Notes under the pieces: generated by a model
Told to the model about the DNA's origin: nothing
What the model saw: the letters and a program-made list of their open reading frames with translations, nothing else
Database searches by the model: none
Source of the DNA: Siphonodentalium dalli
Lineage: Eukaryota; Mollusca; Scaphopoda; Gadilida; Siphonodentaliidae
Length of the DNA: 64,000 nt
Direction of reading: 5' to 3'
Assembly: GCA_032622095.1 (NCBI GenBank)
Contig: CP136069.1
Coordinates: forward strand, 3,251,566 to 3,315,565
Position numbers and translations under genes: made by a program
Shown here: piece after piece, positions 1 to 64,000 of the stretch
How positions within the stretch are numbered: the stretch's first letter is position 1
Layout of the letters: each line of letters opens with the position of its first letter

Positions 1-855
1 AAGGACTAAAAATAATGAATCTTCTGGGAAGGACTAAAAATAATGAATCTCCTGGGAAGGACTAAAAATAATGAATCTCCTGGGAAGGACTAAAAATAAT
101 GAATCTCCTGGGAAGGACTAAAAATAATGAATCTCCTGGGAAGGACTAAAAATAATGAATCTCCTGGGAAGGACTAAAAATAATGAATCTTCTGGGAAGG
201 ACTAAAAATAATGAATCTTCTGGGAAGGACTAAAAATAATGAATCTCCTGGGAAGGACTAAAAATAATGAATCTCCTGGGAAGGACTAAAAATAATGAAT
301 CTTCTGGGAAGGACTAAAAATAATGAATCTTCTGGGAAGGACTAAAAATAATGAATCTCCTGGGAAGGACTAAAAATAATGAATCTTCTGGGAAGGACTA
401 AAAATAATGAATCTCCTGGGAAGGACTAAAAATAATGAATCTTCTGGGAAGGACTAAAAATAATGAATCTCCTGGGAAGGACTAAAAATAATGAATCTCC
501 TGGGAAGGACTAAAAATAATGAATCTTCTGGGAAGGACTAAAAATAATGAATCTCCTGGGAAGGACTAAAAATAATGAATCTTCTGGGAAGGACTAAAAA
601 TAATGAATCTCCTGGGAAGGACTAAAAATAATGAATCTTCTGGGAAGGACTAAAAATAATGAATCTTCTGGGAAGGACTAAAAATAATGAATCTCCTGGG
701 AAGGACTAAAAATAATGAATCTCCTGGGAAGGACTAAAAATAATGAATCTCCTGGGAAGGACTCAAAATAATGAATCTCCTGGGAAGGACTAAAAATAAT
801 GAATCTCCTGAGAAGGACTAAAAATAATGAATCTCATGAGAAGGACTAAAAATAC
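1..855. repeat. 28-bp minisatellite (about 30 copies), ASPM intron 8
   Basis: Unit AAGGACTAAAAATAATGAAT plus CTYCTGGG, 28 bp, running off the left edge. Copies differ mainly at one position (CTTCTGGG or CTCCTGGG); the last two units are degenerate. On the ASPM strand each unit reads ...CATTATTTTTAG|TCCTT, which has the shape of a 3' splice site. The array probably continues toward ASPM exon 9. Confidence 0.95.
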
Positions 856-944
856 TAAATTTTGTTTTAAGATTCTCATAAACGATCTTTGTAAATTAGG
901 CCATGATTGTATTACCTCAATCTCGTAGTCCTTACAAATCGTAC

Positions 945-1075
945 CTTAACTTCAGAGTCCTTGCAGAACAAACAGGGGTTGTGGTCGATCAGCCTCTGTG
1001 ATTTAGCTGTGTCCAGGAAATAAACAAGCAAGATGAATCTCTTAAGTGTGTGTTCGGCAACAGCCTCTGCATAGC
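945..1075 (-). CDS. ASPM: ASPM exon 8: [14 protein letters not shown]...[10 protein letters not shown] block
   Basis: A 131-nt exon. Acceptor tttatcattttag|GCTATGCAGAGG at 1076-1077 joins exon 7 as G|GC to restore Gly. Donor is GTTAAG|gtacga, phase 0. It reads [20 protein letters not shown], then [20 protein letters not shown] and SEVK. This aligns gap-free with vertebrate [44 protein letters not shown]. A second possible acceptor, 9 nt inside (tatgcag|AG), would remove three residues and spoil the alignment. The acceptor itself is the first unit of the 34-bp array at 1070-2130. The next exon is left of the window. Confidence 0.94.
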
Positions 1076-2130
1076 CTAAAATGATAAACAAATTAACTCT
1101 CCACATAGCCTAACATGTTAGACAAATTAACTCTCCACATAGCCTAAAATGATAAACTGATTAAACCCCCGCATAGCCTAAAATGATAAACAAATTAACC
1201 CTCCGCATAGCCTAAAATGATAAACTGATTAAACCCCCGCATAGCCTAAAATGATAAACAAATTAACCCTCCGCATAGCCTAAAATGATAAACTGATTAA
1301 ACCCCCGCATAGCGTAAAATGATAAACTGATTAAACCCCTGCATAGCCTAAAATGATAAACCCCCGCATAGCCTAAAATGATAAACTGATTAAACCCCTG
1401 CATAGCCTAAATTGATAAACTGATTAAACCCCCGCATAGCCTAAAATGATAAACTGATTAAACCCCCGCATAGCGTAAAATGATAAACTGATTAAACCCC
1501 CGCATAGCCTAAAATGATAAACTGATTAAACCCCCGCATAGCCTAAAATGATAAACTGATTAAACCCCTGCATAGCCTAAAATGATAAACTGATTAAACC
1601 CCCGCATAGCCTAAAATGATAAACTGATTAAACCCCTGCATAGCCTAAAATGATAAACTGATTAAACCCCTGCATAGCCTAAAATGATAAACTGATTAAA
1701 CCCCCGCATAGCCTAAAATGATAAACTAATTAAACCCCCGCATAGCCTAAAATGATAAACTGATTAAACCCCCGCATAGCCTAAAATGATAAACTGATTA
1801 AACCCCCGCATAGCCTAAAATGATAAACTGATTAAACCCCCGCATAGCCTAAAATGATAAACTGATTAAACCCCCGCATAGCCTAAAATGATAAACTAAT
1901 TAAACCCCCGCATAGCCTAAAATGATAAACTGATTAAACCCCTGCATAGCCTAAAATGATAAACAAACAAACCCTCCGCATAGCCTAAAATGATAAACAA
2001 ACAAACCCTCCGCATAGCCTAAAATTATAGACAAATTAACCCTCTACAGATCCTAAAATTATAGACAAATTAACTCTCGGCATATCCTAAAATTATAGAC
2101 AAATTAACCTTCCGCATAACCTAAAATATT
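1070..2130. repeat. 34-bp minisatellite (about 31 copies) overlapping the ASPM exon 8 acceptor
   Basis: Unit CATAGCCTAAAATGATAAAC plus TGATTAAACCCCCG, 34 bp, with CAAATTAACCCTCCG variants at both flanks. On the ASPM strand each unit is ...TTTAATCAGTTTATCATTTTAG|GCTATGCGG, that is, the exon 8 3' splice site plus about the first 7-12 exon bases. The unit nearest the exon contains the real acceptor. Older, more diverged units are at the 2000-2130 end. Confidence 0.95.
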
Positions 2131-2139
2131 ATGAACTTC

Positions 2140-2420
2140 TTCGGGTGCGTTAAACTGTTACATTAGTATTCAGGCAGTATGCCAACTGGAGGAATGTAGC
2201 ATTCTGCTACCACGCCAAAAATTTCAAGCAAATCTACAGTAGCACTCCATAGATACCATCATCTGAATTACGCTCAAATGTAAATATTTACTTCTCGATT
2301 CGGGACGCTACTATCAGCGATAAAGTAATCAAATAGATTTTGCCATCGAGAGATTATCGTCCATTTCTATTTGATCACCCTACCAGAGTGTTTCACATCA
2401 CTATTAAAAATTTAGCCCTC
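2140..2420. repeat. Dispersed repeat, related copy at about 39545-39930
   Basis: Shares long stretches with the later copy, for example CACTCCATAGA...CATC.TCTGAA.TACGCTCAA.TGTAAATATTTAC and TATTTGATCAC...GAGTG.TTCACATCACT. About 75-80% similar by eye. No ends or TSD resolved; origin unknown. Confidence 0.6.
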
Positions 2421-2742
2421 CACATAGCCAAATTAACCCTCTGCATAGTCTAAAGTTATAGATATATTAATCATCAGAGTAGCCAATAGACAAATTAACC
2501 CTCCTCATAGCCTAAAATTATAGATATCGGTAAATTAACTCAAAGTCGAACTTGACCTGTATTTTGGGTTAGTAAACCCACATACCAACTTTCATTCCAT
2601 TCAGACTTACAAAATTTATCGTCAGGAAACCAAAAAAAACGTACCCTGGCGGATGGACCAATAACACAATAGTTACCGTTAAAAAAAAAAACAGCGGTAT
2701 AAAAAGATTAGAATCATTGACTGACAAAAAACAATAATTTAC

Positions 2743-2884
2743 CATCTCTGTAAAGATGAGGCACGGTTGGATGCGAGTATTCAGCAGCAATATCTGGGTT
2801 ACTGAGTAATCTGGTTACAATAAACCGTGATATACCAATGACGTCATCGTTACTCTGTATCGGTAGAATCTCACCATATGTTGT
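2743..2884 (-). CDS. ASPM: ASPM exon 7: TTYGEI...LYRDG block
   Basis: A 142-nt exon with acceptor tttttgtttacag|ACAACATATGG and donor AGATG|gtaaat, phase 0 to 1. It encodes [20 protein letters not shown], then [20 protein letters not shown] and VPHLYRD. This is close to vertebrate [21 protein letters not shown]...[21 protein letters not shown] 37-bp, six-unit minisatellite sits about 40 bp upstream of the acceptor in intron 6. Confidence 0.95.
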
Positions 2885-2925
2885 CTGTAAACAAAAATAT
2901 ACGTAATTACTATAATCTGATTTAT

Positions 2926-3147
2926 GGCGCAAAATATGTGTGTGCACAAAGGGTCACTGACCGGCTCAAAATATGTGCGCGCACACAGGGTCACTAACCG
3001 GCGCAAAATATGTGTGCGCACACAGGGTCACTGACTGGCTCAAAATATGTGTGCGCATACAGGGTCACTGACCGGCTCAAAATATGTATGCACACACAGG
3101 GTCACTGACCGGCTCAAAATATGTATGCACACACAGGGTTACTGACA
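2926..3147. repeat. 37-bp minisatellite, six units, ASPM intron 6
   Basis: Unit GGCTCAAAATATGTGTGCGC plus ACACAGGGTCACTGACC, 37 bp, six units, ending degenerate. Each unit contains the alternating purine-pyrimidine tract TGTGTGCGCACACA, which could adopt Z-DNA. It lies about 40 bp upstream (ASPM sense) of the exon 7 acceptor. Confidence 0.9.
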
Positions 3148-3483
3148 GGATAAAAATATTTTATATTTGACCGACACGTTTTCATCTCAATGTCATTTGT
3201 CAAAATGTATTAATTATAAAACCAACAAGTCGCCACAGAAGATTACATTTGAGAGCAGAGAATATATACATTGTAAAATCATTAATAGATTAGGCCAAAA
3301 TATTACACGTTCTAGGTTTTCATACATGCAAATTTTTTTAAATCCTTACTCAAGAAAATATTGATTTTTTTATATTAAAAATAATAAATAACAAAAATTA
3401 TTCTCAAATCCTACCTAAAAAAAAAAAAAATTGGATGAAAATATGCTTTCAAAAAAAAATCTCGCCTTTTATTGCGCACATAC

Positions 3484-3551
3484 CTCCAAACCAACACGCA
3501 GCCACAGAGGGTTATACGATAACAAGAGATCCAATATTTGCTGTTTGATTC
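3484..3551 (-). CDS. ASPM: ASPM exon 6 (68 nt): [15 protein letters not shown]
   Basis: A micro-sized exon found by searching for the expected sequence. Acceptor is atattttttccccag|GAATCAAACAG and donor is TTGGAG|gtatgtg, phase 1 to 0. It reads (G)[19 protein letters not shown] and then GLE. This matches vertebrate [23 protein letters not shown] with the same length. The first G of the Gly codon comes from exon 5, and the exon ends on a whole codon that meets TTYGE of exon 7. Confidence 0.93.
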
Positions 3552-3859
3552 CTGGGGAAAAAATATAAAATGAACTATATAACAAATATCAATCAACGGC
3601 TCCTTGTATAAGGTTTTTGTAAACTATAACATGAGTACAATTAAACAATATACAAAATTAGATAAAAGATATGAAAATGTACAGTAATTGTCAGCCCTAT
3701 AGAAACATGCATGCTGCTGGTACCGGTATGTTGATTACTGCTCCAGCAATGGCATGTTAAGCTTAACATTGTTAGAATTATTTGTGACAACACTCAGATT
3801 CAGCACTCCTCATTAAAATGTTGAATTTCCTTTTCTGATTACCATACATGTAAATGCAT

Positions 3860-4918
3860 TAGTGATGTTCCGATAATCGGAATCGGAATCGGCCATCGGC
3901 CGATAATCGCCCATCGGAAATTAATCGTACCTCGCAGTTGAACATAGGCTTTTACCGATTGTCAAAATAAATAAAAACGTTCTAGTATCTAAGCGCAATG
4001 TGCACGCTTTAATAAACATACGCAATACAACTGTAGTATTGAATGTAAAACGCAGTTGTAACAGCCTAAAAAGAAGCCATTGGCATCATCAAAGCAGTCT
4101 GATATGATGATATATTATAAGAATGGCAATACGCATGCCCGATCGCATCCCGTGTAATATGAAGTTATTGGTTCAATCGCGTTGACACGAAATAGATTCA
4201 AAGAAAGATTTAATTAAAAAGCTGACCTGATTACAGTGAGGCTTCCTCTAGAGCACGTGTCATGTGACGTCACGTGCTATGTCAATAACTTGAAGCACAC
4301 ACTGAATGAATTAATACAGTTGTTATCAGAACTGTCTTCAATAACGATCAACGTTAGTAGGGGCATAATTAGCTTTTTCGTCTGTACAACGTATGCTATG
4401 AAATACGCTTAGCTCCACGTTGAACTTGCGAAACCAAAATTGAGCAGGCGGAACTATAAAAGCTTCTGAGTTGTTAAAAGATAAAAGGTGTGACCAATGT
4501 AAACTTGGGAAATCTCAGACAATATAGTTAATAATCATCGCCATTCCATACATTGTTGCAACTTACAAGTATACAATCAAGACTTTTACTCCGCATGCAA
4601 GTGTTCCACACATGGTCATAACGTTACTCTGAGTCGGCACCTTTGATCTCTTTGTCAAAACAACTACCGGTATACATCAAAGGAAGCACACAACCGACGT
4701 CGGCAGAAATACTGTCACGACAGTGTGTATATATTTCTTTGATGTATTTGGCTTTGAAACTATGCGGGATATGGAGTGCATTGGGTGTATATAAGTCCAT
4801 TATAGGAACAAACGCACAATATATATAAACATCGGAATCGGAATCGGAAATCGGCCGATTGTGCCTCCAGTTATCGGAAATCGGTCCGATAAGCTTTTTC
4901 ATTATCGGAACATCACTA
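3860..4918. mobile_element. hAT-like non-autonomous element with 8-bp TSD
   Basis: Ends are TAGTGATGTTCCGATAATCG and its inverted match CCGATA...ATTATCGGAACATCACTA. The flanks are a perfect 8-bp duplication AAATGCAT (3852-3859 and 4919-4926), the hAT superfamily signature. The 1059-bp interior has subterminal ATCGGAATCGG repeats and no recognisable transposase. It lies in ASPM intron 5, inside an older dispersed repeat whose sister copy at about 29.1-31 kb lacks the insertion. Confidence 0.88.
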
Positions 4919-5159
4919 AAATGCATATCACAACATTGGAACTCACATGGATTTAAGTGTATGCATGGTCGCTATATCTGTACATGTACTGCCATGATAT
5001 TTGAGTTTGATAGGTATACAAAAAAATAATAATATAATAATAGAATTCTGATTAATCCAGCATTGGATATGATACGCAACACCTTTTAGAACCTTCGTTT
5101 ATCAAAGACATTGCACAATTACATATTTTCATAACAGTTGGAGAAAAAAAAAAATCGAT

Positions 5160-6340
5160 TTAAATAAGGCCAAAAAAAATAAAGTTTTGGTTCTCAGGCC
5201 CCGCCGCATTGAATAAAAAGGGCCGCATTAGGCCTTTTTATTGCAATGCCTAATGTTATGACAAAAAAACTTTTTTTTTGGGATGTTATCAACATGTCCA
5301 TAGCAGATGTGTGTTGAATATTAGTGTGCATTGAGCTCTAACATGTAATGTGTTAAAAAGTGACTTGCAGGCTTACAACATGAAGTAGATGACTACAATT
5401 AAGAAAATGATTAGCTGATCCTCATGCTCTTCTTACAATTAGTCATTGTGAACAACTTACACTAATTGTAACTTTTATATACAATTTAAAGGCACAGGAC
5501 TAAATTCAGGATCACATATTAGAATGGGGAGGTATCAGTTTTTAGACAACAAGTGCACCGCTGGGCGGAGGTAACGCCCCCGACTGTGCAATCAGAGAGG
5601 ATTTTGCTTATTTTTGTGCATTCTACCAGGTAACATTTTGACCAAACTTGAGGCCTGGTCAGAACTTTCTTTTCTGAGCACAGAAACTTTCTGGTTAAGC
5701 GCTATAAAAATGCCACATGTTGTTCCATATTAGCTTCAAATTTGGTCTGGTGCCACAAAAATAGAAGGAAAACTGATTTTTTTTTTTTTTTTTTTAAATG
5801 AATTTTTTAAGTCGAAAAAGGGTCATAACTCTCACAAAAATTATCCGATTGAACCGAAATTTTACCTTGACCTGTATTGCGATATTGGTAATACACACAA
5901 AAAAAAACGGGTTTTGCAAATAAACAATCCAAAATCAACTTATCATCGGGAAACCAAAAAAAGTAGCAAAAAGGGGTGTAACTCTGGAAAAAATGGCGGA
6001 CGAAACCACGGCAATGGGGAAATCTTGTCCCCCCGGCTGGTCTATTGGCATACCAAAGATCAACTGAATTAATTTAGCGAAACCAAAGTTATGAGTTGAA
6101 ACGTTCGTATGCCACAGAAAACTGAATTTTCTAAGTCCAAAAAGGGGCGTAACTCTGGAAAAAATGGGAGGACGAAACCGCAGTTAGGGGGAAATCTTGT
6201 CCCCCCGGCTGGTCTATTAGCAAACCAAAGATCAACTGAATTGAGTTAGCGAAACCAAAGTTATGAGTTGAAACGTTCGTACGGACGGCTCCACTATATA
6301 CCCCCAAATCTCCATCGGAGATCGGGGGCATAACAATAAC
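5160..6340. repeat. Dispersed repeat region with about 155-bp internal duplication
   Basis: Contains two consecutive copies (about 5955-6110 and 6117-6275) of a segment with GGGCGTAACTCTGGAAAAAA, TCTTGTCCCCCCGGCTGGTC and AAAGTTATGAGTTGAAACG. Ends with inverted words GGTAACGCCCCCG (5567) and CGGGGGCATAAC (6322). The 'aagtcgaaaaa..ataactc' wording recurs at 49020-49545. A typical invertebrate dispersed repeat; no intact coding seen. Confidence 0.55.
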
Positions 6341-6676
6341 AGTAGTTAATGTCAGGGGCATTATATATTGTCTCGTAATCCCAGTCATACACTGGTGGTA
6401 CAATGTCATTTTTATATAAGACTGAATGAGTTTATATGCATAACAGTTCCCTCTACCTTTCTGGTTATTACTAGACAGAGGAAGGTATCTTTGTCCATGC
6501 TTACTATGCGCAGAAAAAAATAAAAAATAAAAATAAAACCCTCCCTCCCTCATTGATTTGAAGAAAAAAATTGCCCGAGAACCAAAACACTTTTTTTTTT
6601 GGGCCTAAAAAAAAATCTTATTTATTAAATCAAATTTATTTTTTCTATTGATTTAAAAAAAAATCACCAACCCTGG

Positions 6677-6783
6677 CCCTAAGTAATCGACTCCTTAACC
6701 ACAGCAGAATTATGGGTAACTTTTCAGGATTTAGTCGGAAATATGCTGTGGTTAAGGAGTCAACTATTTAGGGCATTACTGTA
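6677..6783. mobile_element. TA-flanked foldback MITE (family M), truncated, ASPM intron 5
   Basis: Family M consensus runs TACAGTAATGCCCTAAATAA...TCGACTCCTTAACC...GTAACTTTTCAGGATTTAGT...CGGAAATATGGCTTGTTGCC and then its inverse to GGGCATTACTGTA. This copy is internally deleted and lacks the extreme left end. Its right end is 8 nt from the exon 5 donor. TA-bounded CAGTAATGCC ends suggest a Tc1/mariner origin. Confidence 0.85.
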
Positions 6784-6791
6784 GCACATAC

Positions 6792-7028
6792 CTAAATCTG
6801 CATGAATCATTTTGTCTTTCCTGACAGCTATCCTCTTTGCGACAACCTCTGCCTCCAGCTTGTGAATGATACGAATCATTGACTCTGACTGGAACAATCT
6901 GCATGCCGATCTCCTCAACCGATTCAGTCTCTGTCTGGCAGCGTATGCACGGAAAGACAGGACTTCCTTTGTCGGCGCCAGATTCTGGGTATTCGCTCGA
7001 CCATCGAGTGCTAATTTATGTGCATCGA
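6792..7028 (-). CDS. ASPM: ASPM exon 5: [22 protein letters not shown] block
   Basis: A 237-nt exon with acceptor gatttatgcag|TCGATG and donor TTTAG|gtatgt, phase 1 to 1. It encodes [20 protein letters not shown], then [35 protein letters not shown] and [13 protein letters not shown]. The vertebrate counterpart is [29 protein letters not shown]...RKDRHLWKDVG. This is a helical, strongly basic segment before the CH region, and identity is high enough for a firm call. A copy of the TA-flanked foldback MITE ends only 8 nt beyond the donor, so the 5' splice site is almost abutted by a mobile element. Confidence 0.95.
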
Positions 7029-7079
7029 CTGCATAAATCAGAAAAACAATCATGTTACAAGTAATTCAAAATAATTATA

Positions 7080-10000
7080 AAGTACTAAACATGATAAAAA
7101 CATTAAATAACTAGAATGCACTCACTGGAGCTGCCTATACTTGCGCCCATCACACATTTGGCATGTTGTGTGGTGTCTTGCCAACAACAGTTTGAACCAC
7201 GGGTGCTGGCCCCTCGTTTGAGAGATCGATAAAAAAAATCTAGATATCAAATCTATATTCATCCATCGCTGAAATAGTTGTGTGTACGGACATAATATCT
7301 CTGTTATCTCAAGTTGATCTACACTAGTTACACTAATGATAGTCTTAGTAATACGTACGAGTTGTTTGACATATTAATATAACACTACAGACATCGTTCA
7401 CATGAAAGGGTGTGAAGACGATTGGTTGCCGACGATGCTATATTATATGCCAATTGGGTTAACTTACTAGTTTGACTAGAATGATATCAAGTGTGTATGC
7501 CGACACAATTAATTAAAAGAAACGGGATCATTGGTTAGTCTTTGATTAACAATGTGTCAACGTGAACATGCCCTTATCGACTGATCTACAGACTTCGGGA
7601 ACATATCAAAATGTCTATTGCGTTGAGAATGAGAAAGCTTGTTTTCCCAGTTAATTAATAAGGCATTTTAATAATCCATGTTTCCACATTCACATTTTCA
7701 GTGCAATTGTTTTTCAATTGAACCACGCGCTCGACTGTTTGACCGGACATGATTTATATGCACCAGGATCTTTCGAAAATGTTTTGAACTTTCCAGAAAT
7801 ATGTTCGCACCTCAGTCACTGCGAAAAAAAAAACGATTCCGCACGCATCTTTTAGACATGATCTCAACTCATTTCCTCGCGTTTGATGTTATATAAAATA
7901 GGCTTATAATGGGCATGTACTGTTGCCGATGTTTGTTTTACATGTAGTATATATATTTATAATAATCAAACACGAAGTTGTTGGCAGATGAAATGGTTTA
8001 GCCTGTCCGTGTAATACGAGTCTCAGCTGTCTGGACATCGACGCAATCATGTCTGTGTTTTGCGCGCCCATGTAGCTTGTGACGCCATGTAGCTTGTGAC
8101 GTCCTGATGTGCGTCGTGATCGGTTTTCAGAAAGAAATAATTCAATATTGTTCATTTATGAACGATTTAATACCAAAATAAAACCAGATAACAATGCAAA
8201 TTAAGTATATATGTGGATTTAAATAACAATTGATGCCACCATTTCATATTAGCGCGTGTTCATTTTTACAGTATGTACATCCGGTATGACGTAACATATT
8301 CACGGAAGGAAGGAAGGATAAACAGACATCCGAGCCGAAAACATTACTTGCGTCCAGCATAGACTGGCGCAAGTAATTATAGATCACAAATACCGGTAGT
8401 TTCAGATGATTAAAACTTTAAAAGCCCATTTAATTTTCGAACCCCCAGATCACATTATATAACATATATGCCATATTACATGTAATTGTATATACCATTT
8501 GAAACAGGAAGCTCCAAAACATTATATTAACTTATCCGGTGCAATAAACTCAGAAAATGTGGTTTTTGTTGAAGTACCGCCATGTTTTCCGTGCTTAAGT
8601 TTCATCTGGACTCTACTGCAAAGTCTATTAATTTCAATGACGGGAATAACTCAATGTCTTAGTTAATAAAATTCTGTGAGCGAAACAGGGGAAATGTTTC
8701 TATGATTTCAGCTATATTCTATTACGGCAGGGCTAGATTTAACTGGATTTGCATCGCGAAACCACGTGTGTTTATTTATTTTCGTAATTAAATTTAGCAA
8801 GTCGCGACTGCGCATGCTCTTCTAATTCGGCATCATCCGTCACCGGACGTGAGCCTCGGGGGCGGTGATGGAATCTGACGAGGTTTGACAAATGACTGGT
8901 ATTACTGCACGCGTCAAAACTCTGAACCTATCGATGTGGTTAGACGAATGTTGACCACAAGTCTTGTCAAACACCCATCGCAAGAGATTACATTTTCTCC
9001 ACTCCCTATAACAAATTAAAGAACAGACGACGTATGACATCTACCGGTATGCTCCCTATATAATATATTTTGGCCAGTCGATGGGAGTTAGCCGCAACAT
9101 TTTGCAACAAAATGGGCACCCAATAGTCAGTTCGTTCCGCAGGGCAACATAATAATGCGGAATTGTGCTATTTTTAGTTAACTGGGAATTCCCAATTAGA
9201 TTCACAAAATGATAACAAATTTACCCGTTAAAAAGAATGAAACAAGTAGTTTAAGCGCCGGAGTTGACAATGAGAAAAAAAAGAAGCAGAAATCTGACAC
9301 AAAAAGAATCGACATTGCGCCACCTCAGCATAAATTTAAAACCGTAACAGTAAAAAAAATGGATTAATAACGACTTAGCCATTTACAGTTTACCATGCTG
9401 ATAAAAATGGATCGAAGTTTTAATCATTTTGGTGCACTAATTAGTACAACACATGATTTTGATTATTATTTGTTGCTTGCTTAATGCCTTAATGAAACTT
9501 CACATTAATTTCATAATTTTCATTGGTTGTTTCCTTCCTTAGTGATTGCTTGGCAATATGACATTGGTACATGGAATACAGTGAGACTGATCTAAGGTTT
9601 TGATCATGCTGTTCATTACAGCAAAAACAAACATGTTACATTATAATTATAAACATGATCAGAGATGGTAAAACATTGATAACAGAACACAATAATACTG
9701 ACGTTATACTGGGGTACAGGGGTTTTGAAAGTGTATAGGTAGCTCAGTTTACATGTATATTAAATTGGTGCCTGTCAGTGACAGGCACGCTCAGGGGAAA
9801 TTTGAGAAATTATTTGCAGGCTTGCCCATGCTCAATGGGCACCTTCTGAGACAGACGTTCCAAATGGTGATGAATTTAATATAGTATTTTATTACATGAT
9901 CCTACCCTTATTCCATTCAATAAATTGTGATATTAAACGTTCGTTTAATAACAGGAAATAGTGCCAGGTGACCTTTGACTTCCGGTTTGTTGTCAGTTAA

Positions 10001-10270
10001 CATTCCGTACGCTACGTCTCAAAATACTATGGCTTCCAATATTTTTCCAACAAACTATCATGAATGAAGAGTTTGAAAAGTTATGTCACTAAATATACAC
10101 CATTAAATACGCCAAAGAGTCTTTATTTATCTGGAACTATTTCTTTATGCGTACAAACAACGAATAGTTACGTGAAACGTCATCGCATGCCTTATAGAAG
10201 CCGATGTTAGTTTCGCGTCCCATTTGTTGATTTAAGTTTATGATTTGTCGATGTTTTGGATCACGTAATA
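7080..10270. other. ASPM intron 4, unannotated stretch
   Basis: About 3.2 kb of AT-rich intron. I see no exon, no array and no clear TIR pair. Small features only: a short hairpin at about 8344-8378 (ATTACTTGCG...CGCAAGTAAT) and a 20-bp near-palindrome at about 9771-9791 (GTGCCTGTCAGTGACAGGCAC). Confidence 0.6.
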
Positions 10271-10276
10271 ATTACA

Positions 10277-10422
10277 ATCTACCACTCGTCTCCAGTTTAT
10301 AGCGGAAATTACAAAACTCGTCCAGTAAATTAGGTCTGGACCTCGCATAAGGCTCGGTCCAGACCTAATTTACTGGACTCGTTTTGTAAATTCCGCTATA
10401 AACTGGGGACTCGTTGTAGATC
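10277..10422. repeat. Foldback element, about 60-bp arms
   Basis: The left arm CTCCAGTTTATAGCGGAAAT...TAAATTAGGTCTGGACC is mirrored by GGTCCAGACCTAATTTACTG...ATTCCGCTATAAACTGGGGA with a 13-bp loop. Fragments recur at 41500-41535 and 51480-52040. Confidence 0.8.
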
Positions 10423-10565
10423 CTCTATTTAATCATATTTTCATAGATTGTTATTAAAACCGTATATCAATCATTCAATGCAATATAAAAACAATAATCG
10501 GCGACTCGAAAATTAAATGGGCCTTTAAATGCCGATACATTTCGTGTGCTGGTGCTGCATTAAAG

Positions 10566-10740
10566 ATGCTGTGCCAGTGCATTCTCTTATATATGCGAGT
10601 CTCCCATAGGGAGCCTCGCATATATAAGAGAATGCACTGGCTTATGATGTCAAGGTAATTATTGTTAGGCAAATGTATTCTCTTTTATATGTGAGGCTTC
10701 CAATGGGAGACTCGCTTAAAAAGAGAATGCATTGGCACAG
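10566..10740. repeat. Two hairpins of family H (CCARTGCATTCTCTTATATA)
   Basis: Family H is a ~67-bp near-perfect hairpin: CCAATGCATTCTCTTATATA, TGCGAG, a short YCGACCATAGGTCG or TCCCATAGGGA tip, then the inverse. Here one good copy (10569-10635) is followed by a diverged copy (10672-10740). It recurs at least ten more times in the window. Confidence 0.85.
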
Positions 10741-11182
10741 GGTTTTCGCAAAATTTCAGGAAGCTTCTGTCATGAAAGTGTTTTAAATAGTTTCATATGA
10801 TTAAAACATTAAATGCCGTAAACTCATTTTCATTTATATAATTACCATGTTGTTTATATCATTCATAGAGCAGTGGTATTTTTCAGTCATCCCTGGCTGA
10901 AAATTCATTCATTTGTTGCAAATACTATAAAAGGAGATGACCCCATAAATGGATTTAGTGTACAGGTCCCCTTTAAGAGTTTATGCATTCTGAAATTAAT
11001 GCTCAGTACATATGGACATGTTGGAAAAACATGCCAAAAAATAGAATTTTTGTTTTCTTACTTTTTTTTAGTCATAATTTCTAAAATCAAAATAAAACGT
11101 CCAATGTGGGCCATTTATTTCAATGTGGCAGTGCCTGAGTAACAATTTGTTAATTTTGGATGGCCTTACCCTTAACTATGTA

Positions 11183-11621
11183 TACACATATTCTCAAAAT
11201 AAACACAAACACAATCATTGCGTTCCTAACACGTTGAAGTTAGTTGTGACCGCGTTTAAAGCGGACCATGTTGAATTTAACTCGTTGCCTTGGGAGTAAA
11301 CGTGGCTGCGTAAATCAGTGCTGAATTAGCCAATTTTATAGTACCAGTATATCTTTAATTATGCTTTATTAATGTTCACATTTGAATAATTTCTTCACTG
11401 TCTTATGTTGTGTTGTGTGTTATCTCGACCGTGTTTTGTTATGTTGACGGTTACACTGACCGCATTATATTGCGTTGATGGTTATCTTGACCGCAATGAA
11501 AATTGGAGTATTAATTAACGTTGCGACCTCGTTGCATTAACACTAGATGGTAATTTTTCAACGCGGTCTCACAGCGGTTCCAGCATGGTTGAGAGGGACA
11601 CTTATTTTGAGAATATGTGTA
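11183..11621. mobile_element. TIR element, TACACATATTCTCAAAATAA ends
   Basis: 20-bp perfect terminal inverted repeats at 11183-11202 and 11602-11621. The interior has repeated CGCGTT/TTGACCGC words. It directly abuts, and shares a TA with, the family M copy that follows. No coding capacity. Confidence 0.75.
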
Positions 11622-11845
11622 CAGTAATGCCCTAAATAATCAACTCCTTAACCACATCAGAATTATTCGTAACTTTTCAGGATTTAGTCGGAAATATGGC
11701 TTTTTGCCATTCATTGGAAAGCCCTCACTGAAAGCTTTTCGATTAATGGCAACAAGCCATACATGTATTTCCGACTAAATCCTGATTTTTTTTTACCCAT
11801 AATTCTGATGTGGTTAAGGAGTCGATTATTTAGGGCATTACTGTA
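11620..11845. mobile_element. Family M foldback MITE, full length, ASPM intron 4
   Basis: Full 226-bp copy with both TACAGTAATGCCCTAAATAA ends and the AAAGCYYTCASTGAAAGCTTTT centre. It ends 29 nt beyond the exon 4 donor. Confidence 0.9.
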
Positions 11846-11874
11846 ACTCTGTATCCATATTACCGTATACTAAC

Positions 11875-12024
11875 CCTTAACTCTGTTCTTCACTTGATTG
11901 TACTCTTCCGGTGGAGTCAGCACAAAGTTAAGCCACTGCACAAATCCTCTCTCTTGTTTCTCCATCCAGCGTTCATCGTAGTACATATTACGTGCAGCAA
12001 ACGGGAGAGGGTGTCGAGGGAGAG
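11875..12024 (-). CDS. ASPM: ASPM exon 4: conserved [18 protein letters not shown] block
   Basis: A 150-nt exon with acceptor cttatttccag|CTCTCC and donor AAGG|gttagt, phase 1 to 1. It reads [19 protein letters not shown] and then [21 protein letters not shown]. This is nearly residue for residue with the vertebrate ASPM block PRHPMPFAAKNMFYDERW...QGFTWWLNFILTPDD, one of the best conserved parts of the family outside the CH domains. The open frame upstream of the acceptor (MKHVYELSM...) is intronic read-through. The alternative donor AGA|gttaag would break the phase with exon 5, so gttagt was chosen. Confidence 0.94.
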
Positions 12025-12164
12025 CTGGAAATAAGACACTGTGATCAGAAAACGGCAGAAAGACGGAAACATAATGGGCTATGCACATTAGTTCGCAGGA
12101 CCAACACCAGTTTATCATGGACAATTCATATACGTGCTTCAACAGTACACCCTACATGTTATTT

Positions 12165-12445
12165 CTATAATGATGACTATGACCCTAGAAAATCTGAACA
12201 GTTCAAAACATTTCTATGGAGAGATAATACATTTTCGATCTTATAACTCGTCTGGTTTGGCTCACAACCACATCAATACTTGTTTGTGATATGCCCTAAA
12301 TACTAGGTTCTATATAGTTTTATATATCATTATAGTCTGCACATGTGCGTGGATATGAAATACAAGCCATCTATTTGATTATTTATAATGATACTTGTTT
12401 TAGGGGGTAGTAGGAAGACAGCACGATAGGGCTAGGCTACTCCCA
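12165..12445. repeat. Dispersed repeat; inverted copy at about 54912-55175
   Basis: Shares GAACAGTTCAAAACATT...ATAATACATTTTCGATCTTA...TAACTCGTCTGG, TTTTAGGGGGTAGTAGGAAGACAGC and CCTAGCC-type ends with the opposite-strand copy. Lies in ASPM intron 3. Confidence 0.7.
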
Positions 12446-12474
12446 ACAAATACAGCATTATTCAAGGCTCAAAA

Positions 12475-12850
12475 TAAATTATTTAAATTCCAATCAACTC
12501 ATTATTCGTCAATGATGTGAATATTTTAGTGAGCGTCCAATCACCACCCAGGAAAAACCCATGTTATTTTTGTTTTTAAAAGCTCAAAAACTTTACGTCG
12601 ATTAATAAAGACATACGCAATTCTCAATTGACATAATTATATTACTCTGAATTGATCTGAAATTAAAAAAGAACTATATTTTACTTTCAATGTATGATTT
12701 GGCCAGTAGTGGCTCCTTGGCCGTACCCAAACAGATAGATTGTTTAAAACTTTGCATTGGACAAAATGTCCGACAGATACAGAAGTGCACTGGACATAAG
12801 CCTTTTTTTCGTCGGACAATGACCTTGACTGGCCGCTTATTTTGAGACTT
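12475..12850. repeat. Dispersed repeat; second copy at about 50195-50570
   Basis: Both copies share AATTCCAATCAACTCATTAT, CACCACCCAGGAAAAACCC, CAGATACAGAAGTGCACTGG, TTTTCGTCGGACAATGACC and end near CTTATTTTGAG. TIR-like AAGGCTCAAAATAA and TTATTTTGAGmCTT suggest a TIR element. Confidence 0.7.
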
Positions 12851-13486
12851 GACCTAATTATATCTTACTGCCATTGCATAATTCAAGTGTGTATTGTATA
12901 TAAATTATACTATCCTATCCCCTGGACAATAATACTCTTTAATGCTCCAATTAAACATGCATGCACCTTTATTATTATCTTCGGAAATTCCCCCCTTGTA
13001 CAGTGCTTATTTGGTTCTGCATGTTTATTAATTTTAAGGCTATGAAAATTGAAATCAGCAGAAACTCAAGATTTCTATATGATAATGATATCAAAATAAT
13101 GAGCTTACTGATAACTTTATGCATGTACATATTCAAGTATATGGCATACATGTGAACATTTAAATATTGAATAACACACACATGACACATACTATGTTAC
13201 TCCTATACTTGACCTGCTATAAAAATAATTTGTTTAACCACAGTTGATGTTTTGCGCACAGTTCACCCTGCACTATTATTTGGGTCTGCACTTTCATTAA
13301 CTTTCAGTGGAATTCCCCCCTGCACTATTATTTGGGCCTGCACTTTTATTTGGAGCCCGAGAGAAAAGGGTCTACCGGTATACATGCATATGGACTATAT
13401 ATGAGAATTTTCAATCAATTAAACGACTGCAAAAGATAAAAAAAATACTCCTATTGCCCATACTCATGCGGTCAGTCAGAAATACT

Positions 13487-14151
13487 GTATAATTAAACTA
13501 ATTTAAATAGTGTATAATTAAACTAATTTAAATAGTGTATAATTAAACTAATTTAAATAGTGTATAATTAAACTAATTTAAATAGTGTATAATTAAACTA
13601 ATTTAAATAGTGTATAATTAAACTAATTTAAATACTGTATAATTAAACTAATTTAAATAGTGTATAATTAAACTAATTTAAATAGTGTATAATTAAACTA
13701 ATTTAAATAGTGTATAATTAAACTAATTTAAATAGTGTATAATTAAACTAATTTAAATAGTGTATAATTAAACTAATTTAAATAGTGTATAATTAAACTA
13801 ATTTAAATAGTGTATAATTAAACTAATTTAAATAGTGTATAATTAAACTAATTTAAATAGTGTATAATTAAACTAATTTAAATAGTGTATAATTAAACTA
13901 ATTTAAATAGTGTATAATTAAACTAATTTAAATACTGTATAATTAAACTAATTTAAATACTGTATAATTAAACTAATTTAAATACTGTATAATTAAACTA
14001 ATTTAAATACTGTATAATTAAACTAATTTAAATACTGTATAATTAAACTAATTTAAATACTGTATAATTAAACTAATTTAAATACTGTATAATTAAACTA
14101 ATTTAAATACTGTATAATTAAACTAATTTAAATACTGTATAATTAAACTAA
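13487..14151. repeat. 25-bp AT-rich minisatellite (about 26 copies), ASPM intron 3
   Basis: Unit TGTATAATTAAACTAATTTA plus AATAG/AATAC, exactly 25 bp and almost free of other variation. The AATAG form fills the first two thirds (one C interruption near 13635). The AATAC form fills everything after about 13930, so the array has two homogenised blocks. Confidence 0.97.
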
Positions 14152-14804
14152 TTTCTTGATTACTACTACCGAGAACTCCATCAACTAATCACTAGTTAGT
14201 TGCAAATGAAAGGTGCCTGTATTCCCCCCCCCCACCCCCCGGTGCTACCAATAATTGGCAGAAGAGATGGAAAGGACAAATTTCTCATGGAAAATTCAAT
14301 GCTGTGGCATATTAGATTCCACATGTTGTCATGGCCTATTTTGAGAACTGTTGATAATTGACATGTGACCCAATGTGCAATAGGGCTGTAACGATACACC
14401 TGGTCACGATACGATACATGATATGTCAGTCATATCAACAGAACCAATATTTTTACCCTGTAAGGATAACCCTCAAGGCAGTCGAGAAAAACTGCAAACA
14501 AAATTGCCCAATCGGCCTCTGTGTCAAGTTCTAAAAAATTTACCAAAAAATGTAGGAATAAAAGCTCGGACTAAATAATGCATTTTGAAAAAAAGGGGGA
14601 TATGTGTATTATAAACTCAAAAAAAAAACCCGACAGACCTCATAATGCAGGTGCACAGGTTCCCATAGTACTAAATATCTGTACCATGTGTTAACAAAAT
14701 TGACCGAAAAATGTAGGAATCAAAGCTCGGACAAAATTGTGTCCACGAGCACGAGCAGCAATTTAGCCAGTCTGTTGTTTCTCATTTCTTTCTAACAAAC
14801 ATGG

Positions 14805-15007
14805 TACAGTATTGCCCTAAGTAATCGACTCCTTAACCACAGCATAATTATGGGTAACTTTTCAGGATTTAGTCGGAAATATGGCTTGTTGCCATTCACT
14901 GAGAGCTTTCCGATGAATAGCAACAAGCCATATTTCCGACTAAATCCTGAAAAGTTACCCATAATTCTGCTGTGGTTAATGGGTCGATTACTTAGGGCAT
15001 TACTAGT
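14805..15007. mobile_element. Family M foldback MITE, ASPM intron 3
   Basis: Nearly full copy with TACAGTATTGCCCTAAGTAA and GGGCATTACTA ends and the CATTCACTGAGAGCTTTC centre. It ends about 68 nt from the exon 3 donor. Confidence 0.9.
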
Positions 15008-15073
15008 ACCCTGATCCCACTCTAGAATGGGCTTGTACATGTATATAAATATTTTGGTTTGAACTGTACTCAC

Positions 15074-15178
15074 TAGAAGCCGACTTCTTCACCAGCAGCA
15101 GTTTAGCTTGCGGCACGCCTCTCCCAGTCTTCTTATTACTCACAGCTGACATCTTTAAAGGTTTACTAACAACTTTTG
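15074..15178 (-). CDS. ASPM: ASPM exon 3 (35 codons)
   Basis: A 105-nt exon between acceptor atatatttcag|CAAAAG and donor TTCTA|gtgagt, phase 1 to phase 1. It reads AKVVSKPLKMSAVSNKK followed by TGRGVPQAKLLLVKKSAS. This aligns with the basic linker KPIIAVAQSSLTFIKPLKT that precedes the PRHPMPFAAKN block in vertebrate ASPM. Similarity alone is weak. The call rests on the perfect phase match to both neighbours: exon 2 ends in G and joins CA to make Ala; this exon ends in A and joins CT to make Thr. A 39/56-bp minisatellite starts about 70 bp upstream of the acceptor, and a foldback MITE lies about 68 bp past the donor. Confidence 0.78.
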
Positions 15179-15247
15179 CTGAAATATATATAAAATCTCT
15201 TGATAAAATGTGCCGTAACACCTCCATGACTGGAGTTTCCTGAAATC

Positions 15248-16530
15248 TTGCTAAAACACTGTGCCATTAAATACATTCTCTTATATATGACAGTCTCCCA
15301 TAGGGACTAAAACACTGTGCCATTAAATACATTCTCTTATATATGATAAAACACTGTGCCATTAAATACATTCTCTTATATATGATAAAACACTGTGCCA
15401 TTAAATACATTCTCTTATATATGACAGTCTCCCATAGGGACTAAAACACTGTGCCATTAAATACATTCTCTTATATATGATAAAACACTGTGCCATTAAA
15501 TACATTCTCTTATATACCGGTAAGACAGTCTCCCATAGGGACTAAAACACTGTGCCATTAAATACATTCTCTTATATATGACAGTCTCCCATAGGGACTA
15601 AAACACTGTGCCATTAAATACATTCTCTTATATATGATAAAACACTGTGCCATTAAATACATTCTCTTATATACCGGTAAGACAGTCTCCCATAGGGACT
15701 AAAACACTGTGCCATTAAATACATTCTCTTATATATGACAGTCTCCCATAGGGACTAAAACACTGTGCCATTAAATACATTCTCTTATATATGATAAAAC
15801 ACTGTGCCATTAAATACATTCTCTTATATACCGGTATGACAGTCTCCCATAGGGACTAAAACACTGTGCCATTAAATACATTCTCTTATATATGACAGTC
15901 TCCCATAGGGACTAAAACACTGTGCCATTAAATACATTCTCTTATATATGATAAAACACTGTGCCATTAAATACATTCTCTTATATATGACAGTCTCCCA
16001 TAGGGACTAAAACACTGTGCCATTAAATACATTCTCTTATATATGACAGTCTCCCATAGGGACTAAAACACTGCCATTAAATACATTCTCTTATACATGT
16101 ATATGACAGTCTCCCATAGGGACTAAAACACTGTGCCATTAAATACATTCTCTTATATATGACAGTCTCCCATAGGGACTAAAACACTGCCATTAAATAC
16201 ATTCTCTTATGTATGACAGTCTCCCATAGGGACTAAAACACTGTGCCATTAAATACATTCTCTTATATACCGGTATGACAGTCTCCCATAGGGACTAAAA
16301 CACTGTGCCATTAAATACATTCTCTTATATACCGGTATGAGTCTCCCATAGGGACTAAAACACTGTGCCATTAAATACATTCTCTTATATACCGGTATGA
16401 CAGTCTCCCATAGGGACTAAAACACTGTGCCATTAAATACATTCTCTTATATATGACAGTCTCCCATAGGGACTAAAACACTGCCATTAAATACATTCTC
16501 TTATATATAACAGTCTCCCATAGGGACTAA
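15248..16530. repeat. Two-module minisatellite (39 + 17 bp), ASPM intron 2
   Basis: Module A is TAAAACACTGTGCCATTAAA plus TACATTCTCTTATATATGA (39 bp). Module B is CAGTCTCCCATAGGGAC (17 bp). Units are AB (56 bp) or A alone, and some A modules end in ATACCGGTA. The order AB-A-A'B repeats several times before AB takes over. The sequence is half of a family H hairpin, so the array grew from that element. It starts about 70 bp upstream of ASPM exon 3. Confidence 0.93.
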
Positions 16531-16597
16531 ATGAAAAGTAAAATCTACCTGGAGCTCTGAATACATTATTAGGACATGTATTTCAACTATTCATTAA

Positions 16598-16989
16598 CCC
16601 TTTACCCAACAAACCGGCCAAAACCGGCCAAATAAAGCTTCAACAGCCTAAAATATCTTGGGTCTGTCTCAATAAAACCATACAAATATGGATATCATTG
16701 GAACCGGCTCCTTGACCACATTGTGATAGTTACAGTTATACCCTGTGCCAATGCATTCTCTTATATATGCGAGTCGACCATAGGTCGCCTCGCATATATA
16801 AGAGAATGCATTGGCCTAAAAAAAATCTTTTTTTAACACTTTTTACCATTTTTTCTTACATTCTTTAACAATTTTATAATTTTTAATGTGTTAAGCCAAT
16901 GCATTCTCTTATATATGCGAGGCGACCTATGGTCGACTCGCATATATAAGAGAATGCATTGGCACAGGGCCCTTCTGTTGGGTAAAGGG
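16598..16989. mobile_element. TTAA-flanked (piggyBac-like) MITE, family P1, ASPM intron 2
   Basis: TTAA target duplications at 16594-16597 and 16990-16993. TIR is CCCTTTACCCAACA and its inverse TGTTGGGTAAAGGG. The interior carries two family H hairpins facing each other around a T-rich spacer. TTAA with CCCTTT ends is the piggyBac pattern. No transposase. Confidence 0.85.
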
Positions 16990-17134
16990 TTAACAAGTAC
17001 ATACAATAAGTTCAACAAATGGCCTAGATGTTTGTTGAACTTGTTATCGAACAGCCGTCTGCTTATATTACCAGAATAACCCTTTAGATGAATAATAGAC
17101 CATTCCAGGTCAAATCAGAATCGATTCTCGCTAA

Positions 17135-19183
17135 GGCCTAAACAAATAATACGTTTGTTTCCGCTAACCCGACCGACCCTATTTTAAACCGCCGACCCTA
17201 AACTTTTTATTGCCATTGCAACAAAAAAAAAAAATTGGACCAAAAAAAAATAAAAATAAAAAAAAAAAAAATTATTTAAAAAAAATAAAAAAATAATTTA
17301 GGTCCCAATTCATATCATAACAAGATGAAAAACATTTATATATTTATATATATTGACATAAGAAATTTAAGTTTACAAAAAGATTTAAGTTTAACAGTTG
17401 GAATCATACTGTAAAGTATGTTTGGCTTTATCTAGCTTTCATCTGTGAAAACTTCAAATAATTTGAATTCAGGTGCGGTATGTTATCATTCAGCGTTCAG
17501 ACTTCAGTATTTCAATCAATTACAGCACAGGAACATTAACAATTTGATCAAATCAACCTGGTTATCAAGTGGGATCTCATAATACCAAATGAAAAATTAA
17601 CATAGAGATTAGTACCATATATAGTCATTACTATCTTAATACATGTACATTGTTTCTGTACTACATGTACATGTAGGATTTCTGTATTACATGTACATGT
17701 AGTATATTATGTACGGTATGTGTCTCACTTGAATTTTATAAAATAGCCTATTTATGAATTAGAGTGATGATGGCAAGTCTAATTTCAAGCAGGATAAGGC
17801 TTCCGATAAGCATAATCCATAGAACCAAAAGATATCTGACAATAACTTATAAGCATTTCCAATCCATACATATATAAAAAGTTCCAAAGTTATGCTTGAG
17901 AAACTTGATAAAATTGACCTCTCTGTAAAATTCAAAATACTGACTCAAAGAGCCTTAGGTAGCAGTACACGATTTCCAGCAATTTTGCCAACCTGGGAGG
18001 GGGTACTGTAGTTCAAATCAATGCTGAGCCATTATCTTTGGCATAGGTCCCATCAAGCATGTTTTAATTTTGATAGAAAGTTTAGGTGTAATCATTTGTC
18101 TGTACTTTAGCTTCTTCGTACAATTTGTTATTGAGTTATGCCCCTTGGTCTGCACACACAAAACGCTCAATTTTACCCATTTTTTACTCAAATTGACCAT
18201 TTTCAACCCAAAAACAGACCATGATAGAGCGAATGTCAGTAAATAAGCTTCTTCCACCTGATAGAGCTATTTTAGTGCTGAGAAATATTTGAAATAAAAA
18301 AAAAAAAGTTATCGTATCAATTTGAAAAAAATGTCTTGCGAGCCCAGATGACAGAATTCAGGGGAGAGAAATCGGGCTATTTTCCTGTAACCAATAACAC
18401 AGAGTTGGCCTCCACTGAATACGAAAACCCTGTTGCGTATCCAAATTTTACACTTTTTTGAGAACTTTCCCAGTTTTGTAAAATAATTAAACCTTCAAAC
18501 CAGTAAATACACATTTAACACAGGCTACACTGGCTGTTATGGCCCCCAGATACTTATTTTTCTATTTTTCAGACCCCCTACAACCCGTGAAATCGTGTAC
18601 TGCTACCTTAGATTAGATCTAAATGCAATGGATTTTCAAAAAATTTCCAGGGGAAGAACCCCCACCATCATCAGGGGGTCACCCTTCCCAAACATTCCTC
18701 TGATCAGGCCTTCAGGTTATGCCTTCGGCATATCATTGCCCATAAACAGGTGTCCCCAAAAAATACCTAGATCCTTCACTGAATGCGGAGAAGGTGGTGT
18801 TGTGAAGCCATCCTTAAGAGATCGGTACAAGACGGTCACTCCAATATGTGAACAGTGCAGTGGTGCTGGACTGACTCCAGTTGTCGCCAGACCATATAGG
18901 AAATATTAGGATTATCAAAGACTATCTTAGTATATAGACTAGTATATATGTAAATATTAAAGCATATGTAAGATTGAATTGGAGTTTCTAGTTCCTCTGT
19001 CATCTGGGTTAACCTGATTGGGGCTAAGAAGTGCATAGTTTGGGTTATTGACAAGTATTATACAGTTATTTTTAAAGATACTGAAAAAAAAAAAAATAAC
19101 AAAAAAAAAGAAGTTAAGCCTACCTACCTACCCTAATTTTTTTTAGCTCGTTAGCGGAAACAAAGGTATTATTTGTTTAGGCC
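17135..19183. mobile_element. PIF/Harbinger-like element, copy 1, ASPM intron 2
   Basis: TIR GGCCTAAACAAATAATAC..TTTGTTTCCGCTAAC with 3-bp TSD TAA (17132-17134 and 19184-19186). Copy 2 at 26668-28531 is over 95% similar by eye with TSD TCA. A reading frame of about 90-104 codons is shared by both copies (for example SFTECGEGGVVKPSLRDRY and TPICEQCSGAGLTPVVARPY). The copies differ by a 9-bp in-frame deletion. I do not recognise this frame. No DDE transposase is seen, so the element is non-autonomous. Confidence 0.8.
17958..18607. mobile_element. 650-bp TIR element nested in Harbinger-like copy 1
   Basis: TIR GGTAGCAGTACACGATTT and AAATCGTGTACTGCTACC, TSD TTA (17955-17957 and 18608-18610). Copy 2 of the host element reads AGCC-TTA-GATTAG at the same spot (27462-27472), so it is a true empty site. 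TTA duplication suggests another PIF/Harbinger-type MITE. Confidence 0.88.
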
Positions 19184-19276
19184 TAAATGAAACATGCGAA
19201 TCAACTAAGACTCCCGAAACATATCTCTGTTTGGTTATAGAAAGATAGTCATATCATAGGTACTGCAGGGTGTTAA

Positions 19277-19520
19277 CCATTTACCCAACAAACCGGCCAA
19301 AACCGGTCTTCGGTCTGTCTCAATAGAACCATACAAATATGGATATCATTGGAACCGGCTCATTGACCACATTGTGATAGTTACAGTTATGCCCTGTGCC
19401 AATGCATTCTCTTATATATGCGAGTCGACCATAGGTCGCCTCGCATATATAAGAGAATGCATTGGCCTTTTCTTACATTCTTTAACAATTTTATAATTTA
19501 TAATGTGTTAAGCCAATGCA
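19277..19520. mobile_element. Truncated family P1 MITE
   Basis: Starts at TTAA|CCATTTACCCAACAAACC and carries one family H hairpin (19399-19466). It loses similarity after TTAAGCCAATGCA, so the right end is missing. Confidence 0.75.
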
Positions 19521-19956
19521 GTGTTTATTTTATTTGGCTAACAATAAATCTTTCAATATTGAAAATGCATGTACAATGAATATTGCAATTCGCATTCCTG
19601 TCATGTTCACATCAACTCACTTGATTATACAGGGAGAGGGCAACGTTTTTAAGATCTTAAAGTAAGATATTGAATACTGTTGAGAAATTGTCTTAAATCC
19701 ATCTCTGAGAAGAGTTAAAATTAAGGCACAAGGCTTGCTCTAATTGCATTGAATTTCCAAAACAATGCCAGGGGATACCCTTCGAACCACCTCTAATATG
19801 GAACAAGTGATATTAATCATACTCTATATACTTCTCCCACCAAACTTATGGCATACATATCATGATTCAATTTTGATTCTCGTACCATCAAACTTGTGAA
19901 TCAACTTTGATTCTCTCGAAAATGGATGGATTTTAAGGCATTCAAATGTATGCTTA

Positions 19957-20488
19957 ACTCTAGTGTCCCGAATAGAAGAACAGACCGGAATAGTAGTACA
20001 GGGTGGACGATTGGGCAAATTTCAATAATAGAAGACTGGAATAGAAGTACATGGCGGACAAATTCTTAGATGTCTCAATATTCGAACAAGCCGATCATTG
20101 GATATCAATCTGTCAAGCCTCCCTTGATATTTGCGGGTACTTGAGTGTCCAATAACTGAAATGGAATTCAAAGTCAATGACATCCAGTTTTCGATATCTA
20201 CCAGTACCAATACCGGTACATGTATTACTACGCTACTGGTACATGTACTATTAGTGGTAACTTTAGATGGGGTTGAGTGTCATGACATGGATGATTAATT
20301 GGCTGTTGCCAGCTGTGGCTTATAAATTTGTCAATAAAAAGCTACAGCTGGCAAATTTTATACGATTTAATATGTCAGATTGAAATTGAACAAAAATAAA
20401 CATATAGACCGGAATAACCTCATACAGGGCGGCAATTTTCATGAAAAAAAATTAAACATACACGTATGTTTATTCGGGACACTAGAGT
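19957..20488. mobile_element. TIR element with ACTCTAGTGTCCCGAATA ends, ASPM intron 2
   Basis: 18-bp perfect inverted ends (19957-19974 and 20471-20488). The interior repeats GAAyAG.CCGGAATAG.AGTACA wording. TSD not resolved. The right end is about 45 nt past the exon 2 donor. Confidence 0.75.
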
Positions 20489-20533
20489 AGTACTTTTGCA
20501 ATTGATTTATAGGTAAAGAAGTGGTTAATGTAC

Positions 20534-22463
20534 CTTTAGGAACAGTTGTCATAGATCTCCTTGTTTGTTGCTTGGTTCCCGTTGTCATAGATCTCCTTGT
20601 CTGTTGCGTGACTCCCGTAATTGGTCTCTGTCTCTTCGACATCTGCTGTACCTTCGATACATTCTCGGGAGACTTCCTCTTTAGGTCACACGTCCCGCTT
20701 GGGTTCCTTACACTGTCACACACTTCCAGATGTTGCTTGGAGTTACTCATAGATAACCTGTTCTTCTGTCCCTTATCTTCATCACCTTTCGTCTCTACGT
20801 CAGTGTACTGTGACGTATTTCTCTCTGCGGCCGTTGTCACAATTGTAGGAACATTATCAGTCTCCGGGGCTTCAAATGAAATGTTTTCGTCGCTTGAATA
20901 TTTCTTGACGATGGGACTTTGAGAAAGAATGGCGGCTTCGTCGACATCATTATCGGTGCATGGAAGGGGAGAGAACAACCTCTTCTTCTCTATCCCTATC
21001 GTTTTATGAAGGTACGAACATCTTTTATCCACCAGATGAGTAGAGCGTCGTGACGTATCGGGATTTGGACTGGTCGGTAGTTGATTCGGTGTGATGTGAA
21101 TACTGTAGTTACTCGTTGCAGTAACAGGTGTCAGATGACATATTGCATTTGAATGAGAATTTTCTTTTTTCAATCTTTCCAAACTTGCAGTTCTGGAACA
21201 ATCGTCCAAATAATCAATATTACCAGCCTCAATTTGACTATGCCCGCCCATTGTCAGGCCACCATCATTCACATTTCCAGACAAGTCACTCCCACTATTT
21301 TCTTTCTCGTCTTCACTTCTTGATTCAAAGAGCTGCTTTCTCGACACAAATCCGTCCACATCAACTTCAATTTGAACCTTGGACTTTGTCACGGTACTCG
21401 TCATCAGAGGGTAAGATTTCGCGATGGTTAAATTCGTTAAATCTTCACTGCTTTTTGCGGGTACCTGTTCACACAAAGGAGCGCTGAATGGAGGTGAGAT
21501 ATTCGATGGAGCAGCACACTTTTTGGATAGTAATTTCTTGGGCAAATTAATCTTCTTCTTTAAAGACGTATATGTTGTTCTTCGTGGGCTAGAGGTAGCT
21601 TTCTCAATCTTTGCAATCCCTTTTTCTCCCTTTAGGGGCTTAAATTTCTCCTTACATGTAGTTGCTTCAACACCGACATGCTGTTTCGATGTCCGCACAC
21701 TTCTACCCGCAGCTATATTAGGTTGCCGTGGAAACTTCCTTAAGTTGTTTGCAGGTGACTTGGGTTTTAGAGGCTTTTTAACAATCACTCTCGTCGTACT
21801 GGCTGATTTCCTGACACCTGCTTGAATATTCTTCGTCTTGATATTATTTGATGATTTTTCGGCACTCTTCCGAATGATATTGGCTGCAGTAATAGACTCG
21901 GTCCCGCTTGCGTTCTTTGAAGCCTCAAGCTCCTTTAGATACGTATTAGGGCTAACAACAGGTTTATAGGCAACGCTATCTTCATAGAAAACATTTCTCT
22001 GCGGAGTCTGTGTAAATATACCAGTACTTTGGAACACATCAACATCAGTAATCTTCACATCTTTCAGAACAGACTCGGTCAATACTTTCGGAGAAAGTGA
22101 ACCAACAATCGGTGATATTGCCTGATTCTTGTCATGTCGTTTTCCCTTGATATCATCATAAGGACTATAATTTCCACTGGACTCGGACAGGACATTTTGA
22201 CTGTTGCTGTCCCTCAGAACCTTCGGCTTCTCAGTTGAATTGTTTCCCCTGAAGTTGAATGTTTTATCAGATTTTCTTGGTGAGCTGTTCTGGGTGGGAT
22301 GGATGTTTTCATCATTCTCCTTATTCTGGCTTGAGAAGTAATCATCAACAAGCGAGGTGTCGTTTGCGTTCTTGGGGTTGTAAGCATTCTGAAGCGACTT
22401 CAAGCCTGGTGTTTGAAGTACGTTTACTGGCTTTCGGACCCGGGAATTGAGTAGACCTCTTTT
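20534..22463 (-). CDS. ASPM: ASPM exon 2: large disordered, phospho- and KEN-box region
   Basis: A 1930-nt exon (643 codons plus one base) equivalent to the large exon 3 of vertebrate ASPM. The acceptor is tatattttcag|AAAAGAGG at 22464-22466; the reading frame starts KRGLLNSRVRKPVN, comparable to the vertebrate KKKKRSLWDT stretch. The donor AAAG|gtacat at 20533 gives phase 1, matching exon 3. The protein is low-complexity, S/T/K/N-rich and has many S/T-P sites (SPR, SPK, TPQ, SPN, SPL). There are two KEN boxes (exon residues about 48-50, and EDEKENSG in the middle), the APC/C-Cdh1 degron type expected of a mitotic protein. VVSPNTYLKEL matches the repeated vertebrate ASPM motif LSPNQFLKDN. Near the end TQQTRRSMTT and KQQTRRSMTT form a short in-frame tandem duplication. 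No folded domain is seen. The open frame runs past the donor to about 20439, but that tail is intronic. Confidence 0.9.
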
Positions 22464-24304
22464 CTGAAAATATATAAAATACAGTACAGGCTATTAGTAA
22501 CTTGTTACTTGTTAATATTTAGATGTGAACATGAAGAAGGCCCTATTAAATAAAAGAAAACTGCTCCTTCACAATTATGAATTTCAAAAATAAGATATCA
22601 GTAAATTAATTATTTAAAGGAAAAATCAATACGAATATAAATTTATTTACAGAAAACTTAATACCTGTTCCATGTTATTTTTTTTTTATTAATTCACAAT
22701 GTTATTACCAGTACTAGTACATGTACAATAGCTTGTTTACAAACTTCAGGGAGAAATCTCTTGAAGATTTTTAAAAAACCCAGACAGGTCATTATGACAT
22801 ACCGATTGGCCATTATTCCACATGATCGCTGATCTTATATACCAGTACATGGAGTCATGGACATGTATATATTTACTTATAAAACCAACTGCAAGGCATT
22901 ATTTTCTCAATTTATATATTCTCATTTTCCAATTTTGGGAATTTATGACTAATTCAATTGGTGTCGCCTACTAGTACATGTACTATTATTGCCTAAATAT
23001 ATTTAAACCAGATGAGTTTTAAGCTCAATTTATGCATAATTTTATTCTAATCTTTTTCATTGTGGTTTTTAGTTTTTACAATAGTTATCTTGACCTTGTA
23101 AGCCAGTGCATTCTCTTATAAATGCGAGGCTCCCGTAGCATGGATAGGGAGCCTCATATATAACAGAATGCAATGTAGTGTACTCACTGTACTGGTACCT
23201 GCAGGATCTTTAAATGCAGGCTTTCCGCTAGTAGGGCAGGGGGTCCCTAGTTTAAGGGTCCCATTCCCACAGCCAATTTTTCCCCTTCTGTCATACCACA
23301 GGACATATTCCATATGTATAAAGATGTTTACTTCTCAATTTTGTTGGGACGGTGCTAAGAAATTTAAATAGTTGTCAACTTTATTTGATTTCTAGCGAGA
23401 ATACACACTTGGACCGATCTAACACTAAAAGTTGGATGTCAGTATGTCTGTAGGCCGGAGCTAACATTCAACGTGCAGGGTCAATGTGTTCCATTTAGAA
23501 TATAGAGTACACTTTATTTAGTTTTTACTGAAATGCTCTGGATTCTGAACGAGCACACACGGCTCTGCACGTTGCACACTAGTTAGCTCCAACCTGCAGA
23601 CACAGATGAACTGAGGAAGTGATCAAACCCGACATCGCTAGAACACATGCTTTGGAGTCCGCTGGTTACATTGCTGTGGTTAGGTTACGAAAAATGACGA
23701 TAATTTAATCATACCCATTGATTCTATCTTCATGTCATAAAACATATATATCACTCCATTTTTTTCAAAGCATCTTATCTACCGGTATGTTAATTTATTA
23801 TAATCTACTAGTAGCTTGATATTTAGAACTAAAACATTGCGCCTTTATTCTATTCCTTCATTGCTTCCAACCTGCTGAGTATTATATTCCGGCACGTTAT
23901 GCCTCCGAACTATCTGCCGAGTCTTGAATAGTGAGTCGTTTAACTTGGGTAGCATAGTAACTTGGGTAGAAAATGGATGCAAAACGATTAGCAAATCTAC
24001 TCTCTGATTCTTCTATTGGCCGATACAACAAAAGTAGGTCCACTAGTGCTCCCACGACATTGAAAACATTGACTGCATTTTCCCCTCAGTGGATACAGGA
24101 CCTGTTCCCCAAAACCTGGCGGAAAGCCTGTTTTAAAAAAAATGCATTAACATTTTCCAAAGGAGTTGGGCAGGTCTGACAGAAGAAACACACCTGTTTT
24201 TAATTATTTATAACGGTACATGGGCTAGCTAATTTGTTCGTAAATGATCGATTTGTAGGCGACACCAATTTAATTAGTTGGATTACGTTTTATTTGTTAC
24301 ATAC
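22464..24304 (-). other. ASPM intron 1
   Basis: 1841 nt, GT-AG, phase 0. AT-rich. It contains one diverged family H-like hairpin at about 23102-23166 (CCAGTGCATTCTCTTATAAATG...GGGAGCCTCATATATAACAG). No other exon-like sequence recognised. Confidence 0.75.
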
Positions 24305-24910
24305 ACCGTGCGATTTTTTGACGACAGGAGCTTCCACCACACCAAAGACGAATGCCTGCAATCTGTATACATTGTCTATGACAAAAAGGATCATCTCTCT
24401 GAAATTCCCAGGATCTTCAGGTGTCCATGTTATTTCCAGAGGATATGTGCCATCAGGTTCAACAAGAAAACATTTTTCTCCAACACTGAAGTTCTTCTTA
24501 AAAGGGAATTTTTCAATCTTCACCTCTTGAGTATAATCATGTGGATTTTTTATCAGGAGAGTTCTAAGTTTTCGATTCCCTTTCTTCATTTTTCCAAATC
24601 CCAATTTCGGTGAATTTGTAAAGTGGGTTAGCATCAAAACTTCCACTTCTCCTGAACTTCTACGTCTTTTTGTAGGTTTTGAATCAATTTTCTTGGGAAC
24701 ATCATCCTCAACTGCAATCTGTAGATGCTTTGTCGGTGGTGTGTCAAACCAAGATCTGCGATTTTTCTTGACAGACCTGTTCAAAGCATTGCTAACAGAT
24801 GCAGCATGCCCATCGCCAATACTTGCAACAGAAGTATCAAAAAGGAATGACCCATTAATACTATTGCTAGTGATGGAATTGTTTTGGTTATCCATACTGC
24901 TGCTGCTCAT
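24305..24910 (-). CDS. ASPM: ASPM exon 1: N-terminus and ASH domain
   Basis: This encodes the ASH (ASPM-SPD2-Hydin) domain, an immunoglobulin-like fold typical of centrosomal and ciliary proteins. Seen: LTHFTNSPKLGFGKM, then KIEKFPFKKNFSVGEKCF, LEITWTPEDPGNFREM and a closing VIDNVYRLQAFVFGVVEAP. These align through with vertebrate ASPM, including the WTP and FG-type turns. Upstream, SWFDTPPT resembles the vertebrate N-terminal WEVSPT. The donor reads GGT|gtatgt (phase 0). The start is uncertain. I chose ATG at 24910; a second ATG at 24895 has a better context (A at -3, G at +4). The frame stays open to an ATG at 25318, but that extension begins with an L/F-rich stretch that looks like an intronic pyrimidine tract. 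The ASH domain itself is secure; only the first few dozen residues are in doubt. Confidence 0.85.
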
Positions 24911-25318
24911 GTGTGTGGTCACACTCACAGGCAGATCCAGATCTTTGTTGAACTTGAAGCTATTGTTGTTTCCATCAAACTCAACATCCAGTCTCGATTC
25001 GAGATTGGCAATGTTTTTGTTTTTTATATGGAAGTCAGTAGAAAATTGCGAAAATCTATGGGATTTATATGTCTCCTTCGATTTACTGTTAGGATTTTTA
25101 TCGAAGATGTAGAAGTCACATTTAAAGCTCTTGACCAATGGAAATGGTGATTGTTCATTGACAAAACGAATGTTTACAAGAAATTTTCTTAGAAAATCGT
25201 GAATCAGAACGAACAAGCAGAAAAGCAGAGAAAGCGCAAATAAACAAAGCAGAATGACGAATATCTCAATGCGAAAATAAACAATAAATTCCAGAATGTC
25301 AACTTTTGTGCTTGACAT
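24911..25318 (-). other. Open extension upstream of ASPM exon 1 (5' UTR, intron end or extra coding)
   Basis: This is in frame with exon 1 and stop-free back to ATG 25318. The first ~45 codons translate to a very hydrophobic L/F/C/V run. A soluble spindle protein would not be expected to carry this, and at DNA level it is a T/C-rich tract (TTTCTCTGCTTTTCTGC and neighbours). The rest is N/K/S-rich without similarity that I recognise. Either it is 5' UTR, or it contains the 3' end of a first intron. A separate short uORF of 8 codons (ATG GAT GAT GGA..., about 25402 down to 25376) lies just upstream. Confidence 0.4.
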
Positions 25319-25379
25319 CAATTTCTTGTTTCAGAACATTCTTGAATCAAGCTTCTCTCAACGTGCATAACGTCTTCAG

Positions 25380-25470
25380 TCACCGGGGTCTCCATCATCC
25401 ATGTTGGATTCGAATCCAAATTTCGACCGTTTTCGAACCCAGCCAATCAGAATTGAAGATGAAAATATAT
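25380..25470. promoter_or_regulatory. Candidate ASPM core promoter with CCAAT box and TTCGAA (CHR-like) sites
   Basis: Just upstream of the ASPM 5' end there is a CCAAT box (agCCAATcag, about 25440-25449) within 50 bp of two TTCGAA words (about 25409 and 25433). CCAAT boxes next to CHR elements (TTTGAA/TTCGAA) are known to drive G2/M genes, including vertebrate ASPM, through NF-Y and MuvB/DREAM. The motif match is seen; the function is inference. No TATA box is evident. Confidence 0.35.
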
Positions 25471-26660
25471 GGACCAATTGTTAAAGTCCTTTGAAAGACA
25501 ACGTAGATCACATGATCAATAATGTCAAGGTTATGATTTAGATCACATGACCGATCATGTGATCTTGGGATTTTCCATTTTTCCTTGTTTTGAAAATGAA
25601 GGAAGACTCATCAGCTCATTGCACAAAACATGATATAACTTTGCATAACAATCCACAATGATGGACACCACACGAATTCGTTAAACAATGAACAAATAGT
25701 GTGCATATAAGCTGGACCTCGATAGTTATGGTAAACAATTAGCAGTTTATTGCCACAAAAAAGACATTCAAGTTCAACGATGAATTAGTTAGTCAACTAA
25801 GTGACGTTGCCAGTGGGAGTATTTGTTTATGATTTAGTATCGACGAACAGTCTTATTTGTTGTATTATGTCAATATTTCTGAAAATAATAAATTCAGCAC
25901 CTTTTAAACAGGCTAATCATCTCATGACTTATTCTGGTGGAAGCAGGACGTTTCGTAGAATACCTGAAGTCCGTAGTACAATACCATATGGTCGTTTCCC
26001 TGGAATTTTCATGCCATCTAGCTGGTTGTTATGCAGTTGTGATTAAAACCATACTCAGACTCTAAAGTATGGTTTTAATAAGAACTGGTCGTTTTGTCGC
26101 AAATTTTTTGCTTGTTTCGTACCAAGAGTCTGGACGTTTTCACGGTACCAGGGGAACTGGATGTTTCAAATTTCACAGAGTGAAGTGAATGTTATAAAAT
26201 TGTGTTTGTTTCGTTTGATGTTCCCAATCCTATAAATAAAATACTACTAGTATCTGGATCTGGGTTGATACGTCATATAGACCAATGGAAACGGGCCGGC
26301 TCGTCCCAGGGCCAACTCGGTCCACTCGACCTGGGCCAGCTAGGTCGTCCCGAGCCAACTCGCCCGGGCTGGCTCGGCCCAAGGGATACATGAAATTGAT
26401 GAAATGATGAAAATGTTCTAGACATAATGTTGTTTTACTTTCTTTATTTGTTCTTTTTCTTGTTTTTGTTGTTGTTTCTTTCTGGGATATTGCACTGCTT
26501 ATATACAATGTATCTGAAGTGTGAGCTGTGATTAGCAGAGTGGTAATAGCTACTGTGTAAACAACCTGTATATTGTTTTGATAGTATTGGGGACAATAAT
26601 AACCTCTATAAGGGTTTCCCAAATTTAACCCAGATATACAATGTAGTGAGATGAAGTTCA
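25470..26660. other. Intergenic; GC-rich motif cluster at 26287-26390
   Basis: Mostly unremarkable AT-rich DNA. The 100-bp cluster at 26287-26390 is C/G-rich with repeated GGCCAACTCG / GAGCCAACTCG / GGCTGGCTCGG words; related words recur at 28741-28780. Near 25728-25730 an ATG is followed directly by GTAAAC, one weak candidate for the missing SLC31 first exon. Confidence 0.4.
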
Positions 26661-26667
26661 TAACTCA

Positions 26668-28531
26668 GGCCTAAACAAAAAATACGTTTGTTTCCGCTAA
26701 CCCGACCGACCCTATTTTAAACCGCCGACCCTAAACTTTTTATTGCCATTGCAAAAAAAAAAAAATTGGACCAAAAAAACAAAAAAAACAAATTTGATTT
26801 AAAATTTTTTTTTTTTAATTTAGGTCCCAATTCATATCATAACAAGATGCAAAACATTTATATATTTATATATATTGACATAAGAAATTTAAGTTTACAA
26901 AAAGATTTAAGTTTAACAGTTGGAATCATACTGTAAAGTATGTTTGGCTTTATCTAGCTTTCATCTGTGAAAACTTCAAATAATTTGAGTTCAGGTACAG
27001 TATGTTATCATTCAGCGTTCAGACTTCAGTATTTCAATCAATTACAGCACAGGAACATTAACAATTTGATCAAATCAACCTGGTTATCAAGTGGGATCTC
27101 ATAATACCAAATGAAAAATTAACATAGAGATTAGTACCATATATAGTCATTACTATCTTAATACATGTACATTGTTTCTGTACTACATGTACATGTAGGA
27201 TTTCTGTATTACATGTACATGTAGTATATTATGTACAGTATGTGTCTCACTTGAATTTTATAAAATAGCCTATTTATGAATTAGAGTGATGATGGCAAGT
27301 CTAATTTCAAGCAGGATAAGGCTTCCGATAAGCATAATCCATAGAACCAAAAGATATCTGACAATAACTTATAAGCATTTCCAATCCATACATATATAAA
27401 AAGTTCCAAAGTTATGCTTGAGAAACTCTCTGTAAAATTCAAAATACTGACTCAAAGAGCCTTAGATTAGATCTAAATGCAATGGATTTTCAAAAAATTT
27501 CCAGGGGAAGAACCCGCACCATCATCAGGGGGTCACCCTTCCCAAACATTCCTCCGATCAGGCCTTCAGGTTATGTCATATCATTGCCCAAAAACAGGTG
27601 TCCCCAAAAAATACCTAGATCCTTCACTGAATGCGGAGAAGGTGGTGTTGTGAAGCCATCCTTAAGAGATCGGTACAAGACGGTCACTCCAATATGTGAA
27701 CAGTGCAGTGGTGCTGGATTGACTCCAGTTGTCGCCAGACCATATAGGAAATATTAGGATTATCAAAGACTATCTTAGTATATAGACTAGTATATATGTA
27801 AATATTAAAGCATATGTAAGATTGAATTGGAGTTTCTAGTTCCTCTGTCATCTGGGTTAACCTGATTGGGGCTAAGAAGTGCATAGTTTGGGTTATTGAC
27901 AAGTATTATACAGTTATTTTTAAAGATACTGAAAAAAAAAAAATTAACAAAAAAAAAGAAGTTAAAGGCACGTGCGGCCTTAATGGTCGAAAATATTCAT
28001 ATTTGTTCCAAACACCGTAAACAGAAAAAACAGTAAAACGCATACAGTTCCGTTCATATATACCATGACCATCGCGTAAACAGCATGTTATCATAAAGAC
28101 CTACTATATTTTACCTAAGCAATAGCCTGATTGTGTTACAAAAGACAGCACAATGCTACTGGCTAATCACACACAAATGGCATAAACGCTCTTTATTAGT
28201 TCCATATCAGGTATTCACCAACAAAGAACGCTCTTTATGTTTACCATCATAATATAAACAAACACCAGAAAAGTAACTTTTTACGCATTTGTTTACATAA
28301 CAATGGTCAAACATATGACCATAAGATACTGTTTATGCGATATTTCTTATTTGTATACGGACAAAGTCTATCTACATTTTGATGTAGTTTATGTTTGTAG
28401 CGGTTTTGGACGGGTGGAGATATTTTCACAGGATACCCACCGCCAAGGCCAACCGTGTCTTTAAGCCTACCTACCTACCCTAATTTTTTTTTAGCTCGTT
28501 AGCGGAAACAAAGGTATTATTTGTTTAGGCC
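26668..28531. mobile_element. PIF/Harbinger-like element, copy 2
   Basis: Same TIRs as copy 1, TSD TCA (26665-26667 and 28532-28534). It lacks the 650-bp nested element of copy 1 but carries its own insertion (27966-28460). Confidence 0.8.
27966..28460. mobile_element. 495-bp TTAA-flanked MITE nested in Harbinger-like copy 2
   Basis: TTAA at 27962-27965 and 28461-28464. Imperfect ends AGGCACGTGCGGCC and GGCCAACCGTGTCT. Copy 1 has a single TTAA at this place (AAGTTAAGCCTACC), confirming the insertion. Confidence 0.85.
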
Positions 28532-28559
28532 TCATAGAGAATAAGGGAATATGAAAACA

Positions 28560-28640
28560 GTTCATTATTGTTATTTATGAATTTGCCGGTTTGAACGAGT
28601 AACCTTCTCGTTCAAACCGACTAATGTGATTACTGGCTAT
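28560..28640. repeat. Short inverted repeat GGTTTGAACGAG
   Basis: GCCGGTTTGAACGAGTAACC followed by CTCGTTCAAACCGAC. A 12-14-bp arm hairpin; nothing else seen here. Confidence 0.5.
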
Positions 28641-29139
28641 TATCTTTGTAAACAAAAGTGCCTAAATTTTAGTAGTCTAAATATCAAAATTGATGGAAAA
28701 AATTCTGAAATATATATTAACTTTACACAAATTCAATTCCCGGACCAACTCGGCCATAAAAGCTGGGCCAGCTCACTCCAAAAAAGTGTCTGGACCAATA
28801 TTGGCATTATCATGATGGGATGGGGTGCGCTAGATGTTTGCGTCCAAATAGTTCCGGAGTTCTTCCACGAACCACAGTGATCCAAGGACTTCTCTCCTAG
28901 TTTTTTCCAGTAAATGATTGTATTCAAATGAATCAAATTATTGTATAATTACAGGTACATGTACTTGTACTCTTCCTAGGGATGTGGCAACCGGGTTGGG
29001 TGTCAGTCGGAGTCCCAATAACTTTTATAAAAGTAATATTGGACTCGATTTGATTGATCACGTGACTTAAATCACGATTCAAGTCAATGATATATTTTAT
29101 TTAAATCATGATAAAAAGTCAAGAACTGCAATATCTAAC

Positions 29140-30950
29140 AATGTTTCTGTAAACTACTAGTAGATATGATTAAACAATATACAAATTGGATAATAGATAT
29201 GAAATTGTACTGTAATTATCAACCCTATAGCGCCTACTGCATGGTACCGTATATACGGCTCCCGCAAATGGCCTGTTCCCCTTAGCATTGTTAGTATTGT
29301 TTGCAACTACACTATTTAATTATCCCCCGCCAAATGAAATTCATAACTTGAACAAATCTCAATGGATTTCAAAGATATTTGGTATATGAGTTCACTTGAC
29401 CAGTATCTAGAAGGAGTTCGCAAACCAGGTCCGGCCGGATATTTTAAGCGGATTTATTGGACTTTGTTTATTTTTGTGAGTGCAAATGGATGATGTCACA
29501 GGGCTCATTTCCACAAATGTCAACAGAATTCAAAGATTTTTGGTATATTCGTTCCCATGACCAGTACCTAAAATGAGTTCGCAAGCTAGGCTTTGTGACA
29601 AAATTCCACCTCATGTTTAGCGCATACTGAGAACGCAAACATTATTGAGAATGCACTTCCCCAACTGCACAATTCGGTGGGGGATACCGCCATCTGCGAC
29701 TGCCTGTTCTCTTTCTTTTTCTGATTGCCGTACATGTAAATACTAACTAAGTAACTCTACTATATACTCTGCCATTTAGCTACTCTAGTTATCTAGTGCC
29801 TATACTCAATATATGGTGTGATTACCGTCGCTTGGAGCAAACAGGATTGTTAATATTAAGTTTTCAGTGAAAATTGAATAAATTTATAAGTAAAAGTTTA
29901 AACACAGGTCTACATTTCCAGATATCACAAAATATGGAACCCAATGGACCTAAGGGTATGCATAAAGAACATTTGGGAGGCCAAATTCACATTTAATAAT
30001 GAATTACGCTTAACTACTATTTAACCTACCCCTAAACTATTGGCATGACCTGGTGTATCACCTAGCAACACAAGAGGAGCATTGGGCTGATTATAACTTG
30101 TTTTAATTAGCCTGAGTACCGTACTCAAGTCAACTGTGAGAATATGTACAGCAATGATAATTACATATTATCAGAATCCCTATATCAAAAGAATTGATGT
30201 CTCCTTCCCGGAACTCTAGTATTTTTTATATAATTTTTTATAAGTATTTTTGCACAGATTTGGGCCACTATGGTAATATAGCATGCATGTGGTGTCACTT
30301 AATGAGGGCTTGCTTACCTCATATGGTTTACTTATTGACTGGAAACATTGAAGAAAATCACAGTTGCCCCAACTAATACAGAAGGTAATGCTTCTGCAAG
30401 TTGCCCCAACTACACTGCCATGATATTTGGGTTTGATTGGTATACCAAAAATATTGAATACTAATACAAAAATTTAAAATCATAAAATTCTGATTAATCC
30501 AGCCTTGGATATAATAAACAACACCTTTCAGAACCTTCATTTATCAGAGAAATGGTACAATTACATACTTTCATATTTAAACAGTTATAAAAAAAATAAA
30601 AAGAATCGATTTAAATAAAAAAAATCTTTATTTAAATCAAATAAATCAATTTTTTTTATTTATTTTTAAAAATTAAAAAAATTGCCAACCCTGAGTATGA
30701 CTGTTTCCCGGAATATCATGTGACGGCTTTTGACCAATCAGAAATACATGTAGTGTTAATTAGTGAAGGGATGGATAATATTATTGTTATATACATGTAG
30801 CTTGTTTATATTAATAAACAGCCCATTGTACATGTATATGAGTTAGTGTTTATCCTTTGAGTGCCCCCTCATTTCCTGATACATAGGGTTAATTAGATTC
30901 TGAAGAACATAAATGTTTTTACCAACATGTCGATGGAAAACATTGAGCTC
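29140..30950. repeat. Old dispersed repeat, related to 3620-3860 plus 4920-5340
   Basis: Two blocks match the region around the hAT insertion: 'attaaacaatatacaaattgga..gaaattgtactgtaatt' with the TACATGTAAATRC context, and 'ctgccatgatatttgggttt...gattaatccagc.ttggatat'. Copy 2 has 600-700 bp of extra DNA between the blocks but not the hAT element. No coding recognised. Confidence 0.55.
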
Positions 30951-30957
30951 TAACATA

Positions 30958-31162
30958 TACAGTAATGCCTTAAGTAATCGACCCCTTAACCACAGCAGAA
31001 TTATGGGTAACTTTTCAGAATTTAGTCGGAAATATGGCTTGTTGCTTTGCTCGGGGAGAGCTTTCCGATGAATGGCAACAAGCCATATTTCCGACTAAAT
31101 CCTGAAAAGTTACCCATAATTCTGCTGTGGTTAAGGAGTCGATTACTTAGGGCATTACTGTA
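30958..31162. mobile_element. Family M foldback MITE
   Basis: Full copy, TACAGTAATGCCTTAAGTAA to GGGCATTACTGTA, centre GAGAGCTTTCC. Confidence 0.9.
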
Positions 31163-31504
31163 CATGTACCGTATACATGTATGTAATGTGTGAAAAATGA
31201 CTTGGAGAAATGTTTTGAACACGTTAATAGGATCACTTCTACATGTAGATGGGACTCCTAAAATATGAACCATTTTTGATGAAAAACATGGCTGCCGGCA
31301 GCCATCATGGATTTTACTCTTTCCATGACTAAATATTTCAGCACATCCTCCAGCCAACATTTTTAATTTAATTCTTCATCCAATTGATCCCAAACTTCAT
31401 ATGACTCTTTGAGTTGACCTCTGGTTTTTCCATAAACATTTAAACATTCGCTCCATTGCTGTAATGGATGACAAAATATCCCTTCTTCAAGTTGAGCTTC
31501 AGTC

Positions 31505-31925
31505 AAGCCTGCAAATAGCGTGTCTGTCATTTGCAGAATGAGGTCCTCAGAGGGTGAGTTTAGTGATGCTATCCCGCATCACCAAATTCACCCTCTGGAG
31601 ACCTCATTCTGCTTAGGCCTCATCTTCTGGGAAGTATCTACAGTATCAAATTAACATTGTTTTTAGTTTTCCCTTCTGGGAAGTTTCTACATGTATATCC
31701 CCTAATTTGCAGCAGATAAAATGCATAATCGAGGTGCCCAATGGGTGAACATCACCAACTTCAACTGGGGAACTTCAATCTGATCCTAGGTCTACCATAG
31801 CAGTTGAGGGCCTAAGCAGAATGAGGTTCCCAGAGGGTGAATTTGGTGATGCTAGCCCGCTATGCGGGGTAGCGTCACTAAATTCACCCGCTGGGGACAT
31901 CATTCTGCAAATGACAGACACGCTA
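31505..31925. repeat. Family G foldback repeats (two copies)
   Basis: Family G is GTGTCTGTCATTTGCAGAAT, GAGGTCCCCAGAGGGTGAAT, TTAGTGATGCTAGCCCGC and then its inverse. Copies lie at about 31515-31617 and 31812-31926, in opposite arrangement around a unique segment with TTCAACTGGGGAACTTCAAT, forming one composite element. The same composite recurs at 38140-38620, 44065-44510 and 58815-59500. Confidence 0.75.
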
Positions 31926-32001
31926 TTGATACTTTTATTCTTAACAGCATCGCATGTCTCATTGAGAATTCCTCTTCCAAATGTTATCCCTCTTTTTACA
32001 G

Positions 32002-32074
32002 GGTTTGTACTTCACATTTGGTGACACATTGAAGAACTTCATCTTCGAAGGAATTAATATAGCTTCCACTGATG
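32002..32074 (+). CDS. SLC31A: SLC31 (CTR copper transporter) exon: extracellular N-terminus
   Basis: A 73-nt exon between acceptor cctctttttacag|GGTTTG and donor GATG|gtatga, entering in phase 0 and leaving in phase 1. It reads GLYFTFGDTLKNFIFEGIN and then IASTD. This corresponds to the pre-TM1 ectodomain of CTR proteins, such as MxFxFSDTxxLLFDFWxVxS in CTR2. The Met normally two or three residues before this point must come from a short upstream exon that I could not identify. The short ectodomain without a Met/His-rich tail favours the CTR2 (SLC31A2) type, though that depends on the missing exon. Confidence 0.75.
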
Positions 32075-32280
32075 GTATGATTATTTATATTATAAACTAC
32101 AACACAATATACCCATAAGGTGCATGCTGCTAACTATGTGGGGCTCCATGTGGGTTACATTCAGAGGGTTAACTCTTCCATGACTGGAGCTTCCTGAAAT
32201 TTTGCAATGTGCCAATGCTTTCTCTTATTTATGCGAATCTCCCATATCAAATCCAGTCGTAAGTCGGGATTTTTTTACCC

Positions 32281-32355
32281 TGTGCCAATGCATTCTCTTA
32301 TATATGCGAGTCGACCATAGGTCGCCTCGCATATATAAGAGAATGCATTGGCTTA
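32281..32355. repeat. Family H hairpin, SLC31 intron
   Basis: CCAATGCATTCTCTTATATA...GTCGACCATAGGTCGCC...its inverse, near perfect. Confidence 0.88.
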
Positions 32356-32790
32356 ACAATTGTTTATCATTTTTTTTAAATAAATGTTTCTTACAATTTT
32401 TAGGACATAAAATAAAAAAAAACATCCATTACCCTGCAGGGAGCCCCACACATATATAGAAGCATATAGAAGAGTGTTGTCTGCTCATGTTTGTCTGGGG
32501 CTCTGTATGGGTGAAATTATAAAATACATTGGCCTAACAAAATTTACATTGACTGTATAAGTCAGAGAATGCACTGGCACAGGATATTTATTGCTGCACC
32601 AGCGCAGCTCCCATCAGGAAAGGGTTAAATTATACATGTATATATCTGGAGTCTTGGTCTTCATTTATTAAACTCACATTATGTCTGAGATACAGTGGAA
32701 GTTTGAAAATGATCAACTTTTTGTGTAACTTTCTCTGAACCCAAATTCTGGAATTTGTTTCCTTTTACCCTGTCTTGGTGATAAGGGCCC

Positions 32791-33269
32791 CATTTGTGTT
32801 TTTGCAGATCTCATTGTGGTTGTGATTGTTATGACGTTGCTGACGATGACATTTGTGTTTTTGCAGATCTCATTGTGGTTGTGATTGTTATGACGTTGCT
32901 GACGATGACATTTGTGTTTTTGCAGATCTCATTGTGGTTGTGATTGTTATGACGTTGCTGACGATGACATTTGTGTTTTTGCAGATCTCATTGTGGTTGT
33001 GATTGTTATGACGTTGCTGACGATGACATTTGTGTTTTTGCAGATCTCATTGTGGTTGTGATTGTTATGACGTTGCTGACGATGACATTTGTGTTTTTGC
33101 AGATCTCATTGTGGTTGTGATTGTTATGACGTTGCTGACGATGACATTTGTGTTTTTACAGATCTCATTGTGGTTGTGATTGTTATGACGTTGCTGACGA
33201 TGACATTTGTGTTTTTGCAGATCTCATTGTGGTTGTGATTGTTATGACGTTGCTGACGATGACATTTGA
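32791..33269 (+). repeat. 59-bp tandem array (8 copies) duplicating the SLC31 TM1-exon 3' splice site
   Basis: Each unit is CATTTGTGTTTTTGCAG followed by the first 42 nt of the coding exon (ATCTCATTGTGGTTGTGATT...TTGCTGACGATGA). Acceptor Gs lie at 32807, 32866, 32925, 32984, 33043, 33102, 33161 (variant ACAG) and 33220, exactly 59 bp apart. Each unit also has a branch-point-like TTGCTGAC about 22 nt before the next AG. The array is bounded on both sides by CATTTG (GCCC|CATTTG and GATGA|CATTTG|AAGC), which suggests duplication at a 6-bp microhomology. Confidence 0.96.
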
Positions 33270-33425
33270 AGCTGCGAAACTAATAATGTTATATATTGAT
33301 CTCAAAAGAAAACAGGATCCATTGACGTACGGGCAAACCGATCGAATGGACAGGGTGGATGGGTCAGGTATTAACATGAGTTCTCTACTAATCCCGTCAA
33401 ATGAAGCAACAATACGTCGCAAAAA
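33221..33425 (+). CDS. SLC31A: SLC31 exon: TM1 and cytoplasmic loop
   Basis: A 205-nt exon, acceptor tgtgtttttgcag|ATCTCATTG and donor AAAAA|gtgagt, phase 1 to 2. It encodes DLIVVVIVMTLLTMTFEAAK, the first transmembrane helix with the CTR-family ending (A/F)(Y/F)E(G/A)xK. A long basic and polar cytosolic loop follows, including LIMLYIDLKRKQDPL and SSLLIPSNEATIRRK. The acceptor and the first 48 nt of the exon are the last of eight copies of a 59-bp tandem repeat (32791-33269). Only the last acceptor (33220) keeps an open frame. All seven earlier ones read through TTTGTGTTTTTGCAG into a shifted copy and stop at TGA. Confidence 0.83.
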
Positions 33426-33450
33426 GTGAGTAATTTATAAGTTACACTGA

Positions 33451-33951
33451 AATGGACACCTTTAAACTACCCGTATGGAGCCCCTCACAGACGTGAGCAG
33501 ACGACACTCAGCAATACAAGCTGCCACCTGTATGGGGCTCCCTACAGGAAGCTCCAGTCATGGAAGGGTTAATACAGTTTTAGTTGCTGGGATTTTACAG
33601 GTTTTAACATTAAATGGACACCTTTAAACTACCCTTATGGAGCCCCTCACAGACGTGAGCAGACGACACTCAGCAATACAAGCTGCCACCTGTATGGGGC
33701 TCCCTACAGGAAGCTCCAGTCATGGAAGGGTTAATACAGTTTTAGTTGCTGGGATTTTACAGGTTTTAACATTAAATGGACACCTTTAAACTACCCTTAT
33801 GGAGCCCCTCACAGACGTGAGCAGATGACACTCAGCAATACAAGCTGCCACCTGTATGGGGCTCCCTACAGGAAGCTCCAGTCATGGAAGGGTTAATACA
33901 GTTTTAGTTGCTGGGATTTTACAGGTTTCAACATTAAATGGACACCTTTAA
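33451..33951. repeat. 162-bp tandem repeat (three full units and a broken fourth)
   Basis: Unit starts AATGGACACCTTTAAACTAC...; starts at 33451, 33613, 33775 and 33937 (period 162). The unit contains GGAGCCCCTCACAGACGTGA...TGTATGGGGCTCCCTACAGG, itself an imperfect hairpin. The fourth unit is split by the element at 33952-35512 and resumes at 35513-35650. Confidence 0.95.
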
Positions 33952-35512
33952 CACGTTGAGTGCCGGAAATCAATTAGTAATCTCGCCAGTTTGCCAAATC
34001 GTGGCAAGATAGATACCCGTAGTAGACCATAATTTGGATGACGTCGCGACTTTAGATGACAGAAACGGCGATTGATAGTACTACGAGATAACTCGTAGCC
34101 GGCAATGGCGGAAGGAATTTGGGTATTCCCACCACCAGTGCCAACTACGAGTTATCTCGAAGACACAATTGGACACGTTTGACTCTTTGAGCAACAAATA
34201 TGAAGTAGAATGTAACCAAAACAAGTTATTTTGGTGGTCAGCATATTGATGGAGGTGTGTGTGTCCTTGTGGTGGTTATAGCTCGTTATATAGTTATATT
34301 ATGGCTGATGCACGCTGGAGAAAATTACTTATATGAGAATGCATGGCTACAGACGGTGAATCCGACGTGGAATCGGGTGAACTTGTTTCCTGTGAGGATG
34401 AGTTTATTTCATCCATGACTACGAGCATGCATATTTACGAGCATGCATCTTCTGTTGTTTCGGGCATTGTAAGTTATCTCCCATATAGCCTGATTTAGGC
34501 CTATGCTAGGGTTCCAAAGTACAGCCCGAAATAATAGTGTAGGAAGATTTGTCAGCACAAAATTAAAGCAACGATGCAACAGTAGCTAAATAGATCCCTG
34601 TATATTCAGGAGTGTGCTACATGTAACGATTCCATATAATCCATCCGTCTGGAAATAAGTTACCCTTACCCCAAACCCCTATGCTACACAAAACCATTTA
34701 TCCGTATATACATGTGGAACAGTTCGATGAACTGCATGACGTCTAGAGTACGGTAATTGTTATGCTTTCCATTGTCCAACACGTTCGGAAGAGGGTACAA
34801 TGTAGCTTTGGGGAATAATTGTTCCGCTTTACTTGAATTATAAATAATAAAATACCTAGCCCCCAAATGGAGCCGCACAGTGTATTCCAAAAACAACTGC
34901 TGTGTTCCCTAATAATGAGATAATGGTAGCATCAATGTGCGTAACGTCATGGATTATCCGCTTGTCTTGTATTGGATGCGTCCATTCGCACATGCATGCG
35001 CGGGAACAGATTTGGCAGGCCTGTGTGACATGTATGGGTGGTTGTGCGAAGTTTCTATGTATTGAAACACAACGATGTAACCATCATTCCTCGAAACTGC
35101 CTTCGCATGTTTGTACATTGTGAATATCCACCTCCTGACTGTGTTTGCAAGCTTGCATGCACAATATCAGTCTATTGAATACCAAAAACCCAATCCAATT
35201 GTCCACACACGACTGCCTCTGGCGGTCACTCATTGAGACAGTGTCAGCTGTATTCACTCACAACTGGATCATTTTGAGTAGAATATATGTGCTCATGGTG
35301 CTCACCTCTGTTGAACAATGCAAGGAGAGCCACACTATTTATTTGATAAAATCACTGTTCTGATGTCCCGATGCGGGTTTTCGTGGTGCATCGACATATT
35401 CCACTGCTTCCGTTTGTCAGTTACACGACATGGAAACCACTACGAGATAACTCGTAGTGGCAACCTGCGAAGGTTGCGTACTACGAGATAACTCGTAGTG
35501 GCACTCAACGTG
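33952..35512. mobile_element. 1.56-kb piggyBac-like element inserted in the 162-bp array
   Basis: TTAA TSDs at 33948-33951 and 35513-35516; TIR CACGTTGAGTGCC and GGCACTCAACGTG. The target TTAA is intact in sister units (CACCTTTAAACTACC). Subterminal palindromes CTACGAGATAACTCGTAG occur near both ends (34079-34096; and two copies at about 35440-35500). An acidic open frame starts at about 34345 (MATDGESDVESGELVSCEDE...) and ends at a gtaagt. It resembles an acidic transposase N-terminus, but no catalytic DDD region is recognisable. Confidence 0.88.
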
Positions 35513-35650
35513 TTAAACTACCCTTATGGAGCCCCTCACAGACGTGAGCAGATGACACTCAGCAAAACAAGCTGCCAAATGTATTGGGCTCCCTACAGGA
35601 AGCTCCAGTCATGGAAGGGTTAATAAAATTTTAGTTGCTGGGATTTAACA
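35513..35650. repeat. Remainder of the fourth 162-bp unit
   Basis: Continues TTAAACTACCCTTATGGAGC... after the insertion to GTTGCTGGGATTTAACA, slightly more diverged than the other units. Confidence 0.9.
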
Positions 35651-35822
35651 TAATAATCGACTCCTTAACCACCGCAGAATTAGGGGTAACTTTTCAGGAT
35701 TTGGTCGGAAATATGGCTTGTTGCCATTCATCGGAAAGCTCTCAGTGAGAGCTTTCCGATGAATGGCAACAAGCCATATTTCTGCTGTGGTTAAGGAGTC
35801 GATTATTTAGGGCATTACTGTA
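35646..35822. mobile_element. Family M foldback MITE (internally shortened)
   Basis: Left end truncated (starts ATAATCGACTCC), centre GAAAGCTCTCAGTGAGAGCTTTC, right arm lacks the ATCCTGAAAAGTTACCC part, ends GGGCATTACTGTA. Confidence 0.85.
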
Positions 35823-35934
35823 GTTGGGTACCCAGCTTTTTAGCTCAACTTTACTTTGTAAAGTTTGAGCTTTTGCCATGGCTTTGTCGTCCATCGTGCG
35901 TGTGTGCGTGCGTGTGTGCATGATTCGTCAACAA

Positions 35935-37335
35935 TTTCTTTTAGCACGGGCTACAGGTTTTACCTTTGGTCGGATCTTTATAAAATTTGTCATGAAATTC
36001 GTCATGGATGTTAGTATTGACATGTAGATGGGAACGAGTAATTTTGGGGTCATTCGGCCAAAAAACATGGCCACCAGCAGCCATCTTGGATTTTACTCTT
36101 TGCATGACTAAATTGTTTTGGCACGGGCTACAGATCCTACCTTTGGTCGAATCATAATGAAATTTGTCATGGATGTTAACAATGACATATAGATGGGAAC
36201 GAGTCATTTTGGGGTCATTCGGCCATAAAACATGGCTGCGGGCAGCCATCTTGGATTTTACTCTTTGCATGACTAAATCCTTTGGCACGGGCTACAGGTC
36301 ATACCTTTTGTTGGATCATTATGAAATTTGTCATGACATTGACATGTAGATTGGAACGAGTCATTTTGGGGTCATTCGGCAAAAAAACATGGCCGCCAGC
36401 GGCCATCTTGGATTTCAAAATTCAATCCATTGGCACGGGCTACAGGCCGGAGTGTTTGTTTGATCATCATGAAATTTGTCATGGAAGTTAATATTGACAT
36501 GTAGATGGGATTGAGTAATTTTGGGGTCATTCGGCCAAAAAACATGGCCGCCAGCAGCCATCTTGGATTTTACTCTTTGTATGACTAAATCCTTTGGCAC
36601 AGGCTACAGGTCGTACCTTTGGTCGGATCATCATGAAATTTGTAATGGATGGAACGAATCATTTTGGGGTCATTCGACATAAAAACATGGCCACCAGGAG
36701 CCATCTTGGATTTTACTCTTTGCATGACTAAATCCTTTGGCACGGGCTACAGGTCGTATCTTTGAACGGATCATTATGAAATTTATAATGGCTGTTGACA
36801 TTGACATCGAGATGGGAACGAGTCATTTTGGGGTCATTTGGCCAAAAATCATCGCCGCCAGCAGCCATCTTGGATTTTAATCTTTGCATGACTAAATCCT
36901 TTGGCACGGGTTACAGGTCGTACCTTTGGTCGGATCATCATGAAATTTATCATGAATGTTAACAATAGCACGTAGATGGGAACGAGTCATTTTGGGGTCA
37001 TTCATTAAAAAAACCAGTGGCCATCTTGGATTTCATAATTCAATAAATTAGCACAGACTACAGGCCGGAGTGTTAGTCTGATCATCATGAAATTTGTGGT
37101 GGAAGTTAATATTGACACGTAGATGGGAACGAGTCATTTTGGGGTCATTCGGCAAAAAAACATGGCCGCCAGTGGCCATCTTGGATTTCAAAATTCAATC
37201 CATTAGCACGGGCTACAGGTCATACTGTTCGTCTGATCATCATGAAATTTGTCATGGATGTTAATATTGACATGTAGAGGGGAACGAGTAATTTTGGGGA
37301 TATTCGGCCAAAAAACATGGCTGCCAGTCACATTC
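35935..37335. repeat. Degenerate tandem repeat of about 150-160 bp, roughly nine units
   Basis: Each unit has GGCACGGGCTACAGGTCRTA, ATCATGAAATTTGTCATGGA, AACGAGTCATTTTGGGGTCA and CAGCCATCTTGGATTTTACT. Units are diverged and some have deletions. Preceded by a TGTGTGCGTGCG tract. Widespread type in marine invertebrates; the frames through it are not genes. Confidence 0.85.
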
Positions 37336-37665
37336 ATTTAAAATTGGAAGTTGTCATGATATAAATTAGATATGAGGAAAGTTACCTGCATTTCAATCAA
37401 AGCTTGCTAGTGTTATATGAACTACATTGTATATGAAACATATGAATGGTAATTCCAAGTGACTGATCGCTCAGAAACAGGCTGATGTTATGACGTAAAT
37501 GTTTGCATCATTACGTGTGATGTTTGCATCACTACATGTGATGCTTGCATCACTATGCGTGATGCACATTCCTGATAGCGTTGTGTTTCTCAGTTAAGTG
37601 AGAAAACAATGGAATAGTTGAATTCGCGGAACAAATAAAAAATAATAATTATGGCATAAATAAAT

Positions 37666-37802
37666 ACACGCATAGTAGCCGAGAGTAAAAAAAATTCACC
37701 ACTTGTGGAATTGTGGTTTTAACCACTCGCCAAAAGGCTTGTGGTTAAAACCATAATTCCACTCGTGGTGAAAATTTGGTATTCTCGGCTACTATGGGTG
37801 TA
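37666..37802. mobile_element. Foldback TIR element (family T)
   Basis: TACACGCATAGTAGCCGAGA...CACTTGTGGAATTGTGGTTT...AACCACTCGCC, AAAAGGC loop, then its inverse ending TCGGCTACTATGGGTGTA. Near-perfect ~65-bp arms. Related elements at 40200-40395 and 40870-40990. Confidence 0.8.
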
Positions 37803-37869
37803 TTCTATATGCCCACATATTTAGGGCATCACTCTACTATTGCCCACACTAGGTCATATGCCCAGCTCT

Positions 37870-37950
37870 CGTTCTTTTTAGATTGCACGGGGGCTATTTC
37901 AGTCATATGGTTACTATTTTATGAGGTCCCCTCTGTTTCAATCTTTTTAG
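37870..37950 (+). repeat. Decayed duplicate of the SLC31 TM2-exon acceptor
   Basis: TTCTTTTTAG|ATTGCACGG..GGCTATTTCAGTCATATGGT..TACTAT at 37872 parallels ATCTTTTTAG|ATTGCAG...GGTTATTTTGTTCACATGGT..AACTAT at 37941, offset 69 bp. Similarity about 70-75%, so an old duplication. Confidence 0.55.
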
Positions 37951-38066
37951 ATTGCAGTATTTGACGGCAGGTTATTTTGTTCACATGGTAACTATGTTCG
38001 AAGGATACATCCTGATGTTTGCTGTGATGTCGTATAATGCATGGCTTTTGCTTGCTGTTATAATCG
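37951..38066 (+). CDS. SLC31A: SLC31 exon: TM2 with MxxxM motif and most of TM3
   Basis: A 116-nt exon, acceptor atctttttag|ATTGCAG and donor ATCG|gtatgt, phase 2 to 1. It encodes LQYLTAGYFVHMVTMFEGYI, then LMFAVMSYNAWLLLAVII. The MFAVM segment is the MxxxM copper-selectivity motif of TM2. AVMSYNxW is the CTR signature shared with human CTR2 (LAVMSYNTW) and related to FMTYNGYL in CTR1. The nearer AG (gattgcag|TAT) would enter in phase 0 and break the join, so the upstream AG at 37949-37950 is used. A decayed copy of the same acceptor and exon start lies 69 bp upstream. Confidence 0.92.
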
Positions 38067-38139
38067 GTATGTAACACATTTCCACAGTACCACATAAGCT
38101 CTGGTCAGCCCAGATATTACTTTTTTTTAAACAAGGCTT

Positions 38140-38620
38140 GAAATAGCGTGTCTGTCATTTGCAGAATGAGGTTCACAGAGGGTGAATTTAGTGATGCTAT
38201 CCCGCACAGTGGGCTAGCATCACCAAATTCACCCTCTGGGAACCTCATTCTGCTGAAGCCTCAACTGCTATGTGAGACCTACATGTACATGTACAGATCA
38301 AGGCAAAACCTGAGTGTAGAATAAAACTGTGATCATTATGTAGTTATTGTAGTGTATCATTTCAAAATCAAGTAATGTAAACTCAAGGTTTTTTTTAAAC
38401 ATTCCAACAATAAATACATTGTGTACATCTCAAATACAAAGCTGGAGTATTATTATTGGGGTAGCATCACTAAATTCACCCTCTGAGAACCTCATTCTGC
38501 TTAGGCCTCATCTTCTCTGGCAAGTTTCTTTATCATAACCTGATGTGCAGGTTAATGTCAGTATATTCACCCTCTGGGGACCTCATTCTGAAAATGACAG
38601 ACACACTATTTCAAGACTTG
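38140..38620. repeat. Family G composite (two foldback units)
   Basis: Copies at about 38142-38262 and 38455-38615 around a non-matching core. Lies in the SLC31 last intron. Confidence 0.75.
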
Positions 38621-38674
38621 ATTTTAAAGATGGTTTAATTGTCTCTTCCCTGAAATTTTTGTAACATGATCACA

Positions 38675-38840
38675 TACAGTAATGCCCTAAATAATCAACT
38701 CCTTAACCACAGAAGAATTATGGGTAACTTTTCAGGATTTAGTCGGAAATATCGCTTGTTGCCATTCATCGGAAAGCTCCTGAAAAGTTACCCATAATTA
38801 TGCGGTGGTTAAGGAGTCGATTATTTAGAGCATGACTGTA
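38675..38840. mobile_element. Family M foldback MITE
   Basis: TACAGTAATGCCCTAAATAA to CATGACTGTA; the right arm is shortened. Confidence 0.87.
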
Positions 38841-38992
38841 CTCTACAATAGTATTAACAGTCATTGTGAACAAAAATTGTTAATCACCTTTGTTGTAGGT
38901 ATGAACGTTTCCCATACGTTTTGAACTGCGAAGTGTATAGGCTCTATATCCACCATGGTGGTTCATACCAATCCGACCACGCAACATAAAGA

Positions 38993-39449
38993 CCCTGTGC
39001 CAATGCATTCTCTTATATATGCGAGTCGACCATAGGTCGCCTCACATATATAAGAGAATGCATTGGCCTAACAATTTTTTATCAATTTTTCTTACATTCT
39101 TTAACAATATTTATAATTTTATATCATTTTTTGTTACAATACGTACATTCTATAACAATTTTTATTTTTATTTTTTTATTATTTTTTCTTCCATTCTATA
39201 GGAATTTTTATCATTTTTTTTATCATTTTTCCTTACATTTTTTAACAATTTTTATCATTATTTCTTTAATATATTCTTTAACAATTTTTATCATTATTTC
39301 TTATATTCTTTAACAATCTGTATAATTAAAAAAAAAAAATTCTTACATTCTTTAACAGTAAAAATGATATAAAATTTGTTAGGCCAATGCGTTCTTTTAT
39401 ATGGTCCTATGGTCGACTCACATATATAAGAGAATGCATTGGCACAGGG
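38993..39449. mobile_element. Paired family H hairpins around a T-rich core
   Basis: CCCTGTGCCAATGCATTCTC...hairpin, about 300 bp of repeated TTTAACAATTTTTATCATTTTT, then an inverted damaged hairpin ending GCATTGGCACAGGG. Same arrangement as inside the P1 and P2 MITEs but without their outer ends. Confidence 0.75.
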
Positions 39450-39539
39450 TTTTCACATTTTGTGATATAGCTACAGTAGGTACTTTCAAATTGCCATGTT
39501 ACAGTAACTCTGTGGGGAAATAAAGATCAAAGTCGACAT

Positions 39540-39935
39540 GTTAAAGACATATTATGGACTTGTTCAAGTGCGATAAACTTATAAGTGCGATAAACTTATA
39601 AGTTAATAAACAGCCGCTATGCCAACCTGGAGAATGCATAATTCTAATACATGTAAGATCACCGAAAATTTCAAATGAATTGAACATACCACTCCATAGA
39701 AAACATCGTCTGAACTACGCTCAATTGTAAATATTTACATGTCAGTTTGGGACGCAACAATCGGCGATAAACTACACAAAAGATTTTGCTATCTAGTGTC
39801 ATTGCATTTAATTAATATATGTAAGAATGACTGTGTGTGTTGTCAATTTGAATTAATATTCGTAAAAAAATAACTACTTTGAGCAAGATCATTCTCCATA
39901 TCTATTTGATCACTCTAACGGAGTGATTCACATCA
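39540..39935. repeat. Dispersed repeat, second copy of the 2140-2420 family
   Basis: See 2140-2420; this copy has a duplicated GTGCGATAAACTTATAA and an extra 90-bp AT-rich insert before CATTCTCCATATCTATTTG. Confidence 0.6.
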
Positions 39936-40199
39936 CTTTAATAAAAAAAAAACACTAGTTATACTTTCATAAATCGATGATATTATGTGACAAAAAAATA
40001 AATAAATTTTAATAGCTTTTTTATACACTTTCACAATTCCCTCAGGTTTCATATCCCTTCGCCAGGTAGCAGCACTGATGTACTAGTACTGAGTTGCCGG
40101 GGGTCCACAGAGGGTTGAAGCGTTGACAAATTTGTTCGATTTTTTAAGTTCTAACTTTCCAATATTATTCTTGTTGGTAGGATTATGGTATAATCATAA

Positions 40200-40395
40200 T
40201 ACACTCGTGTGGTAAACATAATACATGCGTGTGGTAAACATAATACATGCGTAGTGTTTCTGAATACCAAATTTACACCGCTCGAGTCATGGGATTGATG
40301 ATTTACCACACGAGCTTTGGCGAGTAAATCATCAATCCCATGAGTTGTGTAAATTTGGTATTCAGAAACACTATGTGTGTATTCTATATTTATAA
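40200..40395. mobile_element. Foldback element
   Basis: ATGCGTAGTGTTTCTGAATACCAAATTTACAC...ATGGGATTGATGATTTAC mirrored by GTAAATCATCAATCCCATGA...TAAATTTGGTATTCAGAAACACTATG. Loop is CACACGAGCTTTGGCGA. Confidence 0.8.
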
Positions 40396-40879
40396 CATAA
40401 TTGGCTGTTCTATTGTGTGTATAACACCCTTTTTGTAAACTTCATCTTTACACCCTACTGTGGGTATACAGTTTCCTTCTGTGGGTATACATTTCTACTG
40501 TGGGTGTAAATGTTCTAACGTAATTTCATGTGTTAAACGTGTATGACTATAGTAGAACTACATCTGTGTATGACTATAGTAGAACTACATCATAGTTAGC
40601 AAAATTATGTCTTATGTCACATACATTTAAAATAGGAAGTTGTCATGATATCAATTAGATATGAGGAAAATTGCCTGAATTTCATTCAAATGTAGCTTGG
40701 TTGTGCTATATTAACTAGGAAACATATGAATGATAATTCCAAGTGACGGATCGCTCAGAAACGGGATGACGTCATGACATTAATGTAAGCATCACTACAC
40801 GTGACGCACAGTCCTTATAGCGTCATGTTTGTGTATCTGGGTGAGGATACACATTCAAAGTAAACAGCGGGGTAGTTCC

Positions 40880-41475
40880 CCGTTCGTGGTATTGTGGTTT
40901 TAACCGCTCGCCAAAAGGCTCGTTGTTAAAACCACAATTCCACTGATGCTGAAAATTTGGTATTTTCGGATACTATGCGTGTATTCTATATATATTTGGT
41001 ATTTTCGGATACTATGCGTGTATTCTATATATATTTGGTATTTTCGGATACTATGCGTGTATTCTATATATATTTGGTATTTTCGGATACTATGCGTGTA
41101 TTCTATATATATTTGGTATTTTCGGATACTATGCGTGTATTCTATATATATTTGGTATTTTCGGATACTATGCGTGTATTCTATATATATTAGTTGGTAT
41201 TTTCGGATACTATGCGTGTATTCTATATATATTATTTGGTATTTTCGGATACTATGCGTGTATTCTATATATATTTGGCATTTTCGGATACTATGCGTGT
41301 ATTCTATATATATTATTTGGTATTTTCGGATACTATGCGTGTATTCTATATATATTATTTGGTATTTTCGGATACTATGCGTGTATTCTATATATATTAT
41401 TTGGTATTTTCGGATACTATGCGTGTATTCTATATATATTTTGTATTTTCGGATACTATGCGTGTATTCTATATC
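40880..41475. repeat. 39-bp minisatellite (13 copies) grown from the end of a family T element
   Basis: Unit TTGGTATTTTCGGATACTAT plus GCGTGTATTCTATATATAT, 39 bp, some units +2 or +3 bp. The first unit is the right terminus of a foldback element (40887-40990) whose relatives at 37802 and 40390 have only one such terminus. The 179-codon open frame through it is a by-product of the 39-bp period. Confidence 0.93.
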
Positions 41476-41541
41476 AGAGGTTTAGAATAATAATTATGAG
41501 TTGAGGTCCAGACCTAATTTACTAGACAAGTTTTGTAAATT

Positions 41542-41866
41542 CTGCATATCGATTTCAGTATCACGTCCGGTTAATATTTTACAGGTATATCGATTTCAGT
41601 ATCACATCTGGTTGATATTTTTCAGGTAGCGGCTTATCGATTTCAGTATCACATCTTGTTGATATTTTTCAGGTAGTGGCTTATCGATTTCAGTATCACA
41701 TCTGGTTGATATTTTTCAGGTAGCGGCTTACCGATTTCAGTAACATGTCTGGTTGATATTTTTCAGGTAGCGGCTTATCGATTTCAGTATCACGTCTGTT
41801 GATATTTTTCAGGTAGCAGCTTATCGATTTCAGTATCACGTCTGTTGATATTTTTCAGGTAGCGGC
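41542..41866 (+). repeat. 46-47-bp tandem array (7 copies) duplicating the SLC31 last-exon 3' splice site
   Basis: Unit TTATCGATTTCAGTATCACR plus TCTGGTTGATATTTTTCAG|GTAGCGGC, carrying the acceptor and the first 8 exon bases. Acceptor Gs at 41584, 41625, 41672, 41719, 41766, 41812 and 41858. ATCG flanks both the left start (catATCGattt) and the exon continuation (ggcATCGgtt), a 4-bp microhomology. Every upstream acceptor leads to an in-frame stop within 1-2 units. Confidence 0.94.
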
Positions 41867-42019
41867 ATCGGTTACTTCATATCAGCTGTCATCGGACAAA
41901 AAATTACAATGAAATACTCAGGACTCAATTCATCAATTGGAAACCAATCGTCAGTGAATGAAACAGACCAGACTCCGCAGTATATGGTTTACGATGCTGC
42001 TGGTAATGATATATCATAG
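41859..42019 (+). CDS. SLC31A: SLC31 last exon: end of TM3 (GxxxG) and C-terminal tail
   Basis: The acceptor ttgatatttttcag|GTAGCGGC (41857-41858) joins in phase 1 to give IIG-SGIGYFISAVIGQKI, so the GSGIG stretch provides the GxxxG helix-packing motif of CTR TM3. A polar tail of about 35 residues follows (...TPQYMVYDAAGNDIS) and stops at TAG 42017-42019. The His-Cys-His end of CTR1 is absent, again more like CTR2. The four exons found total 184 codons plus stop, close to the family's usual 140-190. The acceptor is the last of seven tandem copies (41542-41866). No clear AATAAA follows closely. Confidence 0.87.
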
Positions 42020-42128
42020 CAGTCAATCAAATCATCAAACCGAATCGTTGGTGAACGAGGAACTACATAATACGTGATGAATAATGTTATTTGTTACTTG
42101 TTTGGATGAAATTGCAATCAGCTACATC

Positions 42129-42334
42129 TACAGTAATGCTCTAAATAATCGACTCCTTAACCACGGCAGAATTATGGATAACTTTTCAGGATTTAGTCGG
42201 AAATATGGCTTGTTGCCATTCATCGGAAAGCTCTCACTGATGAATGGCAACATGCATTATTTCCGACTAAATCCTGAAAAGTTACCCATAATTCTGCTGT
42301 GGTTAAGGAGTCGATTATTTAGGGCATTAATGTA
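42129..42334. mobile_element. Family M foldback MITE
   Basis: Full copy, TACAGTAATGCTCTAAATAA to GGGCATTAATGTA, about 110 bp after the SLC31 stop codon, so possibly within its 3' UTR. Confidence 0.88.
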
Positions 42335-42607
42335 CATGGTGATAACGCACTTTTTAAGATGTTGTATCTCTGATTCTGGGCTGTCAAATAACAATTTGAC
42401 CCAGAGTCAACATGAACTTCTGTCGGCCGGAAATATGTTTTCCCCCTGAAATGTCTTCCACAATATTGGACAGAAAATTTAGCTATTTTTAGAACATTTC
42501 ATCATTTTAATCAAAAATGTACCTTTTAGAACACATGTTTTTAAGTATGATATATTTATAACAAGGTTTCTTCTGTTTTTTTTGGTCAAAGTTTGGACAT
42601 TAATTAA

Positions 42608-43024
42608 CCCTTTCAGTGCCAGGGGGCGATCTCATCGGCCCTAATTTACAGTCTGTAAAATCGGCCCTTTTTTGGGTATGCTTAAGCATGCTATAGTGAA
42701 TTTAAAAACAAACTGGATAAAACCTTAGGGGGGTGTTATAACTCAAAACTATCACCAAGTATTCATAGTAATAATTTTGATGCCCATGAAAAACATGAGA
42801 TTCCCTGGTACTAAACCTACAAAATAAGTCTGTTAAAGAATATAAGAAAAAATTATTAAAATTGTAAAAAATTGTAAAATATAATAACAAATGATGAAAA
42901 ATTGTTAGGCCAATGCATTCTCTTATATATGCGAGGCGACCTATGGTCGACTCGCATATATAAGAGAATGCATTGGCACAGGGTATATGGGTTGATACAA
43001 AAATCGGACCTGGCAGTGAAAGGG
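42608..43024. mobile_element. TTAA-flanked (piggyBac-like) MITE, family P2
   Basis: TTAA at 42604-42607 and 43025-43028; ends CCCTTTCAGTGCCAGG and CCTGGCAGTGAAAGGG. Contains one family H hairpin (42911-42978) and an AT-rich core. Confidence 0.87.
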
Positions 43025-43039
43025 TTAATAAGAGACCAG

Positions 43040-43240
43040 GACTCGTATTCACCAACTGGGTTTATAATTTCACCCATACAGAGCCCCAGACAAACATGAG
43101 CAGACGACACTCTTCTATATGCTTCGATGTATGTGTGGGGCTCCCTGCAGGGTAATAGATGTTTTTTATTTTATGTCCTAAAAATTGTAAGAAAAAATGA
43201 TAAAAAATTGTTAGGCCAATGCATTCTCTTATATATGCGA
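43040..43240. repeat. Fragment of a P2-related element with half a family H hairpin
   Basis: CACCCATACAGAGCCCCAGA...TGTGGGGCTCCCTGCAGGGT followed by TTAGGCCAATGCATTCTCTTATATATGCGAGGCGACC with no second arm. The 43240 minisatellite starts where the arm breaks off. Confidence 0.6.
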
Positions 43241-43470
43241 GGCGACCTAGGATCTCCAGAATGTTGATTAGGGTTTCCAGGATCTCTGGAATGTTGATTA
43301 GGGTATCCAGGATCTCTGGAATGTTGATTAGGGTATCCATGATCTCTGGAATGTTGATTAGGGTATCCAGGATCTCTGGAATGTTGATTACGGTTTACAG
43401 GATCGCCAAAATATTGATCAGGGTACCCAGGATATCAGAATGGTTAATAGAATACCCAGGATCTCCAAAT
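43240..43470. repeat. 30-bp minisatellite (about 7 copies)
   Basis: Unit GGATCTCTGGAATGTTGATT plus AGGGTATCCA, decaying towards 43470. Confidence 0.9.
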
Positions 43471-43479
43471 CCGAAGAAA

Positions 43480-44040
43480 TAGTAATATAGGGGTGTTAAA
43501 TCGGACGACATAGTAGAAGCCTACATTGGAGTGCATGCAAATAATTATTGTTTCGTGTATGGGTAACCAAATCTCATTTTCTGCGTAGAAATACAACTGG
43601 ACTTTTAGTTAAAGATGCATAATCCGAATTAAAGCTCCCAAGTTACTATTTCTTTGGCTTCGGGGTGAAAAATATTTTATTCGATTAGAGGAACCCACTC
43701 ATCAAAGCTCAGAGTGATCAGAAATCGATTTTTTAAATCTATTATTTTTCACCACCAGTACTTTTTGGCGGCCTGGCAAAATATCGACAAGCCGACAGTC
43801 TTGGACCAAATTGTGGATAAAGATGGATAACTCTAAAATCAAGTGGCTTTGGATGTCAGATATTTGACAATCCAGCCAAATTTCGTTGAACAAAATGTTG
43901 ATAAATAACAGGTTTTGGGCAATTTTATACCACAGTTGACTGTTTTTATTTTTGGGCAATTAATCGATTCTGATAACTGAAGCAGCATTTCAAAAAATTG
44001 TTGGAATCTGATGATATGGGGACCATCGAATTGGATTGAG
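43480..44040. repeat. Dispersed repeat with CTTTGGCTTCGGGG / CATCAAAGCTCAGA words
   Basis: Related to 51530-51960 and 56708-56930 (TACTATTTCTTTGGCTTCGG, CCCACTCATCAAAGCTCAGA, GGACCATC.AATTGGATTGAG). No clean ends here. Confidence 0.55.
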
Positions 44041-44064
44041 CACCTTTAAACCCACTGATACCTG

Positions 44065-44512
44065 GAAATAGGGTGTCTGTCATTTGCAGAATGAGGTCCC
44101 CAGAGGGTGAATTTAGTGACGCTATCCTGCATAGCGGGCTAGCATCACTAAATGCACACTCTGGGGACCTCATTCTGCTTAGGCCCTCAACTGCTATGGT
44201 AGACCTACATTGTAGGATCAAATTGAAGTTCCCCAGTTGAAGTTGGTGATGTTCACCCATTGGGCACCTCAATTATGGATTTGATCTTCTGCAAATTAGG
44301 GGATATAGAAACTTCCCAGAAAGGAAAACGTAACTAAAAACAATGTTAAATTTGATACTATAGATAGTTACCAGAAGATGAGGCCCAAGCAGAATGAGGT
44401 CTCCAGAGGGTGAGTTTGGTGATGCTAGCCCACAGTGCAGGATAGCATCACTAAATTCACCCTCTGGGGACCTCATTCTGCAAATGACAGACACACTATT
44501 TACAGGCTTGTT
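44065..44512. repeat. Family G composite
   Basis: Foldback copies at 44068-44190 and 44388-44500 around the GTTGAAGTTGGTGATGTTCA / CCCAGAAGATG core. Confidence 0.8.
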
Positions 44513-44515
44513 TAA

Positions 44516-44625
44516 CCCTTTCAGTGCCAAGTCCGATTTTTGTATCAGCCCATATTTCCTTGATCATTTTTCAAATTTATTGATTATAATAATGTGATAC
44601 ATTGATGGAAAGAACTCTTAGAGGG
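44516..44625. mobile_element. Short TTAA-flanked element (P2-like half)
   Basis: TTAA|CCCTTTCAGTGCCAAGTCCG ... AACTCTTAGAGGG|TTAA. It matches the left half of the foldback at 56937-57110. Confidence 0.7.
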
Positions 44626-44630
44626 TTAAA

Positions 44631-45022
44631 CCCTTTACCCAACAAACCGGCCAAAACCGGCCAAATAAAGCTTCAACAGCCTAAAATATCTTCGGTCTGT
44701 CTCAATAGAACCATACAAATATGGATATCATTGGAACCGGCTCCTTGACCACATTGTGATAGTTACAGTTATGCCCTGTGCCAATGCATTCTCTTATATA
44801 TGCGAGTCGGCCATAGGTCGCCTTGCATATATAAGAGAATGCATTGGCCTAAAAAAAATCTTTTTTTAACACTTTTTACCATTTTTTCTTACATTCTTTA
44901 ACAATGTTATAATTTTTAATGTGTTAAGCCAATGCATTCTCTTATATATGCGAGGCGACCTATGGTCGACTCGCATATATAAGAGAATGCATTGGCACAG
45001 GGCCCTTCTGTTGGGTAAAGGG
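44631..45022. mobile_element. Family P1 MITE, nearly identical to 16598-16989
   Basis: CCCTTTACCCAACAAACCGG ... CTTCTGTTGGGTAAAGGG|TTAA, with two family H hairpins (44779-44848 and 44932-44998). It differs from the intron 2 copy at only a handful of positions, so both moved recently. It sits directly behind the previous TTAA element. Confidence 0.88.
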
Positions 45023-45375
45023 TTAAACCCACTGATACCAGACTTGTTATTGTAAGTTAAGACTCTTATTTTATTATTGTTAATGATAATTTTATTTTTA
45101 GTGAAGAATAAAAAAATGACATATTCAGTTTGTAATGTTTTCTAGTAAAAGCCTTTCCAAATGGTGTGCGGCTGCCACAAATAGTTAAAATTAGAACATA
45201 TAAGGTGCATTGACAGTGAACGTAAATAACACGAATCGCCAGCATAGCAGCAGGTGGCAAACGTAAATAACTTTGACACGATTCGCCTGCAATGCAGCAC
45301 CATATTAAATACCTTCAATAAGTTGGGTTTGCCTTTCATTGATTTTCGTTGTTTGCATTGATGTAAAATAGTAGA

Positions 45376-45705
45376 TGTGATTCAACTGTGATTCAACTGT
45401 GATTCAACTGTGATTCAACTGTACAAATGGAATTATTTTTAATGAAGGAATTATTGGAGCCATACAGGAATTATTTGAATCATACAGGAATTATTTGAAT
45501 CATACAGGAATTATTTGAATCATACAGGAATTATTTGAATCATTCAGGAATTATTTGAATCATTCAGGAATTATTTGAATCATTCAGGAATTATTTGAAT
45601 CATTCAGGAATTATGAGAATCATTCAGGAATTATTTGAATCATTCAGGAATTATTTGAATCATACAGGAATTATTTGAATCATACAGGAATTATGAGAAT
45701 TTAGA
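45376..45705. repeat. 11-bp (4x) and 20-bp (about 13x) minisatellites
   Basis: TGTGATTCAAC repeats at 45377-45421, then GGAATTATTTGAATCATWCA (20 bp) at about 45437-45700. CATACA units sit at both ends and CATTCA units in the middle. Confidence 0.93.
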
Positions 45706-45709
45706 CAAT

Positions 45710-46660
45710 AAATAACCAATGAAATTAAACATAATATCACTCAAAAGACCATAGGTATTCTATTTATTATATGCTTTAACCATGTCGATAGTTATTTTTA
45801 ATGTATTAATATTCCTTAATTAATGCGAAATAATTTCTCACAAAGCGTACACAAAATGTCAGTTGAAAATTGATTGTTGTTGTTCGCCAGCTGATAGCCA
45901 ATGAACCACTTTCAAATGGCGAGATATTAGCTAAAGAAAAAAGTTCCCACAAATTATCACTAAAAGCGACAAATTATTATGGACGGATACCAATTTAATA
46001 TCCCGTATAACAATTAGATGACATTCTAATCACAAAATAATAACATTATTTCAGTTTCAACAAGTCTCTTTTTATCATTTTCATACAGGTAGTTCTGTCG
46101 TGCATTGATATTCGTTCACTATTATTTGGCGATTTTACCGGAAGTTAGCGACAGTGAAGATATAATTTTTGAATAACGACGAAATCCTGAAAAGTTACCC
46201 ATAATTCTGCTGTGTTTAAGGAGTCGATTACTTTGGGCATTACTGTACGTCGCACTCCATGTGGAAATACCTTAACTATTGTTAAAGTAGTGTTTAGGCG
46301 ACCATGTTGCTTTGGATCTGTTGAACGGTTTACACATGTCCATTTAAGAAACTTGTTTCGATTAAGGTTATGCAGTTACATGTATCACCAAAAATGTTTG
46401 AAGTTAAATTCTATAATGCAGGTTATATAGTAAATTTGTTATTAAAATTTACAATTATAACTCATAACCTTAATCTAATAAAAGAGTTATTTCTTATACC
46501 GGTAGTTTAAACCCGTAATTGGTTAAAATTGTCCAGAATTGACCAATATATTTCCTATCTCCAATTTGCAATCAACAAGTTTGACATCATGCCAAACACA
46601 CATCTGTGCTTTCAAGAAAGTAGCACTGATTAAGATTATGGAGAAATAACATTAATGGAT
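45710..46660. other. Unannotated, with a family M fragment at 46183-46247
   Basis: AT-rich; only the right half of a family M MITE (AAATCCTGAAAAGTTACCC...GGGCATTACTGTA) is recognised. No exon seen. Confidence 0.6.
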
Positions 46661-46669
46661 AATTAACCA

Positions 46670-47060
46670 ATTGTATTACAGTATTTCATGAAGTGTCGTC
46701 TGCTCCAGGCTATGAGGGGTGCCTTATGGGTTTAACTCATACTCTCTATATAATTGTATTACAGTATTTCATGAATTGACAGCTTATGATTATAACTTAT
46801 TGCATCAAAAAATTAATTCATATACTCTCTATATAACCTGCATGGTTATAACTCTATATAACACATGTAGCAACATACACTACTGAGTGTCGTCTGCTCC
46901 AGGCTATGAGGGGTGCCTTATGGGTTTAAATCATACTCTCTATATAACCTGCATGGAGCCCCACACAGGTAGCAACATACACTACTGAGTGTCGTCTGCT
47001 CCAGGCTATGAGGGGTGCCTTATGGGTTTAACTCATACTCTCTATATACAGTATTTCATG
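46670..47060. repeat. Tandem repeat of about 120 bp, three irregular units
   Basis: GTGTCGTCTGCTCCAGGCTA, TGAGGGGTGCCTTATGGGTT and TAACTCATACTCTCTATATA recur at 46694, 46887 and 46988, with CAGTATTTCATGAATTGA copies between. Confidence 0.85.
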
Positions 47061-47154
47061 AATTGATGGCTTATGATTATAAATTATAAATTTTTGCATT
47101 TTATTGCACGATTTCCATTGAAAACATTGTTAATTATTGAAGCAGATGGGTATA

Positions 47155-47315
47155 GAGTAATCAATTAGTTCCGAGAATTACGTTAAATAATTCACTTGAG
47201 CGAGAGCCATTTATGTAAGAAACTCTGCGCCAACGCGCACTCGTTTCTTACGAACGTCACTCGCCTCTCATGAATTATTTAACGTAATTCTCGCAACCAA
47301 TTGATTGCTTTTTTA
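47155..47315. mobile_element. Foldback MITE
   Basis: AATCAATTAGTTCCGAGAAT, TACGTTAAATAATTCA mirrored by TGAATTATTTAACGTAATTC, TCGCAACCAATTGATTG. Confidence 0.8.
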
Positions 47316-47319
47316 TCAA

Positions 47320-49010
47320 TTAAAACAAGAACCACAACATGATGTCATGAATCACGCGATATAGGTATTCGATGGTGCTTGTGTTCCATTGAAAATAGAA
47401 TCTCCCCGTTTGGTACGTCTATGGATCCAACGCAATGGAGTCGTCTGAACCTCCTTTACCATGTACATGTAGTATGCACTTTCTCCTTTACCACTACATG
47501 TACTTTTTAATTTCATGACATTTTTTGTTTTTGTTAAGCTTGTTAGTTAATTAATGTTTTTGGATATTATTTGTGAATCGTGAATAAATATGGCACCTCA
47601 TGATGCTCAAATTTTACTTTCTTTTATTAATTATTTCCAGGTACAGACTCTATATACTCTATATTCCTATATACTCTATATTCCTATATACTCCAGAATA
47701 TGATTAGGCGTTAGTGTAATTAACGAACCAAAGCAAAACCGCTCATATGAGGGTAGCTGTGGCTCTTTTTTTAAATTAGATTCACATAAGCTATATTTCC
47801 TGGGTTCGTCGAATGAATGGACCCCAATAGTAATTTCGAGTATAAATTAGACAAATCGTACTTTTGTACTATTATCGTACTATTCATGGTTATAAACTAA
47901 TAGTACCAACATCAAAGAAAAAATAGTTATACCTTGTCGAGAGGCGAAAGGGAACATCTTTAATGAATTTAACCAATTTATTTCTTTTCTTGACGCTGAT
48001 GAGCACTACGGCGGAGATACTATACCGAGAAGCGTGTTCATTTCATTCAAAGGTCGAATTCATTAAAAATCGACGAACAACGTCATGTAACTTTCCCCAT
48101 TGACTGAGTTCGCTTGAAGTATCTTCTGCTTTGTTCATAATTATGTGTTCCTTTCGTTTCCAGAAAATAGTATATTTATGGATTATCACATGCATGTATG
48201 TACTATATAGTCTTATGATAACAATTAATTCCTTATTAAATACATGTTGCACAGTACCGCACCGTACCAATTGCTGTACATTAAATGCCCACCTTCACCC
48301 ACCTAAAACGGTAAATTTGTGATGACATTCTTATTATATTTCACATCAGGAATTTCGATCACTTTTCACTCACCCCGATGTGTGTAGACTGTAGTTATTA
48401 TAGTGTTGTTATTTATTGTGTCTTATTTTCTCAATAAAAGGTAAACTAACGCTACGAATGAACTTACATTGTAATTCAATGTTCATAATTTTTCATTTGC
48501 AATACCAGTAATCGAAAGACACAGTAACAAGATTTTCCGATTACGACATTAATGCCTTATGCCCACCGATCACTGTGTGACAAAAGTGCCTGCGAAATTC
48601 AAAACAGCTGCGTCGTATTAGATAATAATTGGTGACGTCACAAAATCAGATATAGTCTATATACGACCCAAAACGTCCGGATTTGGTTCGTTATAATAAT
48701 TGTTTCCAGGGATCAAACGAGGTAGAGACTCTATATACCCTACATTCCAAATTGAAATGAAAGGTCGGCCGACCACAGTGTCCCCTGAAAACGTGGCAAG
48801 TCGCAACCGCTTTGTTAAAGAAATTTTAAAAAATGTTGAAATGTTCGAAAGGGTTTATAATTCCGTAAAGAAATAATTTTTCCGTCATCTATATGCATGT
48901 TGCACATCTCCAATATGTGGTTAACAACACTCTGAAGTTTCAAATATCTACGATCAAAGCTGTAGGAGGAGTTGATTACACCATGAAGGTACCCTCATAC
49001 AGAAAATGAG
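47320..49010. other. Unannotated AT-rich stretch
   Basis: Apart from short TCTATATACTCTATATTCC repeats near 47640-47690, I see no structured repeat, TIR or conserved exon. Confidence 0.55.
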
Positions 49011-49014
49011 AAAA

Positions 49015-50190
49015 AACTAATTTTCGAAGTCGAAAGGCCCATAATTCTGCGAAAAATCATTGAATCAAACTCAAATTCGAACTTGACCTGTATTTTGATA
49101 TGAACGACCCACAAAAAAACATAATTTCCAATTAAACAATCCAAACTTGAGTTATCATCCGGAAACCAAAGAAAAAAGAACCAAAATTGAATTTTCTAAG
49201 TCGAAAAAAGTCCATAACTCGAGGAAAAATCATCGGATCAAACTCAAATTCAAACTCAACCCGTATCTTGATATGACTGATCCAAGTAAAAACGGTATTT
49301 GCAATTAAAGAAACCAAACTTGAGATATCATCCGGAAACCGAAAAAGTGAGAAATTTTCTAAGTACAAAAAAAGTTGAAAAAAGAGAAATAACTCCATAA
49401 AAGAATTTCGGATCAAACCCAGAATTTCAGAGCACCTGTCTGCTTGGTTGAGACACCTACATACCAAGTTTCAATCAAATCGGATAATCATTACTGGAGT
49501 TATAACTCCGGACGGACAGACGGACGCATGGATCGACGGACGGACGGAACTGATTACAATAGTCCACCGAAAATAAATTTTACGGGGGACAAAAATACCA
49601 GCTTTCAACTTTGCATGCACATACTGCTTTAACCCTTTCCAGATGGGAGCTGCGCTGGCGCAGCATTGAAGATACTGTGCCAGTGCATTCTCTTATATAT
49701 GCGACTCTCCTATAGGGAGAATCACATATATAACAGAATGCACTGGTTTACGAGGTCAAGGTAAATATTGTTAGGCCAATGTAATAGAATGTATTCTCTT
49801 ATATATGCGAGTCTCCCATAGGCAAGGCTCAAAATGATTTTTGTCCGTCTGTCCATCGTACCGTTCGTCCGTCACACTTTTGAGTACCTTCATGGTGTAA
49901 TCAACTCCTCCTACAGTTTTCATCCTAGAGATTTGAAACTTCAGAATATTGTTGCCCATATATTGAAGATGTGCAACATGTATATAGATGACGGAAAAAT
50001 TATTTTTTGACAGAGTTATTAACCATTTTCAACATTTTTGTTAATTTCTTTAACAAAGCGGCATCGACTTGCCACATTTTCGGGGGACACTGTGGTCTGC
50101 TGACCTTTTATTTTTCTACTGACTGTCAAAATGACAGGCACCAAATGGATGGTGTTGGTCATTTCAAAATGGTGCCTGTCAAATTTTGAG
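49015..50190. repeat. Dispersed repeat region in inverted arrangement
   Basis: Tandem ~150-bp wording at 49020-49400 (TAAGTCGAAAAAAGTCCATA, ATCATCCGGAAACC), then a GGACGGACAGACGGACG tract and a family H hairpin (49679-49746). Part of 48780-48990 (GTAGGAGGAGTTGATTACAC, CCATGAAGGTACC, CATATAGATG) recurs inverted at 49885-50100, so about 1.3 kb is flanked by an inverted repeat. Confidence 0.65.
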
Positions 50191-50194
50191 ATGT

Positions 50195-50570
50195 ACTGAA
50201 TGAGACCGTATTGAAATTTCCAATCAACTTATTATTTGTCAATGAGTGAGTTAGTGAGCCAATCGCCACCCAGGAAAAACCCAAGTTATTTTTGTTTTCA
50301 AAAGTTCAAAAATGTTCCGTTGATTAATACATACAAATACACCTTCATAAACGAGATAATTGCATTAACTCTGAATTGATCTGAAATTAAAAAAGAACTA
50401 TTTTTTACATTCAACATCCGATTTGGCCAGTAATGGCTCCTTGGATACCCAAACAGATACAGATTGTTTAAAAATTTGCATTGGACCAACAGATACAGAA
50501 GTGCACTGGACATCAGCTATTTTTCGTCGGACAATGACCGTGACCGGCCACTTATTTTGAGCCTTGATTG
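50195..50570. repeat. Second copy of the 12475-12850 repeat
   Basis: Colinear with the intron 3 copy; ends TTATTTTGAGCCTTGATTG. Confidence 0.7.
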
Positions 50571-51067
50571 AAAGTAATTTTCATTTTCTATTGTCTTGTG
50601 ATCCGAAAATTTACTTCGTTGGTGTAAAATGGGACTGGGGTTTAAGATTGTGTGAGGTACCATATAATTTGTATTATTATCCATCCCTTAACTAACACTA
50701 TTTCTGATTGGGCAAAAGTCACCACGTGATAATCCGGGAAAAAGTCATATTGGACTCCTAAGTGTTCAATATTAATTTTTTATCGGGACTCTGTCAAGTG
50801 ACGAATCAACTCTATTGTGAAATGAATCGGTGAAATTGTGATGCTCGCGCAACACTAGTTGAATTAGCAGACGTTTCACTTCCTTATTGAGAGTTTGTTT
50901 TCACTTCCGTGTTTAATGTTCCAAATCATGCTTTCTGATAATCAAAATACAGGCGCTTTTATAGAGAATTAAGTGGCGACAAATACCAAAAATAACCACA
51001 AAAAATTTTATTCCAAAAATTTGTATAAACATACAGATGGATAATACAAATGTCATTATACAACTCA

Positions 51068-51150
51068 TCCAGGTTGTGGTGAAAAGTCATATTGGACTCG
51101 ACACTGCGTGTCTCGTCCAATATGACTTTTCACCACAACCTGGACTCGTA
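51068..51150. repeat. Near-perfect hairpin, about 33-bp arms
   Basis: TCCAGGTTGTGGTGAAAAGT, CATATTGGACTCG mirrored by CGTCCAATATGACTTTTCAC, CACAACCTGGA with a CACTGCGTGTCT loop. The outer sequence GTCATATTGGACTC also occurs at 50744. Confidence 0.9.
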
Positions 51151-51529
51151 AACAAAAACTCATACTGTACACAACATTGTATAATAACTTTATATTATAT
51201 CAGGAGCGTTTCATTCATTTATTACACACCCGCTGTTGTATTCTTAGTTCAAGTCTGTGTAGTAATTTCAAGAGTTTCGGTAAGGGCGATCCTGGACTCT
51301 CCATGGAGATGCAGATGTAATTTCGTTACTAAAGGCGACGTAACATGAATTTAGGTACATGTAGTTTGTGATAAAAAAAAATGTTGCAAAAACAACAGAA
51401 TAATATTAATCAGAAAAGCTGAGAATAATATAACTTTTGCTTATGTTTGGGATATTTAATAAATAGAGGATCTAATGCGAGTCCCCAGATGATAGCTGAA
51501 TTTACAAAACAAGCTTAAAGGTACTCAAT

Positions 51530-51975
51530 CCGATAAAACTCATCTCAATTACTATTTCAATGGCTTCGGGGGTCAAAATCATCAAAGCTCAGATTTGTTA
51601 GATATCGATTTTAGAAATCTATTATTTTTCATTATCGGGAATTCTTTCTGGCCCAGTACGTAGTCAAAACTGCGTTATTATTACCACTTGATTTTAGAGT
51701 TATCCATCCTTGTCTGTTTGAATAGAGTTTTGGTGTACTCATCTCGAGCAGGTTTCAAAATTGACGGCACTTATTAGTACTCATCTCGAGAAATTAACAA
51801 ATTTCAAAAATCAATATCTAATAACTCTGAGCTTTGTTTGATGGGTTCCTCGACTCGAATCAAATATTTTTTACCCCCAAAGCCAAAGAAATAGTAAATA
51901 TAGGACCCTCTGATCGGATTGTTGTTGTTGGAATCTGTTGAGATGGGGACCCTCTGTTCGGATTGTACCTTTAAT
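51530..51975. mobile_element. Foldback-type repeat with AAGGTACTCAATCCGAT ends
   Basis: Left AAAGGTACTCAATCCGAT, internal CTTTGGCTTCGGGG...TCAAAGCTCAGA inverted as TCTGAGCTTTG...CCCCAAAGCCAAAGAAATAG. The right end is ragged (CGGATTGT.CCTTTAA). Same family as 56708-56930. Confidence 0.7.
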
Positions 51976-52051
51976 ACATTAGGTCTAGAATGAGCCTTTG
52001 GCGACGTCCAGACATAATTTACTGGACGAGTTTACTGGATAGGGTCTTTAA

Positions 52052-52282
52052 CCCTTTGAGTGCCAGGTCGATTTTTGTATCAACCATATACCCTGTGCCA
52101 ATGCATTCTCTTATATATGCGAGTCGACCATAGGTCGCCTCGCATATATAAGAGAATGCATTGGCCTAACATTTTTTTTTTTTTTTTTTTTTTTACAATT
52201 TTAATAATTTATTCTTATATTCTTTAACAGACTTATTTTGTAGGTTTAGGGCCGATGAGATCGGCCCCTGGCACTCAAAGGG
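52052..52282. mobile_element. TTAA-flanked P2-type MITE, short form
   Basis: TTAA at 52048-52051 and 52283-52286; ends CCCTTTGAGTGCCAGG and CCTGGCACTCAAAGGG; one family H hairpin and a T21 tract. Confidence 0.88.
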
Positions 52283-52424
52283 TTAATGCTGCACCAGCGC
52301 AGCTCCCGTCATGAAAGGGATAAAATGTGAAGATAGTGAGATATTTGTTAAGATAAAGATTTCAAATAATTTCATTTTGAATTGTGAATGTGTGCACAAC
52401 TAGGAATATTTAGTACTGAAGATA

Positions 52425-52552
52425 TACAGTGATGCCTTAAATAATCGACTCCTTAACCACAGCAGAATTATGGGTAATTTTTCAGGATTTAGTCGGAAAT
52501 ATGGCTTGTTACCATTCATCGGAAAGCTCTCACTATTTTGGGCATTACTGTA
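52425..52552. mobile_element. Family M MITE, right arm mostly deleted
   Basis: TACAGTGATGCCTTAAATAA ... GGAAAGCTCTCACT then directly ATTTTGGGCATTACTGTA. Confidence 0.85.
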
Positions 52553-52792
52553 CAACTGTAGAATAATTCATTAGCGGGAAATGTTCAGATATGGCTGCTT
52601 GTTGAACTTATTATCTGAACATTAATTAATTGCTTGTCATTTTATATAACACTCCCATATTGAGCCCCACGCAGACTCAAGCAGACGACACATATCATTC
52701 ATACAGTATGGGACTCCATAAGGGAACTACTTGCCATGGAGTATGTATTAAGGAAATGGTTAATCACAAGAGTATATCATGGGTAAATCTGA

Positions 52793-52872
52793 ATTAAAAT
52801 AGAATTAAAATAGAATTAAAATAGAATTAAAATAGAATTAAAATAGAATTAAAATAGAATTAAATAGAATAA
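52793..52872. repeat. 11-bp tandem repeat TAGAATTAAAA (7-8 copies)
   Basis: Perfect except for a shortened last unit. Confidence 0.93.
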
Positions 52873-52931
52873 AGTCTTGATATGTGATTTATGTGAATAT
52901 GTTCCACAAATTATAAAGTGTCATGTATTAA

Positions 52932-53527
52932 AGGGGTACTGTACACAGAGATAGACGATTTTTTTTATTTACTCCCACTGAAATATCTTTCAAGTCAGAT
53001 TGTGTTCGCGTTATACGAGGAAACAAAAATATTACGATTTCAAACTACGCGCCATGTTTTTGACCTTCACCGGAGAAGACGCAGGTTGCATGAAGAACCG
53101 GAAGTTCGTTGTTCACAGCTTCAATCTCTCCCATCAAACAATCTCACTCCCTATACAAATACTTGACGCTTTGACTCTTGTTTCTTTCTCCTTTTTTTCC
53201 GAATCGGTTATAGCGGGCCTTTCTTTTGCAGGTAACATGTTTTGTTTGCAACTCAATAATGTTCGCGAACGGCCATCGATACTCGAAAAGACACCCAACA
53301 TATGAGATTTCAAGAACGGTAACTCGTAATGGCATAATTCTCCATTTTATGACTCCAGCCATAAATGAATTTATATTAAATAATTAAATTTTACTTTTAT
53401 GATAGCCTGTTAATCGGAACGTTTTCAGTAGACATCATCGACTCAAATTAGTTATTTTAAAATATAATATTGATATTAGATAGCTATTGTCACCAGGAAT
53501 TTATTGAAATTGGGGTACAGTACCCCT
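52932..53527. mobile_element. TTAA-flanked 596-bp TIR element
   Basis: TTAA at 52928-52931 and 53528-53531; ends AGGGGTACTGTAC and GTACAGTACCCCT. The interior is less AT-rich and carries overlapping frames of 80-100 codons with no recognised family. Confidence 0.87.
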
Positions 53528-53654
53528 TTAAGCGAGATTCTTAATCTGTGATAAAATATAAATACCACAAAAAAAAAGAAAGTTCCCCCCTAATATATTC
53601 TGTAATATTTATGGAGATATTTAATTGGATTTTGATATGTGGTACCAGAGACAT

Positions 53655-54118
53655 CAAGTGTGCTGAGTGAGCACGAATTGAATGGAAGAGGGGCACTTTT
53701 CAAAAGTTGCAAAAACACAGGTAATTAGGCCCCCACTTCTCACATGGGCTTGGAACATCCTTATAGATCTGTTGGTATACCTCAATGGCGTACATGGGAA
53801 ACATGGTTTACTGAAAAACATGGTTTACTTTAAAGAGACTGATATCAATAACTCTGTTGATCATGACATGAAACTTCAAGGTGTCATTCCAAAGGATTGT
53901 GGTTAGACTGAATGGCCTGGGCATGTAGCTGGCACATTGTGTCCCGAAGATGACACGCATGTTATCGTGGACTCACATTGTCACGTTTAGACCACATTTA
54001 CAGCCAGTAACAACTTGTGTGAACAATAGAACACTGGAGTGAGTGTCCACTCTACGTCAGTGTTTTGCAACTTTTGAAAAGCACCCCTCTGCCATTCAAT
54101 TCGTGCTCAGCCGTCGAT
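53655..54118. mobile_element. Foldback element
   Basis: TGAGCACGAATTGAATGGAA...GGGGCACTTTTCAAAAGTTGCAAAA mirrored by TTTTGCAACTTTTGAAAAGC...CCATTCAATTCGTGCTCA; ~45-bp arms around a unique core. Confidence 0.8.
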
Positions 54119-54227
54119 AACATAATTCAGAGGACGGTGCCTCACACAGGTAGTGTCTCAGATACCACTATATATTTGCGTAAAGTTTCATCAAAATCCA
54201 TCCAATATCTCATAAAATATTACTGAA

Positions 54228-54685
54228 TATATTAGGGGGGGGGCTTTCTTTTGAGGTTTTTATATAATTTTTTTTAAGGCGGGTGCCAAGTCTGAATATA
54301 TTAGGGGGGGGCTTTCTTTTTTTGAGGTCTTTATATAATTTTTTTTAAAGGCGAGTGCAAAGTCTGAATATATTAGGGGGGGGACTTTCTTTTTTTGAGG
54401 TTTTTATATAATTTTTTTTAAAGGCGAGTGCAAAGTCTGAATATATTAGGGGGGGGGACTTTCTTTTTTTGAGGGGGGGACTTTCTTTTTTTGAGGTTTT
54501 TATATAATTTTTTTTAAAGGCGAGTGCCAAGTCTGAATATATTAGGGGGGGGACCTTTCTTTTTTTGAGGTTTTTATATAAAAAAATTTAAAGGCGAGTG
54601 CCAAGTCTGAATATATTAGGGGGGGGGGACTTTCTTTTTTTGAGGTTTTTATATAATATTTTTTAAAGGCGAGTGCCAAGTCTGC
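54228..54685. repeat. About 66-bp tandem repeat (7 copies) with G-tracts
   Basis: Unit TCTGAATATATTAGGGGGGG, GACTTTCTTTTTTTGAGG, TTTTTATATAATTTTTTTTA, AAGGCGAGTGCCAAG. Each unit has a run of 7-9 Gs, so the array has seven evenly spaced G-runs. Confidence 0.92.
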
Positions 54686-54696
54686 AAGCCTGGATT

Positions 54697-55200
54697 TAGT
54701 GTGTCTGATATTTGCAGAATGAGGTCCACAGAGGGTGAATATAGTGACAGTATCCTGCATGGTGGGCTAGCTTCACCTAATTCACCCTCTGGAGACCAGT
54801 TCAAATGGGGTAAATGGGACCAGTCTAATGAATGTAAGGATAGGATAATTTATTTACAATATACATGAATTATACAATGGCAGAAATACATAATAAGGTA
54901 AAGCAGTATATTGTCGGGGGTAGCCTAGCCCTATCGGGCTGTCTTCCTGCTACCCCCTAAAACAGGTATCAGTATAAATAATAGAATAGATGCTTGTATC
55001 CATATCCACGCACACGTACAGACTAAAATCATATATAAAAATTTGTAGAATCCAGTACTTAGGGCATAACAAAAACAAGTATTGGTGTGGTTGTGAGCCA
55101 ATCCAGACGAGTTATAAGATCGAAAATGTATTATCTCTCCATATGAATGTTTTGAACTGTTCAGGTTTTCTAAACATATGACAGATTCCGTTCAAGTTCC
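54697..55200. repeat. Family G half, then inverted copy of the 12165-12445 repeat
   Basis: TGTCTGATATTTGCAGAATG...TTCACCCTCTGGAGACC at 54699-54798, then GGGGGTAGCCTAGCCCTATC through TCGAAAATGTATTATCTCTC...AACTGTTCAGG at 54917-55165. Confidence 0.75.
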
Positions 55201-55492
55201 ATGGGTTTTGATATATTATCATGTACCAGCATTATTATCATTATATTTTATCTGGAAAAGATATCTTATTGATGAAATGAAATGTGTGTCTCAATTGTCC
55301 CTATTATTTTTAATGACTTGTTTTCCGTCAAGTATGAATACATTAAGTTGGTCTGACATTTTGTGTCAAACACAAAAGCTGCCATTTTTATCGATTGTAA
55401 ACAAGAAATGTCATGATGCATGCACTTAATTATCATATATACACAATACACATGTAGTTCCGGTTTCAAGATTAAGGCGAAGAGTATGCTAT

Positions 55493-55845
55493 GGAATCCT
55501 ATTAGGGCCACTTGCTAATGGCGCTTTCGGCGCACTTTTTGTCGCTTTCGGCGCGCGCCGAAACATACCCTAATGGCGCACTTTTTGTCGCTTCCGGCGC
55601 ACGCCATTAGGGAGTGGACCTAATAGTATGCCTAATGGCGCTTTCGGCGCGTGCCGAAAGCGACAAAAAGTGCGCCATTAGTAACGTGCCGAAAGCGACA
55701 AAAAGTGCACCGAAAGCGACAAATAGTGCGCCGTAAAGGCGCATATTTTGTCGCTTTCGGCGCGTTACTAATGGCGCACTTTTTGTTGCTTTCGGCGCAT
55801 CGCGCCAAAAGCGCCATTAGCAAGTGGCCCTAATAGAATTCCATA
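55493..55845. mobile_element. GC-rich nested foldback element
   Basis: Outer arms GAATCCTATTAGGGCCACTT, GCTAATGGCGCTTTCGGCGC and GCGCCATTAGCAAGTGGCCC, TAATAGAATTCC. Inside, GCGCCATTAG, TTTGTCGCTTTCGGCGC and their inverses alternate at least eight times. Strongly GC-rich against an AT-rich background. Confidence 0.85.
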
Positions 55846-55887
55846 GTATGCATACGGATATGTAAATATGGAACATCAAGAACACTG

Positions 55888-56054
55888 TACAGTAATGCCC
55901 TAATTAATCGACTCACTAACCACAGCAGAATTGTGGGTAATTTTTCAGGAGCCATTTCCGATGAATGGCAACAAGCCATATTTCCGACTAAATCCTGAAA
56001 AGTTACCCATTATTCTGTTGTGGTTAGGGAGTCAATTAATTAGGGCATTGCTGT
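55888..56054. mobile_element. Family M foldback MITE
   Basis: TACAGTAATGCCCTAATTAA to TTAGGGCATTGCTGTA; the left arm is deleted in its inner part. Confidence 0.87.
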
Positions 56055-56059
56055 ACTTC

Positions 56060-56706
56060 TAAGAATGAGCATTGAATAAATCTCAAATAAATCCAGGAAA
56101 ACAAATAGAATAATTGAATAAATCTCGAATAAATCTGGGAAAACAAATAGAATAAATGAATAATCTCGAATAAATCCAGGAAAACAAATAAAATAATTGA
56201 ATAAATCTCGAATAAATCTGGGAAAACAAATAGAATAAATTAATAAATCTCGAATAAATCGGGGGAAAACAAATAGAATAAATTAATAAATCTCGAATAA
56301 ATCGGGGGAAAACAAATAGAATAAATTAATAAATCTCGAATAAATCGGGGGAATACAAATAGAATAAATTAATAAATCTCGAATAAATCGGGGGAAAACA
56401 AATAGAATAAATTAATAAATCTCGAATAAATCGGGGGAAAACAAATAGAATAAAGCACTGGAAACAAACTCCGGGAAAACAAATAGAATAAAGCACTGGA
56501 AACAAACTCCGGGAAAACAAATAGAATAAAGCACTGGAAACAAACTCCGGGAAAACAAATAGAATAAAGCACTGGAAACAAATTCCGGGAAAACAAATAG
56601 AATAAAGCACTGGAAACAAACTCCGGGAAAACAAATAGAATAAATGAATAAATCGGGGAAAACAAATAGAATAAAGCACTGGAAACAAACTCCGGGAAAA
56701 CAAATT
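56060..56706. repeat. Compound minisatellite (about 42-44-bp and 38-bp units)
   Basis: First AATAAATCTCGAATAAATCG plus GGGGAAAACAAATAGAATAAATT (about ten units), then AAAGCACTGGAAACAAACTC plus CGGGAAAACAAATAGAAT (38 bp, six to seven units). Both share the GGGAAAACAAATAGAATAAA half. Confidence 0.92.
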
Positions 56707-56707
56707 A

Positions 56708-56935
56708 AAGATGCATAATCTGAATTAACAATATCCGTTAAAGGTACTCAATCCGATCAGATGCTCCTAAATTACGATTTCTTTGGCTTCAGGTGTAAAA
56801 AATATTTGATTCGAGTCAAGGAACCCACCCATCAAAGCTCAGAGTGATCAGATATCGACTCGAATCAAATATTTTTTACCCCGAAGCCAAAGAAATAGTC
56901 ATTTAGGAGCGTTAAATCGGATTGAGTCCTATTTT
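56708..56935. mobile_element. Foldback element with ACTCAATCCGAT ends
   Basis: AAGGTACTCAATCCGATCAG...TTTGATTCGAGTC and GACTCGAATCAAATATTTTT...ATCGGATTGAGTCC. Confidence 0.8.
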
Positions 56936-56936
56936 T

Positions 56937-57112
56937 GTATCAAACCATATTTCTTTGATCATTTTTCAAATTTATTGATTATAATAATGTGATACATCAA
57001 TGGAAAGAGAGCTCTTTCCATCAATGTATCACATTATTACAATCAATAAATTTGAAAAATGATCAAGGAAATATGGGTTGATACAAAAATCGGACTTGGC
57101 ACTGAAAGGGTC
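56937..57112. repeat. Foldback, about 80-bp arms
   Basis: TTTTTGTATCAAACCATATT...TGATCATTTTTCAAATTTAT...GATACATCAATGGAAAGAG, then its inverse to ATATGGGTTGATACAAAAAT...GGCACTGAAAGGGT. The 44516-44625 element is one arm of this structure. Confidence 0.85.
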
Positions 57113-57368
57113 AAAAGATTGTATCATCACTACACATTAATGCGACAAACCCATAAGGCCAATATAAACAATTTCCTTGATATACATCCCCTCCTCAATT
57201 TTGTTTTATTATTTGGATATCCTTTATTTAACGTTTTTTTTCATGCCTTAACCGTCAATTACGTTTCAATTACCCATTACCCATTCCAACTTAGAAAAGA
57301 ATTCCAAGTTGGAAAAAGGGGGATAACTCCGCTAAAAAAAAAGTCTGACCAAGCTCATAATCACTTAA

Positions 57369-57617
57369 CCCTTTACCCAACAGAACGGCCCTGTGCCAAT
57401 GCATTCTCTTATATATGCGAGTCGACCATAGGTCGCCTCGCATATATAAGAGAATGCATTGGCTTAACACATTAAAAATTATAAAATTGTTAAAGAATGT
57501 AAGAAAAAATGGTAAAAAGTGTTAAAAAAAGAGAATGCATTGGCACAGGGCATAACTGTAACCATCACAATGTGGTCAAAGAGCCGGTTCCAATGATATC
57601 CATATTTGTATGGTTTT
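57369..57617. mobile_element. Family P1 MITE, left part, interrupted
   Basis: TTAA|CCCTTTACCCAACAGAACGG, one hairpin (57396-57463), a T/A core and half a second hairpin, then GTGGTCAAAGAGCCGGTTCC...TTTGTATGGTTTT. Similarity stops at 57617 and resumes at 60472. Confidence 0.85.
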
Positions 57618-60471
57618 TAACTCACCTGAGACAAAGTCTCCGGTGGAGCTATAGTCATCACTCCTCGTCCGTCGTCCGTCTGTCCGTCAACTTTTTTTAA
57701 AAACATCTTCTCCTCTGAAACCATCATACCAAATTGGTTCATATTTGGTGTGGATGTTCCCTAGGTGACTCTCATTCAGATTTGTTCAAATGAGGTCACT
57801 GGGTCAAATAGTTGCGAAACCAGGGCCATAATTCTATTCCTCCACAGTAATTCTTACAACAACTTCTTGTCCATAACCATTGTGCCGATTTAGCTAATAT
57901 TTGGTATGGAGGGTCCTTTGGTGACTGGTGTTCAGATTTGTTCAAATGAGGTCACCCGGTCAATTAGTTGAGAAACCAGGGCCATAACTCATAGTAATTC
58001 TTACAATGACTTCTTCTACAAAAATGTTGGGCCGAATTAGCTTATATTTGGTACTGAGGGACCTTGGGTGACTGGGAATCAGATTTGTTCAAATTGGGTC
58101 ACTGGGTCAATTAGGGGCAGAGCCAGGGACATAACTCTAAAAACCAAAAAATTACATTTTTGCATTTTTATCATATTTGGGGTGGATGTTCCCTTGGTGA
58201 CTGTCATTAATATTTGTTCAAATGAGGTCACTGTGTCAAACAGTTGCGAAACCAGGGCCATAACTATATTCCTCCTTGGTAATTCTTATAACGACTTCTT
58301 GTCAATAACCATTAAGCCGATTTAGTTTATATTTGGTATGTGGGGTCATTGAATGACTGGGGTTCAGATTTGTTCAAATGGGGTCACTGGGTCAAATAGT
58401 AGTGGAGCCAGGGCCATAATTCCCCAAAAAAAATTAAAAAATTCAGGAACTCCTTGATCAATTTAACATACAAAAAATATATATCACCCCCCCCCCCCCC
58501 CCACATGACCCAGAACCCCACCCCCAACCAACAGCATTCCACCCTATCTCATATCCTAACTCACAGGTAAATAAAGTATATTTATTTAAATTCCCATTAC
58601 AAGGCAACTCTCCTATGAACTGATAGACATGGCAAGGCAGATAGAGAGATAAAGATTCTGCAGCCTTAGACAGAGTCCCCAGGGAGTGTATTCATGTCAT
58701 CCATAATTTAAATGAGATTAATGGTGTTATCAATGAAGCACCCTTGTTGTTTATATTATCACTCAGTGGTCATTAAAATCAGATTAATTTCATTTTCTCA
58801 AAGAGTGCCTGGCAGAGCCAGAATGAGGTTCCCAGAGGGTGAATTTAGTGACGCTATCCTACACAGCAGGCTAGCATAACCAAATACACCCTCTGAGAAC
58901 CTTATTCCGCTTAGGCCTCATCTTCTGGGAAGTATCTAGAGTATTAAGATCTCATTCTGCTTAGGCCTCATCTTCTGGGAAGTATCTATAGTATCAAATT
59001 TACATTGTTGTTAGTTAAATTTCCCTTCTAGGAAGTTTCTGTATCCCTTAATTTGCAGAAGATAAAATTCACGATTGAGGTGCCCAATGGGTGAACATCA
59101 CCAATTTCAACTGGGGAACTTCAATCATATTCTAGGTCTTCCATAGCAGTTGAGGGCCTTATCAGAATGAGGTCCCCAGAGGGTGAATTTAGTGATACTA
59201 GCCCGCTGTGCAGGATAGCCTCACTAAATTCACCCTCTGGGTACCTCATTCTGCAAATAACAGACAGACTATTTCAAAGCTTGATTCAAGGCTAGCATCA
59301 CCAAATTCACCATTTGGGGACCTCATTCTGCTTAGGCCTCATCTTCTGGGAAGTATCTATAGTATCAAATTTACATTGTTGTTAGTTAAATTTCCCTTCT
59401 AGGAAGTTTCTATATCCCCTAATTTGCAGAAGATAAAATTCATAAATGAGGTGCCCAATGGGTGAATATCACCAACTTCAACTGGGGAACTTAATTTTTA
59501 TCCTTATCAGATTTGTGAAAATGGGATCACAAAGTCAAATAAGGGCAGAGCAAGAGACTTAACTATTTCACTACATAGTAATTCTTAAAATATGTTTGCA
59601 AGAACTAGTTGGCTTATATAGAATGGAATGTTCTTCCTTGACTGCAATTCAGATTTTTTTAATGGGGTCACCTGGTCAAATAGGGGCCAAGCGAAGGACA
59701 GTTTCCCTCTTAATATGCTTCAGGTCTATTTGACTGATATTTATGATATGTATGAAGGGTTCTTTGGTGTCTGGGATTCAAATTTATTCATATGGGGTCA
59801 CCAGGTTAAAAGGGTGGGACCAGGGACATAACTATATGTCTCTATAGTAATTCTTAAAATGTCTTCTCAAGGGATTTTGGACAATTTAGCTTACATATAG
59901 TATGGAGGAATCAGGAAGATCCTTTAGTGACTGAGATACAGATTTGTTAAAATGAGCTCAACCTGTCAAGAAATGGCAGTCTATGGGGAGTTAACACTTT
60001 TGTGTCCAATAAAATCATAGAAATACCAAATTCATTAAAACATCTACCTTGGAACCACCTGACTGATTGGTCTGACATACATGTATTGTGTTTTGGGTCC
60101 ATGGATAATTGGGCTTCAAACATGTTTAAATGGTTTTAGAAAAAGGCGCTTGTGAGATTGGAAATTTCCAACAATTGAGAAAGTTTGAGGTGTCGGTTGT
60201 GAAATTCCAACCTAAGACTTGGGAGTCTGGATCCCGGTCGGGAGGGGACTTGTTGAGCTGGAGGAGGGGGGTGATCAGTAGTGTACAGTTGGCAATTTCA
60301 AGGTGGTTTTTTACCAAGCTACATACTTGAAGTCTCTCTAGCCACATATCCTGTTTAAATCTACTTCTTTTAAAGTGATTATGAAAAGTGCTCACTGTTT
60401 TGGTCTCCAGAGTCCCAGTCTTATCAGTCTTTGCAGTCTGGTGAGCGACCCCACAGTCATTGACTGTCTTG
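57618..60471. repeat. 2.85-kb insertion splitting a P1 MITE
   Basis: About 57630-58420 holds four to five ~180-bp degenerate units (CAGATTTGTTCAAATGRGGT, CACTGGGTCAAATAG, AACCAGGGCCATAACT) preceded by a TCCGTCGTCCGTCTGTCCGT tract. A C16 run is at 58484-58502. Family G composites occupy about 58815-59500. More degenerate units fill 59500-60120. The last 350 bp are less AT-rich and unassigned. No intact gene recognised. Confidence 0.65.
58815..59500. repeat. Family G composites (three foldback copies)
   Basis: Copies near 58820-58915, 59163-59265 and a half at 59290-59340, separated by the core ACTGGGGAACTTCAATC...TTAATTTGCAGAAGATAAAA. Confidence 0.75.
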
Positions 60472-60540
60472 TATTGAGACAGACCCAAGATAATTTAGGC
60501 TGTTGAAGCTTTATTTGGCCGGTTTGTTTGGTAAAGGGTT
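60472..60540. mobile_element. Family P1 MITE, right end
   Basis: TATTGAGACAGACCCAAGAT...TGAAGCTTTATTTGGCCGGT...GGTAAAGGG|TTAA. It completes the element begun at 57369. Confidence 0.85.
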
Positions 60541-63500
60541 AAGGGATACAGGATCGGACAAAGTTATGTCCACGGGCGGACAAGCTGGTTCTACAAGATC
60601 ATAATCATATTAGGGATCCAGGATCGGACAAAGTTATGTCCACGGGCGGACAAGCTGGTTCTACAAGATCATAATCATATTAGGGATGCGAGATCGGACA
60701 AAGTTATGTCCACGGGCAGACAAGCTGGTTCTACAAGATCATAATCATATTAGGGATGCGAGATCGGACAAAGTTATGTCCACGGGCGGACAAGCTGGTT
60801 CTACAAGATCATAATCATATTAGGGATGCGAGATCGGACAAAGTTATGTCCACGGGCAGACAAGCTGGTTCTACAAGATCATAATCATATTAGGGATACA
60901 GGATCGGACAAAGTTATGTCCACGGGCGGACAAGCTGGTTCTACAAGATCATAGTCATATTAGGGATGCAGGATCGGACAAAGTTATGTCCACGGGCGGA
61001 CAAGCTAGTTCTACAAGATCATAATCATATTAGGGATGCAGGATCGGACAAAGTTATGTCCACGGGCGGACAAGCTAGTTCTACAAGATCATAATCATAT
61101 TAGGGATGCAGGATCGGACAAAGTTATGTCCACGGGCGGACAAGCTGGTTCTACATGATCATATAAGGGATACAGGATCGGACAAAGTTATGTCCATGGG
61201 CGGACAAGCTGGTTCTACAAGATCATAATCATATTAGGGATGCAAGATCGGACAAAGTTATGTCCACGGCAGACAAGCTGGTTCTACATGATCATAATCA
61301 TATTAGGGATGCGAGATCGGACAAAGTTATGTCCACGGGCGGACAAGCTGGTTCTACATGATCATAATCATATTAGGGATGCGAGATCGGACAAAGTTAT
61401 GTCCACGGGCGGACAAGCTGGTTCTACAAGATCATAATCATATTAGGGATACAGGATCGGACAAAGTTATGTCCACGGCAGACAAGCTGGTTCTACATGA
61501 TCATAATCATATTAGGGATGCGAGATCGGACAAAGTTATGTCCACGGCAGACAAGCTGGTTCTACATGATCATAATCATATTAGGGATGCGAGATCGGAC
61601 AAAGTTATGTCCACGGGAGGACAAGCTGGTTCTACATGATCATAATCATATTAGGGATGCAAGATCGGACAAAGTTATGTCCACGGGCGGACAAGCTGGT
61701 TCTACATGATCATAATCATATTAGGGATGCAGGATCGGACAAAGTTATGTCCACGGGCGGACAAGCTGGTTCAACATGATCATATTAGGGATGCGAGATC
61801 GGACAAAGTTATGTCCACGGGCGGACAAGCTGGTTCTACATGATCATAATCATATTAGGGATACAGGATCGGACAAAGTTATGTCCACGGGCGGACAAGC
61901 TGGTTCTACATGATCATAATCATATTAGGGATGCAGGATCGGACAAAGTTATGTCCACGGGCAGACAAGCTGGTTCTACATGATCATAATCATATTAGGG
62001 ATACAAGATCGGACAAAGTTATGTCCACGGGCGGACAAGCTGGTTCTACATAATCATAATCATATTAGGGATGCAGGATCGGACAAAGTTATGTCCACGG
62101 GAGGACAAGCTGGTTATACATGATCATAATCATATTAGGGATGCAAGATCGGACAAAGTTATGTCCACGGGCGGACAAGCTGGTTCTACATGATCATAAT
62201 CATATTAGGGATACAGGATCGGACAAAGTTATGTCCACGGGCGGACAAGCTGGTTCTACATGATCATAATCATATTAGGAATGCAAGATCGGACAAAGTT
62301 ATGTCCACGGGCGGACAAGCTGGTTCTACATGATCATAATCATATTAGGAATGCAAGATCGGACAAAGTTATGTCCACGGGCAGACAAGCTGGTTCTACA
62401 TGATCATAATCATATTAGGGATGCAAGATCGGACAAAGTTATGTCCACGGGCAGACAAGCTGGTTCTACAAGATCATAATCATATTAGGGATGCGAGATC
62501 GGACAAAGTTATGTCCACGGGCGGACAAGCTGGTTCTACATGATCATAATCATATTAGGGATGCAGGATCGGACAAAGTTATGTCCACGGGCGGACAAGC
62601 TGGTTCTACATGATCATAATCATATTAGGGATACAAGATCGGACAAAGTTATGTCCACGGGAGGACAAGCTGGTTCTACATGATCATAATCATATTAGGG
62701 ATACAAGATCGGACAAAGTTATGTCCACGGGCGGACAAGCTGGTTCTACATGATCATAATCATATTAGGGATACAAGATCGGACAATGTTATGTCCACGG
62801 GAGGACAAGCTGGTTCTACAAGATCATAATCATATTAGGGATACAAGATCGGACAATGTTATGTCCACGGGAGGACAAGCTGGTTCTACAAGATCATAAT
62901 CATATTAGGGATGCAAGATCGGACAAAGTTATGTCCACGGGCGGACAAGCTGGTTCTACATGATCATAATCATATTAGGAATGCAAGATCGGACAAAGTT
63001 ATGTCCACGGGCGGACAAGCTGGTTCTACAAGATCATAATCATATTAGGGATGCGAGATCGGACAAAGTTATGTCCACGGGCGGACAAGCTGGTTCTACA
63101 TGATCATAATCATATTAGGGATGCAGGATCGGACAAAGTTATGTCCACGGGCGGACAAGCTGGTTATACATGATCATAATCATATTAGGGATGCGAGATC
63201 GGACAAAGTTATGTCCACGGGCAGACAAGCTGGTTCTACATGATCATAATCATATTAGGGATACAGGATCGGACAAAGTTATGTCCACGGGAGGACAAGC
63301 TGGTTCAACATGATCATATTAGGGATGCAGGATCGGACAAAGTTATGTCCACGGGCGGACAAGCTGGTTCTACATGATCATAATCATATTAGGGATGCGA
63401 GATCGGACAAAGTTATGTCCACGGGCAGACAAGCTGGTTATACATGATCATAATCATATTAGGGATGCAGGATCGGACAAAGTTATGTCCACGGGCAGAC

Positions 63501-64000
63501 AAGCTGGTTATACATGATCATAATCATATTAGGGATGCGAGATCGGACAAAGTTATGTCCACGGGCAGACAAGCTGGTTATACATGATCATAATCATATT
63601 AGGGATGCAGGATCGGACAAAGTTATGTCCACGGGCAGACAAGCTGGTTATACATGATCATAATCATATTAGGGATGCGAGATCGGACAAAGTTATGTCC
63701 ACGGGCAGACAAGCTGGTTATACATGATCATAATCATATTAGGGATGCGAGATCGGACAAAGTTATGTCCACGGGCGGACAAGCTGGTTCTACATGATCA
63801 TAATCATATTAGGGATGCAGGATCGGACAAAGTTATGTCCACGGGCAGACAAGCTGGTTCTACAAGATCATAATCATATTAGGAATGCAAGATCGGACAA
63901 AGTTATGTCCACGGGCGGACAAGCTGGTTCTACATGAACATAATCATATTAGGGATGCGAGATCGGACAAAGTTATGTCCACGGGCAGACAAGCTGGTTC
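60541..64000. repeat. 70-bp satellite-like array (about 50 units), open at the right edge
   Basis: Unit AGGGATGCRRGATCGGACAA, AGTTATGTCCACGGGCGGAC, AAGCTGGTTCTACAWGATCA, TAATCATATT, 70 bp. Frequent variants are GCGAGA/GCAGGA/ACAGGA/ACAAGA before ATCGG, GGCGGAC/GGCAGAC/GGAGGAC, and CTACAAG/CTACATG/ATACATG. A few units are 7 bp shorter. GGACAAAGTTATGTCC inside each unit is a small hairpin. It begins immediately after the TTAA end of the P1 MITE. The frames of 60-90 codons in it are not genes. Confidence 0.96.

Follow-up and report, generated by a model that had tools for sequence, protein, structure and literature searches.

Three exons in two adjacent genes of the scaphopod Siphonodentalium dalli begin inside tandem arrays of their own acceptor splice site, and the locus raises the question of whether such arrays reflect a mutational process directed at splice sites, a device for controlling expression, or the chance passage of minisatellites across exon boundaries. 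The window, that is, the whole stretch analysed, comprises 64,000 nucleotides of contig CP136069.1. A sequence-only reading of its positions 945-42019 favoured a tendency for tandem duplication at intron 3' ends, with possible expression control through nonsense-mediated decay (NMD); taken as a whole, this interpretation is partly supported. The arrays are probably "mirages", minisatellites that cross boundaries by chance, are tolerated and act as neutral decoys.

Arrays at three acceptors of two genes

All three arrays are present as that reading described them.

1069..2127, minus strand: 34-bp array of 31 copies, spanning the acceptor of an ASPM-like exon; AG in 29 of 31 copies
945..1075, minus strand: ASPM-like exon, genuine form, placed by translation and exon prediction; acceptor AG followed by GCTATGC, first exon base 1075, last 945
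24293..25330, minus strand: open frame with an ASPM-SPD-2-Hydin (ASH) domain (PF15780, E=1.1e-19)
32791..33268, plus strand: 59-bp array of 8 copies that crosses the acceptor of the SLC31 TM1 exon, with CATTTG at each edge
33221..33425, plus strand: SLC31 (Ctr) TM1 exon, genuine form, placed by translation
37958..38066, plus strand: SLC31 (Ctr) middle exon with array-free ends, placed by eye; PF04145, E=2.4e-6 over 37955-38062
41547..41866, plus strand: 46-47-bp array of about 7 copies that crosses the acceptor of the SLC31 last exon, each unit including 8 exon bases
41859..42019, plus strand: SLC31 last exon, genuine form, to the stop codon; translation SGIGYFISAVIGQKITMKY...DIS*

In each case the unit consists of the acceptor together with exon bases, 7 of them per unit in the ASPM-like array, and the SLC31 TM1 array measures 478 bp (8 x 59 + 6). 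Translation from the exon-proximal copy gives a family-like protein for all three exons, as had been claimed, the two SLC31 copies reading LIVVVIVMTLLTMTFEAAKL... and SGIGYFISAVIGQKI.... The upstream acceptors examined lead to stops: all 28 AG-bearing decoys of the ASPM-like array reach one when translated in the genuine phase, at a median distance of 0.4 unit and a maximum of 3.1 units, as do 7 of 7 decoys in the TM1 array and all 6 decoys aligned in the last-exon array. The open frame on the same strand as the ASPM-like exon backs the gene name by its ASH domain, and the two probably belong to one gene. The exon itself appears to resemble ASPM and presumably corresponds to exon 8 in the numbering of the human gene; an NCBIfam search with this exon alone gave no match. 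To gauge the age of the last-exon array, an SLC31 relative (L170) was inspected; a motif look through 7.3 kb did not find its last exon.

Three such cases in 41 kb had been considered an unlikely coincidence, an argument that the array content of the locus removes. Arrays occupy 18.7% of positions 945-42019 and 23% of the whole window; on the incomplete exon map, they cover 3 of the 9 mapped acceptors and none of the 7 mapped donors. When the arrays were shifted circularly, at least 3 of the 9 mapped acceptors were overlapped in 23% of positions (P = 0.23), so that at this high density the observed number is unremarkable.

Array frequency at boundaries and within introns

A sample of 160 conserved exons was hand-picked from the same genome, comprising 80 kinesin, 40 SNF2, 31 UCH and 9 myosin exons, out of 123, 73, 63 and 85 among the matches listed, respectively. 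Matches with internal stops, near-duplicate genes, four UCH matches of ~1 kb and most myosin matches were excluded, as were some stop-free, low-ranking kinesin matches once 80 had been taken; 18 kinesin matches with internal stops served as a supplement. Boundaries are predictions, based on protein matches together with the splice consensus. Many sampled exons share a gene, and several adjoin with overlapping flanks and are therefore incompletely independent.

After curation, arrays span 9/160 acceptors and 12/160 donors, or 21/320 boundaries (about 6%), with no difference in rate between the two ends (P = 0.51); with the 18 added exons the counts are 9/178 and 13/178. The automatic count, restricted to confident predicted sites, had been 9/148 acceptors and 10/139 donors, and the curated denominator is all 160 exons. 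By eye, L060 was removed from the acceptors, as its array ends at the acceptor with AG in the last copy only, and L064 was added to the acceptors and L047 and L061 to the donors; L095, in which the array starts about 9 bp past the donor, was left uncounted. The sample is uneven between families, with arrayed acceptors and donors numbering 2 and 9 of 80 in kinesins, 3 and 0 of 40 in SNF2, 4 and 2 of 31 in UCH, and 0 and 1 of 9 in myosins.

Within introns, arrays cover 29/320 points at 100 bp from the boundary, 38/320 at 200 bp and 33/320 at 300 bp (9-12%), and about 10% of the sampled exon flanks consists of short tandem arrays. Boundaries are thus not enriched relative to introns, contrary to what the sequence-only reading had led one to expect. 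The tendency for tandem duplication that it proposed does extend far beyond the locus, whereas its restriction to intron 3' ends is not supported: donors are arrayed no less frequently than acceptors. In the TRF rows, boundary arrays have a median period of 62.5 versus 23 for intron-only arrays, and also more copies, which may reflect a length bias or a genuine difference.

These counts bear on the idea that a specific process, such as R-loops or lariat-related copying, duplicates intron 3' ends and makes acceptors hot spots. The window itself would fit it, with its 3/9 mapped acceptors and 0/7 donors, and so would one acceptor at which a new 31-bp unit has expanded, nested, beside an older 63-bp array. 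The window fraction also differs from that of the sample (9/178 acceptors; Fisher P = 0.014), a point against chance crossing by minisatellites, although the locus was picked for its arrays and the window is array-rich. Given donors hit as often as acceptors and boundary coverage no higher than that of introns, acceptor enrichment was rejected, and a process of this kind appears quite unlikely.

Decoy copies and near-identical genes

Across the arrays, units measure 30-127 bp, with about 28-127 bp at acceptors, and contain 5-87 exon bases. The splice dinucleotide (AG or GT) is kept in 97/112 decoys aligned by script, with one more identified by eye in L072, and many decoys retain good splice consensus scores. 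Use of an intact decoy would give a stop or frameshift in 95/97 cases (24 arrays), and the remaining 2 would keep the frame. NAGNAG and other tandem acceptors also present several successive acceptors for one exon, NAGNAG being a 3-nt choice; unlike these close sites with in-frame variants, the present arrays are long, spaced by their unit length, and their intact decoys nearly always lose the frame or meet a stop.

Such retention and disruptive capacity, the latter complete in the ASPM-like array, are what would be expected if the upstream copies were poison acceptors whose regulated use feeds NMD, with copy number tuning expression. However, stops are expected by chance, the affected genes are unrelated, and donors are involved as well as acceptors. 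Nor are the decoy dinucleotides preferentially retained: their columns hold 17/224 mismatches versus 347/5651 elsewhere (permutation 14.2 ± 8.3), and exon columns (6.2%) drift at the pace of intron columns (6.1%). As far as this test can tell, decoy AG and GT change at about the rate of the other unit positions, with no special retention or loss detectable, although its power is low because copies homogenise. In one array (L115) AG is lost in 11/12 decoys, which could be due to selection.

Comparison between near-identical partners, whether alleles or paralogues, also bears on this idea. In all seven partners examined the array lies at the same boundary, and in 5/7 the copy number or unit differs, with the compared exon protein unchanged or altered by one residue; one exon has 47 acceptor copies where its partner has 3, and the protein is the same. 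With copy number and unit turning over in this way, and with no sign of decoy sites being specially kept, the sequences speak against the proposed expression control through NMD, and we regard it as improbable, if a little less so than a mutational process aimed at 3' ends.

The same pairs are relevant to the concern that false tandem expansions were made by the assembler, as they may be unmerged haplotypes. Copies nevertheless carry distinct, ordered variants, the arrays (0.1-2 kb) are short relative to long reads, if such reads were used, and an array recurs at the same place in every partner examined; we consider an artefact very improbable.

The repeats might instead be coding in some transcripts and lengthen the protein. 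Unit lengths divisible by three (7/24) and the two frame-keeping decoys would permit this, as would a slight lean of exon-column mismatches towards codon position 3 (32, 38 and 50 of about 900 each at positions 1, 2 and 3), which hints weakly at constraint but could be accounted for by the exon-proximal copy alone. However, multiples of three are not in excess (P = 0.83), nearly all copies contain stops, and the exon columns show no slower drift than the intron columns. In-frame inclusion was rejected by the period and codon-position tests, and there is no frame constraint on the units; of the alternatives weighed here, this one is the least credible.

Probable mirages and possible natural competition between splice sites

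Under the mirage interpretation, short tandem duplications would arise and expand widely without apparent targeting of splice sites, and any that covered a boundary would duplicate the splice site there along with part of the exon. Microhomology, in the form of CATTTG, may have assisted the birth of one array. The change would be tolerated because the exon-adjacent copy preserves the whole exon and because splicing would select the exon-proximal site, which is the final one in a run of acceptors and the first in a run of donors; the remaining copies would become intronic, then drift and vary in number. Exon-proximal splicing in RNA is suggested by protein continuity and by splice scores, the exon-proximal site exceeding the decoy mean in 13 arrays, falling below it in 3 and equalling it in 8 (sign test P = 0.02) with a matrix trained on the very exons scored. 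Exon definition would be the probable reason for this choice.

Mirages were described in lancelets as minisatellite-like arrays over exon-intron boundaries, at either end, with regular splicing reported as undisturbed, in the genes for Adh, troponin C, the globins BflGb6 and BflGb9, and PGBD5 (PMC3087553, PMC3902484); lancelet Adh is the first report according to these citing papers. The arrays presented here likewise span (predicted) boundaries of both kinds, repeat AG or GT with pieces of exon, and vary in copy number, as those of lancelets are described to do between haplotypes. The lancelet units given there, of 10-72 and 150-160 bp, with 60 and 108 bp in PGBD5 (PMC3087553, PMC3902484), indicate that length makes no difference in kind. 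What differs is the setting, a 2.23-Gb genome in 9 contigs, lancelet genomes being much smaller and divided into more chromosomes, with about 6% of sampled boundaries arrayed in conserved genes from four families and a single acceptor repeated as many as 47 times; this apparent frequency of mirages is the new element.

In human segmental duplications, internal tandem repeats at exon-intron boundaries are associated with new introns and with transcripts that retain the repeats (PMC2812944). The boundary-crossing repeats are shared with that case, as described there in recently duplicated genes, whereas here the families are deeply conserved and the arrays look untranslated. Caenorhabditis elegans minisatellites near alternative exons are described as intronic motifs, not boundary arrays (PMC4039745). 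Beyond the lancelet and human cases, no title or abstract opening covered reports splice-site-spanning arrays, a weak negative in a literature scope mostly outside subscription papers.

Identical competing splice sites have usually been made in the laboratory. The arrays seem to offer a natural supply, in which donors as well as acceptors of conserved genes are present in 2 to 47 copies, large numbers being an extrapolation, and near-identical gene copies can serve as internal controls. They bear on the exon-proximal (exon definition) rule, on the cost of decoys and on the proposed route from mirage to new intron. It is intriguing to hypothesize, with the case for and against evenly balanced, that boundaries are nearly transparent to minisatellite birth: with ~1/16 of exon ends arrayed, exon-proximal choice would be so reliable that depletion relative to introns is mild at most, and the genome would hold natural assays, thousands by extrapolation and at either kind of boundary, of the spliceosome's choice between identical sites, as well as a large nursery of new introns. 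Gene predictors may choose the wrong copy in such arrays, and in the window the exon predictor extended the SLC31 TM1 exon one unit too far upstream, merging one repeat unit into the exon.

Arrays across exon boundaries of the window

Part of a 2.23-Gb genome comprising 9 contigs, the window (bases 3251566-3315565 of contig 9) consists of tandem arrays over 23% of its length. Its minus strand has exons that we take to resemble ASPM, and an open frame with an ASH domain (PF15780, E = 1.1e-19); its plus strand encodes a copper transporter, Ctr/SLC31. The arrays considered here are:

1069-2127, minus strand: 34-bp array across an acceptor of the ASPM-like gene, 31 copies
2926-3159: 37-bp array that, read in the gene sense, stops about 40 bp short of another ASPM-like exon's acceptor
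32791-33268: 59-bp array across the acceptor of the SLC31 TM1 exon, 8 copies
33450-33951: array of a 162-bp unit, 3 copies, starting about 25 bp past the SLC31 TM1 exon's donor
41547-41866: 46-47-bp array across the acceptor of the SLC31 last exon, about 7 copies
60542-64000: 70-bp satellite array, about 50 copies, extending past the edge of the window

The three acceptor arrays claimed in the sequence-only reading were thus recovered. Their units each combine an intron end, the AG and exon bases (7, 48 and 8, respectively), and translation bears out that the exon-proximal copy reads on into family-like protein, while decoys, the remaining copies of the splice site, lead to stops (28/28 decoys retaining AG in the ASPM-like array, 7/7 in the 59-bp array and 6/6 aligned in the SLC31 last-exon array). 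The 59-bp array comprises 8 units plus 6 bases, and CATTTG bounds it on both sides, which suggests an origin by microhomology-flanked duplication.

Two reports on lancelets (PMC3087553; PMC3902484) describe "mirages", minisatellite-like duplications of intron-exon boundaries at both 5' and 3' ends, which vary between haplotypes and reportedly leave regular splicing undisturbed. Since every defining feature open to a sequence test was found here, the present arrays can be classed as a further case of lancelet-type mirages. The kind is already known; the aspects that look new are frequency and copy numbers, which no paper among those listed in literature searches was seen to report.

Boundaries compared with introns

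Three acceptor arrays in 41 kb had been considered unlikely to be coincidence, a view that did not survive a shift test. In an incomplete boundary map of the two genes, compiled by script and by eye, arrays span 3/9 acceptors and 0/7 donors; among the positions obtained by shifting the arrays around 900-42100, 23% place them over at least three of the nine mapped acceptors, and 58% over at least three of all 16 boundaries. A few mapped coordinates were wrong by up to 5 bases, none of them close enough to an array edge to alter the count.

As a sample of the genome, 160 exons were hand-picked from family searches as matches without an in-frame stop, omitting near-duplicate genes (among matches listed: kinesin 80/123, SNF2 40/73, UCH 31/63, myosin 9/85). 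Flanks of 600 bp were fetched on each side, and arrays were called by TRF and inspection. Arrays spanned 9/160 acceptors and 12/160 donors (kinesin 2 and 9, SNF2 3 and 0, UCH 4 and 2, myosin 0 and 1). Another 18 kinesin exons, initially excluded for stops inside the match, added no acceptor array and one donor array, giving 22/356 boundaries, or 6.2% (95% interval 4.1-9.2%). The proposed tendency for duplication at intron 3' ends therefore stands insofar as acceptors elsewhere in the genome carry arrays (9/178), but not in its 3'-end specificity, as donors carry them at a rate not distinguishable from that of acceptors (13/178, P = 0.51). Acceptor arrays are commoner in the window than in the sample (3/9 vs 9/178, P = 0.014, for a window chosen beforehand for such arrays), and array coverage is 19% in the window gene stretch vs about 10% in sampled flanks.

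Flank points lay within arrays in 29/320 cases at 100 bp, 38/320 at 200 bp and 33/320 at 300 bp (7.8%-11.9% over tested distances of 20-500 bp), although some points may fall inside neighbouring exons and certain flanks overlap. Given this coverage and its comparison with boundaries (Fisher P = 0.30, 0.03 and 0.12, respectively), arrays occur at boundaries at a rate equal to, or somewhat lower than, that in introns.

Splice-site choice and the fate of decoys

Duplicated splice sites compete in classical experiments, with proximity and exon sequence deciding the outcome. We infer that exon definition most likely selects the site adjoining the exon body (the last in a series of acceptors, the first in a series of donors), which would make an array crossing the boundary nearly neutral.

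Signs of selection were sought in 112 aligned decoys from 24 arrays, at 12 acceptors (the three of the window included) and 12 donors, with the ASPM-like array contributing only 7/30 decoys because the script halted at a short copy. Mismatches affected 17/224 AG/GT positions vs 347/5651 others (permutation 14.2 +/- 8.3), and their rate was 6.2% in exon and 6.1% in intron columns, with a slight excess at codon position 3. Fifteen decoys were scored as lacking the site: one, at sampled locus L072, is by eye an alignment slip, and 11 come from locus L115 alone, where AG is gone in 11/12 decoys (mostly ACGG for ACAG) and retained in the exon-proximal copy. The 97 intact-site decoys would lead to a stop (88), a frameshift (7) or a kept frame (2), and unit length is a multiple of three in 7/24 arrays (P = 0.83). 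The exon-proximal site scored above the decoy mean in 13 arrays, below it in 3 and equal in 8 (P = 0.02), a mildly circular comparison, as these exons were also the training set of the score matrix. Within the limited power of this set, the pattern fits untranslated, drifting copies next to one maintained site.

Array turnover between near-identical gene copies

Six array-bearing exons had a near-identical partner among matches listed, and seven partners were fetched (best blastn piece 92-96% identical); they represent either recent duplications or haplotypes left unmerged. In each of the seven, an array sits at the corresponding boundary. Two pairs agree in copy number and unit, and five differ in one or the other (14.5 vs 11.5 copies; 31-bp vs 63-bp unit; 6 vs 2 copies; 71-bp vs 59-bp unit; at least 13 vs 4 copies, plus about 6 in a further stretch). 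The compared exon protein is identical or one residue apart. The largest contrast, 47 exact acceptor copies vs 3 in the partner, is at UCH exon L128 (L175 on the reverse strand), where about 16 copies of a 63-bp unit, which form the older array, are followed by a 31-bp array and then the exon.

In the near-identical locus pairs L128/L165, L144/L167, L115/L168 and L158/L169, the two members share a contig at a distance of 0.2-3 Mb, in some pairs in opposite orientation; the pairs are either recent segmental duplicates or unmerged haplotypes. On contig 4, at about 274.2-275.5 Mb, some eleven clustered places give similarly scoring myosin head matches, probably recent duplicates.

Follow-up and report, generated by a model that had tools for sequence, protein, structure and literature searches.

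How does a gene splice correctly when the 3' splice site of one of its exons is present eight times in succession? The question is raised by a stretch of the Siphonodentalium dalli genome of 64,000 nucleotides (contig CP136069.1; the whole stretch analysed is called the window below), in which the end of an intron and the beginning of the following exon have been multiplied together. We describe the array and the gene that carries it, compare it with other duplications of exon boundaries in the same genome, and then weigh which of the eight acceptors is likely to be used.

The array and its host gene

The gene lies on the plus strand and was modeled with four exons. Exon A (32002..32074), which reads GLYFTFGDTLKNFIFEGINIASTD, has a phase 1 end; the start may be an in-frame ATG located 5' of it, at 31981. 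Exon B (33221..33425) encodes TM1 and is followed by a GTGAGT donor at 33426, exon C (37951..38066) encodes TM2 with the motif MFAVM and has a GTATGT donor at 38067, and exon D (41859..42019) encodes TM3 with GSGIG and closes with a TAG stop at 42017-42019. When the last of the available acceptors is taken for exons B and D, the four exons join with GT-AG sites into a single open frame of 184 codons that ends at that stop. MFAVM in TM2 and GSGIG in TM3 have the forms MxxxM and GxxxG, which we take to be the signature motifs of CTR proteins. The same four-exon model matched the Pfam Ctr profile with E=1.2e-19 (71.8 bits, the cut-off being 25.3) over positions 2-150 of 151, and the solved CTR1 structure 6m97 was matched with E=4.9e-5. 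Assignment of the gene to the SLC31/CTR copper transporters is thus supported at the level of the predicted protein.

SLC31/CTR transporters have a Met/His-rich N-terminal ectodomain. The window gene shares the full Ctr domain and both motifs with the family; for the N-terminal metal-binding exon, a simple scan of 25301-31990 gave no convincing candidate. A search for protein homologs of the model returned 90 candidates, none with E<=0.001. As this search brought up no CTR relative whatsoever for a query that Pfam recognizes, its silence is weakly informative. Scans of the 64-kb window against Rfam (at the gathering threshold) and for tRNAs gave no match.

Array 1 occupies 32791..33268 on the plus strand and is composed of eight 59-bp units (32791-33262) arranged head-to-tail, followed by the partial unit CATTTG (33263-33268); the preliminary description had placed its end one base farther on, at 33269. 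Each of the eight units joins the last 17 nt of the intron (CATTTGTGTTTTTGCAG) to the first 42 nt of the TM1 exon and so contains the exon-intron boundary. The acceptor AGs end at 32807, 32866, 32925, 32984, 33043, 33102, 33161, and 33220, exactly the 59-bp spacing first reported. The eight copies had also been called perfect, which holds for seven of them: units 1-6 and 8 are identical, and unit 7 carries a single G>A substitution that converts GCAG to ACAG. The Tandem Repeats Finder (TRF) score of 949 at 99% match means that the units do not resemble one another by chance. When the TM1 exon with its acceptor was used as a DNA query against the 2.23-Gb assembly of nine contigs, with a search program that skips very common words, eight matches were obtained, all inside the array 1 locus, and no DNA paralog of the TM1 exon was found elsewhere in that search. 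Together with the Pfam Ctr match, this anatomy upholds the original reading of the repeat as a 3' splice-site module in front of an SLC31/CTR TM1 exon.

The word CATTTG was seen at both edges of the array, as the preliminary description had it: one copy opens the intron-end segment, and the next follows 59 bp later, past the exon start. One misalignment between these two words could have given the first duplication, and slippage or unequal exchange could then have extended it to eight units. Given CATTTG words 59 bp apart, a founder duplication at a 6-bp microhomology, proposed at the outset, would still be the simplest founding event. The near identity of the units points to recent spread or homogenisation.

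Several other features of the window are recorded here as observations in their own right. A 162-bp repeat of 3.1 copies (33450-33951) begins 25 bp past the end of exon B, and two other arrays in the window, both on the minus strand, contain an acceptor-like motif. An ASH domain (ASPM-SPD-2-Hydin; E=1.1e-19) is encoded on the minus strand at 24290-25330, perhaps as part of an ASPM-like gene, and the same strand carries a 683-codon open frame without a Pfam match (20439-22490). Two copies of similar frames (LRLDLNAMDFQKISRGRT...) are found at 18487-18909 and 27422-27757, each downstream of a copy of the same 26-bp repeat (17653-17714 and 27175-27236, respectively); frames and repeat together are perhaps a dispersed mobile element.

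Boundary duplications elsewhere in the genome

The array before exon B had been treated as singular, which did not hold. A second array lies in the same gene: array 2 (41547..41866, plus strand) consists of seven units of ~47 bp, ends at the exon D acceptor and has GATTTCAG and (T/A)CAG|GTA in each unit. There are at least two CAG sites per unit, and all 14 decoy CAGs lead to a stop before TM3, although decay of the resulting mRNA is less certain than for array 1, since exon D is possibly the terminal exon. The CAG|GTA of all seven units is a candidate acceptor and donor in every unit. With gaps counted, the units show 1-11 differences among themselves and, being more diverged than those of array 1, are probably older. 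In three paralogs at C9:80 Mb exon D has the same intron position; the 60 bp read upstream contain a single acceptor, and no direct repeat overlaps it, which means that array 2 either is particular to the window gene or was lost there.

The paralogs came from a search of the assembly for the Ctr family, which gave 10 matches including the window gene, and the surroundings of the matches were retrieved. In the paralog at C9:80.00 Mb (L009/L010) the TM2 acceptor falls inside a 593-bp duplication that is exact on both sides of the compared point, over 400 bp upstream and 95 bp downstream, and two sister paralogs are single copy at the same acceptor. The paralog at C9:5.18 Mb (L015, 8649-9045, minus strand) has its TM1 acceptor in a 66-bp unit of 2.4 copies, in frame and free of stops, and its TM1 donor in a 44-bp unit of 3.2 copies; a 50-bp piece of its next exon recurs 136 bp upstream, within the intron. 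In the CTR set, 4 of 15 exon matches from nine loci have five junctions in repeats, a count to be read with its sampling in mind: the set is not random, the TM1 exon at C9:5.18 Mb was found by tandem-repeat overlap and reading, and the TM1 exons of the other paralogs are absent from the count. The junctions of the window gene were checked by a tandem-repeat placement test and those of the paralogs by a listing of up to 12 repeats per locus, a number that no paralog reached.

Myosin-head exons served as a rough control, with 16 loci that we picked among the 85 matches listed. A 67-bp duplication of the donor was present at two of the 16 (C4:288.89 and C4:291.68 Mb; L061 and L070), which are paralogs of each other, and none of the 16 exon loci had a duplication across an acceptor. 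A myosin peptide from the assembly scored best with the scallop chains 2ec6 and 2os8, at 111.9 bits, narrowly ahead of vertebrate chains at 109.8 bits. Protein-kinase exons proved unusable as a control, the 30 loci being near-identical uninterrupted frames of one cluster. At C2:149.83-150.59 Mb we observed more than 80 near-identical uninterrupted protein-kinase frames, many of them spaced by ~2.4 or 2.9 kb.

Array 1 is one of several boundary-spanning duplications in the Siphonodentalium dalli genome, and these affect donors as well as acceptors. Within the window gene, their placement is not above chance. Tandem repeats cover 23% of the 64-kb window and 36% of 32002-42019, and two of the seven junctions lie in repeats; with random placement the probability of at least two of seven is ~0.51 for the window and 0.79 for 32002-42019. 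An overlap of junctions and repeats above chance was thus rejected, two of seven being expected at such cover, and selection can be inferred in neither direction.

Choice among eight acceptors

Direct joining of exon A to any of acceptors 1-7 ends in a stop (TGA after ...MTFVFLQISLWL) in all seven cases, and in the frame analysis acceptor 8 is the sole open route from exon A by direct splicing. Exon B is 205 nt long from acceptor 8 and 264-618 nt from acceptors 1-7, and the decoy stops fall 187-541 nt upstream of its end. Under the 55-nt rule for nonsense-mediated decay, mRNA made from acceptors 1-7 would probably be degraded. The claim that any earlier AG leads to a stop therefore stands for direct splicing but fails once an extra intron is allowed. 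With a minimum intron of 30 nt and any GT accepted as donor, one extra intron inside array 1 gives 21 in-frame bypass routes, all ending at acceptor 7, and two extra introns give 522. Seven kinds of GT hexamer occur in the array, none of which fits GTRAGT (the closest is GTGATT), and the in-frame bypass routes are disfavoured because their donors are poor.

The decoys can hardly be told from the productive site by their surroundings. Over a span of 62 nt upstream and 48 nt downstream of the site, acceptors 2-6 are identical to acceptor 8 and acceptor 7 departs from it in a single base; acceptor 1 shares the 48 nt downstream and, on the upstream side, 17 nt. Because the context of acceptors 2-7 is nearly identical to that of acceptor 8, the productive site is not favoured by local sequence; it is set apart by its position. 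Inverted repeats, which might hide the decoys, were also listed: 32001-33500 contains six pairs. Four of these lie entirely in the upstream intron, the other two (22 nt at 82% and 14 nt at 86%) enclose exon B with one arm in the intron on either side, and none of the six has an arm inside array 1. In the region of array 2 (41400-42100) no inverted repeats were found.

Candidate branch sites were assigned by motif and distance. The candidate original site, TTGGTGAT (32775..32782, plus strand), has an A that precedes the end of the acceptor 1 AG by 26 nt, and it lies 439 nt from acceptor 8, with seven AGs between. A second candidate, TTGCTGAC, is found upstream of each of acceptors 2-8, in agreement with the branch-point-like sequence noticed earlier from the second acceptor on, and it was formerly coding sequence. 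Its A precedes the AG end by 23 nt, and the copy that would serve the productive acceptor (33191..33198, plus strand) belongs to the exon-derived part of unit 7. By these two measures TTGCTGAC is a plausible branch site, and if acceptor 8 is used, former coding sequence has probably come to supply its branch site.

The explanation that we consider likely is that array 1 is a passenger minisatellite, founded at the 6-bp microhomology, and that splicing goes mostly to its last copy through exon definition. The long introns on either side of exon B (1146 and 4525 nt) would cause splice sites to be paired across the exon. Acceptor 8, the nearest to the donor at 33426, would then be favoured and copies 1-7 would be removed as intron. 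With the original candidate so far upstream and all seven decoy AGs in between, the productive reaction would now depend on a branch site in former coding sequence, the TTGCTGAC of unit 7. Excerpts of a survey of human splice sites (PMC9225289) bear on this in two ways: with long flanking introns the sites closest across the exon are favoured, and between 3' splice sites separated by 20 nt or more the upstream one is preferred overall, a preference that exon definition merely reduces. From the two rules together, splicing mostly to acceptor 8, with leakage, is expected. As the same excerpts have long introns reducing the upstream preference and no more, sizeable use of the decoys is possible. 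Since decoy use would lead to an early stop and probably to degradation of the mRNA, the array most likely has no regulatory role and is carried as a tolerated passenger that leaks to some extent.

A regulatory role is nevertheless the strongest of the alternatives, although we regard it as unlikely. Use of the decoys would scale with how many there are and give early-stop mRNA, and array length would act as a copy-number rheostat that sets copper-transporter output. The geometry is that expected for nonsense-mediated decay, with all seven decoy stops separated from the exon B end by 187 nt or more, acceptors 2-8 hardly differ in local context, the human data as excerpted favour the upstream 3' splice site (PMC9225289), and array 2 would add its 14 decoy CAGs, each with a stop before TM3. 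These points have to be set against the placement of the arrays, which is not above chance, and against the single exon D acceptor of the three paralogs (60 bp read), which gives no sign that array 2 is conserved. Moreover, the lancelet arrays discussed below are reported, in the excerpts of PMC3087553 and PMC3902484, to leave splicing undisturbed.

Less probable still is that decoys pair with donors located within the array, which would create new small introns in the manner of intron gain by tandem duplication. Precedents exist in a potato RdRp gene (PMC4974935) and in human boundary repeats (PMC2812944), both taken from excerpts, and the 21 in-frame routes with one extra intron, all to acceptor 7, as well as the CAG|GTA of all seven array 2 units, would suit such a scheme. 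The GTs of array 1 argue otherwise, as none fits GTRAGT and GTGATT is as near as they come, and the products would gain extra residues before TM1. An equally slight chance is given to the gene being a pseudogene or dead allele, its array a mark of lost splicing. The first coding exon that the scan of 25301-31990 did not find and the lack of a database protein at E<=0.001 would fit such a gene. An open frame that runs through all four exons, bounded by GT-AG sites and encoding a complete Ctr domain with both MxxxM and GxxxG, would not, and a protein search that returned no CTR relative at all says little by its silence. An inflated or miscalled repeat number can be all but dismissed: misassembly of near-perfect tandem repeats does occur, but array 1 is just 472 bp long, has a single-base variant inside it (unit 7), and is accompanied by further boundary duplications elsewhere, some of them diverged.

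Relation to known boundary repeats

By comparison with published cases, array 1 is of the kind described in lancelets as 'mirage' minisatellites. According to excerpts of PMC3087553, mirages occur in the lancelet globin genes BflGb6 and BflGb9 and in Adh3; that paper cites Adh3 units of 10-72 bp and somatic instability, and the Adh3 data together with its own RT-PCR suggest regular splicing. Excerpts of PMC3902484 describe imperfect repeats in PGBD5 and cite TnC as a mirage gene. The likeness lies in minisatellite-like tandem duplications across the intron-exon boundary, at 3' and 5' junctions, with an authentic copy kept. In array 1 the copy at the edge keeps the gene intact at the level of the frame, as acceptor 8 alone opens the Ctr frame by direct splicing. 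Unit lengths overlap, with 10-160 bp given for lancelet mirages in the excerpts and 44-67 bp plus one case of 593 bp in S. dalli. Array 1 differs in having eight units, seven of them identical, and in its host, an SLC31 gene of which a further acceptor carries an array of its own.

Boundary repeats are not always silent. In human genes, as excerpted from PMC2812944, internal tandem repeats at exon-intron boundaries form novel introns, with 27 intron modifications, in paralogs. These repeats resemble array 1 as minisatellites at exon-intron boundaries that are able to alter splicing. They differ from it in forming novel introns, whereas the units of array 1 are acceptor modules without a good donor. 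A boundary duplication in the potato RdRp gene (excerpts of PMC4974935) likewise copied a candidate branch site together with the pyrimidine tract, the AG, and the first part of the exon, and it gave a new intron by activating an exonic GTAAG donor; the exon-derived segment of array 1 has no such donor, none of its GTs fitting GTRAGT. Tandem dual-specific splice sites are described for human UBC in excerpts of PMC10809524, a case alike in that splice sites are multiplied within a tandem repeat. Array 2 comes close to it with CAG|GTA in each unit, whereas the CAG|ATC site of array 1 cannot be a donor and its 59-bp period is no multiple of 3.

The shared context of decoy and productive acceptors makes the locus a natural test of 3' splice-site choice. 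Productive mRNA is predicted to be nearly all of the product if position across the exon decides, almost none if position along the intron decides, and about one-eighth if the choice is left to chance.

A wider claim strikes us as improbable: that minisatellites across exon boundaries are pervasive beyond lancelets and work as copy-number rheostats in which each added acceptor diverts more transcripts to an early stop. Were it true, copper-transporter output would vary with unstable array length from one individual to another, or even among somatic cells. The recurrence of boundary duplications in this one scaphopod genome suggests that they can be tolerated, as the junction is restored every time by the outer copy.
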